Origin: Thiomicrorhabdus indica
Lineage (GTDB): Bacteria; Pseudomonadota; Gammaproteobacteria; Thiomicrospirales; Thiomicrospiraceae
Assembly: GCF_004293625.1 (NCBI RefSeq)
Contig: NZ_CP033040.1
Location: 1 to 64,000 of the forward strand
Reading direction: 5' to 3'
DNA: 64,000 bases
The translations under genes and the position numbers were made by a program. Shown here piece after piece: positions 1 through 64,000 of this stretch; position 1 is the first letter of the stretch; every line of letters starts with the position of its first letter. The notes beneath the pieces were generated by a model. The model made no database searches. It had not been told where the DNA came from and worked only from the letters and a program-made list of their open reading frames with translations.

Positions 1-1
1 A

Positions 2-10
2 TTATCCACA
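2..10 (+). promoter_or_regulatory. DnaA box upstream of dnaA
   Basis: TTATCCACA matches the DnaA box consensus TTATNCACA exactly and lies 90 bases before dnaA. It is probably the last box of an origin or of the dnaA autoregulatory region, most of which lies before the window. No second perfect box was found in bases 11-100. Confidence 0.75.
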
Positions 11-100
11 GGTATACTTTCCAAAGTTTTTATTAAATGAGACAGCACTCTTTTAAACTTCGAAAATCGAGTCGCTGCTCACCCTATTAGAGGTAAGATT

Positions 101-1468
101 TTGTCATCCTTGTGGTCTGAAATACTAAAAAGATTAGAGCAGGAATTGAATGAACAACAGTTTCATTCTTGGATTCTGCCTTTACGTGCCTATGAAAAAG
201 ACAATGTTATTCATTTGCAAGCGACCTCTAGCTTTATGCTTGACTGGGTGAAAAAGCACCATTTCGAACAGATTCAAGCAACTTTGCATCAAGTCGCACC
301 GACCAATACCCCTGAAATAATTCTAGAGATTGGCTCGTATGAACAGGAAACCATTACCGATAGCGAGCCAACCGTTCCTCAAGCTTTAAAATCAAAAAGC
401 AACAGTTCGCCCAAAGAAGCGCCCACTGAAAAGAAAATCAATCAAATTGAACATAATTTGAATACGAACTTTACCTTTGGAACCTTTGTAGAAGGTAAAG
501 CCAATCAACTTGCAGCCGCAGCAGCACGTCAAGTTGCGGAAAATCCAGGTGGCAGCTACAACCCATTATTTATTTATGGCGGTGTCGGCTTGGGTAAAAC
601 ACACTTAATGCACGCCATTGGTAATCAACTTTTAGCGGATAAACCCGATGCAAGAGTGGTGTATTTGCACTCCGAGCGCTTCGTTATGGACATGGTGAAC
701 GCCTTACGTCACAACAAAATTGATAAATTCAAGCAGTTCTATCGTTCGCTCGATGCACTGCTGATTGATGATATTCAGTTCTTTGCTAACAAAGAACAAT
801 CACAAGAAGAGTTTTTCCATACCTTCAACACGCTTCTAGAAGGAAACAAGCAGGTTATTCTAACCTCTGACCGTTTTCCAAAAGAAGTGGAAGGGCTTGA
901 AGATCGTCTAAAATCACGTTTTGGCTGGGGATTGACCATTGCCGTTGAACCGCCTGAATTTGAAATGCGTGTTGCCATCTTACTGAAGAAAGCCACAGAA
1001 TACGGCCTACTACTCTCAGATGAGGTCGCTTTCTTTGTTGCAAAACGTCTGCGAGGAAATGTGCGAGATTTAGAAGGCGCACTGAAACGAATTCGTGCCT
1101 ATGTGCAATTAACGCATGCGCCAATTACCGTTGACCTAGTCAAACAAGCATTGAAAGACCTTTTGGCGTTACAGCAAAAAATGGTAACTTTGGAGAACAT
1201 CCAAAAAACCGTTGCAGACTTTTACAAATTACGTGTAGCAGATTTATTATCTAAACGCCGCTCACGCAATATAGCACGCCCACGACAAATGGCCATGGCA
1301 ATTGCCAAAGAGTTAACCAATCACAGCTTGCCAGAAATTGGCGATGCATTTGGTGGGCGTGATCACACAACAGTGTTACATGCCATTCGTAAAATTAAAG
1401 AATTACGTGAATCAGACCATCATCTTGATGAAGAATTTAACAGCCTGATTCGCATTATCACAAATTAA
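101..1468 (+). CDS. dnaA: Chromosomal replication initiator DnaA
   Basis: DnaA binds origin boxes and opens the duplex in an ATP-dependent step. The 455-residue protein has the normal length and domain order: an N-terminal interaction domain opening with [14 protein letters not shown], a variable acidic/Ser linker (about 80-115), an AAA+ core and a DNA-binding domain. Walker A is GGVGLGKT at 160-167 and Walker B is LLIDD, ending at 224. The DnaA signature helix GGRDHTTV is at 418-425. The start is TTG, chosen because AGAGGT stands just upstream and the protein then begins at the usual family position. dnaN follows after 22 bases, so the two are probably co-transcribed. Confidence 0.98.
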
Positions 1469-1490
1469 GTCAACGATTAAGGATAGAGAC

Positions 1491-2600
1491 ATGAAAATCT
1501 CAATCACTCGAGAAAACTTACTGAAAGTTTTACAAACTGTCGGAGGCGTTGTTGAAAAGCGCCAAACCATGCCGATTCTAGGAAACTTGTTATTTCAGGT
1601 GTCAAACCAAATCTTGATCGTGACAGCTTCCGATTTAGAAATTGAAACCCGTGCACAAACCCAGCTGGAATCCTCAGATACTGAGCAATTCTCAATTACT
1701 CTACCAGCCTTAAAGCTCATCAATATTGTGCGCTCGTTACCAGATGGGTTGACCATTAACATGGACTTCGGCCAAGACCGCTGTAACCTCACCGCTGGAC
1801 GTTCGAAATTTAAACTTTCAACCTTGGATGCAGAAGGTTTTCCAACATTGGATTTAAGCCAAACCGACATTAGCTTTGAACTGCCACAAAAACGCTTGAA
1901 ACAGCTGATGCAACACTCGAGCTTTGCTATGGCAAGCCAAGATGTGCGTTTTTATCTAAACGGAATGCTATTCGATATCAGCAAAAACCAATTTCGAGTG
2001 GTTGCAACCGACGGTCATCGACTGTCTACCTGTTTTACCGAAGTAGAATTAGAAAATGTCACCGAAACTCAAGCAATTTTGCCACGTAAAGGCGTTCTAG
2101 AACTCGCAAAATTGGTTCAAGACAGTGATGATTCTCTAGAATTTTCGTTGGCAAAAAACTATTTAATGGTTCGTGTAGATACCACTTTATTCACCTGTAA
2201 ACTGGTTGACGGTCGCTTCCCTGATTATCGTCGAGTCATTCCGGAAAATAACGACCAACTGGTTCAAACTGACCGTGAATTGCTAAAGAGCTTGTTGCAA
2301 AGAGCATCCATTCTTTCGAATGACAAATACAAAGGAATTCGTGTAACACTTGGCAACAACCTGCTAGCGGTTAACGCAACAAACAGCGAAAAAGATGAAT
2401 CACACGAAGATATGGCGATTGATTATGCCGGTGCGGAAATGGAAATTGGTTTCAACGTAGGCTACATCCTAGATGTTCTAAACACCATGGCCGATGACTG
2501 TGTCGTTTTAAAATTCAAAGATGCCAACAGCAGTTGCTTAATCAGTGCCGAATCCGACGGTTGTGCTTGCCAGCACGTTATCATGCCGATGCGTCTATAG
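1491..2600 (+). CDS. dnaN: DNA polymerase III beta sliding clamp
   Basis: The beta clamp encircles DNA and tethers polymerase III. The 369-residue product matches the usual length of about 366. It begins MKISITRENLLKVLQ, carries the three-fold repeated clamp domains (VVATDGHRLS lies in the middle of the protein), and ends in MPMRL, the conserved C-terminus that forms part of the clamp's partner-binding pocket. It lies 22 bases after dnaA. A strong intrinsic terminator follows at once, so the dnaA-dnaN unit appears closed here and is not continuous with recF. Confidence 0.98.
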   Translation: MKISITRENLLKVLQTVGGVVEKRQTMPILGNLLFQVSNQILIVTASDLEIETRAQTQLESSDTEQFSITLPALKLINIVRSLPDGLTINMDFGQDRCNLTAGRSKFKLSTLDAEGFPTLDLSQTDISFELPQKRLKQLMQHSSFAMASQDVRFYLNGMLFDISKNQFRVVATDGHRLSTCFTEVELENVTETQAILPRKGVLELAKLVQDSDDSLEFSLAKNYLMVRVDTTLFTCKLVDGRFPDYRRVIPENNDQLVQTDRELLKSLLQRASILSNDKYKGIRVTLGNNLLAVNATNSEKDESHEDMAIDYAGAEMEIGFNVGYILDVLNTMADDCVVLKFKDANSSCLISAESDGCACQHVIMPMRL

Positions 2601-2610
2601 TTTCATTCTA

Positions 2611-2639
2611 AAAAAGGCACCAGAATGTGGTGCCTTTTT
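2611..2639 (+). terminator. Rho-independent terminator after dnaN
   Basis: A 12-bp perfect stem (AAAAAGGCACCA pairing with TGGTGCCTTTTT) with a GAATG loop and a terminal T-run lies 10 bases after the dnaN stop. The A-run on the left arm could make it work in both directions. Confidence 0.9.
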
Positions 2640-2678
2640 CCAAAGACCAACAAGCCTATATTTCGATACGCCTTAAGC

Positions 2679-2684
2679 TATAAT
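2679..2684 (+). promoter_or_regulatory. Possible -10 element for the CDF transporter-recF unit
   Basis: TATAAT lies about 40 bases before the transporter start and just after the dnaN terminator, where a new promoter is needed. No good -35 is visible at 16-18 bp, so an activator or a weak promoter is possible. Confidence 0.4.
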
Positions 2685-2721
2685 CTACTCGAACGATAAA
2701 TATTCTTATTTGGGAATGATT

Positions 2722-3684
2722 ATGGATAACCAGAAATTGATTCGCATAGCAACCTATGCTTCCGTTAGCACCGCTATGATTTTGGTCGCAATCAAGCTTA
2801 CCGCTTGGATTCGCAGTGACTCGGTCAGTATTCTGGCTTCGTTGCTTGATTCTACTTTAGATATTGCCGCCTCTTTAATGATTGCTTTTGCCGTATACAT
2901 TGCTCAAATTCCTGCGGATGAGGAGCACAGATTCGGGCATGGAAAAGCCGAGCCGCTAGCGGCCATGGCGCAAAGTATTTTCATAGCCGGCTCAGCAGTT
3001 TATCTCGTCATCTACTCAATAGAACGGATATTTGCCCCGCAAGCAATTACTCATGCTGACACCATTATTCACTATATGATTTTTAGCTTAATACTCACAT
3101 TAGTGCTTATCACTTTTCAGCGTTATGTGATTGCTAAAACTCAATCCACAGCCATTCGTGCCGACTCGTTACATTACCTAAGCGATGTTTTCGCCAATAT
3201 TTTGGTGATTGTTAGTTTATGGCTTAGCCACGTCAACTGGGTAGATCCTGTACTGGCATTATTGATAGCACTATGGATTCTTCACAGCGCAGCATCTATT
3301 GCTCGCGATGCTAGCCACCAACTGCTGGATCACGAATTACCTGAAACCGAGCGTCAGAAAATGGTAAATATCATCCTCAAGCACCCTGATGTTAGAGGGG
3401 TGAACGATCTTCGAACTTATCAATCAGGTCCGAATAAATTTATGCAATGTGATTTGGAACTGGATGACTTTCTCACACTCAGAGCCAGCCACTCCATTAC
3501 CGAAGAAGTCACTCAACAACTAAAATCGCAATTTTCGGACTTAGACGTTATGATTCACCAAGAGCCCGTGAGCTTGCAAGGTGACCCTGAACATCACACA
3601 TGGGGAGCAGAATCTAACAATAAGTTGCAAAAGCACTTAGCCAAAACAACTGAAAACTCATCTCTCAACAGAGCCAGTAAATAG
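2722..3684 (+). CDS. Cation diffusion facilitator (FieF-like) metal efflux transporter
   Basis: A CDF antiporter that exports divalent cations (Zn/Fe/Cd class) across the inner membrane in exchange for protons. Family marks include the TM2 metal site in LLDSTLDIAAS, the loop HRFGHGKAEPLAAM, and the TM5 site HYLSDVFANI. A soluble C-terminal domain contains VRGVNDLRTYQSG. The reading frame is open from a TTG at 2710, but ATG 2722 is better placed after the GGGA element and gives MDNQKLIRIATYAS, the usual FieF start (320 residues). Only 8 bases separate it from recF, so they are probably co-transcribed. Metal specificity cannot be settled from sequence. Confidence 0.92.
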   Translation: MDNQKLIRIATYASVSTAMILVAIKLTAWIRSDSVSILASLLDSTLDIAASLMIAFAVYIAQIPADEEHRFGHGKAEPLAAMAQSIFIAGSAVYLVIYSIERIFAPQAITHADTIIHYMIFSLILTLVLITFQRYVIAKTQSTAIRADSLHYLSDVFANILVIVSLWLSHVNWVDPVLALLIALWILHSAASIARDASHQLLDHELPETERQKMVNIILKHPDVRGVNDLRTYQSGPNKFMQCDLELDDFLTLRASHSITEEVTQQLKSQFSDLDVMIHQEPVSLQGDPEHHTWGAESNNKLQKHLAKTTENSSLNRASK

Positions 3685-3692
3685 ACACCTTC

Positions 3693-4805
3693 ATGACGCA
3701 AATTGTCAAAATTCAATTACATAGTTTTCGCAATATTACCCAAGCGAACTGCCAACTTGCATCTGGCCTCAACTTATTTATTGGCGATAATGCCGCTGGC
3801 AAAACTTCACTGATCGAATCGCTTTGGCTTTTAGCCACCGGACGCTCTTTTCGCAGTAGCAAAATCAAAGATTTGATTCAAATAGACCAGAGTCAAACAA
3901 CTGTATTTTTAGAAATCCAAAATTCAAAACATCAACATCGTCTTGCCGTTCAAAAATCTGCTGACAGCACAACTTTACGGTTAGATGGGGCGAACTTAAA
4001 AAGCCAAGCACAACTGGCAACCTATTTACCCGTTCAGCTGCTCACACCTGAAAGTCATAAATTACTCGAGGAAGGGCCTAAAGCAAGACGGAGCTTTATG
4101 GACTGGGGCTGCTTCCATCAAAACCCAGCATTTATCGACAACTGGCGTATTTTTCAGCGCAGTTTAAAACAGCGTAACTCGGCACTAAAAAAACGAATGC
4201 CTGCCAAAATGGTACAAATTTGGGATACTCAGTTCATTGAATCCGCATTAAAGATCGATCAAATGCGTCAAGACTATTTGCAAAAACTCGCACCACACCT
4301 GCAAAACTTTTGCCAAAATTTAATGCCCGAGCTTGAAGCGGATGTAGGCTGTCATTACCGAGCAGGCTGGCCTCAAGCGACCGAAAATCTAGAACAGCTC
4401 ATGCATGAAAACCTGCTAAAAGACCAACAACTTGGACACACACAGTATGGCGCTCATCGTGCGGATATTCGCTTTAAATTTGCCGGCCGAGAAGCCTTGC
4501 AAATGCTTTCTCGTGGACAACAGAAACTGTTTGTTTGCGCACTACTTTTAGCTCAAGCGAAATTACATGAAGAGATTTGTGGCGAAGCAGTCATTATGCT
4601 CATTGATGACTTACCCGCTGAATTGGATGAATTCCATCGTCGAAAATTATTAGAGCTTTTGCAATCACTGGGAATCCAGCATTTTATCACCAGTACTGCC
4701 GAGAACTTAATTCCCATTTTGTCGCCAAAAACTTCGCAGATTTGGCGAATTGAACATGGAAACTTCAGCCCAATAGTGCTTGGATCAACTTCCATTGATT
4801 ATTGA
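3693..4805 (+). CDS. recF: DNA replication and repair protein RecF
   Basis: RecF is an SMC-like ATPase that loads RecA at single-strand gaps with RecO and RecR. The 370-residue protein has Walker A GDNAAGKT at 31-38, a signature LSRGQQK at 272-278 and Walker B MLIDD ending at 306. The length is close to the family norm of about 360. It starts 8 bases after the metal transporter, an arrangement that suggests translational coupling to a functionally unrelated gene. gyrB follows after 215 bases with its own promoter elements. Confidence 0.97.
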   Translation: MTQIVKIQLHSFRNITQANCQLASGLNLFIGDNAAGKTSLIESLWLLATGRSFRSSKIKDLIQIDQSQTTVFLEIQNSKHQHRLAVQKSADSTTLRLDGANLKSQAQLATYLPVQLLTPESHKLLEEGPKARRSFMDWGCFHQNPAFIDNWRIFQRSLKQRNSALKKRMPAKMVQIWDTQFIESALKIDQMRQDYLQKLAPHLQNFCQNLMPELEADVGCHYRAGWPQATENLEQLMHENLLKDQQLGHTQYGAHRADIRFKFAGREALQMLSRGQQKLFVCALLLAQAKLHEEICGEAVIMLIDDLPAELDEFHRRKLLELLQSLGIQHFITSTAENLIPILSPKTSQIWRIEHGNFSPIVLGSTSIDY

Positions 4806-4812
4806 GTTTTTA

Positions 4813-4822
4813 ACCGGCCGGT
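4813..4822. repeat. ACCGGCCGGT palindrome, recF-gyrB spacer copy 1
   Basis: Exact copy 8 bases after the recF stop. Together with the copy at 4988 it brackets the gyrB promoter region. Confidence 0.95.
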
Positions 4823-4932
4823 ATTCTTTCTAAAAACCACCGGAACGACACCCTTCAGAAAAAACCTTGTAACACTTTGTTTTTAAAAGGAAATTTATAC
4901 CAACTTTCCTGCCTGCGAACCCAATCAATTTG

Positions 4933-4941
4933 TGGTAAAAT
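4933..4941 (+). promoter_or_regulatory. Extended -10 promoter element for gyrB
   Basis: TGGTAAAAT fits an extended -10 (TGnTAnnnT) about 80 bases before gyrB. No convincing -35 is seen, as is usual for extended -10 promoters. Confidence 0.5.
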
Positions 4942-4987
4942 CTAGCGACATTTTTGTGTATGAAAAACAATGTTTTATCGTTCATTT

Positions 4988-4997
4988 ACCGGCCGGT
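4988..4997. repeat. ACCGGCCGGT palindrome, recF-gyrB spacer copy 2
   Basis: Exact copy 23 bases before the gyrB start codon, within the likely 5' leader of the mRNA. Confidence 0.95.
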
Positions 4998-5008
4998 AAT
5001 CCTTATAA

Positions 5009-7453
<2,445 letters not shown>

Positions 7454-7651
7454 TTTCAGAGAAAATTTCAACGACTTATGCAAATTCAGACAACCGTTGT
7501 CACAAACATTTAATTTTGAAAAATCAGCGGTTTTAGTTTCTAATACCCTGCATTAGTCTAAAGCTATAAATATATTAGTAAAAAGCGAAACCTAACCGGC
7601 CGGTTCAAATCGGCCGAATTACCTGGGTTTCACATTAATTAGGAGACAGTT
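7454..7651 (+). other. gyrB-prk spacer and prk leader
   Basis: This 198-base spacer holds no ORF with family marks. It contains an AT-rich tract (7561-7585, with TATAAA/TATATT) that could supply a -10, then ACCGGCCGGT followed five bases later by the smaller palindrome TCGGCCGA (7610-7617). Their CGGCCG cores can pair across the spacer to form a hairpin in the prk leader. A strong ribosome-binding site AGGAGA is at 7641-7646. No terminator is seen after gyrB. Confidence 0.5.
7595..7604. repeat. ACCGGCCGGT palindrome, prk leader
   Basis: Exact copy 47 bases before prk, adjacent to TCGGCCGA, with which it shares the CGGCCG core. Confidence 0.95.
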
Positions 7652-8593
7652 ATGTCAGTAGAACATCCAATTGTTACGGTTACAGGTTCATCAGGTGCCG
7701 GTACTTCTTTCGTTAAACGTGCAGTCGAAAAAATCTTTGATCGCGAAAGCTTAAACGTTGCAATCATCGAAGGTGACAGCTACCACAAATACCCACGTAT
7801 GGAAATGCGTGAAAAAGTTGCGGAATCCAAAGCAAATGGTGGTCCAGTACTGACTCACTTCTCTGAACAAGCGAACTTATTCAACGAACTTGAAGCACTT
7901 TTTAAAGAGTATAAAGAAACGGCAACTGGTAAACGTCGTTACTACATCCACTCTGACGAAGAAGCTGCAGAGCACAATGCTCGCCTAGGTACAAACCTAG
8001 AACCAGGTGAGTTCACGCCTTGGGAAGATATTCCAGAAGGAACTGACGTTCTATTCTACGAAGGTCTACACGGAATGGTAAAACGTAAAGACCACGGTCC
8101 TGAAGAAGGCATGCATGATGTCTCTCAATACGTTGACCTAGGAATTGGTGTTGCACCATCGATTAACATCGAATGGATGCAAAAAATCTACCGTGATACG
8201 TCTGAGCGTCCATATTCAGTCGACCAAGTACGTGATGTAATCCTTGAGCGTATGCCTGACTACATCGAAACGATCGTGCCTCAATTCCACCGTACACACA
8301 TCAACTTCCACCGTGTACCGTTAATTGATACGTCTGATCCATTCTCAACGATGTCTCCAGATGCACCAATGGGACCAGCGCCAGAAGATTCATTGATTAT
8401 CTGTCACGTTCGTCACCAAGACATCGATCTAGAAGCGGTCAAGAACGAAATTCCAGGCGCTTTCCTACAAAACGATGAAACTTTGGTTTGTAATGGTTCG
8501 CACATGGTTCAAGCAATGGACCTAATGATGACACCAATCATCCAAAACCTAATCGCTAAAAAGCGCGCTGCAATGGCAGCTCTAGAAGGCTAA
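7652..8593 (+). CDS. prkB: Phosphoribulokinase (PrkB type)
   Basis: Phosphorylates ribulose 5-phosphate with ATP to give ribulose 1,5-bisphosphate, the RuBisCO substrate in the Calvin cycle. The 313-residue length fits the bacterial PrkB class. The P-loop is GSSGAGTS at 12-19, followed by the acidic active-site strand IIEGDSYHKYPR; FYEGLHGMV and RTHINFHRVPLIDTSDPF are further family blocks. It has a strong AGGAGA site and its own terminator, consistent with high expression as a single gene. No other Calvin-cycle gene is present in the window, so prk is unlinked to RuBisCO here. Confidence 0.97.
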   Translation: MSVEHPIVTVTGSSGAGTSFVKRAVEKIFDRESLNVAIIEGDSYHKYPRMEMREKVAESKANGGPVLTHFSEQANLFNELEALFKEYKETATGKRRYYIHSDEEAAEHNARLGTNLEPGEFTPWEDIPEGTDVLFYEGLHGMVKRKDHGPEEGMHDVSQYVDLGIGVAPSINIEWMQKIYRDTSERPYSVDQVRDVILERMPDYIETIVPQFHRTHINFHRVPLIDTSDPFSTMSPDAPMGPAPEDSLIICHVRHQDIDLEAVKNEIPGAFLQNDETLVCNGSHMVQAMDLMMTPIIQNLIAKKRAAMAALEG

Positions 8594-8620
8594 TCAAAAG
8601 GTTATCTCCTTCTAAACTTT
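8594..8620 (+). other. prk 3' untranslated segment
   Basis: Short AT-rich spacer between the prk stop and the palindrome at 8621; no coding or structural signal seen. Confidence 0.3.
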
Positions 8621-8630
8621 ACCGGCCGGT
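8621..8630. repeat. ACCGGCCGGT palindrome, after prk
   Basis: Exact copy 27 bases after the prk stop and just before the terminator stem, from which it is distinct. Confidence 0.95.
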
Positions 8631-8649
8631 AACTTTTATCGGCTGGCAT

Positions 8650-8690
8650 AAAAAAGCCCCCGCAAGAATGATTTCTTCGGGGGCTTTTTT
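8650..8690. terminator. Bidirectional terminator between prk and metY
   Basis: Long stem AAAAAGCCCCCG pairing with CGGGGGCTTTTT, extended by AAGAA/TTCTT beyond one unpaired C. It has a T-run on one side and an A-run on the other and lies between the convergent prk and metY genes. Confidence 0.92.
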
Positions 8691-8715
8691 CATTCAGCAG
8701 TATTTCAGATAACGG

Positions 8716-9993
8716 TTAAATAGTGACCTTATCCAGAGCTTGCTCAATGTCGGCAATAATGTCATCAATATGCTCAATCCCAACCGACAAGCGAATCAAA
8801 TCTTCAGAAACTCCAGCCTTAGCTAACTCATCAGCATTTAATTGACGGTGTGTTGTGGTTGCAGGGTGACAAGCTAAAGACTTTGCATCACCGATATTCA
8901 CCAATCGTAGAATCATTTGTAACGCATCAATAAACTGTGCACCAGACTCACGACCACCTTTGACACCAAAACTTAAAATTCCAGAAGCCTTTCCACCGCA
9001 AATCTTCTGACAGATCTCATGATATTTATCGCTCTTCAAACCTGCATAATTTACCCAAGAAACTTTTGGATGCGCAAGCAGATACTCTGCAACTTTCAGC
9101 GTGTTCTCACAGTGACGCTCCATTCTTAACGCCAAGGTTTCTAAGCCTTGCATTAACTGAAATGCACTCTGAGCAGACAATGCGCCGCCAGTGTTTCGCA
9201 AAGGCACAACACGGCATCGAGCAACAAAAGCCGCAGCGCCAACATCTTTTGTGTAGCTAACACCATGATACGAAGGATCGGGTTCATTGAGCATCGGAAA
9301 ACGCTCTGCATTCGCCACCCAATCAAACTTACCAGAATCAACAACTGCACCGCCCATGGTCGTTCCATGTCCACCAATGTATTTGGTCAATGAATGGATT
9401 ACTATATCCGCTCCATGCTCAATTGGGCGGCACAGGTACGGCGATGCAACCGTATTATCAACCATCAATGGCACACCATGCTTGTGTGCAATTTCTGCCA
9501 ACTTTTGTAAATCAACCACATTACCAGCCGGATTACCAATTGACTCGCAGAAGATCGCTTTGGTATTCGCATCAATAGCCGCTTCAAACCCAGCATAGTC
9601 ATCTGACTTGACCATGCGAACTTCAATCCCTTGGCGTGGTAGTGTATGCGCAAATAAATTATAAGTACCACCATACAACTGGCTGGTACTCACAATGTTA
9701 TCGCCAACTTGTGCGATTGTTTGAATGGCATAAGTAATTGCAGTCATGCCTGTCGCCACAGCTAAGGCCGCAACACCACCTTCCATCGCTGCCACACGCT
9801 CTTCAAGCACCGCATTCGTCGGATTCATAATCCGAGAATAAATATTTCCTGCAACTTTTAAGTCAAAAAGATCCGCACCATGTTGCGTGTCATCAAAGGT
9901 ATAAGAGGTCGTTTGGTAAATCGGAACAGCCGCCGCCTTTGTGGTTGCTTCAGACTTATAGCCTGTATGCAGAGCCATAGATTCTAATTTCAT
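8716..9993 (-). CDS. metY: O-acetylhomoserine aminocarboxypropyltransferase (sulfhydrylase)
   Basis: A PLP enzyme of the Cys/Met metabolism family that makes homocysteine (or methionine) from O-acetylhomoserine and sulfide (or methanethiol). Marks are NIYSRIMNPTNAVLEER near the N-terminus, the PLP lysine in SLTKYIGGHGT (Lys204 from the chosen start), and the C-terminal SLACHPATTTHRQL. The 425-residue length fits MetY rather than the shorter MetB/MetC. The ORF is open 11 codons further, but ATG 9993 follows AAAGGACT and gives the normal start. A possible leader hairpin (CAAAACCT with AGGTTTTG, 10024-10046) lies upstream. Confidence 0.95.
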   Translation of the reverse strand: MKLESMALHTGYKSEATTKAAAVPIYQTTSYTFDDTQHGADLFDLKVAGNIYSRIMNPTNAVLEERVAAMEGGVAALAVATGMTAITYAIQTIAQVGDNIVSTSQLYGGTYNLFAHTLPRQGIEVRMVKSDDYAGFEAAIDANTKAIFCESIGNPAGNVVDLQKLAEIAHKHGVPLMVDNTVASPYLCRPIEHGADIVIHSLTKYIGGHGTTMGGAVVDSGKFDWVANAERFPMLNEPDPSYHGVSYTKDVGAAAFVARCRVVPLRNTGGALSAQSAFQLMQGLETLALRMERHCENTLKVAEYLLAHPKVSWVNYAGLKSDKYHEICQKICGGKASGILSFGVKGGRESGAQFIDALQMILRLVNIGDAKSLACHPATTTHRQLNADELAKAGVSEDLIRLSVGIEHIDDIIADIEQALDKVTI

Positions 9994-10023
9994 ATTCAGT
10001 CCTTTAATTGTTGCAGAAAATGC

Positions 10024-10046
10024 CAAAACCTATCCTAAAGGTTTTG
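10024..10046 (-). promoter_or_regulatory. Hairpin in the metY upstream region
   Basis: An 8-bp inverted repeat (CAAAACCT / AGGTTTTG, 7-base loop) lies about 30 bases before the metY ATG. It could be a leader structure or the weak end of the upstream lysE-type transcript. No known methionine riboswitch core was recognised. Confidence 0.35.
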
Positions 10047-10132
10047 AGATTCAGCAAGATAAAAATTTTTCATCTTCAGATGACAATTTCTCATAGTTCG
10101 AAACTTTTCAATCGTGATGCAACGTCAGACAT

Positions 10133-10759
10133 TTAAGATCGCTGCTCCATCATAGCCATCTTCACTCCGGTATAAAGTAAAGCGAACCCAGCTGTTTTAT
10201 TCACAAGATGAACCACCCAAGATTTTAATTGCTGCCGTGCCAAATGGGCACCCAACAATGCATAGCCGCTATAAACGAGAAGATCAGCAATAAAAACAGT
10301 CGCCCCCATTAACATCAATTGTGTAAATATGGAGTCATTTGGATCAATAAATTGCGGTAACAAAGCTGTGAAATACATTAACGCCTTTGGATTAGAGATC
10401 TGAATCGCCAAACCTTGGCTAAATAATTTTCGACTTTGCTGAGAAGTTTTCATCCCCCCTAAACGCAGATTCGACCCTTTAGCGAATAAAGCCATGGCTC
10501 CCAAATACACTAAAAAAGCGACCCCCAACCATTTAATGATTTCGAATAAAGTGTGCGAAGCTAAGATTAATGTGGCAATACCGGTTGCCGATAAGAGAAA
10601 AAAGAAGGCATCTCCGCTAGCAATTCCCAGAACGCCTAACCCCGCCCGTTTGGATTGCAAGGCAGCCCCCTGCGAAGCAGCAACCATTGCCGACGGTCCA
10701 GGAACCATAATCAACAATACTGTGGTCACAAAAAACAGACTATAAATCTCAAAACTCAT
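10133..10759 (-). CDS. LysE/RhtB family amino-acid exporter
   Basis: A 208-residue, very hydrophobic inner-membrane protein with about six membrane segments. It has the LysE/RhtB N-terminal block (LLIMVPGPSAMVAASQGA) and the following GLGVLGIASGDAFFF. The IQISNPKALMYFTALLPQFID block is the family's central conserved stretch. Members export amino acids such as homoserine, threonine or lysine. Its position upstream of metY on the same strand might fit homoserine-pathway overflow, but this is inference; the substrate cannot be read from the sequence. Confidence 0.88.
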   Translation of the reverse strand: MSFEIYSLFFVTTVLLIMVPGPSAMVAASQGAALQSKRAGLGVLGIASGDAFFFLLSATGIATLILASHTLFEIIKWLGVAFLVYLGAMALFAKGSNLRLGGMKTSQQSRKLFSQGLAIQISNPKALMYFTALLPQFIDPNDSIFTQLMLMGATVFIADLLVYSGYALLGAHLARQQLKSWVVHLVNKTAGFALLYTGVKMAMMEQRS

Positions 10760-10804
10760 TTACTACTCTTCTAACCTCTCTCAAAAAAGCTCGACGCATT
10801 TTAG

Positions 10805-10831
10805 GGAACCTCTGATCGAATCAGAGATTCC
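10805..10831 (-). terminator. Hairpin after the DUF389 gene
   Basis: Inverted repeat with CTCTGAT and ATCAGAG arms around CGA, extended by GGAA/TTCC past one mismatch. It begins 6 bases after the DUF389 stop. The T-run expected on the minus strand is missing, so it may be a 3'-end stabiliser rather than a terminator. Confidence 0.45.
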
Positions 10832-10836
10832 TTAAC

Positions 10837-12729
10837 TTATCGAACAATTGCCAAATGTGCCTCAAGTTCCACTGACTGACCTAAGCGTTTTTCAATTTGT
10901 TGCTGGATTTGATCAATCTCATAAGCCGTCAGTGTTTGTTCAGATAACAGAGTCAAGGACACTCTTAAAGGCTTACCACGCAAAATACGAACCTCTCGAA
11001 TCGTTGCATCGGTTGACAACAAACTAATCGGCTGGGATTCGAGTGCCGTGACCATTCTCTGCTCTTGAACCATTGAATAAAACGCAATGCTTAATGGGAT
11101 ACTGACCAGTATCACCACGAATGTTGTCATCATCAAACCTTTTTTAGCCAAGTGCAATGGACTAAAACCCAAAACCAAAAAGGTTGCCGCCGCCGCCAAG
11201 ACAATACCGACCAAGTTCGTTAAAAACAACAAAAAAGCACCAGAGAACACATGCCAATCCCACCAACCAATGCCAATTCCAGAAACAGCCAAAGGTGGAA
11301 CCAACGCTACTGCAATAGCAACTCCAGCTAAACTTTTAGCGACTTCTGATTTCGCATTGGCATAAGCACCTGCGATTCCGGCAATAATTGCAACGGCCAA
11401 ATCCAAAATCGTCGGACTTAATCGAGCAGAAATTTCCGAATTCAATGCTTGTAATGGCATAAGCCAACTGAACAAAGTTGCGCCAAATAGTGCCAATAAA
11501 ATCCCGAAAAGTAATGTTCTACTGCTTGTAATAGTTAACTCTGTTTCCTGTCGCAAAACACCCATCGATAGCGAAATAATCGGTGCCATTAAAGGTGCTA
11601 AAATCATCGCGCCAATAATCACCGGTGCAGAATTAGCAAATAAACCAACGGTTGCTAACAATACAGACAAAGCCATTAATACAAGATACGGTGGCGATAG
11701 TTTAGCGCTCTCTTTAAGCGAAATAAACGTCTCTTTGACCTCTTCGGGATCGGAGTGATAAATCCAAGGCAATTCACGCGAGACAAGGGACGTGATAAGT
11801 TTGCCTTTTGGTAAGTGGCTAACTCGAAATGACTCTTTGGGGTCAGAAACTCGACCGGCCGGTAACTCTGTATTGCAAATCTGAATCTGTGTCGGTTTTA
11901 CCTCACACTCAACCTGAGCCTGTTCACAGGTTTCATAATCAATCCGAATTTCAACCGATTTTGGAAACTCTAATTGCAGACTTTGCGTTTTGACATGTCC
12001 CAAATAAGAGGGCAAGTTCAACACCTTGGTCTTACTCGGCAAAATCCGTGTTAAAGCAAAATTCCAAATTTCAGAAATGGATCGGGGGGCAAAAATCACC
12101 GTATGCAAATTTGGCTCACTCTGTTCGCCATTCGCCACCACCCGATGGGTAAAGGCATTTTGCTCCGGCTGATATACCATGCTCAAACTTTTTGCCGCAG
12201 TTTGAATTTGTGAATTCTTATCGGTGGTTAAGGTCAGTAAAAATGGCTGACTGCGCACCATATGAACAATCATGCCCCAAAGATAAACGATACGTGCCCA
12301 AAAGCCTTGCTGAACTTTCGCTGCCGGCTCCATAGATTGACGATCGCCAATTAAAACCGAACCTAATACCAGTTGTTGATTACAAAAAAAGTTATCAATG
12401 ATTTTCGGCGATTCGTCACTAAAAATGGCTTCTAATGCATTAGAAAGCTTTGCTGGAATATGAAAGCGTTTCGCACTCAAAGGTGCATCGGGATGAGGTA
12501 AGAGACCAATCTTTACCGGCCGGTCAAATTGATTCAGAAAGTTTTTGAGGTTTTGATCACTCAAAGACAGCAATATTAAAGAGTCACCTTGTTGAACAGC
12601 AAAGGTTTCAAACTCGAACTCATCAAAGTGAATCGTTTGAATTGAAGCGATGTTTTGATTTGCTTCCAGAAATGCTTGAAGAGTTGCATCAAGCTTCTCA
12701 GGTGAATGGTCATCGGTTAATAGAATCAT
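10837..12729 (-). CDS. DUF389 membrane protein with lipid-kinase-like N-terminal region
   Basis: A 630-residue protein. The C-terminal part (from about 335) is a clear DUF389/TIGR00341 integral membrane domain, with PVIIGAMILAPLMAPIISLSMG, SPTILDLAVAIIAGIAGAYANAKSE and VAIAVALVPPLAVSGIGI. Its function is unknown. The first 300 residues resemble the fold and order of DagK/YegS-type lipid kinases: a strand-rich start, IGLLPHPDAPLSAKRF where the family has its GTGNDFAR-like stretch, and a late beta region SLQLEFPKSVEIRIDYE resembling the kinase C-terminal sandwich. The GGDGT nucleotide motif is not visible, so it may not be catalytic. The lipid-kinase assignment is inference. Confidence 0.7.
   Translation of the reverse strand: MILLTDDHSPEKLDATLQAFLEANQNIASIQTIHFDEFEFETFAVQQGDSLILLSLSDQNLKNFLNQFDRPVKIGLLPHPDAPLSAKRFHIPAKLSNALEAIFSDESPKIIDNFFCNQQLVLGSVLIGDRQSMEPAAKVQQGFWARIVYLWGMIVHMVRSQPFLLTLTTDKNSQIQTAAKSLSMVYQPEQNAFTHRVVANGEQSEPNLHTVIFAPRSISEIWNFALTRILPSKTKVLNLPSYLGHVKTQSLQLEFPKSVEIRIDYETCEQAQVECEVKPTQIQICNTELPAGRVSDPKESFRVSHLPKGKLITSLVSRELPWIYHSDPEEVKETFISLKESAKLSPPYLVLMALSVLLATVGLFANSAPVIIGAMILAPLMAPIISLSMGVLRQETELTITSSRTLLFGILLALFGATLFSWLMPLQALNSEISARLSPTILDLAVAIIAGIAGAYANAKSEVAKSLAGVAIAVALVPPLAVSGIGIGWWDWHVFSGAFLLFLTNLVGIVLAAAATFLVLGFSPLHLAKKGLMMTTFVVILVSIPLSIAFYSMVQEQRMVTALESQPISLLSTDATIREVRILRGKPLRVSLTLLSEQTLTAYEIDQIQQQIEKRLGQSVELEAHLAIVR
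11854..11863. repeat. ACCGGCCGGT palindrome in the DUF389 gene, copy 1
   Basis: Exact copy; on the coding strand it encodes Pro-Ala-Gly in NTELPAGRVSD, at the junction between the N-terminal module and the membrane part. Confidence 0.95.
12515..12524. repeat. ACCGGCCGGT palindrome in the DUF389 gene, copy 2
   Basis: Exact copy read as Arg-Pro-Val (FDRPVKIG), the only in-gene copy in this phase. Confidence 0.95.
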
Positions 12730-12780
12730 CTAACATTGCTCAGTATCAATCAGAATGATAGATTTTAACCGATTTGAGCC

Positions 12781-13962
12781 TTAATCCTTACCAAACAAAT
12801 CTCGGGTGTAAACCTTATCTTTAACATCACGAATCTCGTCCACCAAACGATTCGCCACAATCACATCGCTCATAGCTTTAAATTCGTCCAAATCGGTAAT
12901 GACTTTGGAGTGAAAGAATTCTGTTTCACCCTGTTCTTCCAGTACAGGTTCATAAATAACGACTTGAATCCCTTTGGCTTTAATGCGCTTCATAATTCCT
13001 TGAATCGAAGAAGCTCGGAAATTATCACTGCCTGCTTTCATAATCAGGCGATAAATTCCTACAACCGTCGGGTTTTTCTTGAGAATCTGCTCCGCAATAA
13101 AATCCTTGCGAGTGGTGTTGGCGTCAACAATTGCTCGAATTAAGTTTTGAGGCACATCCTGATAATTAGCCAGCAATTGCTTGGTATCTTTAGGCAAACA
13201 ATAACCACCGTAACCGAAACTCGGATTATTGTAATGGTCTCCAATTCGAGGATCTAATCCAACCCCTTGAATCACTTGTTGAGTACTTAGGCCATGAACT
13301 TCACAATAAGTATCTAGCTCATTAAAGTATGAAACCCGTAAGGCAAGATAGGTATTTGAAAACAGCTTAACCGCCTCGGCTTCGGTAGCATCCGTAAACA
13401 ACACAGGAATGTCACCGGCCGGTTTACTAGCACCTTCCACCAAAAGGTTCGCGAATGTCTGCGCGCGTTCCGAATTTTCGCCAACAATAATACGAGACGG
13501 ATATAAATTGTCCCAAAGAGCCTTACCTTCACGTAAAAACTCCGGTGAAAAGAAGATATTCTCGACGCCAAATTTTTCCTTGACTGAATCGGTGAAACCA
13601 ACAGGAATCGTCGATTTAATGACCATCACTGCACTGGGATTAATCTCTAAGACATCGGAGATTACAGCTTCAACACTAGCGGTATTAAACGTGTTGGTAT
13701 CAGTGTCATAATCTGTCGGCGTGGCAATCACCACAAACTCTGCACCTTTATAGGCAGTCTCTTTCTCCAAAGTCGCTGTGAAATTTAATGTTTTGTTGTT
13801 CAAAAACTCAGTAATTTCTGCATCAACAATGGGAGATCTTTTGGCATTTAATAACTCGATTTTCTCAGGAATAATATCCAATGCGACCACTTCATGATGT
13901 TGTGCTAAAAGTACAGCCAAAGAAAGACCAACATATCCAGTTCCAGCCACAGCAATTTTCAT
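12781..13962 (-). CDS. ugd: UDP-glucose 6-dehydrogenase
   Basis: Oxidises UDP-glucose to UDP-glucuronate with NAD+, supplying precursors for acidic exopolysaccharide or LPS. From ATG 13962 (preceded by AAAGGATAG) the protein has 393 residues. The NAD-binding GTGYVG is at 7-12 and the catalytic cysteine is Cys255 in [12 protein letters not shown]. The [19 protein letters not shown] block is typical of the family. The frame is open 12 codons further upstream, but that extension lacks a ribosome-binding site. It diverges from the WcaJ-like gene, suggesting joint control of a surface glycan. The short length is that of the single-Rossmann-pair bacterial form. Confidence 0.95.
13414..13423. repeat. 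ACCGGCCGGT palindrome in ugd
   Basis: Exact copy, read as Pro-Ala-Gly in ASKPAGDIP. Confidence 0.95.
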
Positions 13963-13987
13963 ATCTATCCTTTCATCGCGAGAAATT

Positions 13988-14014
13988 TTGTCATTCAAAT
14001 TCAGCGTTTATAAT
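13988..14014 (+). promoter_or_regulatory. Promoter for the WcaJ-like gene
   Basis: TATAAT at 14009-14014, preceded by TTGTCA at 13988-13993 (15-bp spacing, short) or TTTTGT at 17 bp. It lies in the 87-base divergent gap with ugd, 35 bases before the ATG. Confidence 0.5.
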
Positions 14015-14049
14015 AACTGCCATCTCTTAAGAATTAAAAAGAAAGTTTT

Positions 14050-15453
14050 ATGAAAAAAATCCATATGAGCCCAGACATGAACTTTTTAGCATGGGTCTAT
14101 CGATTCTTTGATTTATGGTTACCATTGATCCTTCTCGCAGGCTTAACGCAGTTTGTTTCATCGGTGGAACTAAACTCTGATTATTGGTTAATCGGAATTT
14201 TTTCAGGAATTGCGTTTGTCTCTTTTGGGCAACTCTCTGGCCTCTATCGAACTTGGCGTGGAGATGATTTGTTTTTAACCGGCCGGTTAATTTTACAAGC
14301 TTGGTTTCTTGCTTGGTCTGCCATTATTATCATGGTGTTCTTTTTAAAAGAAAGTGAGTCCTATTCAAGGCTCGTGATGATAAGTTGGGCCGCTATAACC
14401 CCATTTATAAGTATCCTCATCCGTTTATTTATCCGATATATTTTAGGAAAGGTACGGAGTCACCCAAAAAATCAAACCAAAATTGCGATTGTTGGGGCGG
14501 GTAAAGTTGGCCAACAGCTCGCGAAAAATTTGTTAAACAAACCCTTGCTAGGCTACCAAATTCATGGATTTTTCGATGACAACGAATCTTTACTCGGCAC
14601 GAAAATCGATGGTATTAAAATCCTAGGAACAACTGAAACAGTGTGTGACTCAATTGCTTCAAATGCGGTTGATGAGGTTTATATCTGCCTGCCGCTTAGA
14701 GCAGAAAGCAAAATTAAATCTTTATTAAATGAACTGAATAATTCTTCAGTAGTCGTTAAATTTATTCCAGATTTTTTTACATTTGATTTGATGCATGCTC
14801 AATGGATGGAAATTGATGGCCTTCCCATTGTCTCTATTTACGATACCCCTCTAAATTCACTAAGCGCACGCTTAACCAAGCGCCTAGAAGATGTCGTCTT
14901 ATCTACTTTCATCTTAATTGGGATTTCACCCATACTGGTTATGATTGCAGTCGCCATTAAAACGACCTCAAAAGGACCAGTGATTTTTAAACAAACACGC
15001 TATGGCGTGAATGGTCAAAAAACTAATATCTATAAGTTTCGCACCATGACCACTCTAGAAAATGATGAAAATATTCAACAAGCTCAAAAGGGAGACACAA
15101 GAATTACCTCTATCGGCAGGTTTTTAAGAAAAACCAGTTTGGATGAACTGCCGCAGTTTGTGAATGTTCTGCAGGGAAAAATGTCTATTGTTGGCCCCAG
15201 ACCTCACGCCGTTGTCCACAATGAACAGTATCGAAAACTTGTTCCTAAATATATGCAACGACATTTAGTAAAGCCCGGCATTACCGGATGGGCACAAGTC
15301 AATGGCTGGCGAGGAGAAACAGACACCTTAGACAAGATGCAAAAACGCATTGAATTTGATTTACATTACATCAATCATTGGTCAGTTTGGCTAGACCTCA
15401 AAATAATCGTACAAACAGTTTATAAAGGATTTATACACAAAAATGCCCGCTAA
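14050..15453 (+). CDS. Undecaprenyl-phosphate sugar phosphotransferase (WcaJ-type)
   Basis: Transfers a sugar 1-phosphate (glucose in WcaJ) from its UDP form to undecaprenyl phosphate, the first membrane step of a repeat-unit glycan. The 467-residue protein has four or more N-terminal membrane segments, then a Rossmann-like CoA-binding region starting at IAIVGAGKVGQQLAKNLL. One more membrane helix (SPILVMIAVAIK) follows. The C-terminal catalytic domain has GPVIFKQTRYG, YKFRTM, DELPQFVNVLQGKMSIVGPR and PGITGWAQVNGWRGE. It diverges from ugd. Later genes for a repeat-unit polymer (wzx/wzy) are not next to it, so the glycan is assembled with genes elsewhere. Confidence 0.93.
   Translation: MKKIHMSPDMNFLAWVYRFFDLWLPLILLAGLTQFVSSVELNSDYWLIGIFSGIAFVSFGQLSGLYRTWRGDDLFLTGRLILQAWFLAWSAIIIMVFFLKESESYSRLVMISWAAITPFISILIRLFIRYILGKVRSHPKNQTKIAIVGAGKVGQQLAKNLLNKPLLGYQIHGFFDDNESLLGTKIDGIKILGTTETVCDSIASNAVDEVYICLPLRAESKIKSLLNELNNSSVVVKFIPDFFTFDLMHAQWMEIDGLPIVSIYDTPLNSLSARLTKRLEDVVLSTFILIGISPILVMIAVAIKTTSKGPVIFKQTRYGVNGQKTNIYKFRTMTTLENDENIQQAQKGDTRITSIGRFLRKTSLDELPQFVNVLQGKMSIVGPRPHAVVHNEQYRKLVPKYMQRHLVKPGITGWAQVNGWRGETDTLDKMQKRIEFDLHYINHWSVWLDLKIIVQTVYKGFIHKNAR
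14278..14287. repeat. ACCGGCCGGT palindrome in the WcaJ-like gene
   Basis: Exact copy read as Thr-Gly-Arg (FLTGRLI), residues 77-79, in the N-terminal membrane region. Confidence 0.95.
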
Positions 15454-15462
15454 AGCGGGCAT
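15443..15462. terminator. Hairpin overlapping the end of the WcaJ-like gene
   Basis: ATGCCCGC and GCGGGCAT form an 8-bp stem with a TAAA loop that contains the stop codon. There is no T-run on either strand, so termination would be weak. It lies between convergent genes. Confidence 0.45.
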
Positions 15463-15506
15463 AACTGAAAAGTCATCGTTGTTAACAATAAACAACCATA
15501 ATGCTT

Positions 15507-16907
15507 TTAATCTTCATTAAATGATCGAGCAAACATATTGGTAAATGGCTTAGTGAAATAATCGAGTAGCGTTCGCTCACCAATTTTAATCATTACTTCC
15601 GCCGGCATACCTGGAAGCAAGAAGATTCCATCTTCCTCCATTTGTTTGATCCCAGCATCGGTCAACATAACTTTCGCCTCAAAATATTCCATGCCCGACT
15701 GTTCATCCATGAACTTATCAGCGGATACATGATACACCTCACCTTCAACCACATGGGTTAGCTGAGTATTGAAAGCCGAAAAACGCACATCGGCAATCAG
15801 CCCAATCATCACCTTATCGATATCGGTGACCATCACTTTCGCTTTGACCGCATAATTTTTCGATGCAGGAACAATTTCCATCAGTGTCTTACCTGATTGG
15901 ATGACCTCGCCAATGGTGTAAACTGTCAAACCATTCACTACCCCAGCGACAGGTGCAGTAATATCGACACGCTCTAATCGATCAGCTAAGGCAATACGAC
16001 GAGACTCTAAATCAACACGTTCAGATTGAACCTCTCGAAGCTGAGAAACGACTTCCTCGCGGAACTGTTGTTTACGTAAAATCAACTGAGATTCAGTTTC
16101 CGCAATCTGGACTTTCAAACGAGCGATTTCCGATTGATTACTATTACGTTCACCTTTAAGACGTGACAATTCACGTTGCATTTCCTGCAAACGAATTTTA
16201 TCGGCGTATTGCTCTTTGAACAGTGCTTCCCAGTCTTTAACCTCCAATTCATAACTGGCAATTCGCTCATCAAGGGTCTCAATCAGCGAGTTTAAACCAT
16301 TGATTTGTTCATTCATGGCATCAATTCGTTGATCATAAATTTTTAACTCTCCACTCAGAGAGTTACGACGCGCGTTAAAGACTTCTTTTTGCCCTTGCAG
16401 AACTTCTTGGACATCTTCATTTGCAGACTGGCTTAATAAAGCCTCTGGAAATTGGATGGTGTCCGCCAATTTACGTTCTGCTTTTAAACGTGCTTCTAAG
16501 CCATAAACTTCATTTAACCGCGCCTCAATCACCGACATTTCAGCTTTAGCTTGCGTAGGCGAAAGTTTAAGCAGAACTTGACCTTTTTTGACTTGCTGCC
16601 CCTCTTCAACGAGAATTTCAGAAACCATTCCACCTTCATAGTGTTGGACAACTCGGTTATTGGATGCGACGAACACTGTTCCAGATGCAACCGCTGCACT
16701 GTCTAAAGGTGCCGTGGCAGACCAAGTACCAAATACACCAAAGACAATAAACAAAACCAATAAACCTAAACGGCTATATGGAGTATGGTCATTCTTTATA
16801 TTCGGTAAATCATCCTGTTTTTGTATTGCCATACCATCCAAGTCAGAACTAATCACTTCTCCCTGGTGTTTAACGGAGGTTGCTTTTTCATTTGCTAATT
16901 CAGCCAT
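15507..16907 (-). CDS. Type I secretion membrane-fusion protein (HlyD/PrtE family)
   Basis: The periplasmic adaptor linking the inner-membrane ABC exporter to the TolC-like channel. The 466-residue protein has a cytoplasmic N-terminus, one membrane helix at about 47-66 (LGLLVLFIVFGVFGTW), a half-lipoyl motif (VEEGQQVKKGQVLLKLSPTQAKAE) and a long coiled coil at about 120-290. The second half-lipoyl and beta-barrel part (ITAPVAGVVNGLTVYTIGEVI) ends in LPGMPAEVMIKIGERTLLDY, the HlyD-family close. It is the last gene of the exporter set, 14 bases after the ABC gene, and presumably exports the S-layer-like protein and/or the metalloprotease. Confidence 0.95.
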   Translation of the reverse strand: MAELANEKATSVKHQGEVISSDLDGMAIQKQDDLPNIKNDHTPYSRLGLLVLFIVFGVFGTWSATAPLDSAAVASGTVFVASNNRVVQHYEGGMVSEILVEEGQQVKKGQVLLKLSPTQAKAEMSVIEARLNEVYGLEARLKAERKLADTIQFPEALLSQSANEDVQEVLQGQKEVFNARRNSLSGELKIYDQRIDAMNEQINGLNSLIETLDERIASYELEVKDWEALFKEQYADKIRLQEMQRELSRLKGERNSNQSEIARLKVQIAETESQLILRKQQFREEVVSQLREVQSERVDLESRRIALADRLERVDITAPVAGVVNGLTVYTIGEVIQSGKTLMEIVPASKNYAVKAKVMVTDIDKVMIGLIADVRFSAFNTQLTHVVEGEVYHVSADKFMDEQSGMEYFEAKVMLTDAGIKQMEEDGIFLLPGMPAEVMIKIGERTLLDYFTKPFTNMFARSFNED

Positions 16908-16921
16908 TTCACACCCCTCTC

Positions 16922-18622
16922 TTATTTACTGTTACCAAGCGACAAACTGCCGTCTTGTAAAGCTTTTAAAACTTCATCTCTTGGCCCAAATCCACGCAAT
17001 TGCCCTTCTGCCATTAGGATAATTTTATCGACATGTTTGAGAATCTGTTTACGATGTGAAATCAACACAGCGGTTGTACCTTTTGCTTTTAATTGTTGTA
17101 AGGCCTCAGCCAATGCCTGCTCGCCTTGATCATCCAAGTTAGAGTTTGGCTCGTCTAAAATCACGACTTTAGGGTTACCGTAAAGCGCTCTTGCGAGACC
17201 AATACGTTGACGTTGTCCACCCGATAAACCTGCATCCCCGCTTAAAACCGTGTCATAGCCTTGTGGCAAGCGTAAAATCATTTCATGTACACCAGCCATT
17301 TTGGCAGCCATAACAACTTTTTGAGGATCCAACTCACCAAAACGTGCGATATTTTCACTGATGGTACCAGCGAATAACTCTATATCCTGCGGCAGATAAC
17401 CGATATGTTTACCCAAAGCATCTTTATCCCAAGCATGAATATCTGCACCATCCAATCGAACCTTACCAGCCATGAGAGGCCAAACCCCTAATAAAGCTCT
17501 CGCCAAAGAAGATTTACCAGCCCCTGACGGTCCAATAATCGCCACCATATCACCTTTATCTAGACCAAAATTCACACCTCGAACCGCAGGTGCTTGAGCA
17601 CCGGGAGGTACCACCATAATATTCTCCGCAAACAACTGTCCTTCTGGGTCAGGTAAAGCCATCGGCTCTTGTTGTGTCGGATATTTGGTAAACAATTCAT
17701 TCAAACGACCATAGGCACTTCGAGCCTGTCCAAACCCTTTCCAAGAACCAATCATTAAATCCACTGGTGCTAGCGCTCTACCCAAAATAATCGAACCGGC
17801 AATCATCATCCCAGGGGTAATTTCATTTTGAATGGCTAACCACCCCCCAAGACCCAGAATCAATGATTGGAACATCAATCGAAAGTTCTTTGACATATTA
17901 GTCAAAACACTGGCTCGATCACTGGCATCAGATTGTTTTTGTAAAAAACTTAAATGCTTTTGGAACCATTTGTAACGTAGGTTTTTCTCCATTCCCATGG
18001 CTGCAACGACTTCGGCATTTTTTAAGCAGGACGACGCATAGTTTGCTGATTGCATACTCTCGGTGTTCGCTTCTGCTAAAAGTGCTTTGGTAGAGTATTC
18101 ATTAATCCAAGCCAGCGAGAACAGAACCACAACCGCAAATAAAGCAAACGCCCCAAACCACGGATGGAATAAGAATAAAATCCCAATATAAATTGGTAGC
18201 CATGGCGCATCAAAGAAAGCAAACAAACCATTACCTGTCATAAATTGGCGCACACTATTCATATCATGAATCGGTTGCGGAGAATTATGACCGGGTTCAT
18301 TCACCGAGCGTTTAAACATCGAAGAAAATAGATTTTCATTCAGGTAGCTATCTAACTTATTTCCCACTCGAATCAGAATCCGAGAACGAATAAACTCTAA
18401 TAACCCCATAGTGATAAACAGAATGACCACAATTAGAGTCAACATGTAGAGGGTATCTTCCGATCGGCTGGTTAACACTCGATCGTATAGCTGCAACATA
18501 TACAGCGCTGGAACCAGCATTAGCAGGTTAATAAACAGGCTAAAAAAGCCTGCAGAATAAAAAGCGCGTTTGACACTGGCCAGCGCTTTTTGCAGTTCGG
18601 TTTTATCTTGAGGTTGGGACAT
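16922..18622 (-). CDS. Type I secretion ABC permease/ATPase (PrtD family)
   Basis: The inner-membrane exporter that powers type I secretion of C-terminal-signal substrates. The 566-residue length and lack of an N-terminal C39 peptidase domain place it in the PrtD/AprD class, which exports RTX proteases and S-layer proteins. Six membrane helices occupy the first 300 residues. The ATPase has Walker A GPSGAGKS at 364-371, the signature LSGGQRQRIGLARAL, and Walker B VVILDEPNSNLD, where the usual EPN of this class replaces EPT/EPF. It lies 29 bases after the TolC-like gene and 14 before the adaptor. Confidence 0.96.
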   Translation of the reverse strand: MSQPQDKTELQKALASVKRAFYSAGFFSLFINLLMLVPALYMLQLYDRVLTSRSEDTLYMLTLIVVILFITMGLLEFIRSRILIRVGNKLDSYLNENLFSSMFKRSVNEPGHNSPQPIHDMNSVRQFMTGNGLFAFFDAPWLPIYIGILFLFHPWFGAFALFAVVVLFSLAWINEYSTKALLAEANTESMQSANYASSCLKNAEVVAAMGMEKNLRYKWFQKHLSFLQKQSDASDRASVLTNMSKNFRLMFQSLILGLGGWLAIQNEITPGMMIAGSIILGRALAPVDLMIGSWKGFGQARSAYGRLNELFTKYPTQQEPMALPDPEGQLFAENIMVVPPGAQAPAVRGVNFGLDKGDMVAIIGPSGAGKSSLARALLGVWPLMAGKVRLDGADIHAWDKDALGKHIGYLPQDIELFAGTISENIARFGELDPQKVVMAAKMAGVHEMILRLPQGYDTVLSGDAGLSGGQRQRIGLARALYGNPKVVILDEPNSNLDDQGEQALAEALQQLKAKGTTAVLISHRKQILKHVDKIILMAEGQLRGFGPRDEVLKALQDGSLSLGNSK

Positions 18623-18651
18623 AGCTAACGACTTATAAACTCTTTAAAAAG

Positions 18652-20013
18652 TTAAGATTTCAAGGCTGACATGGAAAAATCAGACTTCAGATAGGATTCA
18701 ACACCGGCCGGTGACAATTGACCAATTAAATAGAGAAATTCAATTTGCGCCATAATATTGTCATGAATTTCGAAAATTAGGCGGCGCTCAACCTCATAGC
18801 CTCGCGCTTTGGCTTCTAATACATCGAAGACACCACGCAATCCATAGGTTAAGCCCTTTTGAGCAGAATCTAGATAAGCTTGATTAGAGACTTTAGATTT
18901 TTCTAAAGACTCAATATTCGCAATAGAACCTTCTAAACGCGCCATAATTTCATCCATTTTAAACTGGATAAAGCGTTTTTGATCTTCCAGAAAATAAGTT
19001 TCACTCTCTACCTGATAACGCGCCGCTGTCACTCGGGAATTCGTCATTCCCCCTTCATACAAAGGCATATTTAGTTCTAATTGAATTTTCTTATCTTTTT
19101 CGATGCTGCTTTCGTAGGTTTCTGAGTCGCCGACAGTCATTCTCAAAGAGACTTCAGGCCAATATTCGGCTTTAGCAACATCAACACCAATCTCAGAAAC
19201 TTTTAAGCGTTTCTTTGCGACATCAATCGTTTGCGAATTTTGCAACGCTAAACTAACCCAATCTCCCTGCTCTAAAATATGATCGGCTCTTTTCCAAAGC
19301 TGCGAATTCAATGAGTCGACCTCTGTCACAGGCGTGCCCAAGATTCTCCCCAGACTTTTCTGAGCCACTTTCAAATCATTCTGATCACGAACTAAATTGG
19401 AGCGAAGTACATCATAGCGTGATTGCGCCTCCAACAGGTCAACCTTATTTGATAAACCACGCTCAAGCATTGCTTCCAGCTGTTCAATACGTTTCACATG
19501 ATCATTCAGCTCCAAATCAGAAATGCGAACCGCTTCTTGAAATTTCAACACTTCAATATAAGACTGAGCCATTTCCACTAACTTGGTTTGTTGATCCAAT
19601 GAAAAAACAGCTTCTTGACTGGCAACAGCGGCTTCAGAACGATCAATGCCCAAAAAACGTTTACGCGAATAAACAGGTTGCACTAAATTCAAATTCAAAC
19701 GTTGATACGTTTCTTTTGCATCCTCAACAAAACCTGTTGAGTACTCGCCTCGTCCCTTTATGGCTGAAGCAGATATCTGCGGCTTAACTTGGGCCCAGGC
19801 TTGATTAATTTGCTCGGCATCCGCATTCAATTGTGATTGCTTGGACAATAGATCATCGTTGTATTGCAATGTTTGCTGCATAGCAGAAACAAAATCCACG
19901 CTTTCAGCAGCAGCAGGCATTTGCAGACCTGTAAAAATGACAAAACCAACCGCAAGGTTGGCTAGAGGATTACGCCCTTTAAAGCGCAATCGATTTCGAA
20001 TACTCGTTTCCAT
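18652..20013 (-). CDS. TolC-family outer-membrane channel of the type I system
   Basis: The outer-membrane and periplasmic tunnel that completes the type I exporter. From ATG 20013 the protein has 453 residues with a signal peptide (GFVIFTGLQMPAAAES, cleavage after AAA). Two TolC repeats follow, each with long helices and short strands; LQPVYSRKRFLGIDRSEAAVASQE and LNMPLYEGGMTNSRVTAARYQVE lie at the equivalent strand-helix junctions of the two halves. The ORF is open to 20088, which would overlap the upstream SapC gene. ATG 20013 leaves a 10-base gap and has AAGAGA before it, so it is preferred. Confidence 0.92.
   Translation of the reverse strand: METSIRNRLRFKGRNPLANLAVGFVIFTGLQMPAAAESVDFVSAMQQTLQYNDDLLSKQSQLNADAEQINQAWAQVKPQISASAIKGRGEYSTGFVEDAKETYQRLNLNLVQPVYSRKRFLGIDRSEAAVASQEAVFSLDQQTKLVEMAQSYIEVLKFQEAVRISDLELNDHVKRIEQLEAMLERGLSNKVDLLEAQSRYDVLRSNLVRDQNDLKVAQKSLGRILGTPVTEVDSLNSQLWKRADHILEQGDWVSLALQNSQTIDVAKKRLKVSEIGVDVAKAEYWPEVSLRMTVGDSETYESSIEKDKKIQLELNMPLYEGGMTNSRVTAARYQVESETYFLEDQKRFIQFKMDEIMARLEGSIANIESLEKSKVSNQAYLDSAQKGLTYGLRGVFDVLEAKARGYEVERRLIFEIHDNIMAQIEFLYLIGQLSPAGVESYLKSDFSMSALKS
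18703..18712. repeat. ACCGGCCGGT palindrome in the TolC-like gene
   Basis: Exact copy near the 3' end, read as Pro-Ala-Gly in QLSPAGVESY. Confidence 0.95.
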
Positions 20014-20023
20014 AATTCTCTTT

Positions 20024-20860
20024 TTAAAATTTGAGGACATCACTATCATCGTCGTCAAACATTTTTTCCAAATCCACTTCATTGGCATTGGCTTGTTGTT
20101 TTAGCTTACTATGTACTTCCACCGCTTTTTGTAGGTTCTGGAACTTATCCATACTCAGTAAATGCGCGTAAATAAAGCCCATAGCTCCAGTACGTTGTAA
20201 TGTCTGTAATGTTTCAGCAGATAATTCTCGCAACTTACCTTCATCCACTCGGAATAAATCCGGTCGAACCGTTTGCGTTTGTTCTGAATCCTCTGAAAGC
20301 TTCACCTGAATATTCATAGGGATTAAAATCCCAGATTCAAGTACCGAGTGAAGCGCTTTTTGATCGACTGCTACTCGTTGATTGAGTTGATCCAAAAATG
20401 TCATCACTCCCTTGCCTTTTTCAGTGAGCTTACCGTCCGCTAAAATCGCTTCACCTTGACCTTTAGCAAAAGCCTTATCAACCTCTGCTTGAAATACAGC
20501 CAGCATTTCCTGAGGCTTATCCTCACCCTGAGCTTTTGCTTTTATCAAACGAAAAGGATAGGCTCGCAAAGCCGCTGGAACATAAGGCAATAAAAACTTA
20601 CCATTCACAGGGTGGACCAAACAGTTCTCTTCACCCAATCCTGAAGCCAGCCCAAAACGAATCATCGTACTCCCTTCTGACCTAATCACTTGGAAAAGCA
20701 TCGGCATCAGACCAATCAATTTGGCAACTTCTGCTGAATTTAATTCAATAAAATTTGACGACTGAGCAAATTCAAACGGCTTAACTGGCGCATAGCCATA
20801 ACCATTATGTAACTTCGAAGACAGGGCGATAAAAGGAGAACTTGGGACAGATTCAGACAT
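20024..20860 (-). CDS. SapC family protein
   Basis: About 278 residues from ATG 20860 (MSESVPSSPF); a GTG at 20884 would add 8 residues, and neither start has a strong ribosome-binding site. The family block NEYxYAP-like (HNGYGYAPVKPFEFA), LIGLMPMLFQVIRSEG and LLPYVPAALRAYPFRLI match PF07277 (SapC), named after a gene of the Campylobacter fetus S-layer locus. No signal peptide or membrane segment is seen, so it is probably cytoplasmic. It sits between the protease/lipoprotein genes and the exporter genes, supporting a role in producing or targeting the secreted surface protein. The biochemical function is unknown. Confidence 0.85.
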   Translation of the reverse strand: MSESVPSSPFIALSSKLHNGYGYAPVKPFEFAQSSNFIELNSAEVAKLIGLMPMLFQVIRSEGSTMIRFGLASGLGEENCLVHPVNGKFLLPYVPAALRAYPFRLIKAKAQGEDKPQEMLAVFQAEVDKAFAKGQGEAILADGKLTEKGKGVMTFLDQLNQRVAVDQKALHSVLESGILIPMNIQVKLSEDSEQTQTVRPDLFRVDEGKLRELSAETLQTLQRTGAMGFIYAHLLSMDKFQNLQKAVEVHSKLKQQANANEVDLEKMFDDDDSDVLKF

Positions 20861-20952
20861 AAAATTGAGCAAACTCACTAGCACATAATTTTTAGAAAGT
20901 GCATTCTAACACTCTGAGCAAGCAAGAGTAAATTTCTAAAACTGCTTAACCA

Positions 20953-21228
20953 TCACTCAGTTGGCTTTAGAACTGCGCTACCAGAAACAAGGATAACTTG
21001 AGTTTGACCCGTTGTTAAGTCAGTTTCGACTTGCACCTCAGTCGGTTCTGACGTTTTTTCCAGAGTCCAACCCTTTTCCACCATAACAGGCTGATTTTCA
21101 ACCAACTCTATTTGCGCTGGCTGAGGAATTTCATTACTCCCTCCACCCCCGCCTCCACAAGCAGTCAGAAAGAGTGCAAAACTTGCAATCACTGAATAAC
21201 CAATCATGTTTAATGTCATATTTTTCAT
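20953..21228 (-). CDS. Small lipoprotein of the type I secretion locus
   Basis: A 91-residue protein with a lipoprotein signal: a basic start, a hydrophobic stretch and the lipobox LTAC with a following GGGGGGS linker. Residue +2 is Gly, which gives no inner-membrane retention signal, so outer-membrane location is likely. The mature part is short, acidic and rich in Glu/Thr/Val, with no recognised domain. GGAGAAATGAG precedes the ATG. It lies 15 bases after the metalloprotease gene, which suggests one transcript with the protease and exporter. It could be an immunity or folding partner of the protease, but nothing in the sequence proves this. Confidence 0.8.
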   Translation of the reverse strand: MKNMTLNMIGYSVIASFALFLTACGGGGGGSNEIPQPAQIELVENQPVMVEKGWTLEKTSEPTEVQVETDLTTGQTQVILVSGSAVLKPTE

Positions 21229-21243
21229 CTCATTTCTCCAACA

Positions 21244-24200
21244 CTAAAACGCAATCGGTGCATCTAAATAAGAATTCACAATTAACTTACCATTTTGAAT
21301 ACGAATCTGACTAGATGCAGTGATAGGCGTTAATGGTAATACCCAAGTTGAATTGTCAGAAGTCACTCTTCCATCTGTGTCAATCCACAGTTGAATCGAA
21401 CCATTCGCAGCCACTGGGTTACTGATTTGTAAGCTTAACCGGCCGGTCACTTCCTCTAAATCAACTTCAGTAAACGTCTCTATTAAATTCAGTACAAGGT
21501 TCGAATTCCCAATGGTTAACACCACATCCAGACCCACAATCGTCCGCTCAACCGTTACCACATCTGAAAGTTGGATCGACTCACCCACTTCCGGTAAAGT
21601 TGTCATAGCTCCAATATTCACAACAAACGGTGCAACAGTCACTTTAAAGGTTTCAGACTGGGTTTGCCCATCTTCTGAGACGGTGACGGTGACGACCACT
21701 TCTCCAGACGTGACAACTGGGCTCCAGTTCAATTGCAAGCCACTGTCTTGATAGCTAACACTCAACCACTGTGGCTGAGAGACTGCAATTGAAATAGTCG
21801 GTTGAGTCACACCCAAAATCGTAAATGGCAGATTTGTTGGCACTTGTCCCGCCGGTGCGACCACATTATTCACTTGCGATAGGGAAATATTTCGAACCAA
21901 AGGATCGGTGCCGTTTGCGATTTCTTCACTATCCGCAACCCCATCCCCATCGTCATCGTCATCTCGAACATCTGCAATGCCATCACCATCGGTATCTTTA
22001 TTCGCTAATTCATCCAATGGAAAATCATCTTCTGCATCTAAAATCCCATCCGCATCACTATCCGCATTCAACGGATTCGTGCCAAGCCCGATTTCTTCAG
22101 CATCACTTAAACCATCATTATCATCATCTGGATCACGATTGTCACCGATTCCATCACCATCAGAATCTTTGGATTCAGAGGAATCATTTGGAAACGCATC
22201 TTCTAAATCTCTTACACCGTCATTATCCGAATCCAAGGTGGATTCAGTAATGATTAGCTGTGTAGCACTTTGATTATTCGTTTCATTAATCTCGATAACT
22301 GCTGAAAGAGTATCCACAACAGCAATCACAAAATAATCATCAGGAGAGGTAATCAAAGGGATGGATAAAGCCTTGGATACCGATTCACTTGGGTTCAAGG
22401 CGGATAACGCAATTTCATCACTGGCTAGTAAGACATCACGATCATCTTTCGTATTATCCGTCGATAGATACCAAGCAATGCTCACAGGATCAGCCGTAGC
22501 AGAATTCCCCTCATAAAACACCGTCGTGCTAGCGTTAAGCGTTTGGCCAGCTTCTAATGAAGTTGGGGACAATGACAAATCTGACACCTGATAATCCTGT
22601 TCAAGTGGGTAAATGGTCAAACGCCAGCTTGATGACCAATTACCTTCATTCGCTGAAATTGCAAAGGTTAAATTTACTGAAGTTTCATTGGTACAACGCT
22701 CAAAAGAAAGATCAAAATCACCCAAAGACCATGAATTTTCACCGGCCGGTAAATTATTCCAAGACTCCAGTGCATCGGTTATGTCTACACAACTTTCACT
22801 GGCAGACAGTCTGGCAGTCACACCTGTCGCGATGACCTCACCAGTATTTTGAATGCCAACACTCAACTCAATTCTTTCACCCGGTTCAATCGTGCCACTG
22901 TCATTACCAAAGCTCCCATCAGAAGTGTCATCATCCACCAAAACTGCCGTTACCGCTAATTCAGGATAAACCGGTGCCGGTTCTGGCTCCATAGATTGAG
23001 TCGGATAAAAAGCCGCGACCTGATCTCGGATAGCGTTAAAACCGCGAGCGTTATCCGCAGCAAGCGCCCCCGAAGCAACACCACATGGCTGGCCAACACA
23101 CAAAATATTCGGATTAGAAAACACATCACCTTCCGGCTCATCGTAACTCATAATGGTTGCAAACACGCCTGGGTCATCATGCCCAAAGGAATAAGAAAAA
23201 ATTGGGGTTTCGCCTCCGGCATGCGAATGATCGTGTTCCGAACCTAAGTTATGACCTAATTCATGGGCAAATGTATTATTAGGCGCAAAATAATTTTGGT
23301 CACTGCCATCACTGACCACAAAAAAAGCATAATCTTTGTCATAAGACTGCATAGCACCATCACTCCCTAAACGATAAGCAATGCCGGCACTTTGGTGCTC
23401 TGGATAACGAAAATCTCGAACAAACCCCACTAAATCAGCGCCGTATTGTGAACGCAAGGTAGATACATCAGCAAAAACGCCAGTACCCTCTTCAATCGCC
23501 GTTAAAGCTTGGGAATTACTCGCTGAGTTCGAATAATTTTTTAACGCACTGTAAACAAGACGCACTTGAATATTGATTTGGCTATCTGCAAACGCTTGAT
23601 TGGTATAGGCCATTTTATTGTTAATCAGACTTCTAACAGCCGCCTCGCTGCCTAATCGTGATTGCAATGCCGAATCCCAAAACACCATCACATCAATAGT
23701 ACTGCTTGCGGAAGCCTCTCGAACAACGGCCTTTTTAGCTTTCGGTTCATGCAAATCATTTGCAGAAACGAACGGTGTTACAGGTCTGGAAGGGACAACA
23801 CCCCCTTCATCAATTGGAACCCGTTGCATGTTTTGCTTATATTGAGGGGGAACTAGCCACAAACCTCCTGCATCCGCATGCAACTCAAAACGCCCTTCTG
23901 GCGTTTTAATATGACCAAAACCAGCGAGTTTATTGGTTGTAGAAAAAGTGATTAATGCTGAAGTGGAGGCGTTTTTTCCTAAGCTCGCAGAAATCGAAAT
24001 ATCACCGTTACTATGTTCAAAGCGACGAGTGACTTGCAAGGTGACGGGCTTTTGATTGAGTACAAACGTCAAATCATCGCCAACATCAATCTTTGACAAT
24101 TGCGCTGACAACACCACAGCCTGCCGATCTGAAATTGCTTGGTTATTTTTTTCGTTTTGAACGGTGTTTGAACGGACTTGTTCAAACAAAGGAAATGACG

Positions 24201-24276
24201 CTGCCAAAGACAACGACGACCAACTAACCAGGCCGATGATTAAAATCGACCAAGCTCTGACGAGAAAAAAATGCAT
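21244..24276 (-). CDS. Secreted metzincin metalloprotease with thrombospondin type 3 repeats
   Basis: A 1010-residue protein from ATG 24276 (the frame is open 6 codons further to a TTG). It has a signal peptide (ILIIGLVSWSSLSLAASF). The zinc site HELGHNLGSEHD has ligands His338, His342 and His348, and the Met-turn ATIMSYDEPEG follows; together these define a reprolysin-like metzincin. After the protease come CARDB-type adhesion domains (about 440-690) and four to five acidic thrombospondin type 3 calcium repeats (DSDGDGIGD, DADGILDAEDDFP, DTDGDGIADV; about 690-800). A cadherin-like C-terminal region closes it. A substrate could be the S-layer-like protein or environmental protein; it may leave by Sec or by the adjacent type I system. 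Confidence 0.92.
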   Translation of the reverse strand: MHFFLVRAWSILIIGLVSWSSLSLAASFPLFEQVRSNTVQNEKNNQAISDRQAVVLSAQLSKIDVGDDLTFVLNQKPVTLQVTRRFEHSNGDISISASLGKNASTSALITFSTTNKLAGFGHIKTPEGRFELHADAGGLWLVPPQYKQNMQRVPIDEGGVVPSRPVTPFVSANDLHEPKAKKAVVREASASSTIDVMVFWDSALQSRLGSEAAVRSLINNKMAYTNQAFADSQINIQVRLVYSALKNYSNSASNSQALTAIEEGTGVFADVSTLRSQYGADLVGFVRDFRYPEHQSAGIAYRLGSDGAMQSYDKDYAFFVVSDGSDQNYFAPNNTFAHELGHNLGSEHDHSHAGGETPIFSYSFGHDDPGVFATIMSYDEPEGDVFSNPNILCVGQPCGVASGALAADNARGFNAIRDQVAAFYPTQSMEPEPAPVYPELAVTAVLVDDDTSDGSFGNDSGTIEPGERIELSVGIQNTGEVIATGVTARLSASESCVDITDALESWNNLPAGENSWSLGDFDLSFERCTNETSVNLTFAISANEGNWSSSWRLTIYPLEQDYQVSDLSLSPTSLEAGQTLNASTTVFYEGNSATADPVSIAWYLSTDNTKDDRDVLLASDEIALSALNPSESVSKALSIPLITSPDDYFVIAVVDTLSAVIEINETNNQSATQLIITESTLDSDNDGVRDLEDAFPNDSSESKDSDGDGIGDNRDPDDDNDGLSDAEEIGLGTNPLNADSDADGILDAEDDFPLDELANKDTDGDGIADVRDDDDDGDGVADSEEIANGTDPLVRNISLSQVNNVVAPAGQVPTNLPFTILGVTQPTISIAVSQPQWLSVSYQDSGLQLNWSPVVTSGEVVVTVTVSEDGQTQSETFKVTVAPFVVNIGAMTTLPEVGESIQLSDVVTVERTIVGLDVVLTIGNSNLVLNLIETFTEVDLEEVTGRLSLQISNPVAANGSIQLWIDTDGRVTSDNSTWVLPLTPITASSQIRIQNGKLIVNSYLDAPIAF
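21438..21447. repeat. ACCGGCCGGT palindrome in the metalloprotease gene, copy 1
   Basis: Exact copy read as Thr-Gly-Arg in EVTGRLSLQ. Confidence 0.95.
22741..22750. repeat. ACCGGCCGGT palindrome in the metalloprotease gene, copy 2
   Basis: Exact copy read as Pro-Ala-Gly in NNLPAGENSW, in a CARDB-like domain. Confidence 0.95.
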
Positions 24277-24351
24277 AACGGCACCCAAATACAAAATGAC
24301 TCAATGCATGATACCGAACTTTACAGTAAGAAGGTAAGCAATCTAAATCTT

Positions 24352-24361
24352 ACCGGCCGGT
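24352..24361. repeat. ACCGGCCGGT palindrome upstream of the metalloprotease gene
   Basis: Exact intergenic copy about 75 bases before the protease ATG. It is the last exact copy for the next 17 kb. Confidence 0.95.
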
Positions 24362-24384
24362 TGGAAATGGATTACTTCGTCGTT

Positions 24385-24540
24385 GGTTTTTAGATTGCCG
24401 CGTCACTACGTTCCTCGCAATGACACCTTTTTTACGTCATTGCGAACGCAGTGAAGCAATCCACACAACACAGTCATTGCGTCTGCGAGCACCCCAAGGG
24501 CACTTGCTGCGCGACGCAGAGCGCGGCAGGAATCAATCGA
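24385..24540. repeat. REP-like palindromic element cluster
   Basis: Three related units stand in tandem. On the minus strand of 24388-24425 is GTCATTGCGAGGAACGTAGTG ending in GCGGCAATC. On the plus strand near 24436-24465 is CATTGCGAACGCAGTGAAGC followed by AATCC. The third begins near 24475. The third carries a 24-base block (24484-24507) that matches the reverse complement of 42877-42900 at 23 of 24 positions. CATTGCGAG...GAAGCAATC palindromes of this type occur in many bacterial genomes. The cluster fills the gap between the DUF6447-like gene and the protease promoter. Confidence 0.85.
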
Positions 24541-24546
24541 CAAAAG

Positions 24547-24942
24547 TTATGCTGCCGTTTGCAGATGACGACTCAAGGTTTTCACGTATGAATTGCGAGC
24601 GGTTTGAACCATTGACATTTCCATATCAAGAAGGGCTAATTTCTTATCTAATTCAATAATATGGTTTAAATGTTTTTTTGTTTCTTCTGCAAAATCATCT
24701 ACAACAAACTTGTCGCCATTAATTGTCACAATTCCATTCTTTTTGTTTGGGTGTGCTTTTTCAGGTAGGTTTTGACTTACAAGCTCTGCGACCGAGCGGC
24801 GTGCTTTTTGTAGATTTTCACGATTTGAATTTAGAGATTTCAGCTTCCCTTCTGTAAATAAAATTGCATTGTATTGTTCACGAGCGACTTGGCTCAATTG
24901 CGCTACTTCAAATTCTTGATTGTCCAGTTTAATTACACTCAT
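24547..24942 (-). CDS. DUF6447-like small protein, internally duplicated
   Basis: 131 residues from ATG 24942, which has GCGGAG 7 bases upstream; the frame is open 19 codons further but without a good start signal. There is no signal peptide, so it is cytoplasmic. The protein consists of two similar halves: a short strand pair (IKLDNQEFEV and VTINGDKFVV) followed by a helix and a second helix (LQKARRSVAELV and VQTARNSYVKTL). Small proteins of this kind, which I associate with DUF6447, often lie beside type I-secreted repeat proteins. Its place directly after the S-layer gene suggests a partner or chaperone role, which is inference. Confidence 0.7.
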   Translation of the reverse strand: MSVIKLDNQEFEVAQLSQVAREQYNAILFTEGKLKSLNSNRENLQKARRSVAELVSQNLPEKAHPNKKNGIVTINGDKFVVDDFAEETKKHLNHIIELDKKLALLDMEMSMVQTARNSYVKTLSRHLQTAA

Positions 24943-25011
24943 AAAGACTCCGCATGATAATAGGATTTTTTTCTTAAAACCACTGCATTTTACACACAAT
25001 GCCCTTAAGAA

Positions 25012-25043
25012 AAAACCCTGCTCGGCAAGCCGAGCAGGGTTTT
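25012..25043 (-). terminator. Strong terminator after the S-layer-like gene
   Basis: A 15-bp GC-rich perfect stem (AAAACCCTGCTCGGC pairing with GCCGAGCAGGGTTTT) with an AA turn and a T-run on the minus strand, 57 bases after the stop. It probably isolates the very large, highly expressed mRNA from the downstream genes. Confidence 0.9.
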
Positions 25044-25080
25044 CGCACTTACCAAGAATACCTCAAGAGGCATTCAAGGC

Positions 25081-25100
25081 ATTTCTAGTTAACTAGAAAT
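25081..25100. repeat. Perfect 20-bp palindrome at the S-layer stop codon
   Basis: ATTTCTAGTTAACTAGAAAT is self-complementary over 20 bases and overlaps the last base of the stop codon. It could form a 3' hairpin protecting the mRNA or be a protein-binding site. Confidence 0.85.
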
Positions 25101-28100
25101 TATACGAACAAAGTACCATCAAAGTTTGCAGAAGTTACTGCATCCAATGTGTTACCAAAGTCAATGATTCCAACTAGTTGTGCACCAGTGAAGTCACCAT
25201 TGTTTTCAGCAACAAGGTTAAACACTTTATATTGACCATCGTTCAAGTCATTTTCAACCATAACGATATGGTTGTAAGTCCCTGAAGTTAGATTCGCAAT
25301 ATTAGCAGCATCTAGGTCAGTTTCATCAATTGAACCCCAATCTTCAGTACCTGCATCATTCAATGCAGCAACAAGATTATTTTCGTTCAATCCAGCCCAT
25401 GTTTCACCAACAGACTGTGCAAAGTCATTGATGATGGTTACTTCGTTGATGTCCGCTGTCGTATCCGCGTTTAGCGTAATCGTAGGCGTGACAGCAGAAG
25501 CTGAAGAACCAGAAGCAGACGTTGACGCATTTAAGTATGCTTCAAAGTTGATGCTGTCTGCTGCATCACCGGTTTGAACAAAGTTCACAACTGTATCAGT
25601 ACCGTTACCAGAACCTGTGTAAACCAACATGTCGTTAGATTCGAAATCTGTACCTAGAACAACAACGTCATCACCAGAGCCTAGAGTAATCATGTTGTCA
25701 CTGACCGCTAAACTTGTATTACCTGCTAGCAATGCACCACCTGCATCAACCGCCATATCTAAAGCATCCAATGCACCACCGGTTGTGTAAACTTCAACCG
25801 CTTGATCCAGACGATTTTGAACTTCTGTATCGGTATAAGTTGCCGTAGAGTCATTATCGATGTCACGAAGTGCCCCAATAATTGCTGATTGCTCAGCTGC
25901 TGATAGATTCGTGAAAGTCGCCGCTTGAATAGTGATGGCTAGATCACTTTCTTGGAAGCGACCATCGATCGCTGAAGTAATAATGATGCTGTTCGCAGGG
26001 CCATCTTGAACCGATAGCAACTCTTCAAGTACATCATCACCAGCCACACCACCGGCAACGTTATCCGTTGTGGTTAATGCATCTTTGATTGCTTGGTTAA
26101 TGTTAGTTGCGTTACCGATTGCATTGGTTGTACCAACAGTCACTGTTGATTCAAAACCATTGTCAGTCGCTACTGCATCACCTGAAATCACACCTGAAGC
26201 ACCTGCAACTTGAGCACCAGAGTAAGTGACGGTTAGTTGTGCACCATATAGCAATGCATTTGCACCAGTACCAAGGCTGTCAAGATCTGTAATCACATGG
26301 TTGCCTGCTGCATTAGCTTCAGTGTTCACAACCCAAGTCGCTGCATTACCATTAGATGAGATTTCACCTTTTGTCGTTTCAGTAATTGTTGTTGCACCTT
26401 GAAGAGGCCCATCTGCAAATGTTGAAAGAGCAACGTTTGCAAAAGTATCTGTTGGATTATCCCAAGTTACTGTTAAGGTACCGTCTGCCGCAGTTGCATC
26501 AGCTGTTACCACTGTTCCTGCTTGCGCATTAATTGCTGCTGCAACTTTAGAAGCCACTTCGATTGCAGAATCGTTGTCATCTAGTGACACAGCTACCGTT
26601 GTATCTGTCGCAGCTAAACCAACTGTTCCGTCCGTGTCCAAGTTCACATAAAGTGTCCCTGTTTCATCTGCTGCACCCATAGTGAAAGTTTGAACTTCTG
26701 CAGTATCTGCATTGGTTACTGCATCAACACCTTGATTATCAACAGCAAAACCTGTTACACCATCCGCTGCACCAGCAGCAGTTCCTGCGATAGAAGTATC
26801 ATCTAAATCAACCTGCGCAGCAGCAGTGTTGTTTGTTACCTGAACAGTACCAGCACTGAAGTCATAGTCAGTAACCGTGTGATTAGCATAAGTCGCACCA
26901 GCGAATTGCTCAACTAATTCATCAATTGACACTGTGCCGTTGCCATCGGTATCCGCTAGAGTAACTGTTGTACCATCAAATGTTACAGTTGAGCCGATTG
27001 CAGAGTTTGTGCCTGGAGTAAATGTAATGGTTGTAACTTCTGCTTCTGCTGCAACGTCTGCATTAGGTACACCAGCAGTTGTTTCAACAGCTGCAGCTGC
27101 AGCTTCAGTGTCATAAGATTCTTCAACAACGATTGGAGCAATGTCACCATTTGTTGCAAATGCAGCATCCACAGCAGCGTTATCGAAAGTGAAAACAACT
27201 GTGTCACCAACTGCAGTAGCAGAACCACCATCAGCATTCGTGAAATTTGCAGTGTTATTTAATGCAGCAGCAACTTTTGTAGCAACGTTAGCTGCAGTAT
27301 CACCTTGAGCAACGGTTACCGCAACACCATCAACCGTGAAAGTAACCAATGTATCAACATCAGTAAGACCGTCTACAGATGCTGCTGTGAAAGTCAAAGT
27401 TTGAACTTCATTAATACGAGCACCAGCATTGTTTAGACCGCTGTTGTCTGTGTAAACTGTATCATTATCTGCACCGGCATCAATGACTGCATCACCTACA
27501 CCAGTCGTCATAATATGATCGTTACCAGCACCACCGTTGATAGAAATATTAGCGTTTTCTTCTAAGTTTTCGTACCAGTTAGCACCTTCATCCCAGTTAG
27601 CGGCAATACCAAATGCCGAATCGTCATCTGCATCTCGACCTTCATCACGTGTGAATTGTCCAATGCGAACTGTGATTGAGTCATCACCATTGTTACCATC
27701 TACTGCTAGATTGAAATCTTCACGTGTCGCTGTTCCAGCTGATTGTAGGTTATCTCGATCAATATCAAGACGCAACGTATCATCATTTGTACCAAGATCG
27801 TAGTCAAACGTACGGTTATCTGCACCCGCATTAGTCGCTGTATCAGTTAGGTCTAGGTATTTGCCAACAACTGCTTCAGATAGAACCGCTGTGAAGTTTA
27901 CCGCACCTTCCATTGCAGAAGCGTCAAGTACACGTACATCATTGAAACCATACTGATCGATTGTTCCAGCAACGCCGTCTTCATCATCAATATCGCCAAC
28001 ACCATTTGCACCACCGTCGTTACCATCAACAATACCTGTAACAGTCAAAGAACCGTTTGCAGTCGTGTTGTTGTCTGCGAAGTGATCACGGTTGTAAACA

Positions 28101-29764
28101 TATACTTCTTCAAGCGTGTTAGCTGTTGAAGTGATGTTTTGTAGTTCTGAGTTACGGTCAACATAAATATCAAACTGTTCTACACCCGTTGAATCAGATG
28201 TTTCACCCGTTGACATAGCACCGATCACAAGATCACCACCCATAGAACCACGACCTACATCATCCAAGACAACTGTTGACGTGATTAGGTTTGAAGTAAC
28301 CGTTGTGTCACCTACCGCTACGTTTGCAGAGAAAGCGTTGTTTGACGGAAGACCTTCATCTGCTGTCCAACCTGGATTGTTTAGACCAATTTCACCATCA
28401 GAAATAGTCAGTACATATTCATCCGCAGAACGTGCAACACCATCACGAGAGAAGAATGTGTCTGTTCCTGGCGAAAGTGTTAGAACAACATCTTCTAGAA
28501 GTTCTGAATATTCAGCTTTTGCTTGAGCTTCTGCAAATGCATCTTGCATCACTTGCCACATATCAGCATAAGTTTCTACATCTGCAACACCGTTCGCTGC
28601 AAGATCAAGAGTTACTGTTGTACTATTAACTTGGAAGCTTACATCCGTGTATGGAAGATCTTTTAATGGAGCCGTTGCATCAAAATCTGCAATTTCAACC
28701 TGATTACCAACTGTCATAGTAATAGAGTTTGAAGAGTTGTCACCTTCTTTAACCAAAGAGTGGTTATCAAAGTAAACATCTAGATCAACGTCACCTGAAT
28801 CAGTCGAGACCATTGCAATTGTGATGTCTTTAGTGATTTGATTTGAAGAATCGTTGTAAGCTTCTGTACGCTCAATACGAACATCTTCAATCACTACATC
28901 TGCACGAGAGTTGTTAGACTCGTACCAGTTAGTACCTTCCATACGCTCAGCATCAATTTGAACGTTATTGTTCATATTGTTGTCTGATGAATCATCTGCA
29001 ACGTTATCATCTTGCGCACGAACAGCAAATTGCTCAACAGACTCAGTGTGAGGAGTAATTGCAAAAGCTTGAGAGTTACCGATATCAGCTTCTAAACGGT
29101 CAACACCGCCAGCACCATCAATCATATCACCAGACTGAAGCGTGTTTTGGTTATCAAAGATGTAACCTAGGAACATGTCTGCATTATTTGTTCCAGACAT
29201 GTCATCTTGATCAATTGTCAACATAAATGTTGTATCCACATCAACATTTGTAGAATCAGGACCCACGCCTTCAACTAGTCCTTGCAACGCAGCCATGTCA
29301 GTTGTTGCAATTGGGTTTGTTACAGACACTTCAACTGCTACTGCTAGTTTATTTGCTAGTGTCGCTGCTGCATCTGGGTAAGCTGCCATAACATCTGCAT
29401 CTTGTGTTAGACCTTTTGTATAACCCCAGATTAGTGCTGCGATTTCGCCATCAATGTTTGATGGGTCAAACGCTGCAACTGCTGCTTCAGTCGCTAACAA
29501 CATATCTAAGTTGTCTTCTAGACCGAAAGAAGAAAGGATTTTTTGTGCAAGACCTAGGTTATCTAGACCTTCAATAGATTCTTGGTACTGTGGTGATTTT
29601 ACCAATGCACGAGCAAGCTCAGCCATAGTTTCATCATCAGTCAAACCCCATTCGTTTTGAACGTTAGTTGCATAGTTCGTGAAGTTGTTTAACCAGTAAC
29701 CACCAGCAGGCATATCAAAAATACCAAGTGTTACGTTTAGAATGTCATTTGATGTAAATGCCAT
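25100..29764 (-). CDS. Giant acidic S-layer / RTX-like type I-secreted surface protein
   Basis: A 1554-residue, very acidic, Asp/Asn/Thr/Ala-rich, cysteine-free protein without a Sec signal. The N-terminus (MAFTSNDILNVTLGIFDMPAGGY and the ELARALVKSPQY block) resembles the anchor region of type I-secreted S-layer proteins. Glycine-Asp calcium repeats include GGAGNDH, GADNDTV and GSGDDVVVLG. Three domain copies starting near residues 786, 906 and 1021 share E-V-x-T-x-T-F openings; the first and third also share a VASKVAAA/VATKVAAA-like block. The middle one holds an EF-hand-like loop DTDGNGTVSIDEL. The C-terminal 150 residues, with GTDTVVNF, resemble an uncleaved type I secretion signal. AGGAGA precedes the ATG. 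A CRP operator, hairpins and a strong terminator frame the gene. The S-layer identity is inference. Confidence 0.8.
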   Translation of the reverse strand: MAFTSNDILNVTLGIFDMPAGGYWLNNFTNYATNVQNEWGLTDDETMAELARALVKSPQYQESIEGLDNLGLAQKILSSFGLEDNLDMLLATEAAVAAFDPSNIDGEIAALIWGYTKGLTQDADVMAAYPDAAATLANKLAVAVEVSVTNPIATTDMAALQGLVEGVGPDSTNVDVDTTFMLTIDQDDMSGTNNADMFLGYIFDNQNTLQSGDMIDGAGGVDRLEADIGNSQAFAITPHTESVEQFAVRAQDDNVADDSSDNNMNNNVQIDAERMEGTNWYESNNSRADVVIEDVRIERTEAYNDSSNQITKDITIAMVSTDSGDVDLDVYFDNHSLVKEGDNSSNSITMTVGNQVEIADFDATAPLKDLPYTDVSFQVNSTTVTLDLAANGVADVETYADMWQVMQDAFAEAQAKAEYSELLEDVVLTLSPGTDTFFSRDGVARSADEYVLTISDGEIGLNNPGWTADEGLPSNNAFSANVAVGDTTVTSNLITSTVVLDDVGRGSMGGDLVIGAMSTGETSDSTGVEQFDIYVDRNSELQNITSTANTLEEVYVYNRDHFADNNTTANGSLTVTGIVDGNDGGANGVGDIDDEDGVAGTIDQYGFNDVRVLDASAMEGAVNFTAVLSEAVVGKYLDLTDTATNAGADNRTFDYDLGTNDDTLRLDIDRDNLQSAGTATREDFNLAVDGNNGDDSITVRIGQFTRDEGRDADDDSAFGIAANWDEGANWYENLEENANISINGGAGNDHIMTTGVGDAVIDAGADNDTVYTDNSGLNNAGARINEVQTLTFTAASVDGLTDVDTLVTFTVDGVAVTVAQGDTAANVATKVAAALNNTANFTNADGGSATAVGDTVVFTFDNAAVDAAFATNGDIAPIVVEESYDTEAAAAAVETTAGVPNADVAAEAEVTTITFTPGTNSAIGSTVTFDGTTVTLADTDGNGTVSIDELVEQFAGATYANHTVTDYDFSAGTVQVTNNTAAAQVDLDDTSIAGTAAGAADGVTGFAVDNQGVDAVTNADTAEVQTFTMGAADETGTLYVNLDTDGTVGLAATDTTVAVSLDDNDSAIEVASKVAAAINAQAGTVVTADATAADGTLTVTWDNPTDTFANVALSTFADGPLQGATTITETTKGEISSNGNAATWVVNTEANAAGNHVITDLDSLGTGANALLYGAQLTVTYSGAQVAGASGVISGDAVATDNGFESTVTVGTTNAIGNATNINQAIKDALTTTDNVAGGVAGDDVLEELLSVQDGPANSIIITSAIDGRFQESDLAITIQAATFTNLSAAEQSAIIGALRDIDNDSTATYTDTEVQNRLDQAVEVYTTGGALDALDMAVDAGGALLAGNTSLAVSDNMITLGSGDDVVVLGTDFESNDMLVYTGSGNGTDTVVNFVQTGDAADSINFEAYLNASTSASGSSASAVTPTITLNADTTADINEVTIINDFAQSVGETWAGLNENNLVAALNDAGTEDWGSIDETDLDAANIANLTSGTYNHIVMVENDLNDGQYKVFNLVAENNGDFTGAQLVGIIDFGNTLDAVTSANFDGTLFV

Positions 29765-29848
29765 CGAGTATTCTCCTTATCGAGATTTTATGTTTAACAC
29801 ATAATTTCAATCTTGTTTAACGTATTTCCGCGCTTCCAAGTGTTGAAA

Positions 29849-29868
29849 TTAATATTTGCAAATATTAA
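29849..29868. repeat. Perfect 20-bp palindrome in the S-layer gene leader
   Basis: TTAATATTTGCAAATATTAA is fully self-complementary. With the predicted start site near 29894 it occupies about +27 to +46 of the mRNA and might be an operator or a 5' stabilising stem. Confidence 0.85.
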
Positions 29869-29900
29869 AGACCCATATACTTGTGCTTTAACGTTTCTGG

Positions 29901-29945
29901 ATTCTAGCAAAGTCTACGCGCCTAAATGTGATGCGAGTCACATTT
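29901..29945 (-). promoter_or_regulatory. CRP-dependent (class II) promoter of the S-layer-like gene
   Basis: On the minus strand, bases 29945-29924 read AAATGTGA-N6-TCACATTT, a perfect match to the CRP consensus core and flanks. An extended -10, TGCTAGAAT, has its hexamer at 29906-29901. A start about 7 bases after it (near 29894) places the operator centre (29934.5) at about -40.5, the class II activator position. The operator covers where a -35 would be, and no separate -35 is seen. The leader would be about 130 bases. Confidence 0.8.
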
Positions 29946-29988
29946 TAGGAAGAAGTCTCCATTTTCTCAATGTCTTTGTGTCATTTTT

Positions 29989-31146
29989 CTACCAACTCCA
30001 TATCATTCCTGCCTGAATTGCATTTTGTTCAACATCAAATAAATCAATATTGCTCTTTTGTTTGAGAGCACTTGCTTCGATAAAGAGTTTTTTATCATCC
30101 ATTAACCGATACTCATAAGCTGCAAACAACTGCATTTTCAACTGCTCTCTTGGCTCTAATGGCAATATCAAGGGACTATATAAATTTTCATCCTCGGTGT
30201 AACTCAAATAGGCCCCCAACTGCCAGTAATGTTGATTGTAGTCGTAAGGTTGGCTAACACCAAAATAAAGAGTACTTTGATCTCCTCCTGGTCTTGCCGG
30301 ATTCTGAGCCAAATTTACATTCAAACCTACAATGTACTGTTGTTGTCCCGAGAGTGTCCAGTTCAATCCAACGTTACTCCCATTGTAAACACTTTGATCA
30401 AATTGAGAGTGTCCGAGCTGCAAACCAAATTCATACTGGCTTGATCGATAATTCGCATTTTGTTGTAAATAGTGCCCAGATCCGGTCAATCGACTGTAAG
30501 TGTAATTATATTCCGTTTGCATCTTCCAAAAAGGAGTCAGCAAATGCTGATAGCTTAAAGATACTTGTGAAATTGAAGCGCTGCTTTCAATTGCTTGCTT
30601 ATGATGTGACTTTATAGACCACAAATCGCGTTCATCCGCTTGATAATGGAGTTGTAATTGAGTGTCTGAAAACAAATAGTTTTGCGCTAGATATTGGTTG
30701 TCAATCGGAACCGAGATAAGGGATTCTTGCCAAAATAATTCGAGCGATTTCTGATTAGATGTTTGGTAAAAATTATCATCATAACCGACTGATTGACGCA
30801 GTTGCCAGAAATGACGGGCGCTCTGAGGTTTTTGCTTTGCAGAACCTTCTAAGTATTGGTTTTTAATTTGAGAATCTCGCAAACTCTTTTGCCAGCTTTG
30901 TAAGAGCTGTTTATCGTCTGAGGAAACTGTTTCATTCATCAATAACTGATGAATCAACTGTTGTGCACCTTGAAAATCATTCACTGAAATCAATTCTCCA
31001 ACCAAGGCTTTGAGCTGTTCGATTGTCGGCGGTTGATTGGATGACATTAATTGTTTTTCAATGTCGTTGGCCTGTACTATTCCTGCAATCAACACCATTC
31101 CTAATCCAATTAGCCGAATAAATGCTTGGATGAGTTTAGGCTTCAC
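29989..31146 (-). CDS. Outer-membrane beta-barrel protein of the surface locus
   Basis: 385 residues with a signal peptide (LIGLGMVLIAGIVQAND). A helical, TPR-like periplasmic segment (about 35-95, ELISVNDFQGAQQLIHQLL) is followed by about 280 residues of alternating polar/aromatic strands, such as YQHLLTPFWKMQTEYNYTYSR and LQLGHSQFDQSVYNG. It ends in IWSW; a terminal aromatic residue is typical of BAM-assembled barrels. The start is GTG with AAAGGG upstream. The architecture (helical N-terminus plus about 14 strands) resembles the surface lipoprotein assembly modifier type, but I cannot confirm that family. It follows the FecR-domain gene and precedes the S-layer gene, so it may help surface display. 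Confidence 0.7.
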   Translation of the reverse strand: MKPKLIQAFIRLIGLGMVLIAGIVQANDIEKQLMSSNQPPTIEQLKALVGELISVNDFQGAQQLIHQLLMNETVSSDDKQLLQSWQKSLRDSQIKNQYLEGSAKQKPQSARHFWQLRQSVGYDDNFYQTSNQKSLELFWQESLISVPIDNQYLAQNYLFSDTQLQLHYQADERDLWSIKSHHKQAIESSASISQVSLSYQHLLTPFWKMQTEYNYTYSRLTGSGHYLQQNANYRSSQYEFGLQLGHSQFDQSVYNGSNVGLNWTLSGQQQYIVGLNVNLAQNPARPGGDQSTLYFGVSQPYDYNQHYWQLGAYLSYTEDENLYSPLILPLEPREQLKMQLFAAYEYRLMDDKKLFIEASALKQKSNIDLFDVEQNAIQAGMIWSW

Positions 31147-31294
31147 CGAATGCCCTTTGATAACAGTTTTGTTTTGACATGATTTATTTAATTTTGTTTA
31201 TTCAATATGACAAAAGCTATTAGCAAGCCCTAAAGTTTGACAAAAAGGACAACTATTGAACTTGCTAAGATTTTGTTGGTTGTTTAGGAGAGGT

Positions 31295-32656
31295 TTATGG
31301 CTGCCATTGGGTAGCACCCTGAATGTATTGACCCTGAGTTGTTGTTGAGAATAGATATGCTGCTTCTTGACCTTTCGACGTAATCAATCCAGTGACAAAT
31401 CCCTGCCCACTATCAGAAACGAGTTTACCTCGATTAGAAATAGCACCTTGAGAAGTAAATTGAGCTTGATCCAAATAGCCATTGGCATTCATCGTAAACT
31501 GTGTGGCAAATCGACTATTCGTTAAATCCAGTGCCAAGATCCCTTTACTTACTGATACTGGAATATCAGGGTTTGCTAACATTTTAACCTGAGTATTCGC
31601 AAGCAATAAGTTAAACTGGCCTTGTGTCGGTGTATAAGACATAGTTTCCGGTGTTTGATAGAGAGTTGCAACATTGTTAGCCATAACAGGATACCAGCCC
31701 TCTGGACGTTCTTTATTGATAGAGGCTGGTAAAACTCCTAACGTTAGCGCCGGTTTTTGAGGAGTTAAGGCTCCAGATAGGTTGACTGCTTGAGTATAAA
31801 GCTGATCAAGAACATCCGTTGCTTTTCTTTTCGAATCAAGCGTTAAAGGTTCTTTTGAATCCGAGGAGCTACTTGTCGATGTTTGTTGCGCCTCTTCCGA
31901 ATTATGGCTTTCAGAAGTCGGTTGCGCTTGCTCTTCTGGCGAGCCTTCATCAGCTTCTTCTTGAAGTACTTCAACCTCATGAACCATTACATCGACAGAG
32001 TCTTTAGCTTGTTCTGTCACTTTTGTCAGCTCTGGTGTCGCCATGCCTAAGGTATATTTAATAATATGATCTTTTAGGGATTCATTAAGCTCAATCGCGG
32101 TTTGGCAACTTAATGGGTTATCGCACTGTGACTTTGAAGCCATTACAATCGCACCACTATACAGTGCAGCAAACGATTGTTTTTGATCTGTTTGCACCAA
32201 ATAGTCTGTGCCTCTAATTCCAATAGCAACCACCGGTGTATTTAAACGATAGTTCTCTTTATTTGCTTGGCCTGCTTTACCAGTAATGCTTCGAACACTC
32301 CCTTGCAACAAATCAAATTCCACCTTATTGTTTTCGGGTTGCTCAGGCAAGTATCGATATTTCTGAATTTTCAACACAGTTTTTGGTCGTAAACTTAAGC
32401 TTCCCTGATCACAGAATCGAAGAAAAAGCCTTGCTCCAGCTTCGGTTTCTAAGGTTTCACCTTCTTGAATTACATCGCCATTATCGAGTAATCGTAATTG
32501 ACCTTGCGTATTTTGTGCATAGGCTTGACCAATCACTAACTTCACAGTTGCGGCTTGTTGTTGACAACTTTCATTTGCTTGAACGGAATTCAACGCCCCA
32601 AAACAGAATAAGAGAGACAGCGGCCAAACCAGCAATAGATTCAATTGTTTTTGCAT
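31295..32656 (-). CDS. FecR-domain periplasmic protein
   Basis: A 453-residue exported protein from ATG 32656 (AAAAGGTG upstream; a GTG three codons earlier is possible). It has a signal peptide (LLVWPLSLLFCFGALNSVQAN). A FecR domain at about 55-170 carries LRFCDQGSLSLRPKTVLKI and NTPVVAIGIRGTDYLV, the family's characteristic 'T-P-x-A/V-x-x-I-R-G-T' strand. A low-complexity Glu/Ser region (about 230-270) and a C-terminal beta-rich region follow. FecR domains of this type, not linked to a sigma factor, often accompany outer-membrane barrels and CHASE2 cyclases. No anti-sigma region or ECF sigma gene is present. Confidence 0.82.
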   Translation of the reverse strand: MQKQLNLLLVWPLSLLFCFGALNSVQANESCQQQAATVKLVIGQAYAQNTQGQLRLLDNGDVIQEGETLETEAGARLFLRFCDQGSLSLRPKTVLKIQKYRYLPEQPENNKVEFDLLQGSVRSITGKAGQANKENYRLNTPVVAIGIRGTDYLVQTDQKQSFAALYSGAIVMASKSQCDNPLSCQTAIELNESLKDHIIKYTLGMATPELTKVTEQAKDSVDVMVHEVEVLQEEADEGSPEEQAQPTSESHNSEEAQQTSTSSSSDSKEPLTLDSKRKATDVLDQLYTQAVNLSGALTPQKPALTLGVLPASINKERPEGWYPVMANNVATLYQTPETMSYTPTQGQFNLLLANTQVKMLANPDIPVSVSKGILALDLTNSRFATQFTMNANGYLDQAQFTSQGAISNRGKLVSDSGQGFVTGLITSKGQEAAYLFSTTTQGQYIQGATQWQP

Positions 32657-32790
32657 ATTTCTCACCTTTTAAGTTTTGAAACGAAATTCAAGAGCTAACA
32701 AGCTAATTCTCACTTATCAAACACAAAAAATCCACAGACCTTTTATAATACCATTTTTATTGTTTACATTTTATTCTCAAAGGATTTTTT

Positions 32791-34047
32791 TTGGAATCTC
32801 AATCAGTTAGCGAATCTCAGACAGTTCTTGATACTCAAAACTTGGGTAAAACCTATATTACCTTTGGTTCTAAGTGGCAACACCTTCGCCAACTTTTATG
32901 GCCAAACTCCACAGCTCTACCTGGTTTTTCAGCCCTTCGAAATGTTACTTTTTCCTTGCAGAAAGGCGCAGTACTAGGCGTAATTGGACAAAATGGCGCC
33001 GGAAAATCCACACTTTTACAAATACTGGCTGGAACCTTACCACAATATGATGGGATACTTTCCATTCGAGGGAGGGTCGCTGCACTTTTAGAATTAGGCG
33101 CAGGATTTAACCCTGAGTTAACCGGCCGGGAAAATGTTTATCTATTTGGTGCAATGATGGGGGTTTCAAAATCAGAAATGCAACAAAGATTTGATGAGAT
33201 TGTTGACTTTTCTGGTGTAAGCCGCGTCATTGATCAGCCTGTCAAAACTTACTCAAGCGGAATGTTTGTTCGTTTGGCTTTTTCAGTCGCAACCAGTGTC
33301 AATCCTGATATTTTGATTGTGGATGAAGCATTAAGTGTCGGTGATGGTGCATTTGCGAGAAAATCTTTTGATCGCATTATGGAACTTAGAGATTCGGGAA
33401 CATCTATTATTTTTTGCTCACATGCGCTATATCAAGTACAAGTTTTATCCGATGAGGTTTTGTGGCTAGAGGCTGGAGAGGTTCGTGCACTTGGAGTGCC
33501 TAGAGAGGTTATTGAAAACTATCAAAAATTCTTAGACCGCTTACAAACCAATCAGCAAGTTCCTAAAATTGAAGAAAAACGCCCTTCCGATCAAACATTA
33601 GGCGTAGCACGCTTAACCAATGTTTCTATAAGCGCTGATGGTGATTCAGGTGAAGTTTTAAGCGTTACCTGCGAAAAAAGTGAATTGTCTATTGAAGTAG
33701 AATTTTCCTCAGACCTTAATCAGCCTTGCCCGACAGTCGCCATAGTTTTTACCGATGATGAAGGGAAAAATATCAGTAGTTGCACCACGTTTTATGACCA
33801 CATTCACGTTGAACGTAATGCAAATGGTGATGGTAAGGTTGTAGTCGCCTTTCCTAAATTTGGGTTAATGCATGGGCGCTATTGGGTGAATGTACTACTG
33901 ATGTGTGAAAAGGCTATTATGACCTTGGATGGTGTCTATCGTTTTGTCAAACTTGATGTGGAGCAAGTTGGACATGAAGTTGGAGTAGCAATGTTGCCTA
34001 GGCTTTGGAATAAAGACAACTCGTTCGATGTAGCAAGTAAACAGTAA
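32791..34047 (+). CDS. Polysaccharide ABC exporter ATPase with C-terminal sugar-binding domain (Wzt type)
   Basis: Energises export of lipid-linked O-antigen or capsule. The 418-residue protein starts at TTG (AAAGGA upstream). Walker A is GQNGAGKS at 66-73, followed by the signature YSSGMFVRLAFS and Walker B ILIVDEALSVGD. The C-terminal extension (about 265-415, PCPTVAIVFTDDEGKNISS and GRYWVNVLLM) matches the Wzt carbohydrate-binding domain that recognises the glycan's finished end. The matching permease lies 5 kb away at 38.5-39.3 kb on the opposite strand, an unusual split. The gene diverges from the FecR gene. Confidence 0.93.
   Translation: MESQSVSESQTVLDTQNLGKTYITFGSKWQHLRQLLWPNSTALPGFSALRNVTFSLQKGAVLGVIGQNGAGKSTLLQILAGTLPQYDGILSIRGRVAALLELGAGFNPELTGRENVYLFGAMMGVSKSEMQQRFDEIVDFSGVSRVIDQPVKTYSSGMFVRLAFSVATSVNPDILIVDEALSVGDGAFARKSFDRIMELRDSGTSIIFCSHALYQVQVLSDEVLWLEAGEVRALGVPREVIENYQKFLDRLQTNQQVPKIEEKRPSDQTLGVARLTNVSISADGDSGEVLSVTCEKSELSIEVEFSSDLNQPCPTVAIVFTDDEGKNISSCTTFYDHIHVERNANGDGKVVVAFPKFGLMHGRYWVNVLLMCEKAIMTLDGVYRFVKLDVEQVGHEVGVAMLPRLWNKDNSFDVASKQ
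33121..33130. repeat. ACCGGCCGGG, one-mismatch relative of the iterated palindrome
   Basis: Differs only in the last base; read as Thr-Gly-Arg (LTGREN), a stretch conserved in Wzt-type ATPases, so it may be chance. Confidence 0.6.
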
Positions 34048-34051
34048 GGCA

Positions 34052-34071
34052 TACTGCTTGAATGAGCAGTA
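34052..34071. terminator. Hairpin between convergent ABC ATPase and acyltransferase genes
   Basis: TACTGCT and AGCAGTA form a 7-bp stem around TGAATG. No T-run follows, so it is at most a weak bidirectional terminator. Confidence 0.4.
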
Positions 34072-34089
34072 CCACAACTCCAAAAAGGT

Positions 34090-34962
34090 TTAACTGAAAA
34101 TCTGTCTATTCCATAGTGGCAATAAATCCATTGCCCACCAATGCTGGGGCTGCTGAATCAACTGCTGAGTTAACCATTGATATGAAGGTTGATACCAATC
34201 CTCGTCATCACTTGGGAAGCATGGTTCGGAAAAATGTATAGAAATATCGCCATGCAAATCAGCATCCGCATAATAAGCAACAATCGGTAAATTGTATATT
34301 TCTGCTATCTTTTTAGCTCCGGATGCTAAAACTACCTCACCAAACTTTGTTAGAACCTTAGTGCCATTACCATCAAACGACGGTAAATCTGCTAAAACAA
34401 TAATGCTTTTTTTCTGTTTAACTTGAGTCACTAATGCCTTTAAACCGGTTTCAGAATGTTGGTGAGGTATCGCATTATATTTTCGAAAGTAATGCGCTTG
34501 CACCGCCTTTGGCACAGATTCTTTGTAGACGACATCGGATGTCATCAAAACAGCATCTTGATGATCGGCTAACCATTTAGCCGCTTGAATAGAACAACCA
34601 TAATGCGCGGTAATAAAAATACACTGTTGAGGAATCGACTCTTGTTTAACACTAAATTGACCTGCTTGATTAACAAGCCTTTCAGTCATCAATTCCTCTA
34701 TTGATTGCGCTTGATACCGTTGACTTAATAAAAGTTGTTGGCTTAGATTATTCTTTTCGGAAAGCCATTTCGAAGCCATGTCTGTTCTTATATGAACATC
34801 TTGGTCAATCTTTGAAAAGATACGCCAATCTCGCTTTCTAAACGAGTACACCGCCCCTCGAAACTTGGCTAGTTTGACAGCCATAAAAAACGGTAATTTA
34901 GCTAAGATGGGCAAAAACCAGCTGTAATCTATGTAAATCCATAACTTATTCATTCGACGCAT
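34090..34962 (-). CDS. LpxL/HtrB-like acyltransferase family protein
   Basis: A 290-residue protein. An N-terminal hydrophobic segment (WFLPILAKLPFFMAVKLAKF) precedes a lysophospholipid/lipid A acyltransferase-like core: CIFITAHYGCSIQAAKWL at the position of the catalytic H-x5-D/E motif, and IIVLADLPSFDGNGTKV like the family's later DxP/G-rich motif. The first motif reads HYGCSIQ, with Gln instead of Asp/Glu, so catalysis is uncertain. It overlaps the upstream GH99-RgpF gene by 17 bases, implying translational coupling. It may acylate the lipid or glycan made by this cluster. The family call is moderately sure; the substrate is unknown. Confidence 0.68.
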   Translation of the reverse strand: MRRMNKLWIYIDYSWFLPILAKLPFFMAVKLAKFRGAVYSFRKRDWRIFSKIDQDVHIRTDMASKWLSEKNNLSQQLLLSQRYQAQSIEELMTERLVNQAGQFSVKQESIPQQCIFITAHYGCSIQAAKWLADHQDAVLMTSDVVYKESVPKAVQAHYFRKYNAIPHQHSETGLKALVTQVKQKKSIIVLADLPSFDGNGTKVLTKFGEVVLASGAKKIAEIYNLPIVAYYADADLHGDISIHFSEPCFPSDDEDWYQPSYQWLTQQLIQQPQHWWAMDLLPLWNRQIFS

Positions 34963-37075
34963 TTTTTCTCTCAGTCTTAGAACAAGAGTCAGCTCTACCT
35001 AAGAATTCAGACCAGTGGTTTGCGTTATATTTTGAGTCGCCTTTTAATAAATATTCGGTATCAATCAACTCAAGGTTTTGTTGAGCTATTATGACTCCAA
35101 AGTATCGTTCTAAAGCATGCGCTAAAGTGCCATCAATGTCATTGGCTGTGTCGTAATAAAAATCCCCTAATTCAATTGGCGAATCTTTGAGAACTTGAAG
35201 CCCTTCTGGTTTAAACCAAAACATGGTTCCTGCGGCGAAAATTTCTTTGCCTGTCACCTCGGGGTAGGAAAATTTTTGCGATAAGCGCTTTAGCCATTTT
35301 TGATTTTTCCCCCAGAAATGTTTTATTGCTGGAGCATGGCCTTTTGCTGCAACCATACCAATTTTTTCTTGCTCACAGAAACGATTAAGTAACTCTAATG
35401 CCTGAGCTGGCTCATCGGGTAAAAGTTCTGAATAAAGAAAATCGCGCCATTCATTTCCGTCTTCGCGATGTAACGATTTTTTGGTATGTAATTTTAATAC
35501 CGCCTGATAATTACAACCAATGATATCTGGTAAAACCGACAAAAACGGTGCAACATCTCGCCCAATGTTTGGCGTCAAATAAACCCGTGCATCTGGCCAT
35601 AGTGATCGAATATCTCCTAAAGCTGTCTCATTTGAGATCGTCACCCAAATATCAAGCTCCAATTCACTGGCTTTTATTCTTTTTGCCAATATCGGTAGAA
35701 TTTCTGGGTAATAAGCATGAATTATGATGGCATGGGAATTTGATTGATGTCCTTTCTGCAAAAGAGTCTTAGTTTTTTGATCCCAATGATTAATTGCTTT
35801 TTGAGTCGCGCACAAGTAGGCATGTCCATTAAAACGATCAGGCTCTAAATATGCCCCTTCTGCCCATTCGTTCCATGCGTTAATAAAAACCATCTGATTA
35901 TCAGGTGTCTGGGTCCAACGCATGTCCACAATCGCATCATGTAGCCAACGACTGTACTGTAGAGGGGAATTATGAATAAATACATTGCCATCATGACCTC
36001 TTCGTGCCGTATTATCCCAACCTGGCATAACACCTCTAGCACGATAATAGTTTTCTTTTCTGTCATTCAATAATATCTGTTCGACAGTTTGATGATAGTC
36101 AAAAACCTTATGTGAAAACTCCTTGTAAGTTTTTTGCAGTGGTTGTGTACATGGTCTTGATTCCACACCCACCGGTGGAAATTCAATTGCACCATCAAAG
36201 CCAATGGATGTTGGATCAACTTGATCTCTAGATTGAACCACCAATAGGTGTAAATCAGTTTGGTAATTTGACCACATATAGTCTCTCCACCGATTTCCTG
36301 TCGCTTTGGCTTCTGGTAACAAACTTGGGTAGTAAAGAACCAGTACTGGCTTGTTGTCGATTCGATAATAACGCGGATCAAGCATATAACGACTGATGTG
36401 CTCAATAAAACGAATATCATCCTCTGGTGAGTGATCTTGTGCGATTAGAACTTCTTGATCTTGACCGTCCCATCGCCTCGTCCAGTTTTCATTCGCCCAG
36501 CAAAAAAACATTGGGAAATCTAGGTCTGACTGTTTCAACCAGTTTTCTAATGGTCGCTCCATTAGTGTTTTACCTGCAAACCAATAGAAGTAGACACAAA
36601 AAGCATCAATGCCAACCTTTCGAGCCAACTCTGCTTGTTTATACATAACTTCAGAATGCGAAAGATCATAAAACCCTAAATCAGCTGGCAACCTTGGTTG
36701 CTCATGCCCAATAAACTGTGGATTGGCTTTTGTTACATTGGTCCACTCAGTAAAACCCTTACCCCACCAGTCATCATTCTCGGAAAATGCATGGAACTGG
36801 GGTAAATAAAATGCAAAAACTTGATGACTATGATTGCTTTTCTCTGGCGCATCGCATTCATCTTCTAATAGGAAAAAGTGACTACGAGCATGCGTCATGT
36901 GCTTCACCCAACCTTGCGCTGATTCATACGGTAAAGGCTTAGAGCTTATTCGCGAAAATAGTTGGTACCTTAAATGCATTAGCTTCTGCATCAAACGGCA
37001 AACAGGCATCCAAAAAGGATAGCTATGACAAAAGGTTTTTATTTTTTGTTTGAAATGGTGAATATTGAATTTCAT
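34946..37075 (-). CDS. GH99-like (WbsX) domain fused to rhamnan-synthesis F (RgpF) domain
   Basis: A 709-residue two-domain glycan enzyme. Residues of about 70-430 form a WbsX/GH99-like TIM-barrel region, with VFAFYLPQFHAFSENDDWWG, FTEWTNVTKA, PMFFCWANENWTRRWDG and FINAWNEWAEGAYLEPD. Residues of about 455-680 match RgpF, a rhamnose-glycan enzyme: HAIIIHAYYPEILP, TPNIGRDVAPFL, LKLHTKKSLHREDGNEWRD. The fusion fits synthesis or modification of a rhamnose-containing polymer, for which dTDP-rhamnose genes lie at 42.9-46.5 kb. There is no signal peptide; it is probably cytoplasmic. The start lacks a clear ribosome-binding site. Confidence 0.88.
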   Translation of the reverse strand: MKFNIHHFKQKIKTFCHSYPFWMPVCRLMQKLMHLRYQLFSRISSKPLPYESAQGWVKHMTHARSHFFLLEDECDAPEKSNHSHQVFAFYLPQFHAFSENDDWWGKGFTEWTNVTKANPQFIGHEQPRLPADLGFYDLSHSEVMYKQAELARKVGIDAFCVYFYWFAGKTLMERPLENWLKQSDLDFPMFFCWANENWTRRWDGQDQEVLIAQDHSPEDDIRFIEHISRYMLDPRYYRIDNKPVLVLYYPSLLPEAKATGNRWRDYMWSNYQTDLHLLVVQSRDQVDPTSIGFDGAIEFPPVGVESRPCTQPLQKTYKEFSHKVFDYHQTVEQILLNDRKENYYRARGVMPGWDNTARRGHDGNVFIHNSPLQYSRWLHDAIVDMRWTQTPDNQMVFINAWNEWAEGAYLEPDRFNGHAYLCATQKAINHWDQKTKTLLQKGHQSNSHAIIIHAYYPEILPILAKRIKASELELDIWVTISNETALGDIRSLWPDARVYLTPNIGRDVAPFLSVLPDIIGCNYQAVLKLHTKKSLHREDGNEWRDFLYSELLPDEPAQALELLNRFCEQEKIGMVAAKGHAPAIKHFWGKNQKWLKRLSQKFSYPEVTGKEIFAAGTMFWFKPEGLQVLKDSPIELGDFYYDTANDIDGTLAHALERYFGVIIAQQNLELIDTEYLLKGDSKYNANHWSEFLGRADSCSKTERKNASNE

Positions 37076-37096
37076 GGTTAGAGTATTTGAATATAA

Positions 37097-38485
37097 CTAT
37101 TTATTTTTAAAGAAACGGGCAAGTTTTGAAAAAGCCTGTTGGCAAAAACCAAAATAAGCCTTTTTTCTTAAGCATTTAAGCTCGTTTAATGTGTTTTGAT
37201 AACTTTCTTGCAACTCTAGAAAATTATTTTTTTCTTCGTTCAAAGCTAACTGACATGCTGACAGCTGACCATTTAATGAATCGACTTGATCAAACCAATT
37301 TTGATGCTCAATGGATTTATGTTGTTTTAGAAGTTGAAAGTCATGAGTCATTGGCCAATTCATTTGCACTTTTAAAGTGACAGCTTGTTCAATTACTTCT
37401 TGCTCTACAGGAACTTCAAACCACGGATCAAAAGAGGTCATAAATATATTCAAATCTGAATTATTCCATTGAAATGTAATATCTGAACTACAATTCAAAA
37501 TTGGAGCTGATTCACAAAACTGCCATAAAATTTGCTGGTTTTTATCTAAAAGCATCAAACGTTTTATTGTTACCAAGCCAGGGATATCCGCTGGGTCAAA
37601 ACGAATTTTTTGCACATCGTTTGGTAGTTCAAAATCAAAATCCATGTATTCTGTCAAATAACAGCGAATAGATTGACTATCTTTTCCGGAGAAACTCTCT
37701 TCTCCCTTTTTTTGAAAAAACACTGTCGGTTGAATAAAGATACCTAAATCCGAAACCTCATGTAACGAATTTATAAATTGGGCATCTGGACTATAGGCTT
37801 TGCTTGGTTTTATTTCTAATAAAAACTGATACGTATTCGCTTCTGGAAGTCGCGAGAGCATCTGAACCCATTGGCCTGATATTCCATTTTTCAACTCTTC
37901 TGCAAATTCGGTTCCCTGAACACCTATTTCGACTCTATCCAGCAATTTCCAACCTACATTTCCTAAAAGTTGCATAAAGTTTGGAATACTTTGTGGACTA
38001 AAAAATCGCACATGCGTTTTGTCTAGTAGTCCGTGGTTTAGATAAGTAAATTTTTGTTGTAATAACTGTAAGATTACTGCCGCATGTGCAACATTAGGAA
38101 TTGAAACCAATAGTTTTCCATCGGTTGTTAAACAATCTAGCAATTCAATCACTGTCGCTTCTGGAGTTCTTAGGTGCTCGAGTACATCTGCAATAACAAT
38201 GACATCATAGTTTTTTTCCAATTGTTTAGAGAATCCTTTCGTCTCTAAATCAATTTGCCAAACATTTTGATAATGTTGCTCAGCCACTTCGGCAGATTCA
38301 GGATGCGCTTCAATCGCATCAATCTCTAAATCTGTATAAGACGATAAAAAAGCACCCAATTCACCTGTTGCACACCCAACATCTAGCAACTTTCCTTTAT
38401 TAGGAATGTATTCAAGTAGCTTGCTAAGGCTATTATTCATCCCTTTTTCGAGAGCTGGCCGATCATACAAATTGTCTGAAATCAT
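37097..38485 (-). CDS. SAM-dependent methyltransferase with C-terminal extension
   Basis: 462 residues. The first 200 form a class I methyltransferase with motif I LLDVGCATGELG at 34-44, acidic strand 2 IDAIEAHPES, and IVIADVLEHLRTPE as motif IV. A region of about 200 residues of unknown fold follows (beta-rich, IRFDPADIPGLVTIKRL, resembling stretches often found in glycan-cluster enzymes). A coiled coil ends the protein (about 405-450, LNEEKNNFLELQESYQNTLNEL) with a basic tail. Methyltransferases in Wzt/Wzm clusters often cap the glycan's growing end, the signal read by the Wzt C-domain; that role is inferred here. Confidence 0.85.
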   Translation of the reverse strand: MISDNLYDRPALEKGMNNSLSKLLEYIPNKGKLLDVGCATGELGAFLSSYTDLEIDAIEAHPESAEVAEQHYQNVWQIDLETKGFSKQLEKNYDVIVIADVLEHLRTPEATVIELLDCLTTDGKLLVSIPNVAHAAVILQLLQQKFTYLNHGLLDKTHVRFFSPQSIPNFMQLLGNVGWKLLDRVEIGVQGTEFAEELKNGISGQWVQMLSRLPEANTYQFLLEIKPSKAYSPDAQFINSLHEVSDLGIFIQPTVFFQKKGEESFSGKDSQSIRCYLTEYMDFDFELPNDVQKIRFDPADIPGLVTIKRLMLLDKNQQILWQFCESAPILNCSSDITFQWNNSDLNIFMTSFDPWFEVPVEQEVIEQAVTLKVQMNWPMTHDFQLLKQHKSIEHQNWFDQVDSLNGQLSACQLALNEEKNNFLELQESYQNTLNELKCLRKKAYFGFCQQAFSKLARFFKNK

Positions 38486-38537
38486 AAATTAATGCTCTTA
38501 ATTTCTTAGAATGAGTGAATTATTCGGATCTACAAAA

Positions 38538-39296
38538 TTAGATAGCATCTGCAAAACCTCTTTTTAACTTTCCAAACACCTTATATCCCAAAGCTGTTAT
38601 GGAAACTGCAACCATCAAATAAATTGCCCACCCAAGCCAATCCGGCTGATTACCATAAAGAATAATTTGCCGGCTTTGCTCAATCATAAATGTCAAAGGG
38701 TTTAAGTACATCCAGTTATGCCAGTTTTCTGGGAGTCGCGATAAAGGATAAAAAATTGGAGACATAAACAATAAAAACATGGAGAGTGATCCACTGATTT
38801 GGGAAATATCTTTAATAAAGACTCCAAAAGCTGCTAAAAACCAAGCTACTCCAATCAATAAAACCAAAAATGGTAACCATAAAATTGGAATTAAGAGCCA
38901 GGTGAAGAAAAGCTCCTGCTTAATCACAACGATTGCCAGTAATAAAATAATCAGCGAGATGCTATTGTGTATCAGGCTATTCAGCAGTACAACCACTGGT
39001 AATTTTTCAGTTGGAAAAACAATTTTCTTGACCAATTGAGGGTTTGATTGAATCAAATTAGGCGCTTGCGTGATGATGTCCGAAAGCATGGCATGCAAGA
39101 TCAAACCCGTGAACAACATCAATGCGAAATCAAAGGTTTTCTCGTTTTCAATTCCCCATTTTGCTCCAAGTACCACATTAAAAACAAAGGTATACATTAC
39201 CAAGGTAATAAGTGGTAAAAGAATCGCCCAAAAAAAGCCAAATAGAGTTCCTCTATAACGCGAATGCAAGTCTTTCTTTATTAATTGATAAAGCAT
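38538..39296 (-). CDS. Polysaccharide ABC-2 exporter permease (Wzm type)
   Basis: A 252-residue inner-membrane protein with six predicted helices and the ABC-2 polysaccharide exporter pattern. It begins LIKKDLHSRYRGTLFGFFWAILLPL, continues with VKKIVFPTEKLPVVVLLNSLIH, and ends with SPIFYPLSRLPENWHNWMYLNPLTFMIE. Together with the Wzt-type ATPase at 32.8 kb it would form the complete transporter that flips the finished glycan across the inner membrane. It is followed by the methyltransferase gene after 52 bases. Confidence 0.93.
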   Translation of the reverse strand: MLYQLIKKDLHSRYRGTLFGFFWAILLPLITLVMYTFVFNVVLGAKWGIENEKTFDFALMLFTGLILHAMLSDIITQAPNLIQSNPQLVKKIVFPTEKLPVVVLLNSLIHNSISLIILLLAIVVIKQELFFTWLLIPILWLPFLVLLIGVAWFLAAFGVFIKDISQISGSLSMFLLFMSPIFYPLSRLPENWHNWMYLNPLTFMIEQSRQIILYGNQPDWLGWAIYLMVAVSITALGYKVFGKLKRGFADAI

Positions 39297-39318
39297 TTTG
39301 GTAACCGTTTACATGCAA

Positions 39319-40200
39319 TCATGTTTTATTTGCTGTGTAATAGCCAAATTTGTAGGCTGTCCATTTAAGTATAGTTCGTAATATTGACTCTGGAATCATA
39401 CTCGGCCTATGAGTTTTCAAATAATGGAGTTCACTTTTTACAAACTTAACACCTTCCGAGTCAGCCATTCCAAAATCTTGATTTATCCATGGGTTCTCAC
39501 CATGAAATTGACCAATTTTTTTATATCTAGCTATTTCACCCCAAAAGCTTAATTTATGAGAATGATAGACAGCAGAAGTATGTTTATATGATACTTTGAA
39601 CCCACCCTTTAGCAATTTTGCACATAGATACATATCCTCAGAGGCTGGGAGTGCTTTATCCCATCCATTGACCTCATGATAAGCAGAAACACGAACTGCA
39701 CTAAATGCATCAGAACAGAATACTGTTTTTACACCATATTCTTTACGATCTTGCCACGATCTTTGATAGCTCATTTCAGGATAGTTGAATTCTCTAGCAT
39801 GAACTTCAATAGGGGTTGCATCTTGATGAGCTATCTGACGTCCAAAGGAAATTCCAACTTCAGGATCTTCAAATGTAAGAAGGAGATTGGAAAAGGAGTC
39901 CGAATCTTTAAGCAAGACATCCTGGGTCATCAAGATAACTATTTCAACCTCTGGCTTTAGCATTTTCATTGCTTTTTGGCGGGTTAAAGCATGATTAAAT
40001 TCTTGCTCTTTGATTGAATGGACAACATAACCAAACTTTTGAGAAACACTGTTAGTTTGGTCACTCGATTCAGTATCGATAATCACTACTTGGTCGGGCT
40101 GTACTGACTGTTGTGATATTCTTTCCAATACTTCAGACCAAAGCTGCCCAGCATTTCGTGTCGGTATTATTAAGGCAAATGACGAGGAGTGAGTTTTCAT
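39319..40200 (-). CDS. Family 2 glycosyltransferase (rhamnosyltransferase-like)
   Basis: 293 residues with a GT-A fold. The nucleotide-sugar start ALIIPTRNAGQLW, VVIIDTESSDQT, FNHALTRQKAMKML and VILMTQDVLL supply the metal-binding region in the DXD position. FCSDAFSAVRVSAYHEVNGWDKALPASEDMYL is the acceptor-side block seen in rhamnosyltransferases of the RfbN/WbbL kind. dTDP-rhamnose synthesis genes nearby fit this substrate, but it is inferred. It is the first gene of the minus-strand glycan run, 22 bases before the permease. Confidence 0.88.
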   Translation of the reverse strand: MKTHSSSFALIIPTRNAGQLWSEVLERISQQSVQPDQVVIIDTESSDQTNSVSQKFGYVVHSIKEQEFNHALTRQKAMKMLKPEVEIVILMTQDVLLKDSDSFSNLLLTFEDPEVGISFGRQIAHQDATPIEVHAREFNYPEMSYQRSWQDRKEYGVKTVFCSDAFSAVRVSAYHEVNGWDKALPASEDMYLCAKLLKGGFKVSYKHTSAVYHSHKLSFWGEIARYKKIGQFHGENPWINQDFGMADSEGVKFVKSELHYLKTHRPSMIPESILRTILKWTAYKFGYYTANKT

Positions 40201-40306
40201 TAATCAATAGAGCCAGACAACAGGGAATAAAACAGCGTAGGTTAACATTTTACTGATAATTTGTCGGTATTTATATTTGAAATATCATTTTTATAAAAAA
40301 CAACCA

Positions 40307-42085
40307 CTAAAGCTCAATTAAAAGCTGTTGAACAGGTTGCGTAAGATAAACCTCACAGTTTTGTGGCACCTCACTCATCATCATGTCTGCAGTTTCTCTC
40401 GATAAAAGAATATGCGTCTGGTAGTCTTTGCTCCATTCATGAAGCCGATGAGCGAGATTCACCGTATCGCCAATCGCTGTGTAGGTGTGGCGTTGCTCAG
40501 TGCCCAAATCTCCCACCATGGCTGGGCCTGTATGTATCCCAATTCTTACTGAGATTTTTGGCTGCTGTGGGTGAGACTGATTGTAAAGATCCAAGCTTTC
40601 TAGCATCGCAACGGCGCTTCTCACCGCTAAATCGGCATGATCCGCTTGGTCTAAAGGCGCATTCCATAACGCCATCACCGCGTCACCAATATACTTATCA
40701 AGCGTGCCCTGATGAGAATGAACTTCCTGAGTCAATACATGCAGAACATCTTTTGTAATTCGTGCCAGTTCAGCCGTTGGAATTTTCTCTGATAACTTGG
40801 TAAACCCTTCAATATCAGCAAATAAAACGGTCACTTCTCGCACACTAGGTTCCAATACATCTTGCCTAGATTCAATCAATTGATTGACGACATCTTTAGA
40901 AAGGTAGCCTTGAAACAATCTGGTAATTCGACGGTTGTAGCGATCAACCACTAACCATTCAAAAGGAAACTGAATAATAATCAATAATGCCAATGCAACT
41001 AGGGGCAAACTCCATGGCATGATTTGGTTTCCATAAAGCGCAAAACTCATCAACAATAGCCAGCCGAAACCCATTCCTAAACTGGCAATCAACACCCAGA
41101 AAGTTTGTGACCAGAAAAAAAGCATCGCAAGAATCGCCACAGCGGTTAATGCATAGATAAGAACAAAAACTGGCTTTGCCCAAACAGGCGAGTCAACAGG
41201 ATGAAGCAGTTTATAAAGCGCTCCAGCATGAATCGCTACGCCTGGAAGCCAGGGATGAATAGGCGTTGCAACACGATCAGATAAGCCGAGTGCCGAAGAC
41301 CCTAATAATAGATATTTATCATCTAAATAACCGGCCGGTAAGGTTTGTAACAAGATGTCTTGTGCTGGGACGCTTTGCCAATGGTTCGCTTGAATACGAT
41401 ACGGAATTGTTAACCATCGTGTTGATTCTGGCAGAACTTGATTCGGGTTCACTTTTTGATAAAGGCTCTGTGCAATCATCGGCCATTGTTGATCTTGAAA
41501 ACGAACCTGCTGAGGTAAACGACGAATTAAACCATCATTATCTACCCAAGGGCTGATATGACCGGTACATTGAGCATGTTGCGCTAACGCAGCATGATTT
41601 CCAACAAATCCTTTTGAAACTAAAGCAGTTTCACCGGCCGGTGCCCCTCCACTGACCTCACCTACTTGCCTAGGTGTATTGTTGATTTCCAAGTCGAATG
41701 CGATCGCTAAACAGATTGGGTAGCTCTGTAATAAGGTTTGTAAACGACTTTCACCTACCTCGTCTCTTGGTTCTGGCATAACCATATCGATTGCCAATCC
41801 TTTCGGGTGATGCAGTGTAAAAAGGTTTTCAATCAGTTGTGCGAGTAACTCGCGAGACCAAGGCCAAGACTGAATGTTTTGCAAACTCTGATCATCGATA
41901 TCAACAATAACTATCTCTTTCGGCACGGTTTCTGTTACTAATAAACGCGTCATCATATCCTGTAGCACGTAATCCATTGGCCGCGTCCAGCTTGGATTCA
42001 GGTAGAGCAAAGCTGTGGCAAGCAACACCAAAATGAAGAGGATTTTGCGAATAAAACTGGAATTTCTGCTATATTTTGCTTTCAT
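40307..42085 (-). CDS. CHASE2-domain class III adenylate cyclase
   Basis: 592 residues with an N-terminal membrane helix, a periplasmic CHASE2 sensor (about 30-290; IVIVDIDDQSLQNIQSWPWSR is the usual opening) and three close helices (about 300-375). The catalytic domain follows. Metal-binding aspartates are Asp424 (FADIEGF) and Asp468 (YIGDAVMALW). The purine-selecting pair is Lys464 and Thr536, the adenylate-type combination, and the transition-state residues are Asn543 and Arg547. All catalytic residues are present, so cAMP synthesis in response to an extracytoplasmic signal is likely. Only 32 bases separate its ATG from the CRP-like gene, so the two must have overlapping control regions. 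Confidence 0.93.
   Translation of the reverse strand: MKAKYSRNSSFIRKILFILVLLATALLYLNPSWTRPMDYVLQDMMTRLLVTETVPKEIVIVDIDDQSLQNIQSWPWSRELLAQLIENLFTLHHPKGLAIDMVMPEPRDEVGESRLQTLLQSYPICLAIAFDLEINNTPRQVGEVSGGAPAGETALVSKGFVGNHAALAQHAQCTGHISPWVDNDGLIRRLPQQVRFQDQQWPMIAQSLYQKVNPNQVLPESTRWLTIPYRIQANHWQSVPAQDILLQTLPAGYLDDKYLLLGSSALGLSDRVATPIHPWLPGVAIHAGALYKLLHPVDSPVWAKPVFVLIYALTAVAILAMLFFWSQTFWVLIASLGMGFGWLLLMSFALYGNQIMPWSLPLVALALLIIIQFPFEWLVVDRYNRRITRLFQGYLSKDVVNQLIESRQDVLEPSVREVTVLFADIEGFTKLSEKIPTAELARITKDVLHVLTQEVHSHQGTLDKYIGDAVMALWNAPLDQADHADLAVRSAVAMLESLDLYNQSHPQQPKISVRIGIHTGPAMVGDLGTEQRHTYTAIGDTVNLAHRLHEWSKDYQTHILLSRETADMMMSEVPQNCEVYLTQPVQQLLIEL
41330..41339. repeat. ACCGGCCGGT palindrome in the cyclase gene, copy 1
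   Basis: Exact copy read as Pro-Ala-Gly in TLPAGYLD. It is the first exact copy after the 17-kb gap. Confidence 0.95.
41633..41642. repeat. ACCGGCCGGT palindrome in the cyclase gene, copy 2
   Basis: Exact copy read as Pro-Ala-Gly in GAPAGETAL, inside the CHASE2 sensor. Confidence 0.95.
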
Positions 42086-42117
42086 TGAGTTTGGGCTAAG
42101 TTGAAAAAGGATCGATT

Positions 42118-42807
42118 TTGTTTGAAAAAGTCACGCTGGATATTTCACTTAAGCATATTCCACTGTTAAAGGATTTACCAGATGAAATGCTGGTGAATTT
42201 GAACAAACGCATTAAATATGTCCGTTTTCAAAAGAACCAATTTGTCATTCGCAAAGGTGAAGCCAGTGAAAGCTTGATTTTCGTGATGCAGGGAGAGCTC
42301 AATGTCATCGATGTGAATGAAAATGGACAGTATTTCTGGCTAGCCAATATACCGGCCGGTATGAGTTCGGGGGAATTAGGGCTAATTAGTGGTGAAAAAC
42401 GCTCAACAAGTATTGTTGCTAGCCGAGAATCCATTGTCGGTTTCTTGAATAAAAAGGATGCGCTGGAGCTGATATTAAAAAACCCTTCCATTTCTTGGAA
42501 AATCATGCAGCACATGGCCAAAATCATCAAGAAAAACAATACTCAACTGGCTCTGATGAACCTTTCAACCGCCCAAGAGCGTGTTGAGGCAATTCTCTCC
42601 CAGCGAATCAACCGTTATTCGAATGGCTCAATCGTTATTGAAGATCTCCCTTCTCAGGAATCCATCGCGACTATGGCGAATACAAGCCGTGAAACGGTCT
42701 CTCGTATTATCAACAAGCTTGTTAAAGACGGCGTTCTTGAAAAAGAAAAAGGTCGTAAACGCTATTTCGTTAAACAGCCGGATAAGCTGAAAGACTTAAC
42801 GAAATAA
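42118..42807 (+). CDS. CRP-type cAMP receptor transcription regulator
   Basis: 229 residues, starting at TTG with AAAAAGG seven bases upstream. The N-terminal cyclic-nucleotide domain includes GELGLISGEKRSTS, where Glu86, Arg95 and Ser96 match the Glu, Arg and Ser that hold the cAMP phosphate and ribose in E. coli CRP. The C-terminal winged helix has the recognition helix SRETVSRIINKL; Arg191, Glu192 and Arg196 match the CRP residues that read TGTGA. No FNR-type N-terminal cysteine cluster is present. It diverges from the adenylate cyclase, making a compact cAMP synthesis-and-response pair. The best target in the window is the S-layer promoter. Confidence 0.92.
   Translation: MFEKVTLDISLKHIPLLKDLPDEMLVNLNKRIKYVRFQKNQFVIRKGEASESLIFVMQGELNVIDVNENGQYFWLANIPAGMSSGELGLISGEKRSTSIVASRESIVGFLNKKDALELILKNPSISWKIMQHMAKIIKKNNTQLALMNLSTAQERVEAILSQRINRYSNGSIVIEDLPSQESIATMANTSRETVSRIINKLVKDGVLEKEKGRKRYFVKQPDKLKDLTK
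42351..42360. repeat. ACCGGCCGGT palindrome in the CRP-like gene
   Basis: Exact copy read as Pro-Ala-Gly in NIPAGMSSGE, just before the cAMP phosphate-binding cassette. Confidence 0.95.
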
Positions 42808-42847
42808 CCGCTCTTTAAATCAATGCGACAAAACAAGCGAGAGCGTT

Positions 42848-42930
42848 GAGGAGATTGCTTCGCTACGCGCCGCGTAGCAAGTGCCCTTGGGATGCTCGCA
42901 ACGACTCAAATAAAGCAGTCATTGCGAAAG
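42848..42930. repeat. REP-like palindromic element between crp-like and rfbB genes
   Basis: It contains GAGATTGCTTCGCTACGCG, the imperfect stem CTACGCGCCGCGTAG, the shared 24-base block 42877-42900 (23 of 24 identical to the reverse complement of 24484-24507), and a closing GTCATTGCGAAAG. It fills the gap between the convergent genes and is the same family as the elements at 24.4 kb. Confidence 0.85.
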
Positions 42931-42943
42931 GGCTAGCTTTGGG

Positions 42944-44143
42944 TCATGCAGAACCACCCAATCGTTCACGCTGATAACTTCCATCTTGCACATGTTGACA
43001 CCACTGCAAGTTGTCTAAGTACCATTGAACAGTTTTACGAATACCCGATTCAAAAGTCTCTTGCGGTGTCCAGCCTAATTCTCTCTCAATTTTACTTGCA
43101 TCAATCGCATAGCGCATATCATGACCAGGACGATCTTGCACATATTTGATTAATGCTTGATAGCTATCGGCATTACCCGGCTCACAAGAGTAACTGTCAA
43201 TATTCGGATTGTTTTCAGAGGGCGAAAGCTCTTCCAAAATGGCGCAGATGGTTTTGACCACATCGATATTTTGTTTTTCGTTATGACCACCGATATTATA
43301 GGTTTCACCCACTTTACCCTGAGTCGCAACCACCACTAATGCACGAGCATGATCTTCAACATAAAGCCAATCACGGATTTGATTGCCTTTACCATAAACA
43401 GGAAGAGGTTTACCATCTAAGGCATTTAATATCATCAAAGGAATAAGTTTTTCGGGAAAATGGTAAGGGCCGTAATTATTGGAGCAATTTGTTACCAGTG
43501 TTGGCATTCCATAAGTTCGCTGCCAAGCACGCACTAAGTGATCCGAACCGGCTTTGGATGCAGAATATGGCGAACTTGGTGCATAAGCGGTTTTTTCAGT
43601 AAACAACGGTAAGCCACTAGAGATTGCTTCGTCGTTATCACTCCTCGCAATGACCTTTTCATTTTCGGTCATCGTGAACGAAGCGTGTCGATCTACTTCA
43701 TCTGGGTGAGGTAAGTCACCGTAAACTTCATCAGTAGAAATATGGTGGAAACGGAAATTCTCTTTTTTACCGGCCGGTAGATTTGTCCAAAAAGCTCTGG
43801 ATTGTTCTAAAAGCGTGTAAGTTCCCACAATATTAGTTTGAATAAACTCTCCCGGCCCGTCAATCGATCTGTCAACGTGAGACTCAGCGGCTAGATGCAT
43901 CACAATATCCGGTTGATGCAGCTCAAATACACGTTTTAGTGCGACTGCATCACAAATATCAACCTGCTCAAAGGCATAGCGTTCATTCTCACTCACCGAT
44001 TCGAGTGACTCTAAATTTCCCGCATAGGTGAGTTTATCGACATTAACCACCGAATGCTCGGTGTCATGAATCAAATGACGAATCACCGCAGAGCCGATAA
44101 AACCGGCTCCACCGGTGACAAGAATTTTTTTTGCGTTTGTCAT
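42944..44143 (-). CDS. rfbB: dTDP-glucose 4,6-dehydratase with an in-frame repeat insert
   Basis: The second enzyme of dTDP-L-rhamnose synthesis. It has the NAD-binding [11 protein letters not shown], the active-site stretch [17 protein letters not shown] and [35 protein letters not shown] and [10 protein letters not shown]. The length of 399 residues exceeds the family's usual 355-360. Part of the excess is a peptide at about 158-175 ([18 protein letters not shown]) encoded by a REP-like element, placed between the DEVYGD loop and [13 protein letters not shown]. The element is in phase, without stop codons. rfbB starts one base after the rfbD stop, in the order rfbA-rfbC-rfbD-rfbB on the minus strand. 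Confidence 0.96.
43619..43671. repeat. REP-like element inside rfbB
   Basis: On the minus strand: GGTCATTGCGAGGAGTG, then a few bases and GACGAAGCAATCTC, the canonical form of the element. It is translated as the extra peptide at about residues 158-175 of RfbB. Confidence 0.9.
43769..43778. repeat. ACCGGCCGGT palindrome in rfbB
   Basis: Exact copy read as Pro-Ala-Gly in [10 protein letters not shown]. It also lies in a segment that looks longer than in usual RfbB. Confidence 0.95.
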
Positions 44144-44144
44144 C

Positions 44145-45065
44145 TTAATTTTCTTTCTTTAATTCTGTTAAACATTCAATCAGTGAGTCGCGCCAATAGG
44201 GGATTTCAATATTGAAGTCTGCTTTAATTTTGGCTTTATTCATCACACTGAAGTGTGGCCGAATGGCTGGTGTCGGATAGTCTTTTGTTTCAATTGGCTT
44301 AACATCACAATTGATATCAGCCAATTCGAAAATCGCTTTGGCAAAGTCATACCAAGAGCAGACACCTTCATTCGAATAATGGTAAATTTGAAAACCATTG
44401 TCATTGCGAGGAGCGCTAGCGTCGTGGCAATCTAAAATTTTTCTAGATTGCTTCGCTTCACTGTCAATGATGTCAAGAATCGCATCCGCCAAATCTGTCG
44501 CATAGGTCGGGCTACCAATTTGGTCAAAAATAATCCCAAGCTGATTACGCTCTTTACCTAAACGCAGCATCGTTTTGACAAAATTATTTCCGAACTCCGA
44601 ATAGACCCAGCTGGTTCGAATAATACAACCGGCCGGTGAAATTTCACGCATGGCCTGTTCACCCTTAAGCTTTGTTTCACCATAAATGTTTTGTGGGCAG
44701 GTTTCGTCTGTTTCAATGTAAGGTCGATAATTCTGACCATTAAAGACATAATCCGTACTAATCTGAATCAGAACCATATCTTTTTGCTTGGCAATTTGAG
44801 CCAATTGTTTAACCGCCAAATGATTGATCTTATCGGCCAAACCCGGTTCGGACTCCGCTCGATCCACAGCAGTATAAGCGGCACAATTTATCACCATATC
44901 AAAGCATTTATCAACAAAATACTGATCAATTGCAGCACTTGACGACAAGTCTAACTCTTCGCTACCAACAAAAGTAAATTGATACTGTGGATATTTTTTT
45001 GAAAGTTTTTGAATAGATTGGCCAAGCTGACCAGTCTTACCTGTAACCAAAACTGACTTATTCAT
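44145..45065 (-). CDS. rfbD: dTDP-4-dehydrorhamnose reductase with an in-frame repeat insert
   Basis: The last step of dTDP-L-rhamnose synthesis (NADPH-dependent). The frame is open to 45170, but ATG 45065 gives [17 protein letters not shown], the family start, overlapping the rfbC end by 8 bases. Marks: [70 protein letters not shown]. From this start it has 306 residues against a usual 290-300. The excess lies at about 202-223 ([20 protein letters not shown]), encoded by a REP-like element between [13 protein letters not shown] and [17 protein letters not shown]. Confidence 0.95.
44397..44465. repeat. REP-like element inside rfbD
   Basis: On the plus strand: GTCATTGCGAGGAGCG, then GTGGCAATCTA, followed by a back-to-back partial unit TAGATTGCTTCGCTTCACTG. 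The two halves form an inverted repeat (GCAATCTA / TAGATTGC) around AAATTTTTC. It is read through as about 22 codons of RfbD. Confidence 0.88.
44628..44637. repeat. ACCGGCCGGT palindrome in rfbD
   Basis: Exact copy read as Pro-Ala-Gly in [13 protein letters not shown]. Confidence 0.95.
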
Positions 45066-45633
45066 AATAATTAATGCCAAAATCAAAATACTCGGGAAGC
45101 TCATCCAACGAAGGGTGCTTCTGGTCTTTTTCGGACAATAGAATCGCTGACTCGTCCATCTGCCAATCAATATCTAAACTAGAATCATTAAATGCCAAAC
45201 CGCGATCATTTTCAGGTGAGTAGTAATTATCACACTTATAAGAAAAGATAGCAGACTCACTCAACACCACAAATCCATGCGCAAAGCCGCGAGGGACAAA
45301 AAGTTGGTGTTTATTCTCTGCACTGAGTTTTGCCGTGACAACTTGGCCAAATGTCGGACTCCCTTTTCGAATATCGACGGCAACATCTAACACCTCGCCT
45401 TCAATGACACGGACTAACTTAGATTGAGAAAAAGGAGGTAACTGAAAATGTAGTCCACGGAGCACACCTTTAGAAGACTTGGATTCATTATCTTGACAGA
45501 AATTTACTTCGTGCCCAATAAACGCCTCAAACTGATCCTGGCGGAAGGTTTCCATGAAATAACCACGCGCATCACCAAACACTTTGGGCTTAATGAGCAC
45601 TACATCAGGTACCGATTGACGAATAAATTCCAT
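45058..45633 (-). CDS. rfbC: dTDP-4-dehydrorhamnose 3,5-epimerase
   Basis: Epimerises dTDP-4-keto-6-deoxyglucose at C3 and C5. The 191-residue cupin has the family signature GVLRGLHFQLPPFSQSKLVRV with the catalytic His, ARGYFMETFRQDQFEAFIG at the N-terminus, and PRGFAHGFVVLSESAIFSYKCDNYYSP with the catalytic Tyr region. Its ATG shares a base with the rfbA stop (TAATG overlap), and its end overlaps the rfbD start, so the cluster is translationally coupled. Length and motifs are normal. Confidence 0.97.
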   Translation of the reverse strand: MEFIRQSVPDVVLIKPKVFGDARGYFMETFRQDQFEAFIGHEVNFCQDNESKSSKGVLRGLHFQLPPFSQSKLVRVIEGEVLDVAVDIRKGSPTFGQVVTAKLSAENKHQLFVPRGFAHGFVVLSESAIFSYKCDNYYSPENDRGLAFNDSSLDIDWQMDESAILLSEKDQKHPSLDELPEYFDFGINYYE

Positions 45634-46520
45634 TAGTTCAATCTCCCCTCTTCCGCTCGGCGTAACAGGTATTGGCCATACTGATTTTTCTTCAATGGTT
45701 GTGCTAATTCGATCAATTGTTGTTTGCTGATATAGCCCATTTCAAAAGCGATTTCTTCTAAGCACGCTACCTTTAGGCCTTGACGTTTTTCAATGGTTTC
45801 AATAAACATTGATGCCTCTAGAAGGCTTTCATGAGTACCTGTATCGAGCCAAGCAAAACCTCGTCCCATAGTTTCAAGCTTCAAACGCTGCTCAGAAAGG
45901 TACATTTGGTTAACGGTGGTAATTTCTAATTCACCCCGATGAGAAGGCTTAACTTGCTTGGATTTTTGAATAACATCATTCGGGTAAAAATATAACCCTG
46001 TGACCGCATAGTTGGATTTTGGAATATCTGGTTTTTCTTCTAATGATACGACATTGCCATTTTCGTCAAACTCCGCAACGCCATATCGTTCTGGATCATG
46101 AACGTGATAACCGAATACCGTTGCTTTGTTCTCTTGTTTGGCATTTTCAACCGCGTTGGCGGTCATTTTAGGGAGGTCATGACCGTAATAGATGTTATCA
46201 CCTAAAATCAGACACACATCTGCATCGCCAATAAACTCTTCTCCCAAAATAAATGCTTGAGCAAGCCCATCAGGTGAGGGTTGAACGATATATTCAAAAT
46301 TTAAGCCCAACTCTTTGCCATCACCAAGTAGATTTTGGAAACTTGCTTGATCCTCAGGTGTTGTGATGATCAGAATTTCCTGAATACCTGCCAACATTAA
46401 GACAGATAATGGATAGTAAATCATCGGCTTGTCATATAGTGGGACTAACTGCTTCGATACACCTTTCGTAATCGGATAAAGACGGGTTCCTGAACCGCCT
46501 GCTAAGACTATTCCTTTCAT
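45633..46520 (-). CDS. rfbA: Glucose-1-phosphate thymidylyltransferase
   Basis: Makes dTDP-glucose from dTTP and glucose 1-phosphate, the first step towards dTDP-L-rhamnose. The 295-residue protein has the nucleotide-binding start [35 protein letters not shown] (the metal-binding Asp), [23 protein letters not shown] and [16 protein letters not shown]. It is the first rfb gene on the minus strand, 15 bases after glmS. The glycan export cluster at 34-40 kb, with an RgpF domain and a rhamnosyltransferase-like enzyme, is a likely consumer. Confidence 0.97.
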
Positions 46521-46535
46521 TATTTCCCTTTATTT

Positions 46536-48386
46536 TTACTCTACTGTAACCGACTTTGCCAGATTACGCGGTTGGTCTACGTCGGTTCCTTTAATTAACG
46601 CAACATGATAACTTAAAAGCTGCAACGCAACGTTAAAGGTGATTGGAGCTGTGATTCGGCCAACATTAGTAGTCGCTTTAATCACATGAAACCCCTCTTC
46701 CGAACTGATATCGGATTTCTCATCTTCAAATACGATCATTTGCCCACCGCGAGCTTTGACCTCTTGCAGATTGGATTTTAGTTTTTCCAATAGATCATCA
46801 TGCGAGGCAATGGTCACCACAGGCATCGTTTCATCAATCAAAGCCAATGGGCCATGCTTTAATTCACCGGCCGGGTATGCTTCGGCGTGAATATAGCTAA
46901 TTTCTTTTAGTTTTAAGGCACCTTCCATGGCGATTGGGTACATAGTTCCTCGCCCTAGGAACAGCGCACTATTTTTATCAGCAAATTGATTGGCAAGGGA
47001 TTTAATCGCTTTTTCATGCTTTAACGCGCCCTGAATCAGTTTTGGAAGTTTTTGCAATCCACTGACTATCAACCTCTCTCGATCACTGCAAAGAACCTGT
47101 TTTGTTTTGCCAACGGCAACCAACAGTAGGGCTAAAGCGACAAGTTGCGTTGTAAATGCTTTGGTCGAAGCGACACCAATTTCTGGGCCTGCATGGGTTA
47201 AAAATGTTAAATCCGATTCTCGAGTTAAACTGGACTCCGGCACATTACAAATTGTTAAGGTCGGCAGTATTTTCTCACCACGTCCTTTTTTGAGTTGTTT
47301 CAGAGCAGCGAGCGTATCTGCTGTTTCACCGGATTGACTAATCGTGACAAATAACGTGTTATCTTGAATAACAGGATTTCGATAGCGATACTCACTAGCG
47401 ACTTCAACCTGACAAGGCAGCTGTATGATATCTTCAAACCAGTACTTTGCCACCATTCCAGAATGGTAACTTGTTCCACAGGCAACAATTTGAACTTGAT
47501 TAACTTGCTCAAACAACGCTTGCGCTTGGTGACCAAAGCTTGAAACCAGCACTTCTTTTGAGGTCACTCTTCCCTCTAAGGTGTCGATGACCGCTTGAGG
47601 CTGTTCAAAAATCTCTTTATGCATGAAATGGCGATGCTCACCCAACTCCACCGAACTGGCTGTCAGGGAGGATTGTTTAATTTCTCGTTCAACGCGTTTG
47701 CCCGATTCATTAAAAATTTCAAGAGATTCTCTGGTAATTTGAGCAATATCCCCTTCTTCCAGAAAAATAAAGCTTTGCGTCACCGGCAACAGCGCTGAAA
47801 CATCTGAGGCAATGAAGTATTCGCCAATTCCAACACCAATAACTAATGGACTGCCTTTTCTAGCAGCAATCAAAGTTTCTGGATCATCAGAGCTGACAAC
47901 ACCTAAGGCATATGCACCTTCAAAAAGCGCAACGGATTTTTGAATCGCTTCAAGAAGTGAATCGCTCGTTTGGCGCTGTGCATGCACTTCATGCGCAACA
48001 ACTTCTGTGTCGGTTTGCGAGGTAAACTGATAGCCTTGTTGAATTTGTTCGGCTTTTAATTGCTGATAATTTTCGATAATGCCATTATGAACAACCGCAA
48101 TTTGCTTGTTACAAATATGCGGATGCGCATTTGTTTCAGAGGGTTCGCCATGGGTTGCCCAGCGAGTATGTGCGATACCGATATGCCCCGAAAAACTATC
48201 AACGGAGGAAATTTTCTTGCTTAGAGCATTAATTTTACCCAGCGCTCGCTGCCGTTGAAGGTTTGCATGATTGTCCAGAATAGCAACCCCGGAGGAATCA
48301 TAACCGCGATACTCTAAACGTCTTAAACCTTCTAATAAAATAGGAACAACATTTCGCTCAGCAACACCACCGACTATTCCGCACAT
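46536..48386 (-). CDS. glmS: Glutamine-fructose-6-phosphate aminotransferase
   Basis: Makes glucosamine 6-phosphate for peptidoglycan and LPS. It is 616 residues. The N-terminal Ntn amidotransferase starts MCGIVGG with nucleophile Cys2, followed by [12 protein letters not shown] and [18 protein letters not shown]. Two SIS domains follow ([52 protein letters not shown]), and the end is [13 protein letters not shown] with the conserved catalytic Lys. AAGGTGG precedes the ATG. The leader is short; no glmS ribozyme core is visible. Placement before rfbACDB suggests shared transcription of sugar-nucleotide genes. Confidence 0.97.
46866..46875. repeat. ACCGGCCGGG, one-mismatch relative in glmS
   Basis: Encodes Pro-Ala-Gly in the conserved [15 protein letters not shown] stretch, so protein constraint alone could explain it. 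Confidence 0.6.
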
Positions 48387-48647
48387 AAATGAGCCACCTT
48401 ATAATTAAATTAAGCGGTAAATTATAACGAAATGAATTATAGATAAAGCGTGATTGTCTGAATTTGCAAACTGAAATCGCAAGGAGTTGGAATCGGTATT
48501 TTTTCAAACATTAGAGTTCAACTAATCCTTAAAGAGTCGTTATAGCTCGTTATAATGCCGTAAAAAGCTCAAATTAATAGATAGGCTCGACTCTAAAACA
48601 TTTTTCGAAACTTCTGCCTGTTGCTAAAAGCGCGAGTGACTTTATTT
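48387..48647. promoter_or_regulatory. Divergent control region of glmS and the mrp operon
   Basis: For mrp (plus strand), TATAAT at 48551-48556 is a -10 candidate. It overlaps the second of two direct repeats TCGTTATA (48537-48544 and 48547-48554), a possible operator. For glmS (minus strand), two TATAAT boxes lie at 48421-48426 and 48436-48441. No clear -35 accompanies any of them. No ORF with family marks is present in the 261 bases. Confidence 0.5.
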
Positions 48648-51467
48648 ATGAACATTTTTGACTTCAACCTTGCTCTGATTGCCCTACTACCCTTTTTAGG
48701 CGCGGCTATTGCTGCTTACAGTGCAAAGTTCAATCGTCTAGCGGCTGCATGGGTCAGTGGACTCACCGCTTTTATGTGTTTATTACTGCTGATACCGACT
48801 GGTGAAAAGGTATTCGCAGGTGAAACTCTTACCCAAACTTGGAATTGGTTACCATCCATCGGTTTACTGTTCTCTTTCCGCCTAGATGGACTCTCACTAT
48901 TATTCGCCGGATTGATTTTAATTATCGGCTTACTGGTGATTATTTACGCCCGTTGGTACCTGTCTCCCAAGGATTCAATGGGACGATTTTTTGCCTATCT
49001 CATGATGTTTATGGGCTCGATGCTCGGAATAGTTCTATCTGAAAACATCCTACAATTGGTTGTATTTTGGGAACTCACATCACTGACATCCTTTTTATTA
49101 ATTAGCTACTGGCAACACCGAAAAGAGGCACGCGAAGGCGCCAAAATGGCCCTAGCAATTACCGGAATGGGTGGTTTAGCCTTATTAGGAGCTGTGCTGA
49201 TGTTGGGGCACATGGTAGGCAGCTATCAATTGAGTGATATTTTACCGGCAGGTGAACTTATAAAAAATCACGACTGGTACGCACCAATGCTCGTGCTTTT
49301 TTTACTCGGCGTGTTTACCAAATCCGCACAATTTCCATTCCACTTTTGGTTACCGCATGCGATGGCCGCTCCAACCCCTGTTTCAGCCTATCTGCATTCA
49401 GCAACAATGGTCAAAGCGGGTATCTTTTTACTGGCACGTTTTTTCCCAGCACTTTCAGGAACAGATCTGTGGATGTGGCTAGTCGGATCCGCCGGTATGA
49501 TTACTTTACTGATCGGAGCCTATACCGCTTTATTCAAACACGATTTAAAGGGCTTACTGGCCTACTCAACCATAAGTCATTTAGGGTTAATTACCTTGCT
49601 GTTCGGGTTCGGCACTCAATTTGCAGCGGTTGCAGCAATTTTCCATATTATTAATCACGCAACCTTTAAGGCGTCCCTGTTTATGGTCGCAGGTATTATC
49701 GACCATGAAACCGGCACCCGAGACATGCGCAAGCTCAATGGTCTGATTAAATACATGCCGCATACTGCGGCACTTGCAATTATCGCCTCCTTGGCAATGG
49801 CCGGCGTTCCGTTACTCAATGGCTTTTTAAGTAAGGAGATGTTTTTTGCCGAGGCGGTTATCGCATCTCAAGCAAGTATATGGGCTTGGTCAATTCCTAT
49901 CTTGGTAACCATTGCCGGTGTTTTCTCGGTCGCCTACTCCTTACGATTTGTTCATGATGTCTTTTTCAACGGTGAACCCATCGGTTTGCCAAAAACGCCA
50001 CACGAACCTCCACGCTTAATGAAAATCCCAGTCGATTTACTGGTCATTGCCTGTTTGGCGGTAGGCATTTTGCCAATGTTTACGGTCGCTCCGATTTTAG
50101 CCGTTGCGGTCGACGGCACTTTACAAGGCGATGTGCCCGAATACAGCCTAGCTATTTGGCACGGATTCAATTTACCATTAGCCATGTCAATCATGGCATT
50201 GGTGTTTGGAACGATTGTCTATTTTAAACGTCATTGGATTATCAGTTATTACGAACACCATCAGCATGTTGATGCTCGTCGTTATTTCCAAAAAATTATG
50301 GCAAATCTCATATACTCAGCTAAAGCGATAACCAGAAAATTTGACAAAGGATCACTGCAAAACTCTGCATTTTTAACACTTTTAGCAACATTTATAATCT
50401 CAATCACTGCTTATTGGCAAACAAACGGCACGATTCAAAATCTCTTTGGCACTCGAGATTGGCTGCCAATTGACCCAGTTAGCTTATTAGCTGCCGTATT
50501 GTTAATTATTGCCAGTGTGCTCAGTGCGGTTTGGCATACACACCGTGTTCGCAGCATTATTGTCGTAGGTGTTGTCGGCTTAATCGTTTCACTCACCTTT
50601 GTAAAATTCTCCGCGCCAGATTTGGCGCTTACCCAACTCTCTGTTGAGGTCGTCACTATTGTACTTCTGCTGCTGGCACTGTTTTTTCTTCCTCAGCAGA
50701 CACCAGAAGAAACCAATCGAATAAAACTTTGGCGAGATGGTCTGTTTGCCGTTGCATCGGGTATCGGAGTCACAATTTTAACCTTAATGGTCTTAAGCCG
50801 AGAATTTGATCCAATTTCCAACTTCTTCCTAAACAATAGTGTGCCTGGCGGCGGTGGAACCAATGTGGTCAACGTCATTTTAGTGGATTTCCGTGGCTTT
50901 GATACCTTGGGCGAAATCGTGGTATTGGCTCTGGCTGGTTTGGGAATCTTTGCGTTATTGCAAAACTTGAAACTACCTCAACCAGAAAGCAATGAATTTG
51001 GTCAAAATTGGAGTCAGGATCGCCACCCTGTTATTCTGCAAACCTTCTCTAGATTATTATTGCCATTGATGTTGATGGTTGCAGTCTATATTTTCCTTCG
51101 CGGTCACAATCTACCAGGTGGAGGTTTCATTGCCGGACTCATTGCATCTGTGGCATTGATTGTGTTCTACCTTGCCAATGGCATTGAGTGGACGCAACAA
51201 CGACTCAAAGTCGATATGCACTGGGCGATCGGATTAGGCGTGTTAATTGCCAGCGCCACCGGCGTGGTTTCAATGTTGGTTGGCTTCCCGTTCTTGACCT
51301 CAGCCTTTGCACACATCCATTGGCCGATAGTCGGTGAGTTTGAGCTTGCAAGCGCCATTGCGTTCGACTTAGGCGTATTCTTGGTGGTTGTCGGTGCGAC
51401 TGTTTTAAGCTTGGTTCAGCTTGGAAAACTTAGCCAACCGGCCGGTAAAGAAACAGGAAATTATTAA
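48648..51467 (+). CDS. mrpA: Mrp Na+/H+ antiporter subunit A (with fused MrpB-like end)
   Basis: The largest subunit of the Mrp multisubunit cation/proton antiporter, related to respiratory complex I subunit NuoL. The frame opens at a TTG at 48621; ATG 48648 gives MNIFDFNLALIALLPFLG, the usual start (939 residues). About 20 membrane helices. The proton-channel region includes VFWELTSLTSFLLISYW with the key Glu, FTKSAQFPFHFWLPHAMAAPTPVSAYLHSATMVKAG and FHIINHATFKASLFM. The C-terminal 140 residues (PLMLMVAVYIFLRGHNLPGGGFIAGL) are an MrpB domain, so mrpB is fused, explaining why no separate mrpB follows. Confidence 0.95.
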   Translation: MNIFDFNLALIALLPFLGAAIAAYSAKFNRLAAAWVSGLTAFMCLLLLIPTGEKVFAGETLTQTWNWLPSIGLLFSFRLDGLSLLFAGLILIIGLLVIIYARWYLSPKDSMGRFFAYLMMFMGSMLGIVLSENILQLVVFWELTSLTSFLLISYWQHRKEAREGAKMALAITGMGGLALLGAVLMLGHMVGSYQLSDILPAGELIKNHDWYAPMLVLFLLGVFTKSAQFPFHFWLPHAMAAPTPVSAYLHSATMVKAGIFLLARFFPALSGTDLWMWLVGSAGMITLLIGAYTALFKHDLKGLLAYSTISHLGLITLLFGFGTQFAAVAAIFHIINHATFKASLFMVAGIIDHETGTRDMRKLNGLIKYMPHTAALAIIASLAMAGVPLLNGFLSKEMFFAEAVIASQASIWAWSIPILVTIAGVFSVAYSLRFVHDVFFNGEPIGLPKTPHEPPRLMKIPVDLLVIACLAVGILPMFTVAPILAVAVDGTLQGDVPEYSLAIWHGFNLPLAMSIMALVFGTIVYFKRHWIISYYEHHQHVDARRYFQKIMANLIYSAKAITRKFDKGSLQNSAFLTLLATFIISITAYWQTNGTIQNLFGTRDWLPIDPVSLLAAVLLIIASVLSAVWHTHRVRSIIVVGVVGLIVSLTFVKFSAPDLALTQLSVEVVTIVLLLLALFFLPQQTPEETNRIKLWRDGLFAVASGIGVTILTLMVLSREFDPISNFFLNNSVPGGGGTNVVNVILVDFRGFDTLGEIVVLALAGLGIFALLQNLKLPQPESNEFGQNWSQDRHPVILQTFSRLLLPLMLMVAVYIFLRGHNLPGGGFIAGLIASVALIVFYLANGIEWTQQRLKVDMHWAIGLGVLIASATGVVSMLVGFPFLTSAFAHIHWPIVGEFELASAIAFDLGVFLVVVGATVLSLVQLGKLSQPAGKETGNY
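51437..51446. repeat. ACCGGCCGGT palindrome near the 3' end of mrpA
   Basis: Exact copy read as Pro-Ala-Gly in SQPAGKETG, a non-conserved tail. Confidence 0.95.
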
Positions 51468-51577
51468 GGGACTTGTCGTTATCCATATTCGCTTGGCGAT
51501 AGCCTTCCCTGGCTATTGACACCTCCAAATATGGATAATGACAACCTTTGAACTAATCGCTTACAGGAGCTATGAAA

Positions 51578-51949
51578 ATGGAAGGATTAATTGCCCTAAT
51601 GATTGGGGTCATGACTGCTGCAGGGGTATTTTTGACCTTACGTGGTCGAACCTTTCCAGTGGTTTTAGGCCTGACGCTACTTGCCTATGCGGTCAATGTA
51701 TTTTTGTTCGCAATGGGACGGTTACAAACCGGAGTGCCAGCCGTCATTCGAGAGGGCGTCACTCAATACGCAGACCCACTGCCACAAGCTTTGGTATTGA
51801 CGGCGATTGTCATAGCGTTTGGTATGACGGCATTTCTGATTGTATTGGCACTCAAAGCCCGCTCTGAAATGGGTAATGACCATGTTGATGGTACTCATCA
51901 ACCGATAGATGAAATAAGCAAAAAACAAAGTTATCACTCGAAACATTAA
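51578..51949 (+). CDS. mrpC: Mrp antiporter subunit C
   Basis: NuoK-like small membrane subunit with three helices (123 residues). Marks: LIALMIGVMTAAGVFLTLRGR, VVLGLTLLAYAVNVFLFAMG and DPLPQALVLTAIVIAFGMTAFLI, the last being the conserved MrpC/NuoK block. Two in-frame ATGs lie at 51572 and 51578; AGGAG is 2 and 8 bases before them, so 51578 is preferred. It is 110 bases after mrpA and 54 before mrpD. Confidence 0.94.
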   Translation: MEGLIALMIGVMTAAGVFLTLRGRTFPVVLGLTLLAYAVNVFLFAMGRLQTGVPAVIREGVTQYADPLPQALVLTAIVIAFGMTAFLIVLALKARSEMGNDHVDGTHQPIDEISKKQSYHSKH

Positions 51950-52003
51950 CCCTGTTGGAATTGTTAAGCCAGCGAAGACCTACCGCTGCTCTGAGAAAAC
52001 CTT

Positions 52004-53596
52004 ATGCAATATTTAATTGAAATTGTCAGCCCACATTTACCCATACTGCCTTTGCTGTTGCCTCTAATGGCTGGCATGCTTGTTTTATTGGTCGCAAATA
52101 AAGGCATTACTTGGCAAAGAACCATCAGCCTTGTCGCAACCCTTGGCTTATTTGTCATGGCTATTGCCAGTTTCACCTTCAGTTTAGAAGGCTCGATTCA
52201 AATCTACGCGCTGGGTAATTGGCAAGCGCCTTTCGGAATTGTGATGGTCCTCGATCAACTTTCGGCACTCATGTTGGTTTTGGTCGCACTGTTAGCAGTA
52301 ACCGCCCTATGGTTTGCGATTCGACAAAATATAGATTCTCAAGGTGCGCACTTCCACCCTTTATTTCAAGTCCAACTGTTCGGTTTAAATGGCGCTTTTT
52401 TAACGGGTGACCTGTTTAACCTATTCGTCTTCTTTGAGGTCCTGTTGCTTGCTTCTTATGGTTTACTGCTTCACGGCGGTGGACGCCACAAAACCAAAGC
52501 AGGCTTGCACTATGTGGTTTTAAACCTGATTGGTTCAACACTGTTTCTGTTTGCTGTCGGTACACTCTACGGCATTCTTGGCACCTTGAATATTGCCGAT
52601 ATGGGTCAACGCATCACTCAACTGGCGACTGAAGATCAAGGTGTAGTAGCCGTCGCAGGTCTGATGTTGCTTTTGGTATTCGGTCTGAAAGCGGCGATGT
52701 TCCCTCTCTATCTTTGGTTACCTCATGCCTATTCCCATACCACCGCGCCGGTTGCCGCCCTTTTCGCGATTATGACCAAAGTAGGGCTCTATGCAATTAT
52801 TCGAGTTCATGGCACCCTATTTGGCGAGCAAGCTGGCGAACTGGCAGGCATTCACACACCTTGGGTGTTAGGACTGGGTCTAATTACTTTAATTATGGCT
52901 GCAATGGGTGCTTTGGCGGCTAAATTCTTACGTCAACAAATCGCGTATTTGGTTTTAGCCTCTGTTGCGACACTATTAATAGCCAGTGCATTGCCAGGCG
53001 TTGAATCCTTGGCCGCACTGTTGTTCTATCTAATCCATTCGACTTTTATTGCAGCCGGTTTTTTCCTATTGGCCTACTTTATTCTGCAAGGTCGTGGACA
53101 AAAAACCGACCAATTGGTGCGTGCCTATTCCATGCCGAACGCCATCTTAATTGGCAGTTTTTTTGTATTTGCAGCGGTTGCCATCAGTGGACTGCCACCA
53201 CTTTCTGGCTTCTTTGGAAAACTGCTTATCTTGAGTTCAGCCCTAGAGCATCCATTGTTTTTTGGAATTTTAGCGGTGGTTTTGATTTCAGGACTTTTAA
53301 TGATTATCGCCTTAGCAAAAAGTGGTTCTCAGATTTTCTACCATATCCTCAAAAAAGAAGCCGATCACTCCATTCGCCATTGCAATACGCATGATGGTAC
53401 TTGCCAGCTTAGCTTAGCTGGCATTGGTTCGGTGGTCATACTGTTTTCTATCTCCGTTTGGCTGGTTGTCTTTGCCCATCCAACACACAAAACCTTGAAC
53501 TCAGTCGCCCAACAAACCTTGGATAGAACGCAATATCAACAACAAGTATTGAACTTCACACCGATTGCAAACTCACGCAAGGAGCTAGTTGAATGA
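52004..53596 (+). CDS. mrpD: Mrp antiporter subunit D
   Basis: NuoM/N-like antiporter subunit of 530 residues with about 14 helices. It has DLFNLFVFFEVLLLASYGLLLHGGG with the channel Glu, the lysine-bearing LKAAMFPLYLWLPHAYSHTTAPVAALFAIMTKVGLY, and LPPLSGFFGKLLILSSALEH. Its stop overlaps the mrpE start by four bases, as in many mrp operons, which implies coupled translation. It contributes to the proton/cation translocation path with MrpA. Confidence 0.95.
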   Translation: MQYLIEIVSPHLPILPLLLPLMAGMLVLLVANKGITWQRTISLVATLGLFVMAIASFTFSLEGSIQIYALGNWQAPFGIVMVLDQLSALMLVLVALLAVTALWFAIRQNIDSQGAHFHPLFQVQLFGLNGAFLTGDLFNLFVFFEVLLLASYGLLLHGGGRHKTKAGLHYVVLNLIGSTLFLFAVGTLYGILGTLNIADMGQRITQLATEDQGVVAVAGLMLLLVFGLKAAMFPLYLWLPHAYSHTTAPVAALFAIMTKVGLYAIIRVHGTLFGEQAGELAGIHTPWVLGLGLITLIMAAMGALAAKFLRQQIAYLVLASVATLLIASALPGVESLAALLFYLIHSTFIAAGFFLLAYFILQGRGQKTDQLVRAYSMPNAILIGSFFVFAAVAISGLPPLSGFFGKLLILSSALEHPLFFGILAVVLISGLLMIIALAKSGSQIFYHILKKEADHSIRHCNTHDGTCQLSLAGIGSVVILFSISVWLVVFAHPTHKTLNSVAQQTLDRTQYQQQVLNFTPIANSRKELVE

Positions 53597-54084
53597 AAAC
53601 ACTCCTCCCACACCCCATTTTAAGTCTTGTTTTGTGGCTACTTTGGTTGCTGCTGAATAACACTTTCGCGCCAGGACATATGTTGCTAGGTGCTGTTTTA
53701 GCGATTATTCTGCCATTCATCACTCGAAGCTTTTGGCCAGAAAATATCCGTATTCAACATCCATTGAAACTATTGAAATTCATCCTGATTGTGCTGTGGG
53801 ATATTCTGATTGCCAACATTCAAGTAGCGCGTCTAATTCTTGGAAAAAATGACTCCTTGAAATCGACTTTTATTGAAATTCCTTTGGAAATAGAACAACC
53901 TATCAGCATTAGTTTGCTTGCCAATACGATTTCCTTGACACCTGGAACGGTGAGCTGTGATGTGAGTGAGGACAAAAAAACCTTAATCGTGCATGCGCTA
54001 CATAGCCCAAACCCAGAAGAGACCATTTCTGAAATTAAACAGCGCTACGAGCAACCGTTAAAAAAGGTGTTTGAATCATGTTAG
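53593..54084 (+). CDS. mrpE: Mrp antiporter subunit E
   Basis: 163 residues, with two to three N-terminal helices (LSLVLWLLWLLLNN, HMLLGAVLAIILPFI, FILIVLWDILIANIQVARLIL) and a cytoplasmic C-terminal domain. LLANTISLTPGTVSCDVSEDKKTLIVHAL is the family signature. It overlaps mrpD by 4 bases and mrpF by 7. Confidence 0.94.
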   Translation: MKTLLPHPILSLVLWLLWLLLNNTFAPGHMLLGAVLAIILPFITRSFWPENIRIQHPLKLLKFILIVLWDILIANIQVARLILGKNDSLKSTFIEIPLEIEQPISISLLANTISLTPGTVSCDVSEDKKTLIVHALHSPNPEETISEIKQRYEQPLKKVFESC

Positions 54085-54347
54085 AAGTGAGTTTACAAAT
54101 CGCTATGGTGCTAGTCACCATCGCCATGCTATTGAGCTTTTACCGCCTGCTGAAAGGTCCAAGCAGACTCGACAGAATACTGGCTCTCGACACGCTTTAT
54201 ATCAACAGTATTGCCATCCTAGTGCTTGCTGGACTGGTTTTTTCAAGCCCGCTGTATTTTGAAGCCGCACTATTAATTGCGGTGATGGGGTTTGTAGGAA
54301 CCGTCGCCTTGAGCAAATACCTGCTTCGCGGCGACATTATGGAATAA
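54078..54347 (+). CDS. mrpF: Mrp antiporter subunit F
   Basis: An 89-residue membrane subunit with three helices. LLKGPSRLDRILALDTLYINSIAILVLAG is the conserved MrpF block, and LLIAVMGFVGTVALSKYLLRGDIME is the standard end. It overlaps mrpE by 7 bases. The gap to mrpG (108 bases) is unusually wide for this operon type and contains an ACCGGCCGGT copy. Confidence 0.94.
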   Translation: MLEVSLQIAMVLVTIAMLLSFYRLLKGPSRLDRILALDTLYINSIAILVLAGLVFSSPLYFEAALLIAVMGFVGTVALSKYLLRGDIME

Positions 54348-54401
54348 GCAAGCAATGGTATAGGCTGAAATAACCGTCGTTGATTGCAAAACAAGAACTT
54401 T

Positions 54402-54411
54402 ACCGGCCGGT
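54402..54411. repeat. ACCGGCCGGT palindrome between mrpF and mrpG
   Basis: Exact copy. With its flanks it extends to a larger palindrome, CTTTACCGGCCGGTAAAG, 18 bases. Confidence 0.95.
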
Positions 54412-54455
54412 AAAGTTTAAAACGTTATGAACAACCGAATAAAAAGAGAAGACAG

Positions 54456-54758
54456 ATGAGTATCACGCTAGAAATCTTATTAAGTGTACTGATTTTAATT
54501 GGGGCGGTTTTTACACTAATCGGTTCCATTGGACTGGCCAAACTACCCGACTTCTATACCCGACTTCACGGCCCTACCAAAGCCAGCACCTTGGGTGTTG
54601 GAGCCATTCTAATTGCTTCAGCGATTTACTTTAGCTTCACTGAAACATTAAGCCTGCATGAATTACTGGTCACACTGTTTTTATTTATCACCGCACCCAT
54701 TGGTGCACACCTGATGGCGAAAGCAGCGATTCATCTCTCTAAAAAATCACGGCTTTAA
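54456..54758 (+). CDS. mrpG: Mrp antiporter subunit G
   Basis: A 100-residue, three-helix subunit. LIGSIGLAKLPDFYTRLHGPTKASTLGVGA is the MrpG signature, and ITAPIGAHLMAKAA the conserved third helix. It completes the antiporter set (A with fused B, C, D, E, F, G). The system exchanges Na+ (or K+) for H+ and would support pH and salt homeostasis in a marine-type cell that oxidises sulfur compounds to acid. Confidence 0.95.
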   Translation: MSITLEILLSVLILIGAVFTLIGSIGLAKLPDFYTRLHGPTKASTLGVGAILIASAIYFSFTETLSLHELLVTLFLFITAPIGAHLMAKAAIHLSKKSRL

Positions 54759-54812
54759 GAGTGCAGCTTTATTGTTGAATAAAACATAAGGTTTTTGGCC
54801 AAATTTTCATCG

Positions 54813-57800
54813 TTAAAGTTTTTTGGGGCGCACCCAAGCTTTACTTCCTGTGACCTTTTCCAGATCAAGTGCTACATCTTTAGCCGCTTCTCGATCAGGA
54901 TAAAGGCCATATACCACCGCAAAACGTTTTTGTTGACCCACTACTTTTTCTTCAATACTTGCTTTAGATAACTCAAATTTATCGATGAACTGAAGCGCAG
55001 AACTTTGATCTGACAAGCTAACCAACTGTATTGTAAATTGATCATTACTAGCTGTTTCTAAATTAGGATGAGCCCTTGCTTCATCAATAAGCCCATCTAA
55101 ATGACTCTTTTGCTGTGGAGCTTCATTCAAATTAATCTCTACGATTTCTTCTGTCATATCAATCGTATTACTGACTTCCAGTGACTCCAGTTCGATTTGC
55201 TGAATCGCATTTTTTTGAATTTTACAATGCAAGTTTTCCCTATTTAGCGCGCCACACAAATATTTTGGTTGGTTTAAATCCAAAAATGGTCCTAAGACTA
55301 GTTGATATTGGCTTTCAGCTGATTGAGTCAGTAAAACTTCATAAGGAGTTTGGTTAAAGTGTTTAGATAGAAGTTCAGGGAAAAAGCCTCGCAATAGGTT
55401 CAAAACCAACTTAGCATTTTTTTCACTGATAAAGGTTCCTAAGTCAATTGCATAGCTGTGCTCTAAACTCTTCGAATCATCCGTATACGCATATTTATCC
55501 GCAGGGAATAATTCAAAATTCGCCCCCAATAATAATGTTCCATCACTTCCAATTGAGACAGGAATTGCGCTGCGTGTTTTCAGGTTATTTTTCTTTAAAA
55601 AATCGCCTTCAACCGCTAAATGATAATCACCCGGTGGAACCATAGAAAATAGGAAAAAACCATCAAAAGAAGATTTGGTTGTCAGTTTTTCTGTTGTTTT
55701 CAAATTGGTCAGCGTTAATGGGACTTGACTCAATTCAGCAGCATTTTCAAATAATTTTTTGGCAACCGTGACAGTTCCTTCAATTTCACCAGCTGTTACA
55801 ACTGGAATTAACAGGGTTTTAACTAATCCGGGTCTTGGTAAAAAGGATATCCCTTTATTCGAAGGAATCCAAAAAGGATCTTCTAAAGATTCTTTCTCAA
55901 CTTCAATATCTGTCACCACATTCGATGATAAACCATGAATAAAGGCCTGCCCTTGATCATTAGTCACATCTTTACGGCGAGTTTGCGGACTAGACAATAC
56001 AGCATTTTCAATTAAAGTTTCGCCTTGATCCAATTTCTGATTATTATTTTTATCTTCAAAGACAATTGCTGAAGCTGCACCCTTGGTTGACATTCGCTCA
56101 GATGTTGTAAAAAGTGAATTCGAGATAGGGTCATGACCAAGACCAAAACGTAAACTAAAATCAACTCTTTGATAACCTTCTTCATCCAAGCCTAAACTTA
56201 GACTAGAGATAGCATGTTTGTTTAACCAACTAAACGCTAATTTAGCCGTATTGAATTGTTCATTAAAGTCTCGTGTTAAGTTTAAATCCACCGTTAAACC
56301 ATCACTCAAATATTTCTGAAAAGCGAGATAACCATAGTCAATTTCTGCCTCTGGATCCAACTGATAATCTAACCCCATTCGCATAAATATCTGTTCAATA
56401 GTCGTTGAGGCTTGAAAAAATCCTGAAACCTGCTCTGAAAGACTCTCTTCAAGTCGATTCTTCTGGCGGTTATATTTCAAGTTATTCACTAAGCTGACAC
56501 GACCAAGCTTACCGCCTAAACCGAGTTGTAATTGATCAATCGTTTGCTCAAAATGACTGGTTTGTCTTTGATAAGAAAATGCATAGCGTGCATTACCGAA
56601 TATTGGCCCATTTAAGCTAAGCTGATGACTTTGCTTCAAACGATAGGTTTCATTAAATGTTCGTTGAAAATCTTTAGACGCAGAACGAAAAGCATAAGTT
56701 AGATTATGTGCTGACCCTGCATATAAAGGTCGAGATAAATTCAATGAACTCAATTGTCCTTGGCTTAAATCTTTGAGGACTTGAGCGTTGATTAAGGTGT
56801 TTTGCCAAAATAGTCGTATACCAGGTTGGACAAAATCGTGTCGTTTTTGGTCTTCTTCAAAAACATAACTCGCAATATCAAAGGTTACCGATGCCGCCGC
56901 ACCAATGCCTTTTTCAAAATGAGAGTTAAAACGAGCATGATTTGCATCATAACTATTTTCATCTTCGAACAACACATCTTGAAACGTTTTATTTTGCTGG
57001 CTAATAGAAACATCATAAATCAGCTTTCCGCCCACCAATGCAGCGGCATCTAAATTAAAAAGCTCCGTTTTTTCTTCACGTTGACCTTGGGGTCCATAAA
57101 AAACTAACCTGAACTCATTCTTCCCAACAAACAATTGCTGATCTAGAAATTCATACTGCCCATTATCTTTGACTTGAGTTGAACCAAGAAAAATGCCATT
57201 TCGGTATAGCTCAACTTCCCATCCTGGTTGTTGATAACCAATAATATTGGTCGTTTGGGAGTTGGTAATTCGACCAAATGGTTGATTAGAGATTCTCGCC
57301 CCAACTTCATTCACTCCAGAAAGATTATTAATCGTTGTTGGAATGATGTCACCAAACTCTACTTGTGTTGCCTTAAACACACCTAACAAATCAGGTTCCA
57401 ATGAATTGCGCTCTAGCGTCAGACGGAAATCAATATCACCATTATTTGAATCAAACGAATTATATTGAGTCCCTAAAAAATACCGGCCGGTCATATAAGC
57501 TAAATCACCCGCACCCAAAACTGACAATTTGGTCTGATAATTGTCGTCCCTATCATGATTGCCAGAAAGCTGTATATCGGTAAAAACAGGTCCAAATAGC
57601 CGGTAAGGTTCATCCGCTCTAGGGAGTTTAGGTTCTAAATTCACTACCGATGTGGAACCTTGACGATTTGCACGCCTAAGACGATTTTGGATGGGTAAAC
57701 GCTGTTTGGGTGTTAAGGTTAAAGTTAATTGGCGGCTATCTGCATCGGATTCAATTTGAAACCAAGCAAACACTTGACTCAGTGGAAAATAGAGTTTTTG

Positions 57801-58277
57801 TTGCTCAATTAACCAGTCATTCTCTGAAAATTGATCATTAAATGCATCGCTGACAACTTGATATTCACCTGGAGAAACAGACTCTATGGAAAACAACTTG
57901 TCTGGTGAAATAAACCATCCATCTGCCTCAAGCGTTTGCAGTTTACTCTCGGTAATAACAGCATTAATTTCAATCGGAAAATCAAGCAATGCAATAACTT
58001 GTTCAATGTCTACCCAAATTTGATTTTGTTTATCTAAAGCCTCTAAGTCACCTAAAATCAAGCCGTCATCCAAACGAACTGAAAAAATCAGTTCTCGATC
58101 AGTCGATTGTGTTAATTGCTCTTGAGTGACATATTTACCTGAAACAGGATCATAAAATAAAGAAGAGGCTGTTTCCTGATTTGCAAAAGAGACTGACAAT
58201 GGCAACATCAAAAATACAAAATGGATTTTTGAAAAAAGCGATTGATATGCGAAACGTTTTTTAAAAATGATATTCAT
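54813..58277 (-). CDS. Usher-like outer-membrane protein with C-terminal SPOR domains
   Basis: 1154 residues from ATG 58277 (AGGG upstream; a GTG five codons earlier also fits). Signal peptide FVFLMLPLSVSFAN. An N-terminal beta region (about 30-190) is followed by an outer-membrane barrel with a plug-like block (VELYRNGIFLGSTQVKDNGQYEF, FRLVFYGPQGQREE). Carboxypeptidase-regulatory-like domains follow (AIVFEDKNNNQKLDQGE and FFLFSMVPPGDYHLAVEGD). A SPOR-like segment lies at about 940-1009 (SYAIDLGTFISEKNA...YQLVLGPFL) and a clear SPOR domain at 1079-1154 (FTIQLVSLSDQSSALQFI, FAVVYGLYPDREAAK). Usher function is inferred from the neighbouring PapD-like chaperone and DUF4402 pilins; classical FimD signatures are not evident. 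Confidence 0.78.
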   Translation of the reverse strand: MNIIFKKRFAYQSLFSKIHFVFLMLPLSVSFANQETASSLFYDPVSGKYVTQEQLTQSTDRELIFSVRLDDGLILGDLEALDKQNQIWVDIEQVIALLDFPIEINAVITESKLQTLEADGWFISPDKLFSIESVSPGEYQVVSDAFNDQFSENDWLIEQQKLYFPLSQVFAWFQIESDADSRQLTLTLTPKQRLPIQNRLRRANRQGSTSVVNLEPKLPRADEPYRLFGPVFTDIQLSGNHDRDDNYQTKLSVLGAGDLAYMTGRYFLGTQYNSFDSNNGDIDFRLTLERNSLEPDLLGVFKATQVEFGDIIPTTINNLSGVNEVGARISNQPFGRITNSQTTNIIGYQQPGWEVELYRNGIFLGSTQVKDNGQYEFLDQQLFVGKNEFRLVFYGPQGQREEKTELFNLDAAALVGGKLIYDVSISQQNKTFQDVLFEDENSYDANHARFNSHFEKGIGAAASVTFDIASYVFEEDQKRHDFVQPGIRLFWQNTLINAQVLKDLSQGQLSSLNLSRPLYAGSAHNLTYAFRSASKDFQRTFNETYRLKQSHQLSLNGPIFGNARYAFSYQRQTSHFEQTIDQLQLGLGGKLGRVSLVNNLKYNRQKNRLEESLSEQVSGFFQASTTIEQIFMRMGLDYQLDPEAEIDYGYLAFQKYLSDGLTVDLNLTRDFNEQFNTAKLAFSWLNKHAISSLSLGLDEEGYQRVDFSLRFGLGHDPISNSLFTTSERMSTKGAASAIVFEDKNNNQKLDQGETLIENAVLSSPQTRRKDVTNDQGQAFIHGLSSNVVTDIEVEKESLEDPFWIPSNKGISFLPRPGLVKTLLIPVVTAGEIEGTVTVAKKLFENAAELSQVPLTLTNLKTTEKLTTKSSFDGFFLFSMVPPGDYHLAVEGDFLKKNNLKTRSAIPVSIGSDGTLLLGANFELFPADKYAYTDDSKSLEHSYAIDLGTFISEKNAKLVLNLLRGFFPELLSKHFNQTPYEVLLTQSAESQYQLVLGPFLDLNQPKYLCGALNRENLHCKIQKNAIQQIELESLEVSNTIDMTEEIVEINLNEAPQQKSHLDGLIDEARAHPNLETASNDQFTIQLVSLSDQSSALQFIDKFELSKASIEEKVVGQQKRFAVVYGLYPDREAAKDVALDLEKVTGSKAWVRPKKL
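57482..57491. repeat. ACCGGCCGGT palindrome in the usher-like gene
   Basis: Exact copy read as Thr-Gly-Arg in YMTGRYFLG. Confidence 0.95.
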
Positions 58278-58292
58278 CAACCCTACACACAC

Positions 58293-59102
58293 CTAATAAA
58301 CAAATTCCGCAGAACCCAGATTTCTATGATTAAGGGCGGCGTCTCCGGTATACACAACTTTATAGATACCTTTTTTTAAAGGTTTCGTGTTTTCTAAAGA
58401 AAATCCTACTGATCGACGAATCTTTGTTTCACGGTAAACGGCAATATTGTTTAATTCTGCAATTTTAGTTGGTTGCGTTTCTAAGTTAGGCTGCCAATAC
58501 AGTGTGGCTTTGCCATTCACACCATAATCGCCTAGTCGTTGAATATCAAACACAACTTTTTGTTTGCCTCCTTCATTAACGATTTTCAACTGACTTAATG
58601 AGACTTCTGAATTATAAGCACCACTTCTTACAAAAACTGGAATGGTGAATGACATCAACATATGCAATTTGATTTGAGCAGAATCCTGCATTTGTACCGC
58701 TTGTGGATCCGGCAATTCAGTAAACATCAAATGAGTTCGATATTCACCGGCCGGTAAGTTTGCAGGCCTTCTCGCAGCAATTCGAATTTTTTGTACCTCT
58801 CCCGGCGCTAACCGAACTTGTCTTGGACTATAACGCAACATATCTTTTGCTGAATGAAGCTGCTTTAAATCCGCAGCGGTTGGTTTAGTAATAATGCCGC
58901 CTTTCTCTGTTTGCACAATATCCACTAACCCTAAACGATAGGTTTTGGTTACATTCGAAGAATTGATTAAATTAACGTAGGCTGATCTCTCACGGTCTTC
59001 AAATATCACCCGTTTTGGGCTTATCATCAAGTTTGCATAAACTGAGTGGGAAAATAAGAAAAGGAATAAAAAGCCTATGAATGCTAATTTTTTTCTGATC
59101 AT
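58293..59102 (-). CDS. PapD-like periplasmic pilus chaperone
   Basis: 269 residues with a signal peptide (FLFLFLFSHSVYAN). Two immunoglobulin-like domains: the first has LMISPKRVIFEDRERSAYVNLINSS and RYSPRQVRLAPGEVQKIRIAARRPANLPAGEYRTHLMF, the usual edge-strand and conserved-arginine region of fimbrial chaperones; the second has VVFDIQRLGDYGVNGKATLYW. It would hold pilin subunits by donor-strand complementation and pass them to the usher-like protein, whose gene starts 15 bases later. The sequence is divergent from the FimC/PapD class. Confidence 0.88.
   Translation of the reverse strand: MIRKKLAFIGFLFLFLFSHSVYANLMISPKRVIFEDRERSAYVNLINSSNVTKTYRLGLVDIVQTEKGGIITKPTAADLKQLHSAKDMLRYSPRQVRLAPGEVQKIRIAARRPANLPAGEYRTHLMFTELPDPQAVQMQDSAQIKLHMLMSFTIPVFVRSGAYNSEVSLSQLKIVNEGGKQKVVFDIQRLGDYGVNGKATLYWQPNLETQPTKIAELNNIAVYRETKIRRSVGFSLENTKPLKKGIYKVVYTGDAALNHRNLGSAEFVY
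58746..58755. repeat. ACCGGCCGGT palindrome in the chaperone gene
   Basis: Exact copy read as Pro-Ala-Gly in ANLPAGEYRTH, at a position where P-x-G-x-Y/F is common in chaperones. Confidence 0.95.
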
Positions 59103-59141
59103 TTACTTGAATGCCTGTTTGAGTTGTTTGTCATGAATCTT

Positions 59142-59642
59142 TTAATAATTTATCAATAAACGATAAGGTCGATAATAGATGCCATCGATATAGCCAGCAC
59201 CGGTACCACTAGAGGTCAAGCTACCAAATACCCGTAACTCATACTGCCCATTAATGTCGGTATTAAAACTCTCCACCTCAAGAACAGGGTCAACCTCAAA
59301 CTGAGGCGTCGATAAATTTCCCAACTCATGAGAGGTTATAGGACTTGCCGGTTCAAGTGAGACATTCACTAAAAAATTACTAGCAAAGCCGTCAAAGAAA
59401 AATATCCCTGGTCGACCAGATTGCATAATCACAATCCCGGAATCAGCAACCGTCCCCAAGTTTGGATCTAAAGCCATCCTTTGAGGTGTTTGATTATTAG
59501 TAATGACTATTTCTCCAAACCACAAAGCTTGGGTTTGACGAATCTGCTCTTCGGCTTGGACTGTAAATGGCGTTAAAGGGAGAACCAGAACTAAAAGAAT
59601 AAGCGTTTTTGTCTGCATTATCGGATTGAAATATTTAATCAT
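59142..59642 (-). CDS. DUF4402-type minor pilin or tip subunit
   Basis: 166 residues from ATG 59642 (GTGGG 8 bases upstream). The frame is open to 59678, but that start would lie inside the terminator stem at 59669-59712, so the later ATG is preferred. Signal peptide LILLVLVLPLTPFTVQAEE. The mature part is a beta-rich DUF4402-like domain: ALWFGEIVITNN near the start, DPNLGTVADSGIVIMQSGRPGIFFF in the middle, and YRPYRLLINY at the end, a typical pilin last strand. Its place between the main pilin and the chaperone, after a terminator, fits a low-abundance subunit. Confidence 0.75.
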   Translation of the reverse strand: MIKYFNPIMQTKTLILLVLVLPLTPFTVQAEEQIRQTQALWFGEIVITNNQTPQRMALDPNLGTVADSGIVIMQSGRPGIFFFDGFASNFLVNVSLEPASPITSHELGNLSTPQFEVDPVLEVESFNTDINGQYELRVFGSLTSSGTGAGYIDGIYYRPYRLLINY

Positions 59643-59668
59643 CAATAAACCCACACAAAAAAGCTTGT

Positions 59669-59712
59669 AAAAACTCAATATTATTACTTTTTATTAAGCA
59701 ATAACATTGAGT
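59669..59712 (-). terminator. Intercistronic terminator after the major pilin
   Basis: On the minus strand, ACTCAATGTTATT pairs with AATAATATTGAGT (13 bp with one G-T pair) around a loop of about 14 bases and is followed by a run of T. It starts 11 bases after the pilin stop. Partial read-through would give much pilin and little chaperone and usher. Confidence 0.8.
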
Positions 59713-59722
59713 AAAGACGCAT

Positions 59723-60340
59723 TTACTGATAATTCGCTACAACGGTAAATGTGCCATTGTAAGTTCCATCTGGAACAGCACCATCAATTGCAGCAGGTAA
59801 AGTAATCGTTGCACCCATATTGAATTCTAAATCACCGTTACCATCAGTCGTCAGGGCATCAGAATCACCTGCGGTAAAAGTTCTAAATGAGGCATTCGTT
59901 ACATCATAAATCGTTGGTGAACCAATTGTTAATGCAGCCGCTGCTGGATTAGCTCCATTTGTTAAAGAGGTCAAGCCAGTCCCTAAATCTGTGGTGACAA
60001 TAACCGATGCATTAGCGCCCGCACCAGTAATGGTGAACTTGGCAGGGGCCGGTGTCCCACCAATAACTGTAATAGTCGATAACCCATCATTCGTTGCGGT
60101 TAATGGGTTAGCAGCACCTTCTAAAGGAGACAAAGCAAGGGTCGCTGTACCACCATTTGTATTATCATCGTTGGCAATAATTTCTCCGAAATTCATATCC
60201 GCAGCCTTTACCAAAGTAATTGCACCATTGACAGTCACTGAGGCTTGAGCATTGATAGGCGTATTTGCTTGGGCTGATGTGGTTAAACCAATACCTGCAA
60301 CCAATGCAATAGCAAGTTTTTGTTTTGAGATAAATTTCAT
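59723..60340 (-). CDS. DUF4402 major pilin
   Basis: A 205-residue secreted protein with a signal peptide (LAIALVAGIGLTTSAQAN). The mature protein is Ala/Thr/Gly/Asn-rich with few charged residues. It has DUF4402 marks: ASVTVNGAITLVKAADMNFGEI near the N-terminus, GGTATLALSP, STITVIGGTPAPAKFTITGAG in the middle, and DGTYNGTFTVVANYQ as the final strand, ending in the Y-x motif usual for chaperone-bound pilins. AGAAGGAATG precedes the ATG. It is the most abundant-looking subunit of the operon: strong ribosome-binding site and terminator behind it. A possible CRP-like site lies about 120 bases upstream. Confidence 0.85.
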   Translation of the reverse strand: MKFISKQKLAIALVAGIGLTTSAQANTPINAQASVTVNGAITLVKAADMNFGEIIANDDNTNGGTATLALSPLEGAANPLTATNDGLSTITVIGGTPAPAKFTITGAGANASVIVTTDLGTGLTSLTNGANPAAAALTIGSPTIYDVTNASFRTFTAGDSDALTTDGNGDLEFNMGATITLPAAIDGAVPDGTYNGTFTVVANYQ

Positions 60341-60452
60341 AAAACATTCCTTCTCGTTAAAAGGACAGAATCGTCCATATAACTTTACGACAAAATAATT
60401 AAAAAGTTTAATTTTATTGACCTCTTGTAAGAAGTAAGTTTTATGTCTAATT

Positions 60453-60468
60453 AATGATTTTAATCACA
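60453..60468 (-). promoter_or_regulatory. Possible CRP/FNR-family site upstream of the pilin gene
   Basis: On the minus strand TGTGA-TTAAAA-TCATT matches 8 of 10 core bases of the CRP consensus and equally fits a degenerate FNR site (ATGAT-N4-ATCAC on the plus strand). It overlaps the stop codon of the upstream gene, centred 120 bases before the pilin ATG. No well-spaced -10 was found. Confidence 0.3.
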
Positions 60469-61008
60469 TTTTGGGAATACATAATCCCGAGTTCTAGCGT
60501 CTTGACACTCTGGTCTTATCGATTTTGAACTTTGATTCGTTTTAATTGAAACGGTTCTAGGAGGCGGTTGATTATTAGAGACAACTTTTTTCAATCGATC
60601 TAAATAGGTAATTAATTCATCTAATTCTTTTTCTTTTTGAATCACAGATTCTAATTTTGGCTTCAATCCTTTCCACTCATCCAAAACTTTTTTGGATTGC
60701 AAATCTTGACCTAAATTATTTATTTGCCAATCATTTACGGTATCTTTTGCCGTTTCAAACAAGTCTACAGTTTGACTTTTAGGCCAATATTCCCTTGTCT
60801 CAGCTTTTTGTTTACGGATAAAAAAGAACTCTGATGGAGAATAAGGTTGTAACTCTGATTCATCTTTAATTTCGAAAAAACGGCTAGGACTGTCCATTGG
60901 CTGCTGATAAATTTCTTCTGCTTGAATTCCAACCACCGTTATCTGAGACCAGACAGAGTAAGAAATTAAAGAAAGTGGTATGAATATTAAAACCGACAGT
61001 TTTTTCAT
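60460..61008 (-). CDS. Secreted hypothetical protein of the pilus operon
   Basis: 182 residues from ATG 61008 (AGGT 10 bases upstream; an in-frame TTG lies three codons earlier). Signal peptide LSVLIFIPLSLISYSVWSQ. The mature part is highly charged, with a predicted helical coiled coil at about 100-145 (LKPKLESVIQKEKELDELITYLDRLKK). A basic Ser/Pro tail contains two cysteines (PECQ and PKCD) that could form a disulfide. No family was recognised. It precedes the pilin by 119 bases on the same strand and could be a periplasmic assembly or anchoring factor. Confidence 0.65.
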   Translation of the reverse strand: MKKLSVLIFIPLSLISYSVWSQITVVGIQAEEIYQQPMDSPSRFFEIKDESELQPYSPSEFFFIRKQKAETREYWPKSQTVDLFETAKDTVNDWQINNLGQDLQSKKVLDEWKGLKPKLESVIQKEKELDELITYLDRLKKVVSNNQPPPRTVSIKTNQSSKSIRPECQDARTRDYVFPKCD

Positions 61009-61086
61009 TTCTATCAAACCTAAATGTTCTAATTTAGTCTAATAAACAAAAAACATACCAATTCAACAGAAGTTAAGAAAGGTTTA

Positions 61087-61473
61087 TTAAGACGTCCATT
61101 TCTCGATTTTTCGGCGGTCGCGTTTGGTTGGCCTGCCAGCACCTTTTTCACGATAGCCAACCAATGCCATATCTGGCGAGGGTTTGCGCTGATTTAATAC
61201 TTCAGAATCGAGTTGATATAAGGCTTGTGCCATTTCAGCCGAACCGCGTTTGTCAGAAATCACCAAAACCGTCACTTCGACTTGACGATGCACTTGCGTA
61301 ATTTTCAGTTTATCGCCAACCATCAAGGTTTTGCTGGGCTTTGGTTTATGACCGTTGAGTTCGATTTTGCCACCTTTAATGGCATCCAACGCCACCCCAC
61401 GCGTCTTAAAAAACCTAGCCGCCCAAAGCCACTTATCGACTCTCAGCTTTGTTAATTCTGATTTTTCTCCCAA
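61087..61473 (-). CDS. hslR: Ribosome-associated heat shock protein Hsp15 (S4 domain)
   Basis: Hsp15 binds stalled 50S subunits carrying nascent peptidyl-tRNA and helps recycle them. 128 residues: an S4 RNA-binding domain, LRVDKWLWAARFFKTRGVALDAIKGGKIELNGHKPKPSK, and a basic C-terminal helix, GAGRPTKRDRRKIEKW. The length is normal (about 130). The start is probably TTG 61473, only 3 bases after the hemF stop, with AGGT close before it, so expression is likely coupled to hemF. Confidence 0.94.
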   Translation of the reverse strand: MGEKSELTKLRVDKWLWAARFFKTRGVALDAIKGGKIELNGHKPKPSKTLMVGDKLKITQVHRQVEVTVLVISDKRGSAEMAQALYQLDSEVLNQRKPSPDMALVGYREKGAGRPTKRDRRKIEKWTS

Positions 61474-61476
61474 AAC

Positions 61477-62493
<1,017 letters not shown>

Positions 62494-62610
62494 TCAAAAA
62501 TTGATTTAAGCTTGCGAAAATTTCGTATTATGACTGTTTTAAACGCATTTGCTAAATGTGCCGTTAACAATCTAAGGCGCAGTCATTGCTGGAATATTTA
62601 AGGAGCTGAT

Positions 62611-63366
62611 ATGCAAAAACTGGTTTTAATGAGTCTCATAACAACTTTGACTTTCAGCTCACACGCCTATGCCAACTGGTGGGAAAAAGGCTTAGAGGTG
62701 TTGAAAGAATCCACTACTCAAACTGACTCTTCATCACCTGTCGCTGCAAACAGCTCTGTTTTTGGAAATACCGATATCGAAAGTGCTTTCAGAGAAGCCT
62801 TATCGATTGGCTCTAAAACAGTCATTGATTCAATTGGTGTTGAAAACGGGTTTAACCTAAACCCAAAAATTCATATTCCTTTACCGAGTTCATTGAAAAC
62901 CATTCAATCTGGACTGACAAAATTTGGCATGGGTGCCTATGCAGATGAATTGGAACTAACCTTAAACCATGCAGCTGAAGAAGCTTTGCCCGAAACCAAA
63001 GCGATTTTTTTAGAAGCCATTAAGAGCATGAGCTTTGAAGATGTTCAACAGCTTTATAAAGGCTCTGATAATTCTGCGACAGAATATCTTAAAAAAACCA
63101 CCACTCCCGCATTGAAAGAAAAGATAGCACCCATTATCGACAACAAATTAAAGAGCGTAGGAGCCGTCAGTGCTTACGAAGCTCTAACCCAGAGTTATCG
63201 ACAACAATACCCTTTTTTACCAGACGTTAAAGCAAACTTACAATCGCATGTAATGGATAAAACACTTGAAGGAATGTTTTATTACTTGGGTCAAGAAGAA
63301 AGTAAAATACGTCAAGAACCTTTAAAGTACGGTAGCGACCTACTCAAAAAAGTCTTTTCAAAATAA
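62611..63366 (+). CDS. DUF4197 exported protein
   Basis: 251 residues with a signal peptide (MSLITTLTFSSHAYANW, cleavage after AYA). The mature protein is helical and matches DUF4197: FREALSIGSKTVIDSIGVENGFNLNPKIHIPLP, FGMGAYADELELTLNHAAEEALPETKAIFL, and CTTP-like ATEYLKKTTTPALKEKIAPII. The C-terminus is QSHVMDKTLEGMFYYLGQEESKIRQ, with the usual 'G-x-F-x-x-x-x-x-E-E-x-x-I-R' close. AAGGAG precedes the ATG. Periplasmic protein of unknown function. It lies 19 bases before the M48 lipoprotein gene, so they probably form one operon. Confidence 0.9.
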   Translation: MQKLVLMSLITTLTFSSHAYANWWEKGLEVLKESTTQTDSSSPVAANSSVFGNTDIESAFREALSIGSKTVIDSIGVENGFNLNPKIHIPLPSSLKTIQSGLTKFGMGAYADELELTLNHAAEEALPETKAIFLEAIKSMSFEDVQQLYKGSDNSATEYLKKTTTPALKEKIAPIIDNKLKSVGAVSAYEALTQSYRQQYPFLPDVKANLQSHVMDKTLEGMFYYLGQEESKIRQEPLKYGSDLLKKVFSK

Positions 63367-63385
63367 TAACTTAGGAATATTATTT

Positions 63386-64000
63386 ATGAAACGTTTGATT
63401 AAAATCACCCTGTTAAGCCTGAGTGTTTTGAGTTTAAATGCGTGTGTCAGCCAATCCACAAAAAGTGGCGATGTCGGGATTGAGCGCAAACAGCTGTTAT
63501 TGGTTTCAGAACAAGAAATGATGCAAGGGGGCGCTCAAGCGTATGCAGGCGTTTTAAATGAAGCCAAGCAAAATAAACAGCTGAACACCGATCCAGTATT
63601 AACCAAACGTGTTAGGGCAATTGCTGATCGATTAATTCCTCAAACAGCCATATTTCGGCCGGATGCACCCAAATGGAACTGGGAAGTGAATGTGTTGAAG
63701 TCTGATGAACTCAACGCTTGGTGTATGCCAGGCGGCAAGATTGCTTTTTACACCGGAATTATTGAAAAACTTCAACTCACCGATGCTGAAATTGCCGCAA
63801 TCATGGGCCATGAAATGGCGCATGCATTACGAGAACACTCGCGCGAACGCGCATCAAATCAAATGGTTCAAAACCTAGGTTTGGTAGCGCTCGGCGCACT
63901 TGCAGGAGTGGAAGAAAAGTATTTAGGAGCCGCAGCGCTTGCCATGCAAGTCACCTTAACACTTCCAAATAGTCGAACGCATGAAGTAGAAGCGGATCGA
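63386..64000 (+). CDS. M48-family metallopeptidase lipoprotein (truncated by window end)
   Basis: 205 codons are visible and the gene runs off the window. The start ATG has TAGGAAT upstream. A lipoprotein signal (LIKITLLSLSVLSLNAC, lipobox LNAC with Val at +2) suggests outer-membrane attachment in the periplasm. The zinc motif is HEMAH at residues 142-146, preceded by CMPGGKIAFYTGIIEKL, the M48 block seen in LoiP/YcaL/BepA-type proteases. The third ligand block EVEADR is reached at the very end. Likely a periplasmic quality-control protease. Residues before the domain match the family's N-terminal helix region. Confidence 0.92.
   Translation, partial: MKRLIKITLLSLSVLSLNACVSQSTKSGDVGIERKQLLLVSEQEMMQGGAQAYAGVLNEAKQNKQLNTDPVLTKRVRAIADRLIPQTAIFRPDAPKWNWEVNVLKSDELNAWCMPGGKIAFYTGIIEKLQLTDAEIAAIMGHEMAHALREHSRERASNQMVQNLGLVALGALAGVEEKYLGAAALAMQVTLTLPNSRTHEVEADR

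What the first reader, a model, noticed from the sequence alone, without database searches (positions are those of the whole stretch)
4813..58755. A highly iterated 10-base palindrome, ACCGGCCGGT, scattered through the window
By eye I find 21 exact copies: 4813, 4988, 7595, 8621, 11854, 12515, 13414, 14278, 18703, 21438, 22741, 24352, 41330, 41633, 42351, 43769, 44628, 51437, 54402, 57482 and 58746. There are three copies differing only in the last base (33121, 46866, 62136). With an assumed G+C of about 42%, roughly 0.02 exact copies would be expected in 64 kb, so the excess is about a thousand-fold. Six lie between genes and 15 inside unrelated genes. This resembles the HIP1 palindrome of cyanobacteria. 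It may be the target of a methylase, a nucleoid or segregation protein, or a mismatch-repair bias. I know of no description of it for this group.
Basis: partly seen in the sequence, partly recalled or inferred. Interest (0 to 1): 0.85.

Follow-up and report, generated by a model that had tools for sequence, protein, structure and literature searches.

The report
Genome-wide palindrome with species dialects
A bacterium carries about a thousand copies of a short mirror-symmetric DNA word, and many related species carry hundreds to a thousand copies of their own version; it looks like a self-recognition tag for DNA uptake, though that is untested.

Summary
In detail: 21 exact ACCGGCCGGT in the window (0.02 expected) and 1025 in the 2.83-Mb genome (reversed control 1). 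The site is a ~24-bp palindrome, AAWnTTT-ACCGGCCGGT-AAAnWTT, with the same A/T flanks between and inside genes. None of 31 congeners has more than 15 copies, but 15 of 32 genus genomes have 236-1173 copies of a related palindrome, CAGGCCTG, often within ACCAGGCCTGGT; so does one of two other family genera counted. These look like dialects sharing C-x-GGCC-x-G. Aligned congeners show gain by substitution and conservation in place well above control 8-mers. Copies favour intergenic DNA. The HIP1 explanation fails here: neither cytosine-methylase family searched occurs in the genome. Best reading, with moderate confidence: a palindromic DNA-uptake-type signal under molecular drive, in a third family besides Neisseriaceae and Pasteurellaceae. 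Uptake and a reader protein are not shown. Main rival: sites of a symmetric chromosome-organising protein.

The parts
4813..4822 (.). exact copy, intergenic (recF-gyrB)
4988..4997 (.). exact copy, intergenic, upstream of gyrB
7595..7604 (.). exact copy, intergenic, between gyrB and a phosphoribulokinase gene
8621..8630 (.). exact copy, intergenic, after the phosphoribulokinase gene
11854..11863 (.). exact copy in gene 10837-12729 (-), Pro-Ala-Gly frame
12515..12524 (.). exact copy in gene 10837-12729 (-), other frame
13414..13423 (.). exact copy in a nucleotide-sugar (UDP-glucose type) dehydrogenase gene (-), Pro-Ala-Gly frame
14278..14287 (.). exact copy in undecaprenyl-phosphate glucose phosphotransferase gene (+), other frame
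18703..18712 (.). exact copy near the 3' end of a TolC-like gene (-), Pro-Ala-Gly frame
21438..21447 (.). exact copy in gene 21244-24294 (-), other frame
22741..22750 (.). exact copy in gene 21244-24294 (-), Pro-Ala-Gly frame
24352..24361 (.). exact copy, intergenic
33121..33130 (.). variant copy, last base G
41330..41339 (.). exact copy in CHASE2/adenylate cyclase gene (-), Pro-Ala-Gly frame
41633..41642 (.). exact copy in CHASE2/adenylate cyclase gene (-), Pro-Ala-Gly frame
42351..42360 (.). exact copy in CRP-like regulator gene (+), Pro-Ala-Gly frame
43769..43778 (.). exact copy in dTDP-glucose 4,6-dehydratase gene (-), Pro-Ala-Gly frame
44628..44637 (.). exact copy in dTDP-4-dehydrorhamnose reductase gene (-), Pro-Ala-Gly frame
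46866..46875 (.). variant copy, last base G
51437..51446 (.). exact copy at the 3' end of the cation/H+ antiporter subunit A gene (+), Pro-Ala-Gly frame
54402..54411 (.). exact copy, intergenic; extended palindrome that folds as a hairpin (-11.5 kcal/mol, z -3.6)
57482..57491 (.). exact copy in SPOR-domain gene (-), other frame
58746..58755 (.). exact copy in gene 58293-59102 (-), Pro-Ala-Gly frame
62136..62145 (.). variant copy, last base C

Best explanation
The palindrome is the genomic footprint of a sequence-specific, twofold-symmetric DNA-binding reader that drives its own site to roughly one copy per 2-5 kb. SHOWN: copy number, ~24-bp architecture, related palindromes with a shared core in congeners, gain by substitution, conservation in place, intergenic preference, absence of the two cytosine-methylase families searched. 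INFERRED: that a protein reads the site, that it is an uptake receptor, that drive rather than selection at each site keeps it, and that one dialect replaced another.
For: Copy number: 1025, one per 2.76 kb. Architecture: A/T tracts at fixed distances from the dyad, the same in intergenic and coding copies; in the logos of own and ten dialect genomes T is the commonest base 10 and 11 positions from the dyad in all 11, and at 12 in 10 of 11. Dialects: 15 of 32 genus genomes have 236-1173 CAGGCCTG, the other 17 have 3-74; another genus of the family, G035, has 840 in 1.9 Mb. The high/low label needs 3 changes on a GyrB tree of 31 rows (shuffled mean 10.7). Gain by substitution: of 20 coding copies examined, 13 had a congener alignment across the site, and in all 13 at least one congener aligns without a gap over the motif codons (my reading). 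Conservation: three pairs at 81, 80 and 76% identity share 14 (5+4 unique), 5 (0+4) and 7 (1+5) of the sites that lie in alignable DNA, while 14-28% of control 8-mers are identical. Placement: 61 of 176 copies intergenic in DNA that is 85% coding; intergenic share 0.33-0.65 in nine dialect genomes. One sampled stretch with conjugation genes has 1 copy in 20 kb, mean of the 20 stretches 7.75 (noticed after the fact). ComEC is present. PMC12616744 (Introduction read) lists for USS/DUS: hundreds to thousands of copies, dialects with a conserved inner core, AT-rich regions in USS, a secondary role as terminators.
Against: The known uptake sequences are not palindromic (USS: PMC12616744; DUS: recalled). 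ComEC occurs in 28 of 32 genus genomes with and without the motif, so it does not discriminate. No uptake data and no reader gene. The core 8-mers show no excess of one-mismatch forms (48 against 47.8 expected; 85 against 82), whereas PMC1939737 (passages and section 10) reports over-representation that falls off gradually with mismatch load for uptake sequences; here the load-1 excess of the 10-mer (O/E 7.2) sits mainly at the end bases. 16 of 32 genus genomes have neither word in number, and no other palindrome stood out in six of them sampled at 40-76 kb, so many species do without it.
Confidence: 0.45

Rival explanations
1. The palindrome is the binding site of a dimeric nucleoid, chromosome-organising or segregation protein, and each copy is kept by weak selection.
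For: Twofold symmetry, ~24-bp length and flanking A/T tracts fit a dimer that bends DNA (inference). Copies are spread along the sampled genome and sites are conserved in place.
Against: The abundant word differs between related species, and 16 of 32 genus genomes have neither word in number (one of them, G021, has a hybrid word), which is hard for a housekeeping site. Spacing is random (KS against exponential p 0.80, 99 gaps in the first 254 kb), not regular. Copies occur inside genes with amino-acid changes at the site.
Confidence: 0.2
2. Another molecular drive: a site-specific nuclease or a repair/recombination bias (chi-like or mismatch-repair-like) that converts near-sites to the palindrome.
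For: All-or-none core with outer-base variants, gain by substitution and conservation in place fit any strong drive.
Against: The A/T preference up to 7 bases outside the 10-mer is wide for a repair enzyme (inference); no such enzyme was looked for or identified.
Confidence: 0.15
3. A HIP1-type palindrome created or kept by an orphan DNA methyltransferase and methyl-directed repair (Elhai 2015 model, PMC4390886).
For: GC-rich palindrome; deviations concentrated at the ends, as in HIP1; an alternate HIP, rCCGGy, overlaps this sequence. The paper itself notes HIP1-rich genomes without the CGATCG enzyme, so a missing enzyme is not quite fatal.
Against: No PF00145 and no PF01555 in the genome, while 10 and 11 of 14 control genomes ring. 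A type I HsdM/HsdS and an Eco57I-type enzyme, N6-adenine families, were found. RCCGGY words outside the palindrome are near expectation (ACCGGC 113 against 85, GCCGGT 98 against 82, ACCGGT 107 against 110, GCCGGC 55 against 63). Methylases of the CAGGCCTG genomes were not searched.
Confidence: 0.08
4. Insertions of a tiny mobile element, or an assembly artefact.
For: The own dialect is abundant in a single genome among those searched.
Against: Length-preserving replacements in aligned genes; graded flank preference instead of a fixed unit; a related word is abundant in 15 other genomes of the genus and conserved in place in three pairs. A few unshared sites do fall in gapped alignments (4 of 19 unshared).
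Confidence: 0.02

Closest known systems
USS of Pasteurellaceae (AAGTGCGGT / ACAAGCGGT)
   Same: core of 9-10 bp in about a thousand copies, A/T-rich flanks, dialects with an invariant inner core, some hairpin-forming copies
   Different: USS is not palindromic and its AT-rich regions lie downstream only (PMC12616744); here on both sides. Uptake is proven for USS and untested here. Another family.
DUS of Neisseriaceae
   Same: dialects across related species, high copy number, self-recognition logic
   Different: continuous motif, reader ComP known; not palindromic (recalled)
HIP1 (GCGATCGC) and alternate HIPs of cyanobacteria
   Same: GC-rich palindrome, end-biased deviations, alternates in place of HIP1 in some genomes
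   Different: HIP genomes have one or more fitting methyltransferases and around 500-2500 copies per Mb; here neither cytosine-MTase family searched was found and there are ~360 copies per Mb, with extended A/T flanks
Chi, KOPS and other chromosome-wide motifs (recalled)
   Same: about a thousand copies along a chromosome
   Different: oriented, not palindromic, and not known to form species dialects (recalled)

Membership tests
DNA uptake sequences (USS/DUS) | hundreds to thousands of copies of a 9-12 nt motif in the genome | tested here: met
   1025 copies; 236-1173 of the related 8-mer in 15 of 32 genus genomes
DNA uptake sequences (USS/DUS) | dialects in related species with an invariant inner core | tested here: met
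   CCGGCCGG against CAGGCCTG, shared C-x-GGCC-x-G
DNA uptake sequences (USS/DUS) | A/T-rich flanks (USS) | tested here: met
   on both sides, not one
DNA uptake sequences (USS/DUS) | enrichment in intergenic DNA (recalled as typical) | tested here: met
   61 of 176 copies in the 15% of DNA called non-coding; nine dialect genomes alike
DNA uptake sequences (USS/DUS) | secondary use as transcription terminators | tested here: inconclusive
   six hand-picked copies folded: four with z -2.0 to -4.0 (three intergenic, one inside a gene), two near 0; densest between convergent genes; no terminator scan was run
DNA uptake sequences (USS/DUS) | non-palindromic motif | tested here: not met
   perfect palindrome; USS stated not palindromic in PMC12616744
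DNA uptake sequences (USS/DUS) | graded excess of mismatched forms | tested here: inconclusive
   10-mer O/E 848, 7.2, 1.1 at loads 0, 1, 2, the load-1 excess mainly at the end bases; none for the core 8-mer
DNA uptake sequences (USS/DUS) | transformation machinery present | tested here: inconclusive
   ComEC present, but also in motif-low species; other competence genes not searched
DNA uptake sequences (USS/DUS) | motif-dependent DNA uptake and a cognate receptor | not testable with these tools
   needs bench work
HIP1 and alternate HIPs | a fitting DNA methyltransferase in the genome | tested here: not met
   no PF00145, no PF01555; N6-adenine enzymes found. Other MTase families not searched
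HIP1 and alternate HIPs | GC-rich highly iterated palindrome | tested here: met
   362 per Mb is below the 500-2500 given for HIPs
HIP1 and alternate HIPs | cyanobacterial genome | tested here: not met
mobile insertion element | copies gained as inserted units | tested here: not met

The most novel reading that the evidence does not exclude
A third, independently evolved DNA self-recognition code for natural transformation, in a family other than Neisseriaceae and Pasteurellaceae, built on a palindrome read symmetrically, with dialects that have switched or been lost more than once within one genus.
Probability: 0.42. Interest if true: 0.92.

Novelty: new variant of a known kind. Interest (0 to 1): 0.82.

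Why it matters
A 2025 paper states that only two bacterial families are known to select DNA by a sequence tag at uptake (PMC12616744, Introduction). A third case with a different, palindromic geometry would show that such codes evolve repeatedly, and would give a genus with present, absent and different dialects in which their origin, drive and loss can be compared. If it is not an uptake signal, it is still an unexplained force that holds about a thousand palindromes per genome without the kind of methyltransferase tied to HIP1, whose own role Elhai 2015 calls a mystery.

Tried and rejected
Markov models of order 5 and above: rejected as circular. Cytosine methylation: PF00145 and PF01555 absent. 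Insertion or mobile element: alignments show length-preserving substitution. Reuse of old dialect positions: own sites and CAGGCCTG sites rarely coincide in alignable DNA (1 of 40 and 1 of 12, the same site counted once per hit), so no support. ComEC as a discriminator failed: 28 of 32 genomes have it regardless of the motif. A gapped-word scan of 6 motif-low congeners showed no hidden dialect; a weak one like G018's (9 copies in 40 kb) could be missed. Viral contigs: 5, 36 and 19 stretches for three patterns, one match place each, uninformative. The 16-mer TTTACCGGCCGGTAAA in the species collection gave 94 stretches; 80 rows were shown, 79 with one copy and L073 with two; the own genome may be left out there. 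A prepilin-signal scan of the sampled own DNA for a reader gene found two hits, both in one L024 cluster that is not identified as a competence pilus. Literature (open-access PMC only, partly under that guessed name): 'uptake sequence' plus 'Thiomicrospira' gave no paper; 'Thiomicrorhabdus' plus 'competence' gave one, off topic by title; the listings (20 of 43 shown; 12 of 23; 12 of 24) showed nothing on this motif by title or abstract; passages of PMC5217627 and PMC6501319 do not mention it.
Full report
OBSERVATION. Shuffles give 0.02 copies. The whole genome (G000, one contig, 2,829,883 bp, window = bases 1-64000) holds 1025 copies, one per 2.76 kb, against 1 for the reversed control. In the window plus 20 evenly spaced 20-kb stretches (464 kb) there are 176; an order-3 Markov model expects 0.67, or 0.20 if trained on motif-masked sequence. 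High-order Markov tests are circular, because the sub-words are rare outside the motif.

ANATOMY. Inner positions 2-9 hardly vary (12 one-mismatch copies, 5-6 expected), while the end bases vary more (19 and 15 copies, 0.3-0.4 expected). Outside the 10-mer, folded over the dyad, +1 to +3 are A (57, 58, 53%), +5 is T or A, +6 and +7 are T (54, 55%), and little shows beyond +7. The site is therefore a ~24-bp palindrome with A/T tracts on both sides. The preference is present in intergenic copies and in coding copies of every phase, so codon usage does not explain it. With my own ORF caller, 114 of 176 copies are in genes, 61 intergenic and 1 on an edge, in DNA that is 85% coding; 77 of the 114 lie in the frame that reads Pro-Ala-Gly. 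Intergenic density is highest between convergent genes (1.8 per kb, 13 copies, against 0.85 tandem, 35, and 0.67 divergent, 11). Of six hand-picked copies folded as RNA (five intergenic, one in a gene), four fold better than shuffles (z -2.0 to -4.0) and two do not. Spacing over the first 254 kb is exponential (99 gaps, KS p 0.80) and counts per 20 kb are not overdispersed (mean 7.75, variance 6.1).

WHERE IT IS SCARCE. Stretch L021 (1,830,001-1,850,000) has one copy; it carries conjugation genes (TraG_N, TraC_F_IV, DUF2895, DUF3438, and TrbI below its cut-off), which I read as an integrative conjugative element. It is the lowest of 20 stretches and was picked after the fact. The largest gap in the window (24,362-41,329, no exact copy, one variant at 33121) spans a glycosyltransferase and polysaccharide-export cluster; by my estimate a gap of that size is expected about twice in such a genome.

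RELATIVES. In 57 relatives, of which 31 are congeners, the 10-mer has 0-20 copies (0-15 in congeners), with controls of 0-45. In the species collection (84,980 genomes, own one possibly left out) the flanked 16-mer gave 94 stretches; of the 80 rows shown 79 hold one copy and one holds two. K-mer scans of 18 of the 31 congeners (27-105 kb each) then showed another palindrome: ACCAGGCCTGGT in G015, G030, G009, G022, G019, G016 and more weakly G027; a looser CAGGCCTG in G025, G005 and G018; a non-palindromic CAGGCCGG in G021; no palindrome standing out in G024, G013, G020, G026, G014, G003 and G031, though one as weak as G018's could be missed. Genus-wide counts of CAGGCCTG split: 236-1173 in 15 of 32 genomes, 3-74 in 17 (own genome 12; controls 0-36). 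In 369 genomes of the class, G035, another genus of the same family, has 840 in 1.9 Mb (control 3), about 440 per Mb; a second other genus of the family, G331, has 62 in 1.7 Mb; outside the family the highest counts are 303-338 in 4-6 Mb genomes, and by my division no genome there exceeds about 85 per Mb. Many of these also exceed their reversed control (for example 338 against 20, 157 against 4), so the word is mildly common elsewhere. In logos of G000 and ten dialect genomes T is the commonest base 10 and 11 positions from the dyad in all 11, and at 12 in 10; the dialects add an outer G-T (strict) or T alone (loose). On a GyrB tree of 31 rows (30 congeners; G004 had only a short match and is not in it; G031 and G006 partial) G000 lies in a supported clade of eight rows, all CAGGCCTG-low, and the high label needs three changes (shuffled mean 10.7, 0 of 500 shuffles as low).

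GAIN AND CONSERVATION. Of 20 coding copies in L012 and L014, 13 had a congener alignment across the site (6 congeners, tblastn); the other 7 were dropped. In all 13 at least one congener aligns without a gap over the motif codons (for example LPAG against LEPE, LDHS, LADN); in two the tetrapeptide (EPAG, SPAG) is the same in the four rows shown; about five lie in poorly conserved, gappy stretches. So copies arise by substitution. Around gyrB, in pairs at 81, 80 and 76% identity, CAGGCCTG sites are shared at 14, 5 and 7 places with 5+4, 0+4 and 1+5 unique ones; 14-28% of control 8-mers are identical. Sites outside alignable DNA were not counted (11 of 30, 9 of 27, 13 of 18, 13 of 22, 7 of 15, 12 of 24 in the six directions), and 4 of the 19 unique ones fall in gapped alignments. 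Pooled over six strict-dialect genomes (365 kb), ACCAGGCCTGGT is about 3000 times over expectation, its one-mismatch forms 36 times, but one-mismatch forms of the core 8-mer sit at expectation (85 against 82). The core is thus all-or-none and well maintained. In nine dialect genomes the intergenic share is 0.33-0.65 with 12-21% non-coding DNA. Own copies rarely fall on a dialect site, so the own set seems to have built up separately.

METHYLATION. Elhai 2015 (PMC4390886; outline, sections 7, 12, 13 and parts 1-2 of 14 read; [quoted passage not shown] Here PF00145 and PF01555 are absent from the genome although they ring in 10 and 11 of 14 control genomes. The two PF02384 hits are a type I HsdM next to HsdS and an Eco57I-type enzyme, N6-adenine families; the palindrome's only adenines are at its ends. 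Other modification systems, and the methylases of the CAGGCCTG genomes, were not searched.

UPTAKE. PMC12616744 (outline, passages, Introduction; [quoted passage not shown] Copy number, dialects with a core, and A/T flanks are met here; terminator use is open; the palindromic form is different. PMC1939737 (passages and section 10) gives the molecular-drive argument and a graded excess with mismatch load, which here is seen for the 10-mer mainly through its end bases and not for the core. ComEC is present here and in 28 of 32 genus genomes whatever their motif: a needed condition, not a test. No reader was found.

VERDICT. Real and strong; in the open-access searches I could make, partly under a guessed organism name, I found no description. 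It works like an uptake-sequence dialect system and, lacking a fitting methylase in the families searched, is not filed as HIP1. Whether it belongs to the uptake sequences cannot be decided without uptake or receptor data.

Noticed in passing
congener G021, loci L253, L254, L264, L282: A non-palindromic relative of the motif, roughly aaactcaaCAGGCCGGgt: 29 CAGGCCGG in 66.5 kb, 10 of them within CTCAACAGGCCGGG. It looks like a hybrid of the two dialect halves and could be an asymmetric dialect.
   Followed up: partly
L021 (genome 1,830,001-1,850,000): Stretch with conjugation genes, probably an integrative conjugative element, with one copy of the palindrome in 20 kb.
   Followed up: partly
genome 1.41-2.13 Mb (L018-L023): Six sampled stretches hold 29 copies (4.8 each, L021 included) against 9.0 each in the other 14: lower density on one chromosome arm, or accessory DNA.
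   Followed up: no
congener G030, loci L227-L229: Another repeated word, GTCATCCTGA (19 in 60 kb, 0.06 expected), unrelated to the palindrome.
   Followed up: no
congeners G013 and G024: 15 copies of ACCGGCCGGT each against 3 and 2 for the control: a mild excess in two relatives of the same clade.
   Followed up: no
L024:13202-19833: Cluster of proteins with prepilin signals (179, 269, 494 and 513 aa) beside a two-component system; function unknown.
   Followed up: partly
L220 and L221 (genome 1,171,167-1,175,081 and 2,153,844-2,157,596): Type I HsdM/HsdS pair and a 609-aa Eco57I-type methylase.
   Followed up: partly
window 25100-29764 and 29989-31146: Proteins of 1554 and 385 aa without a Pfam or NCBIfam match at the cut-offs used, beside the surface-polysaccharide genes.
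   Followed up: no
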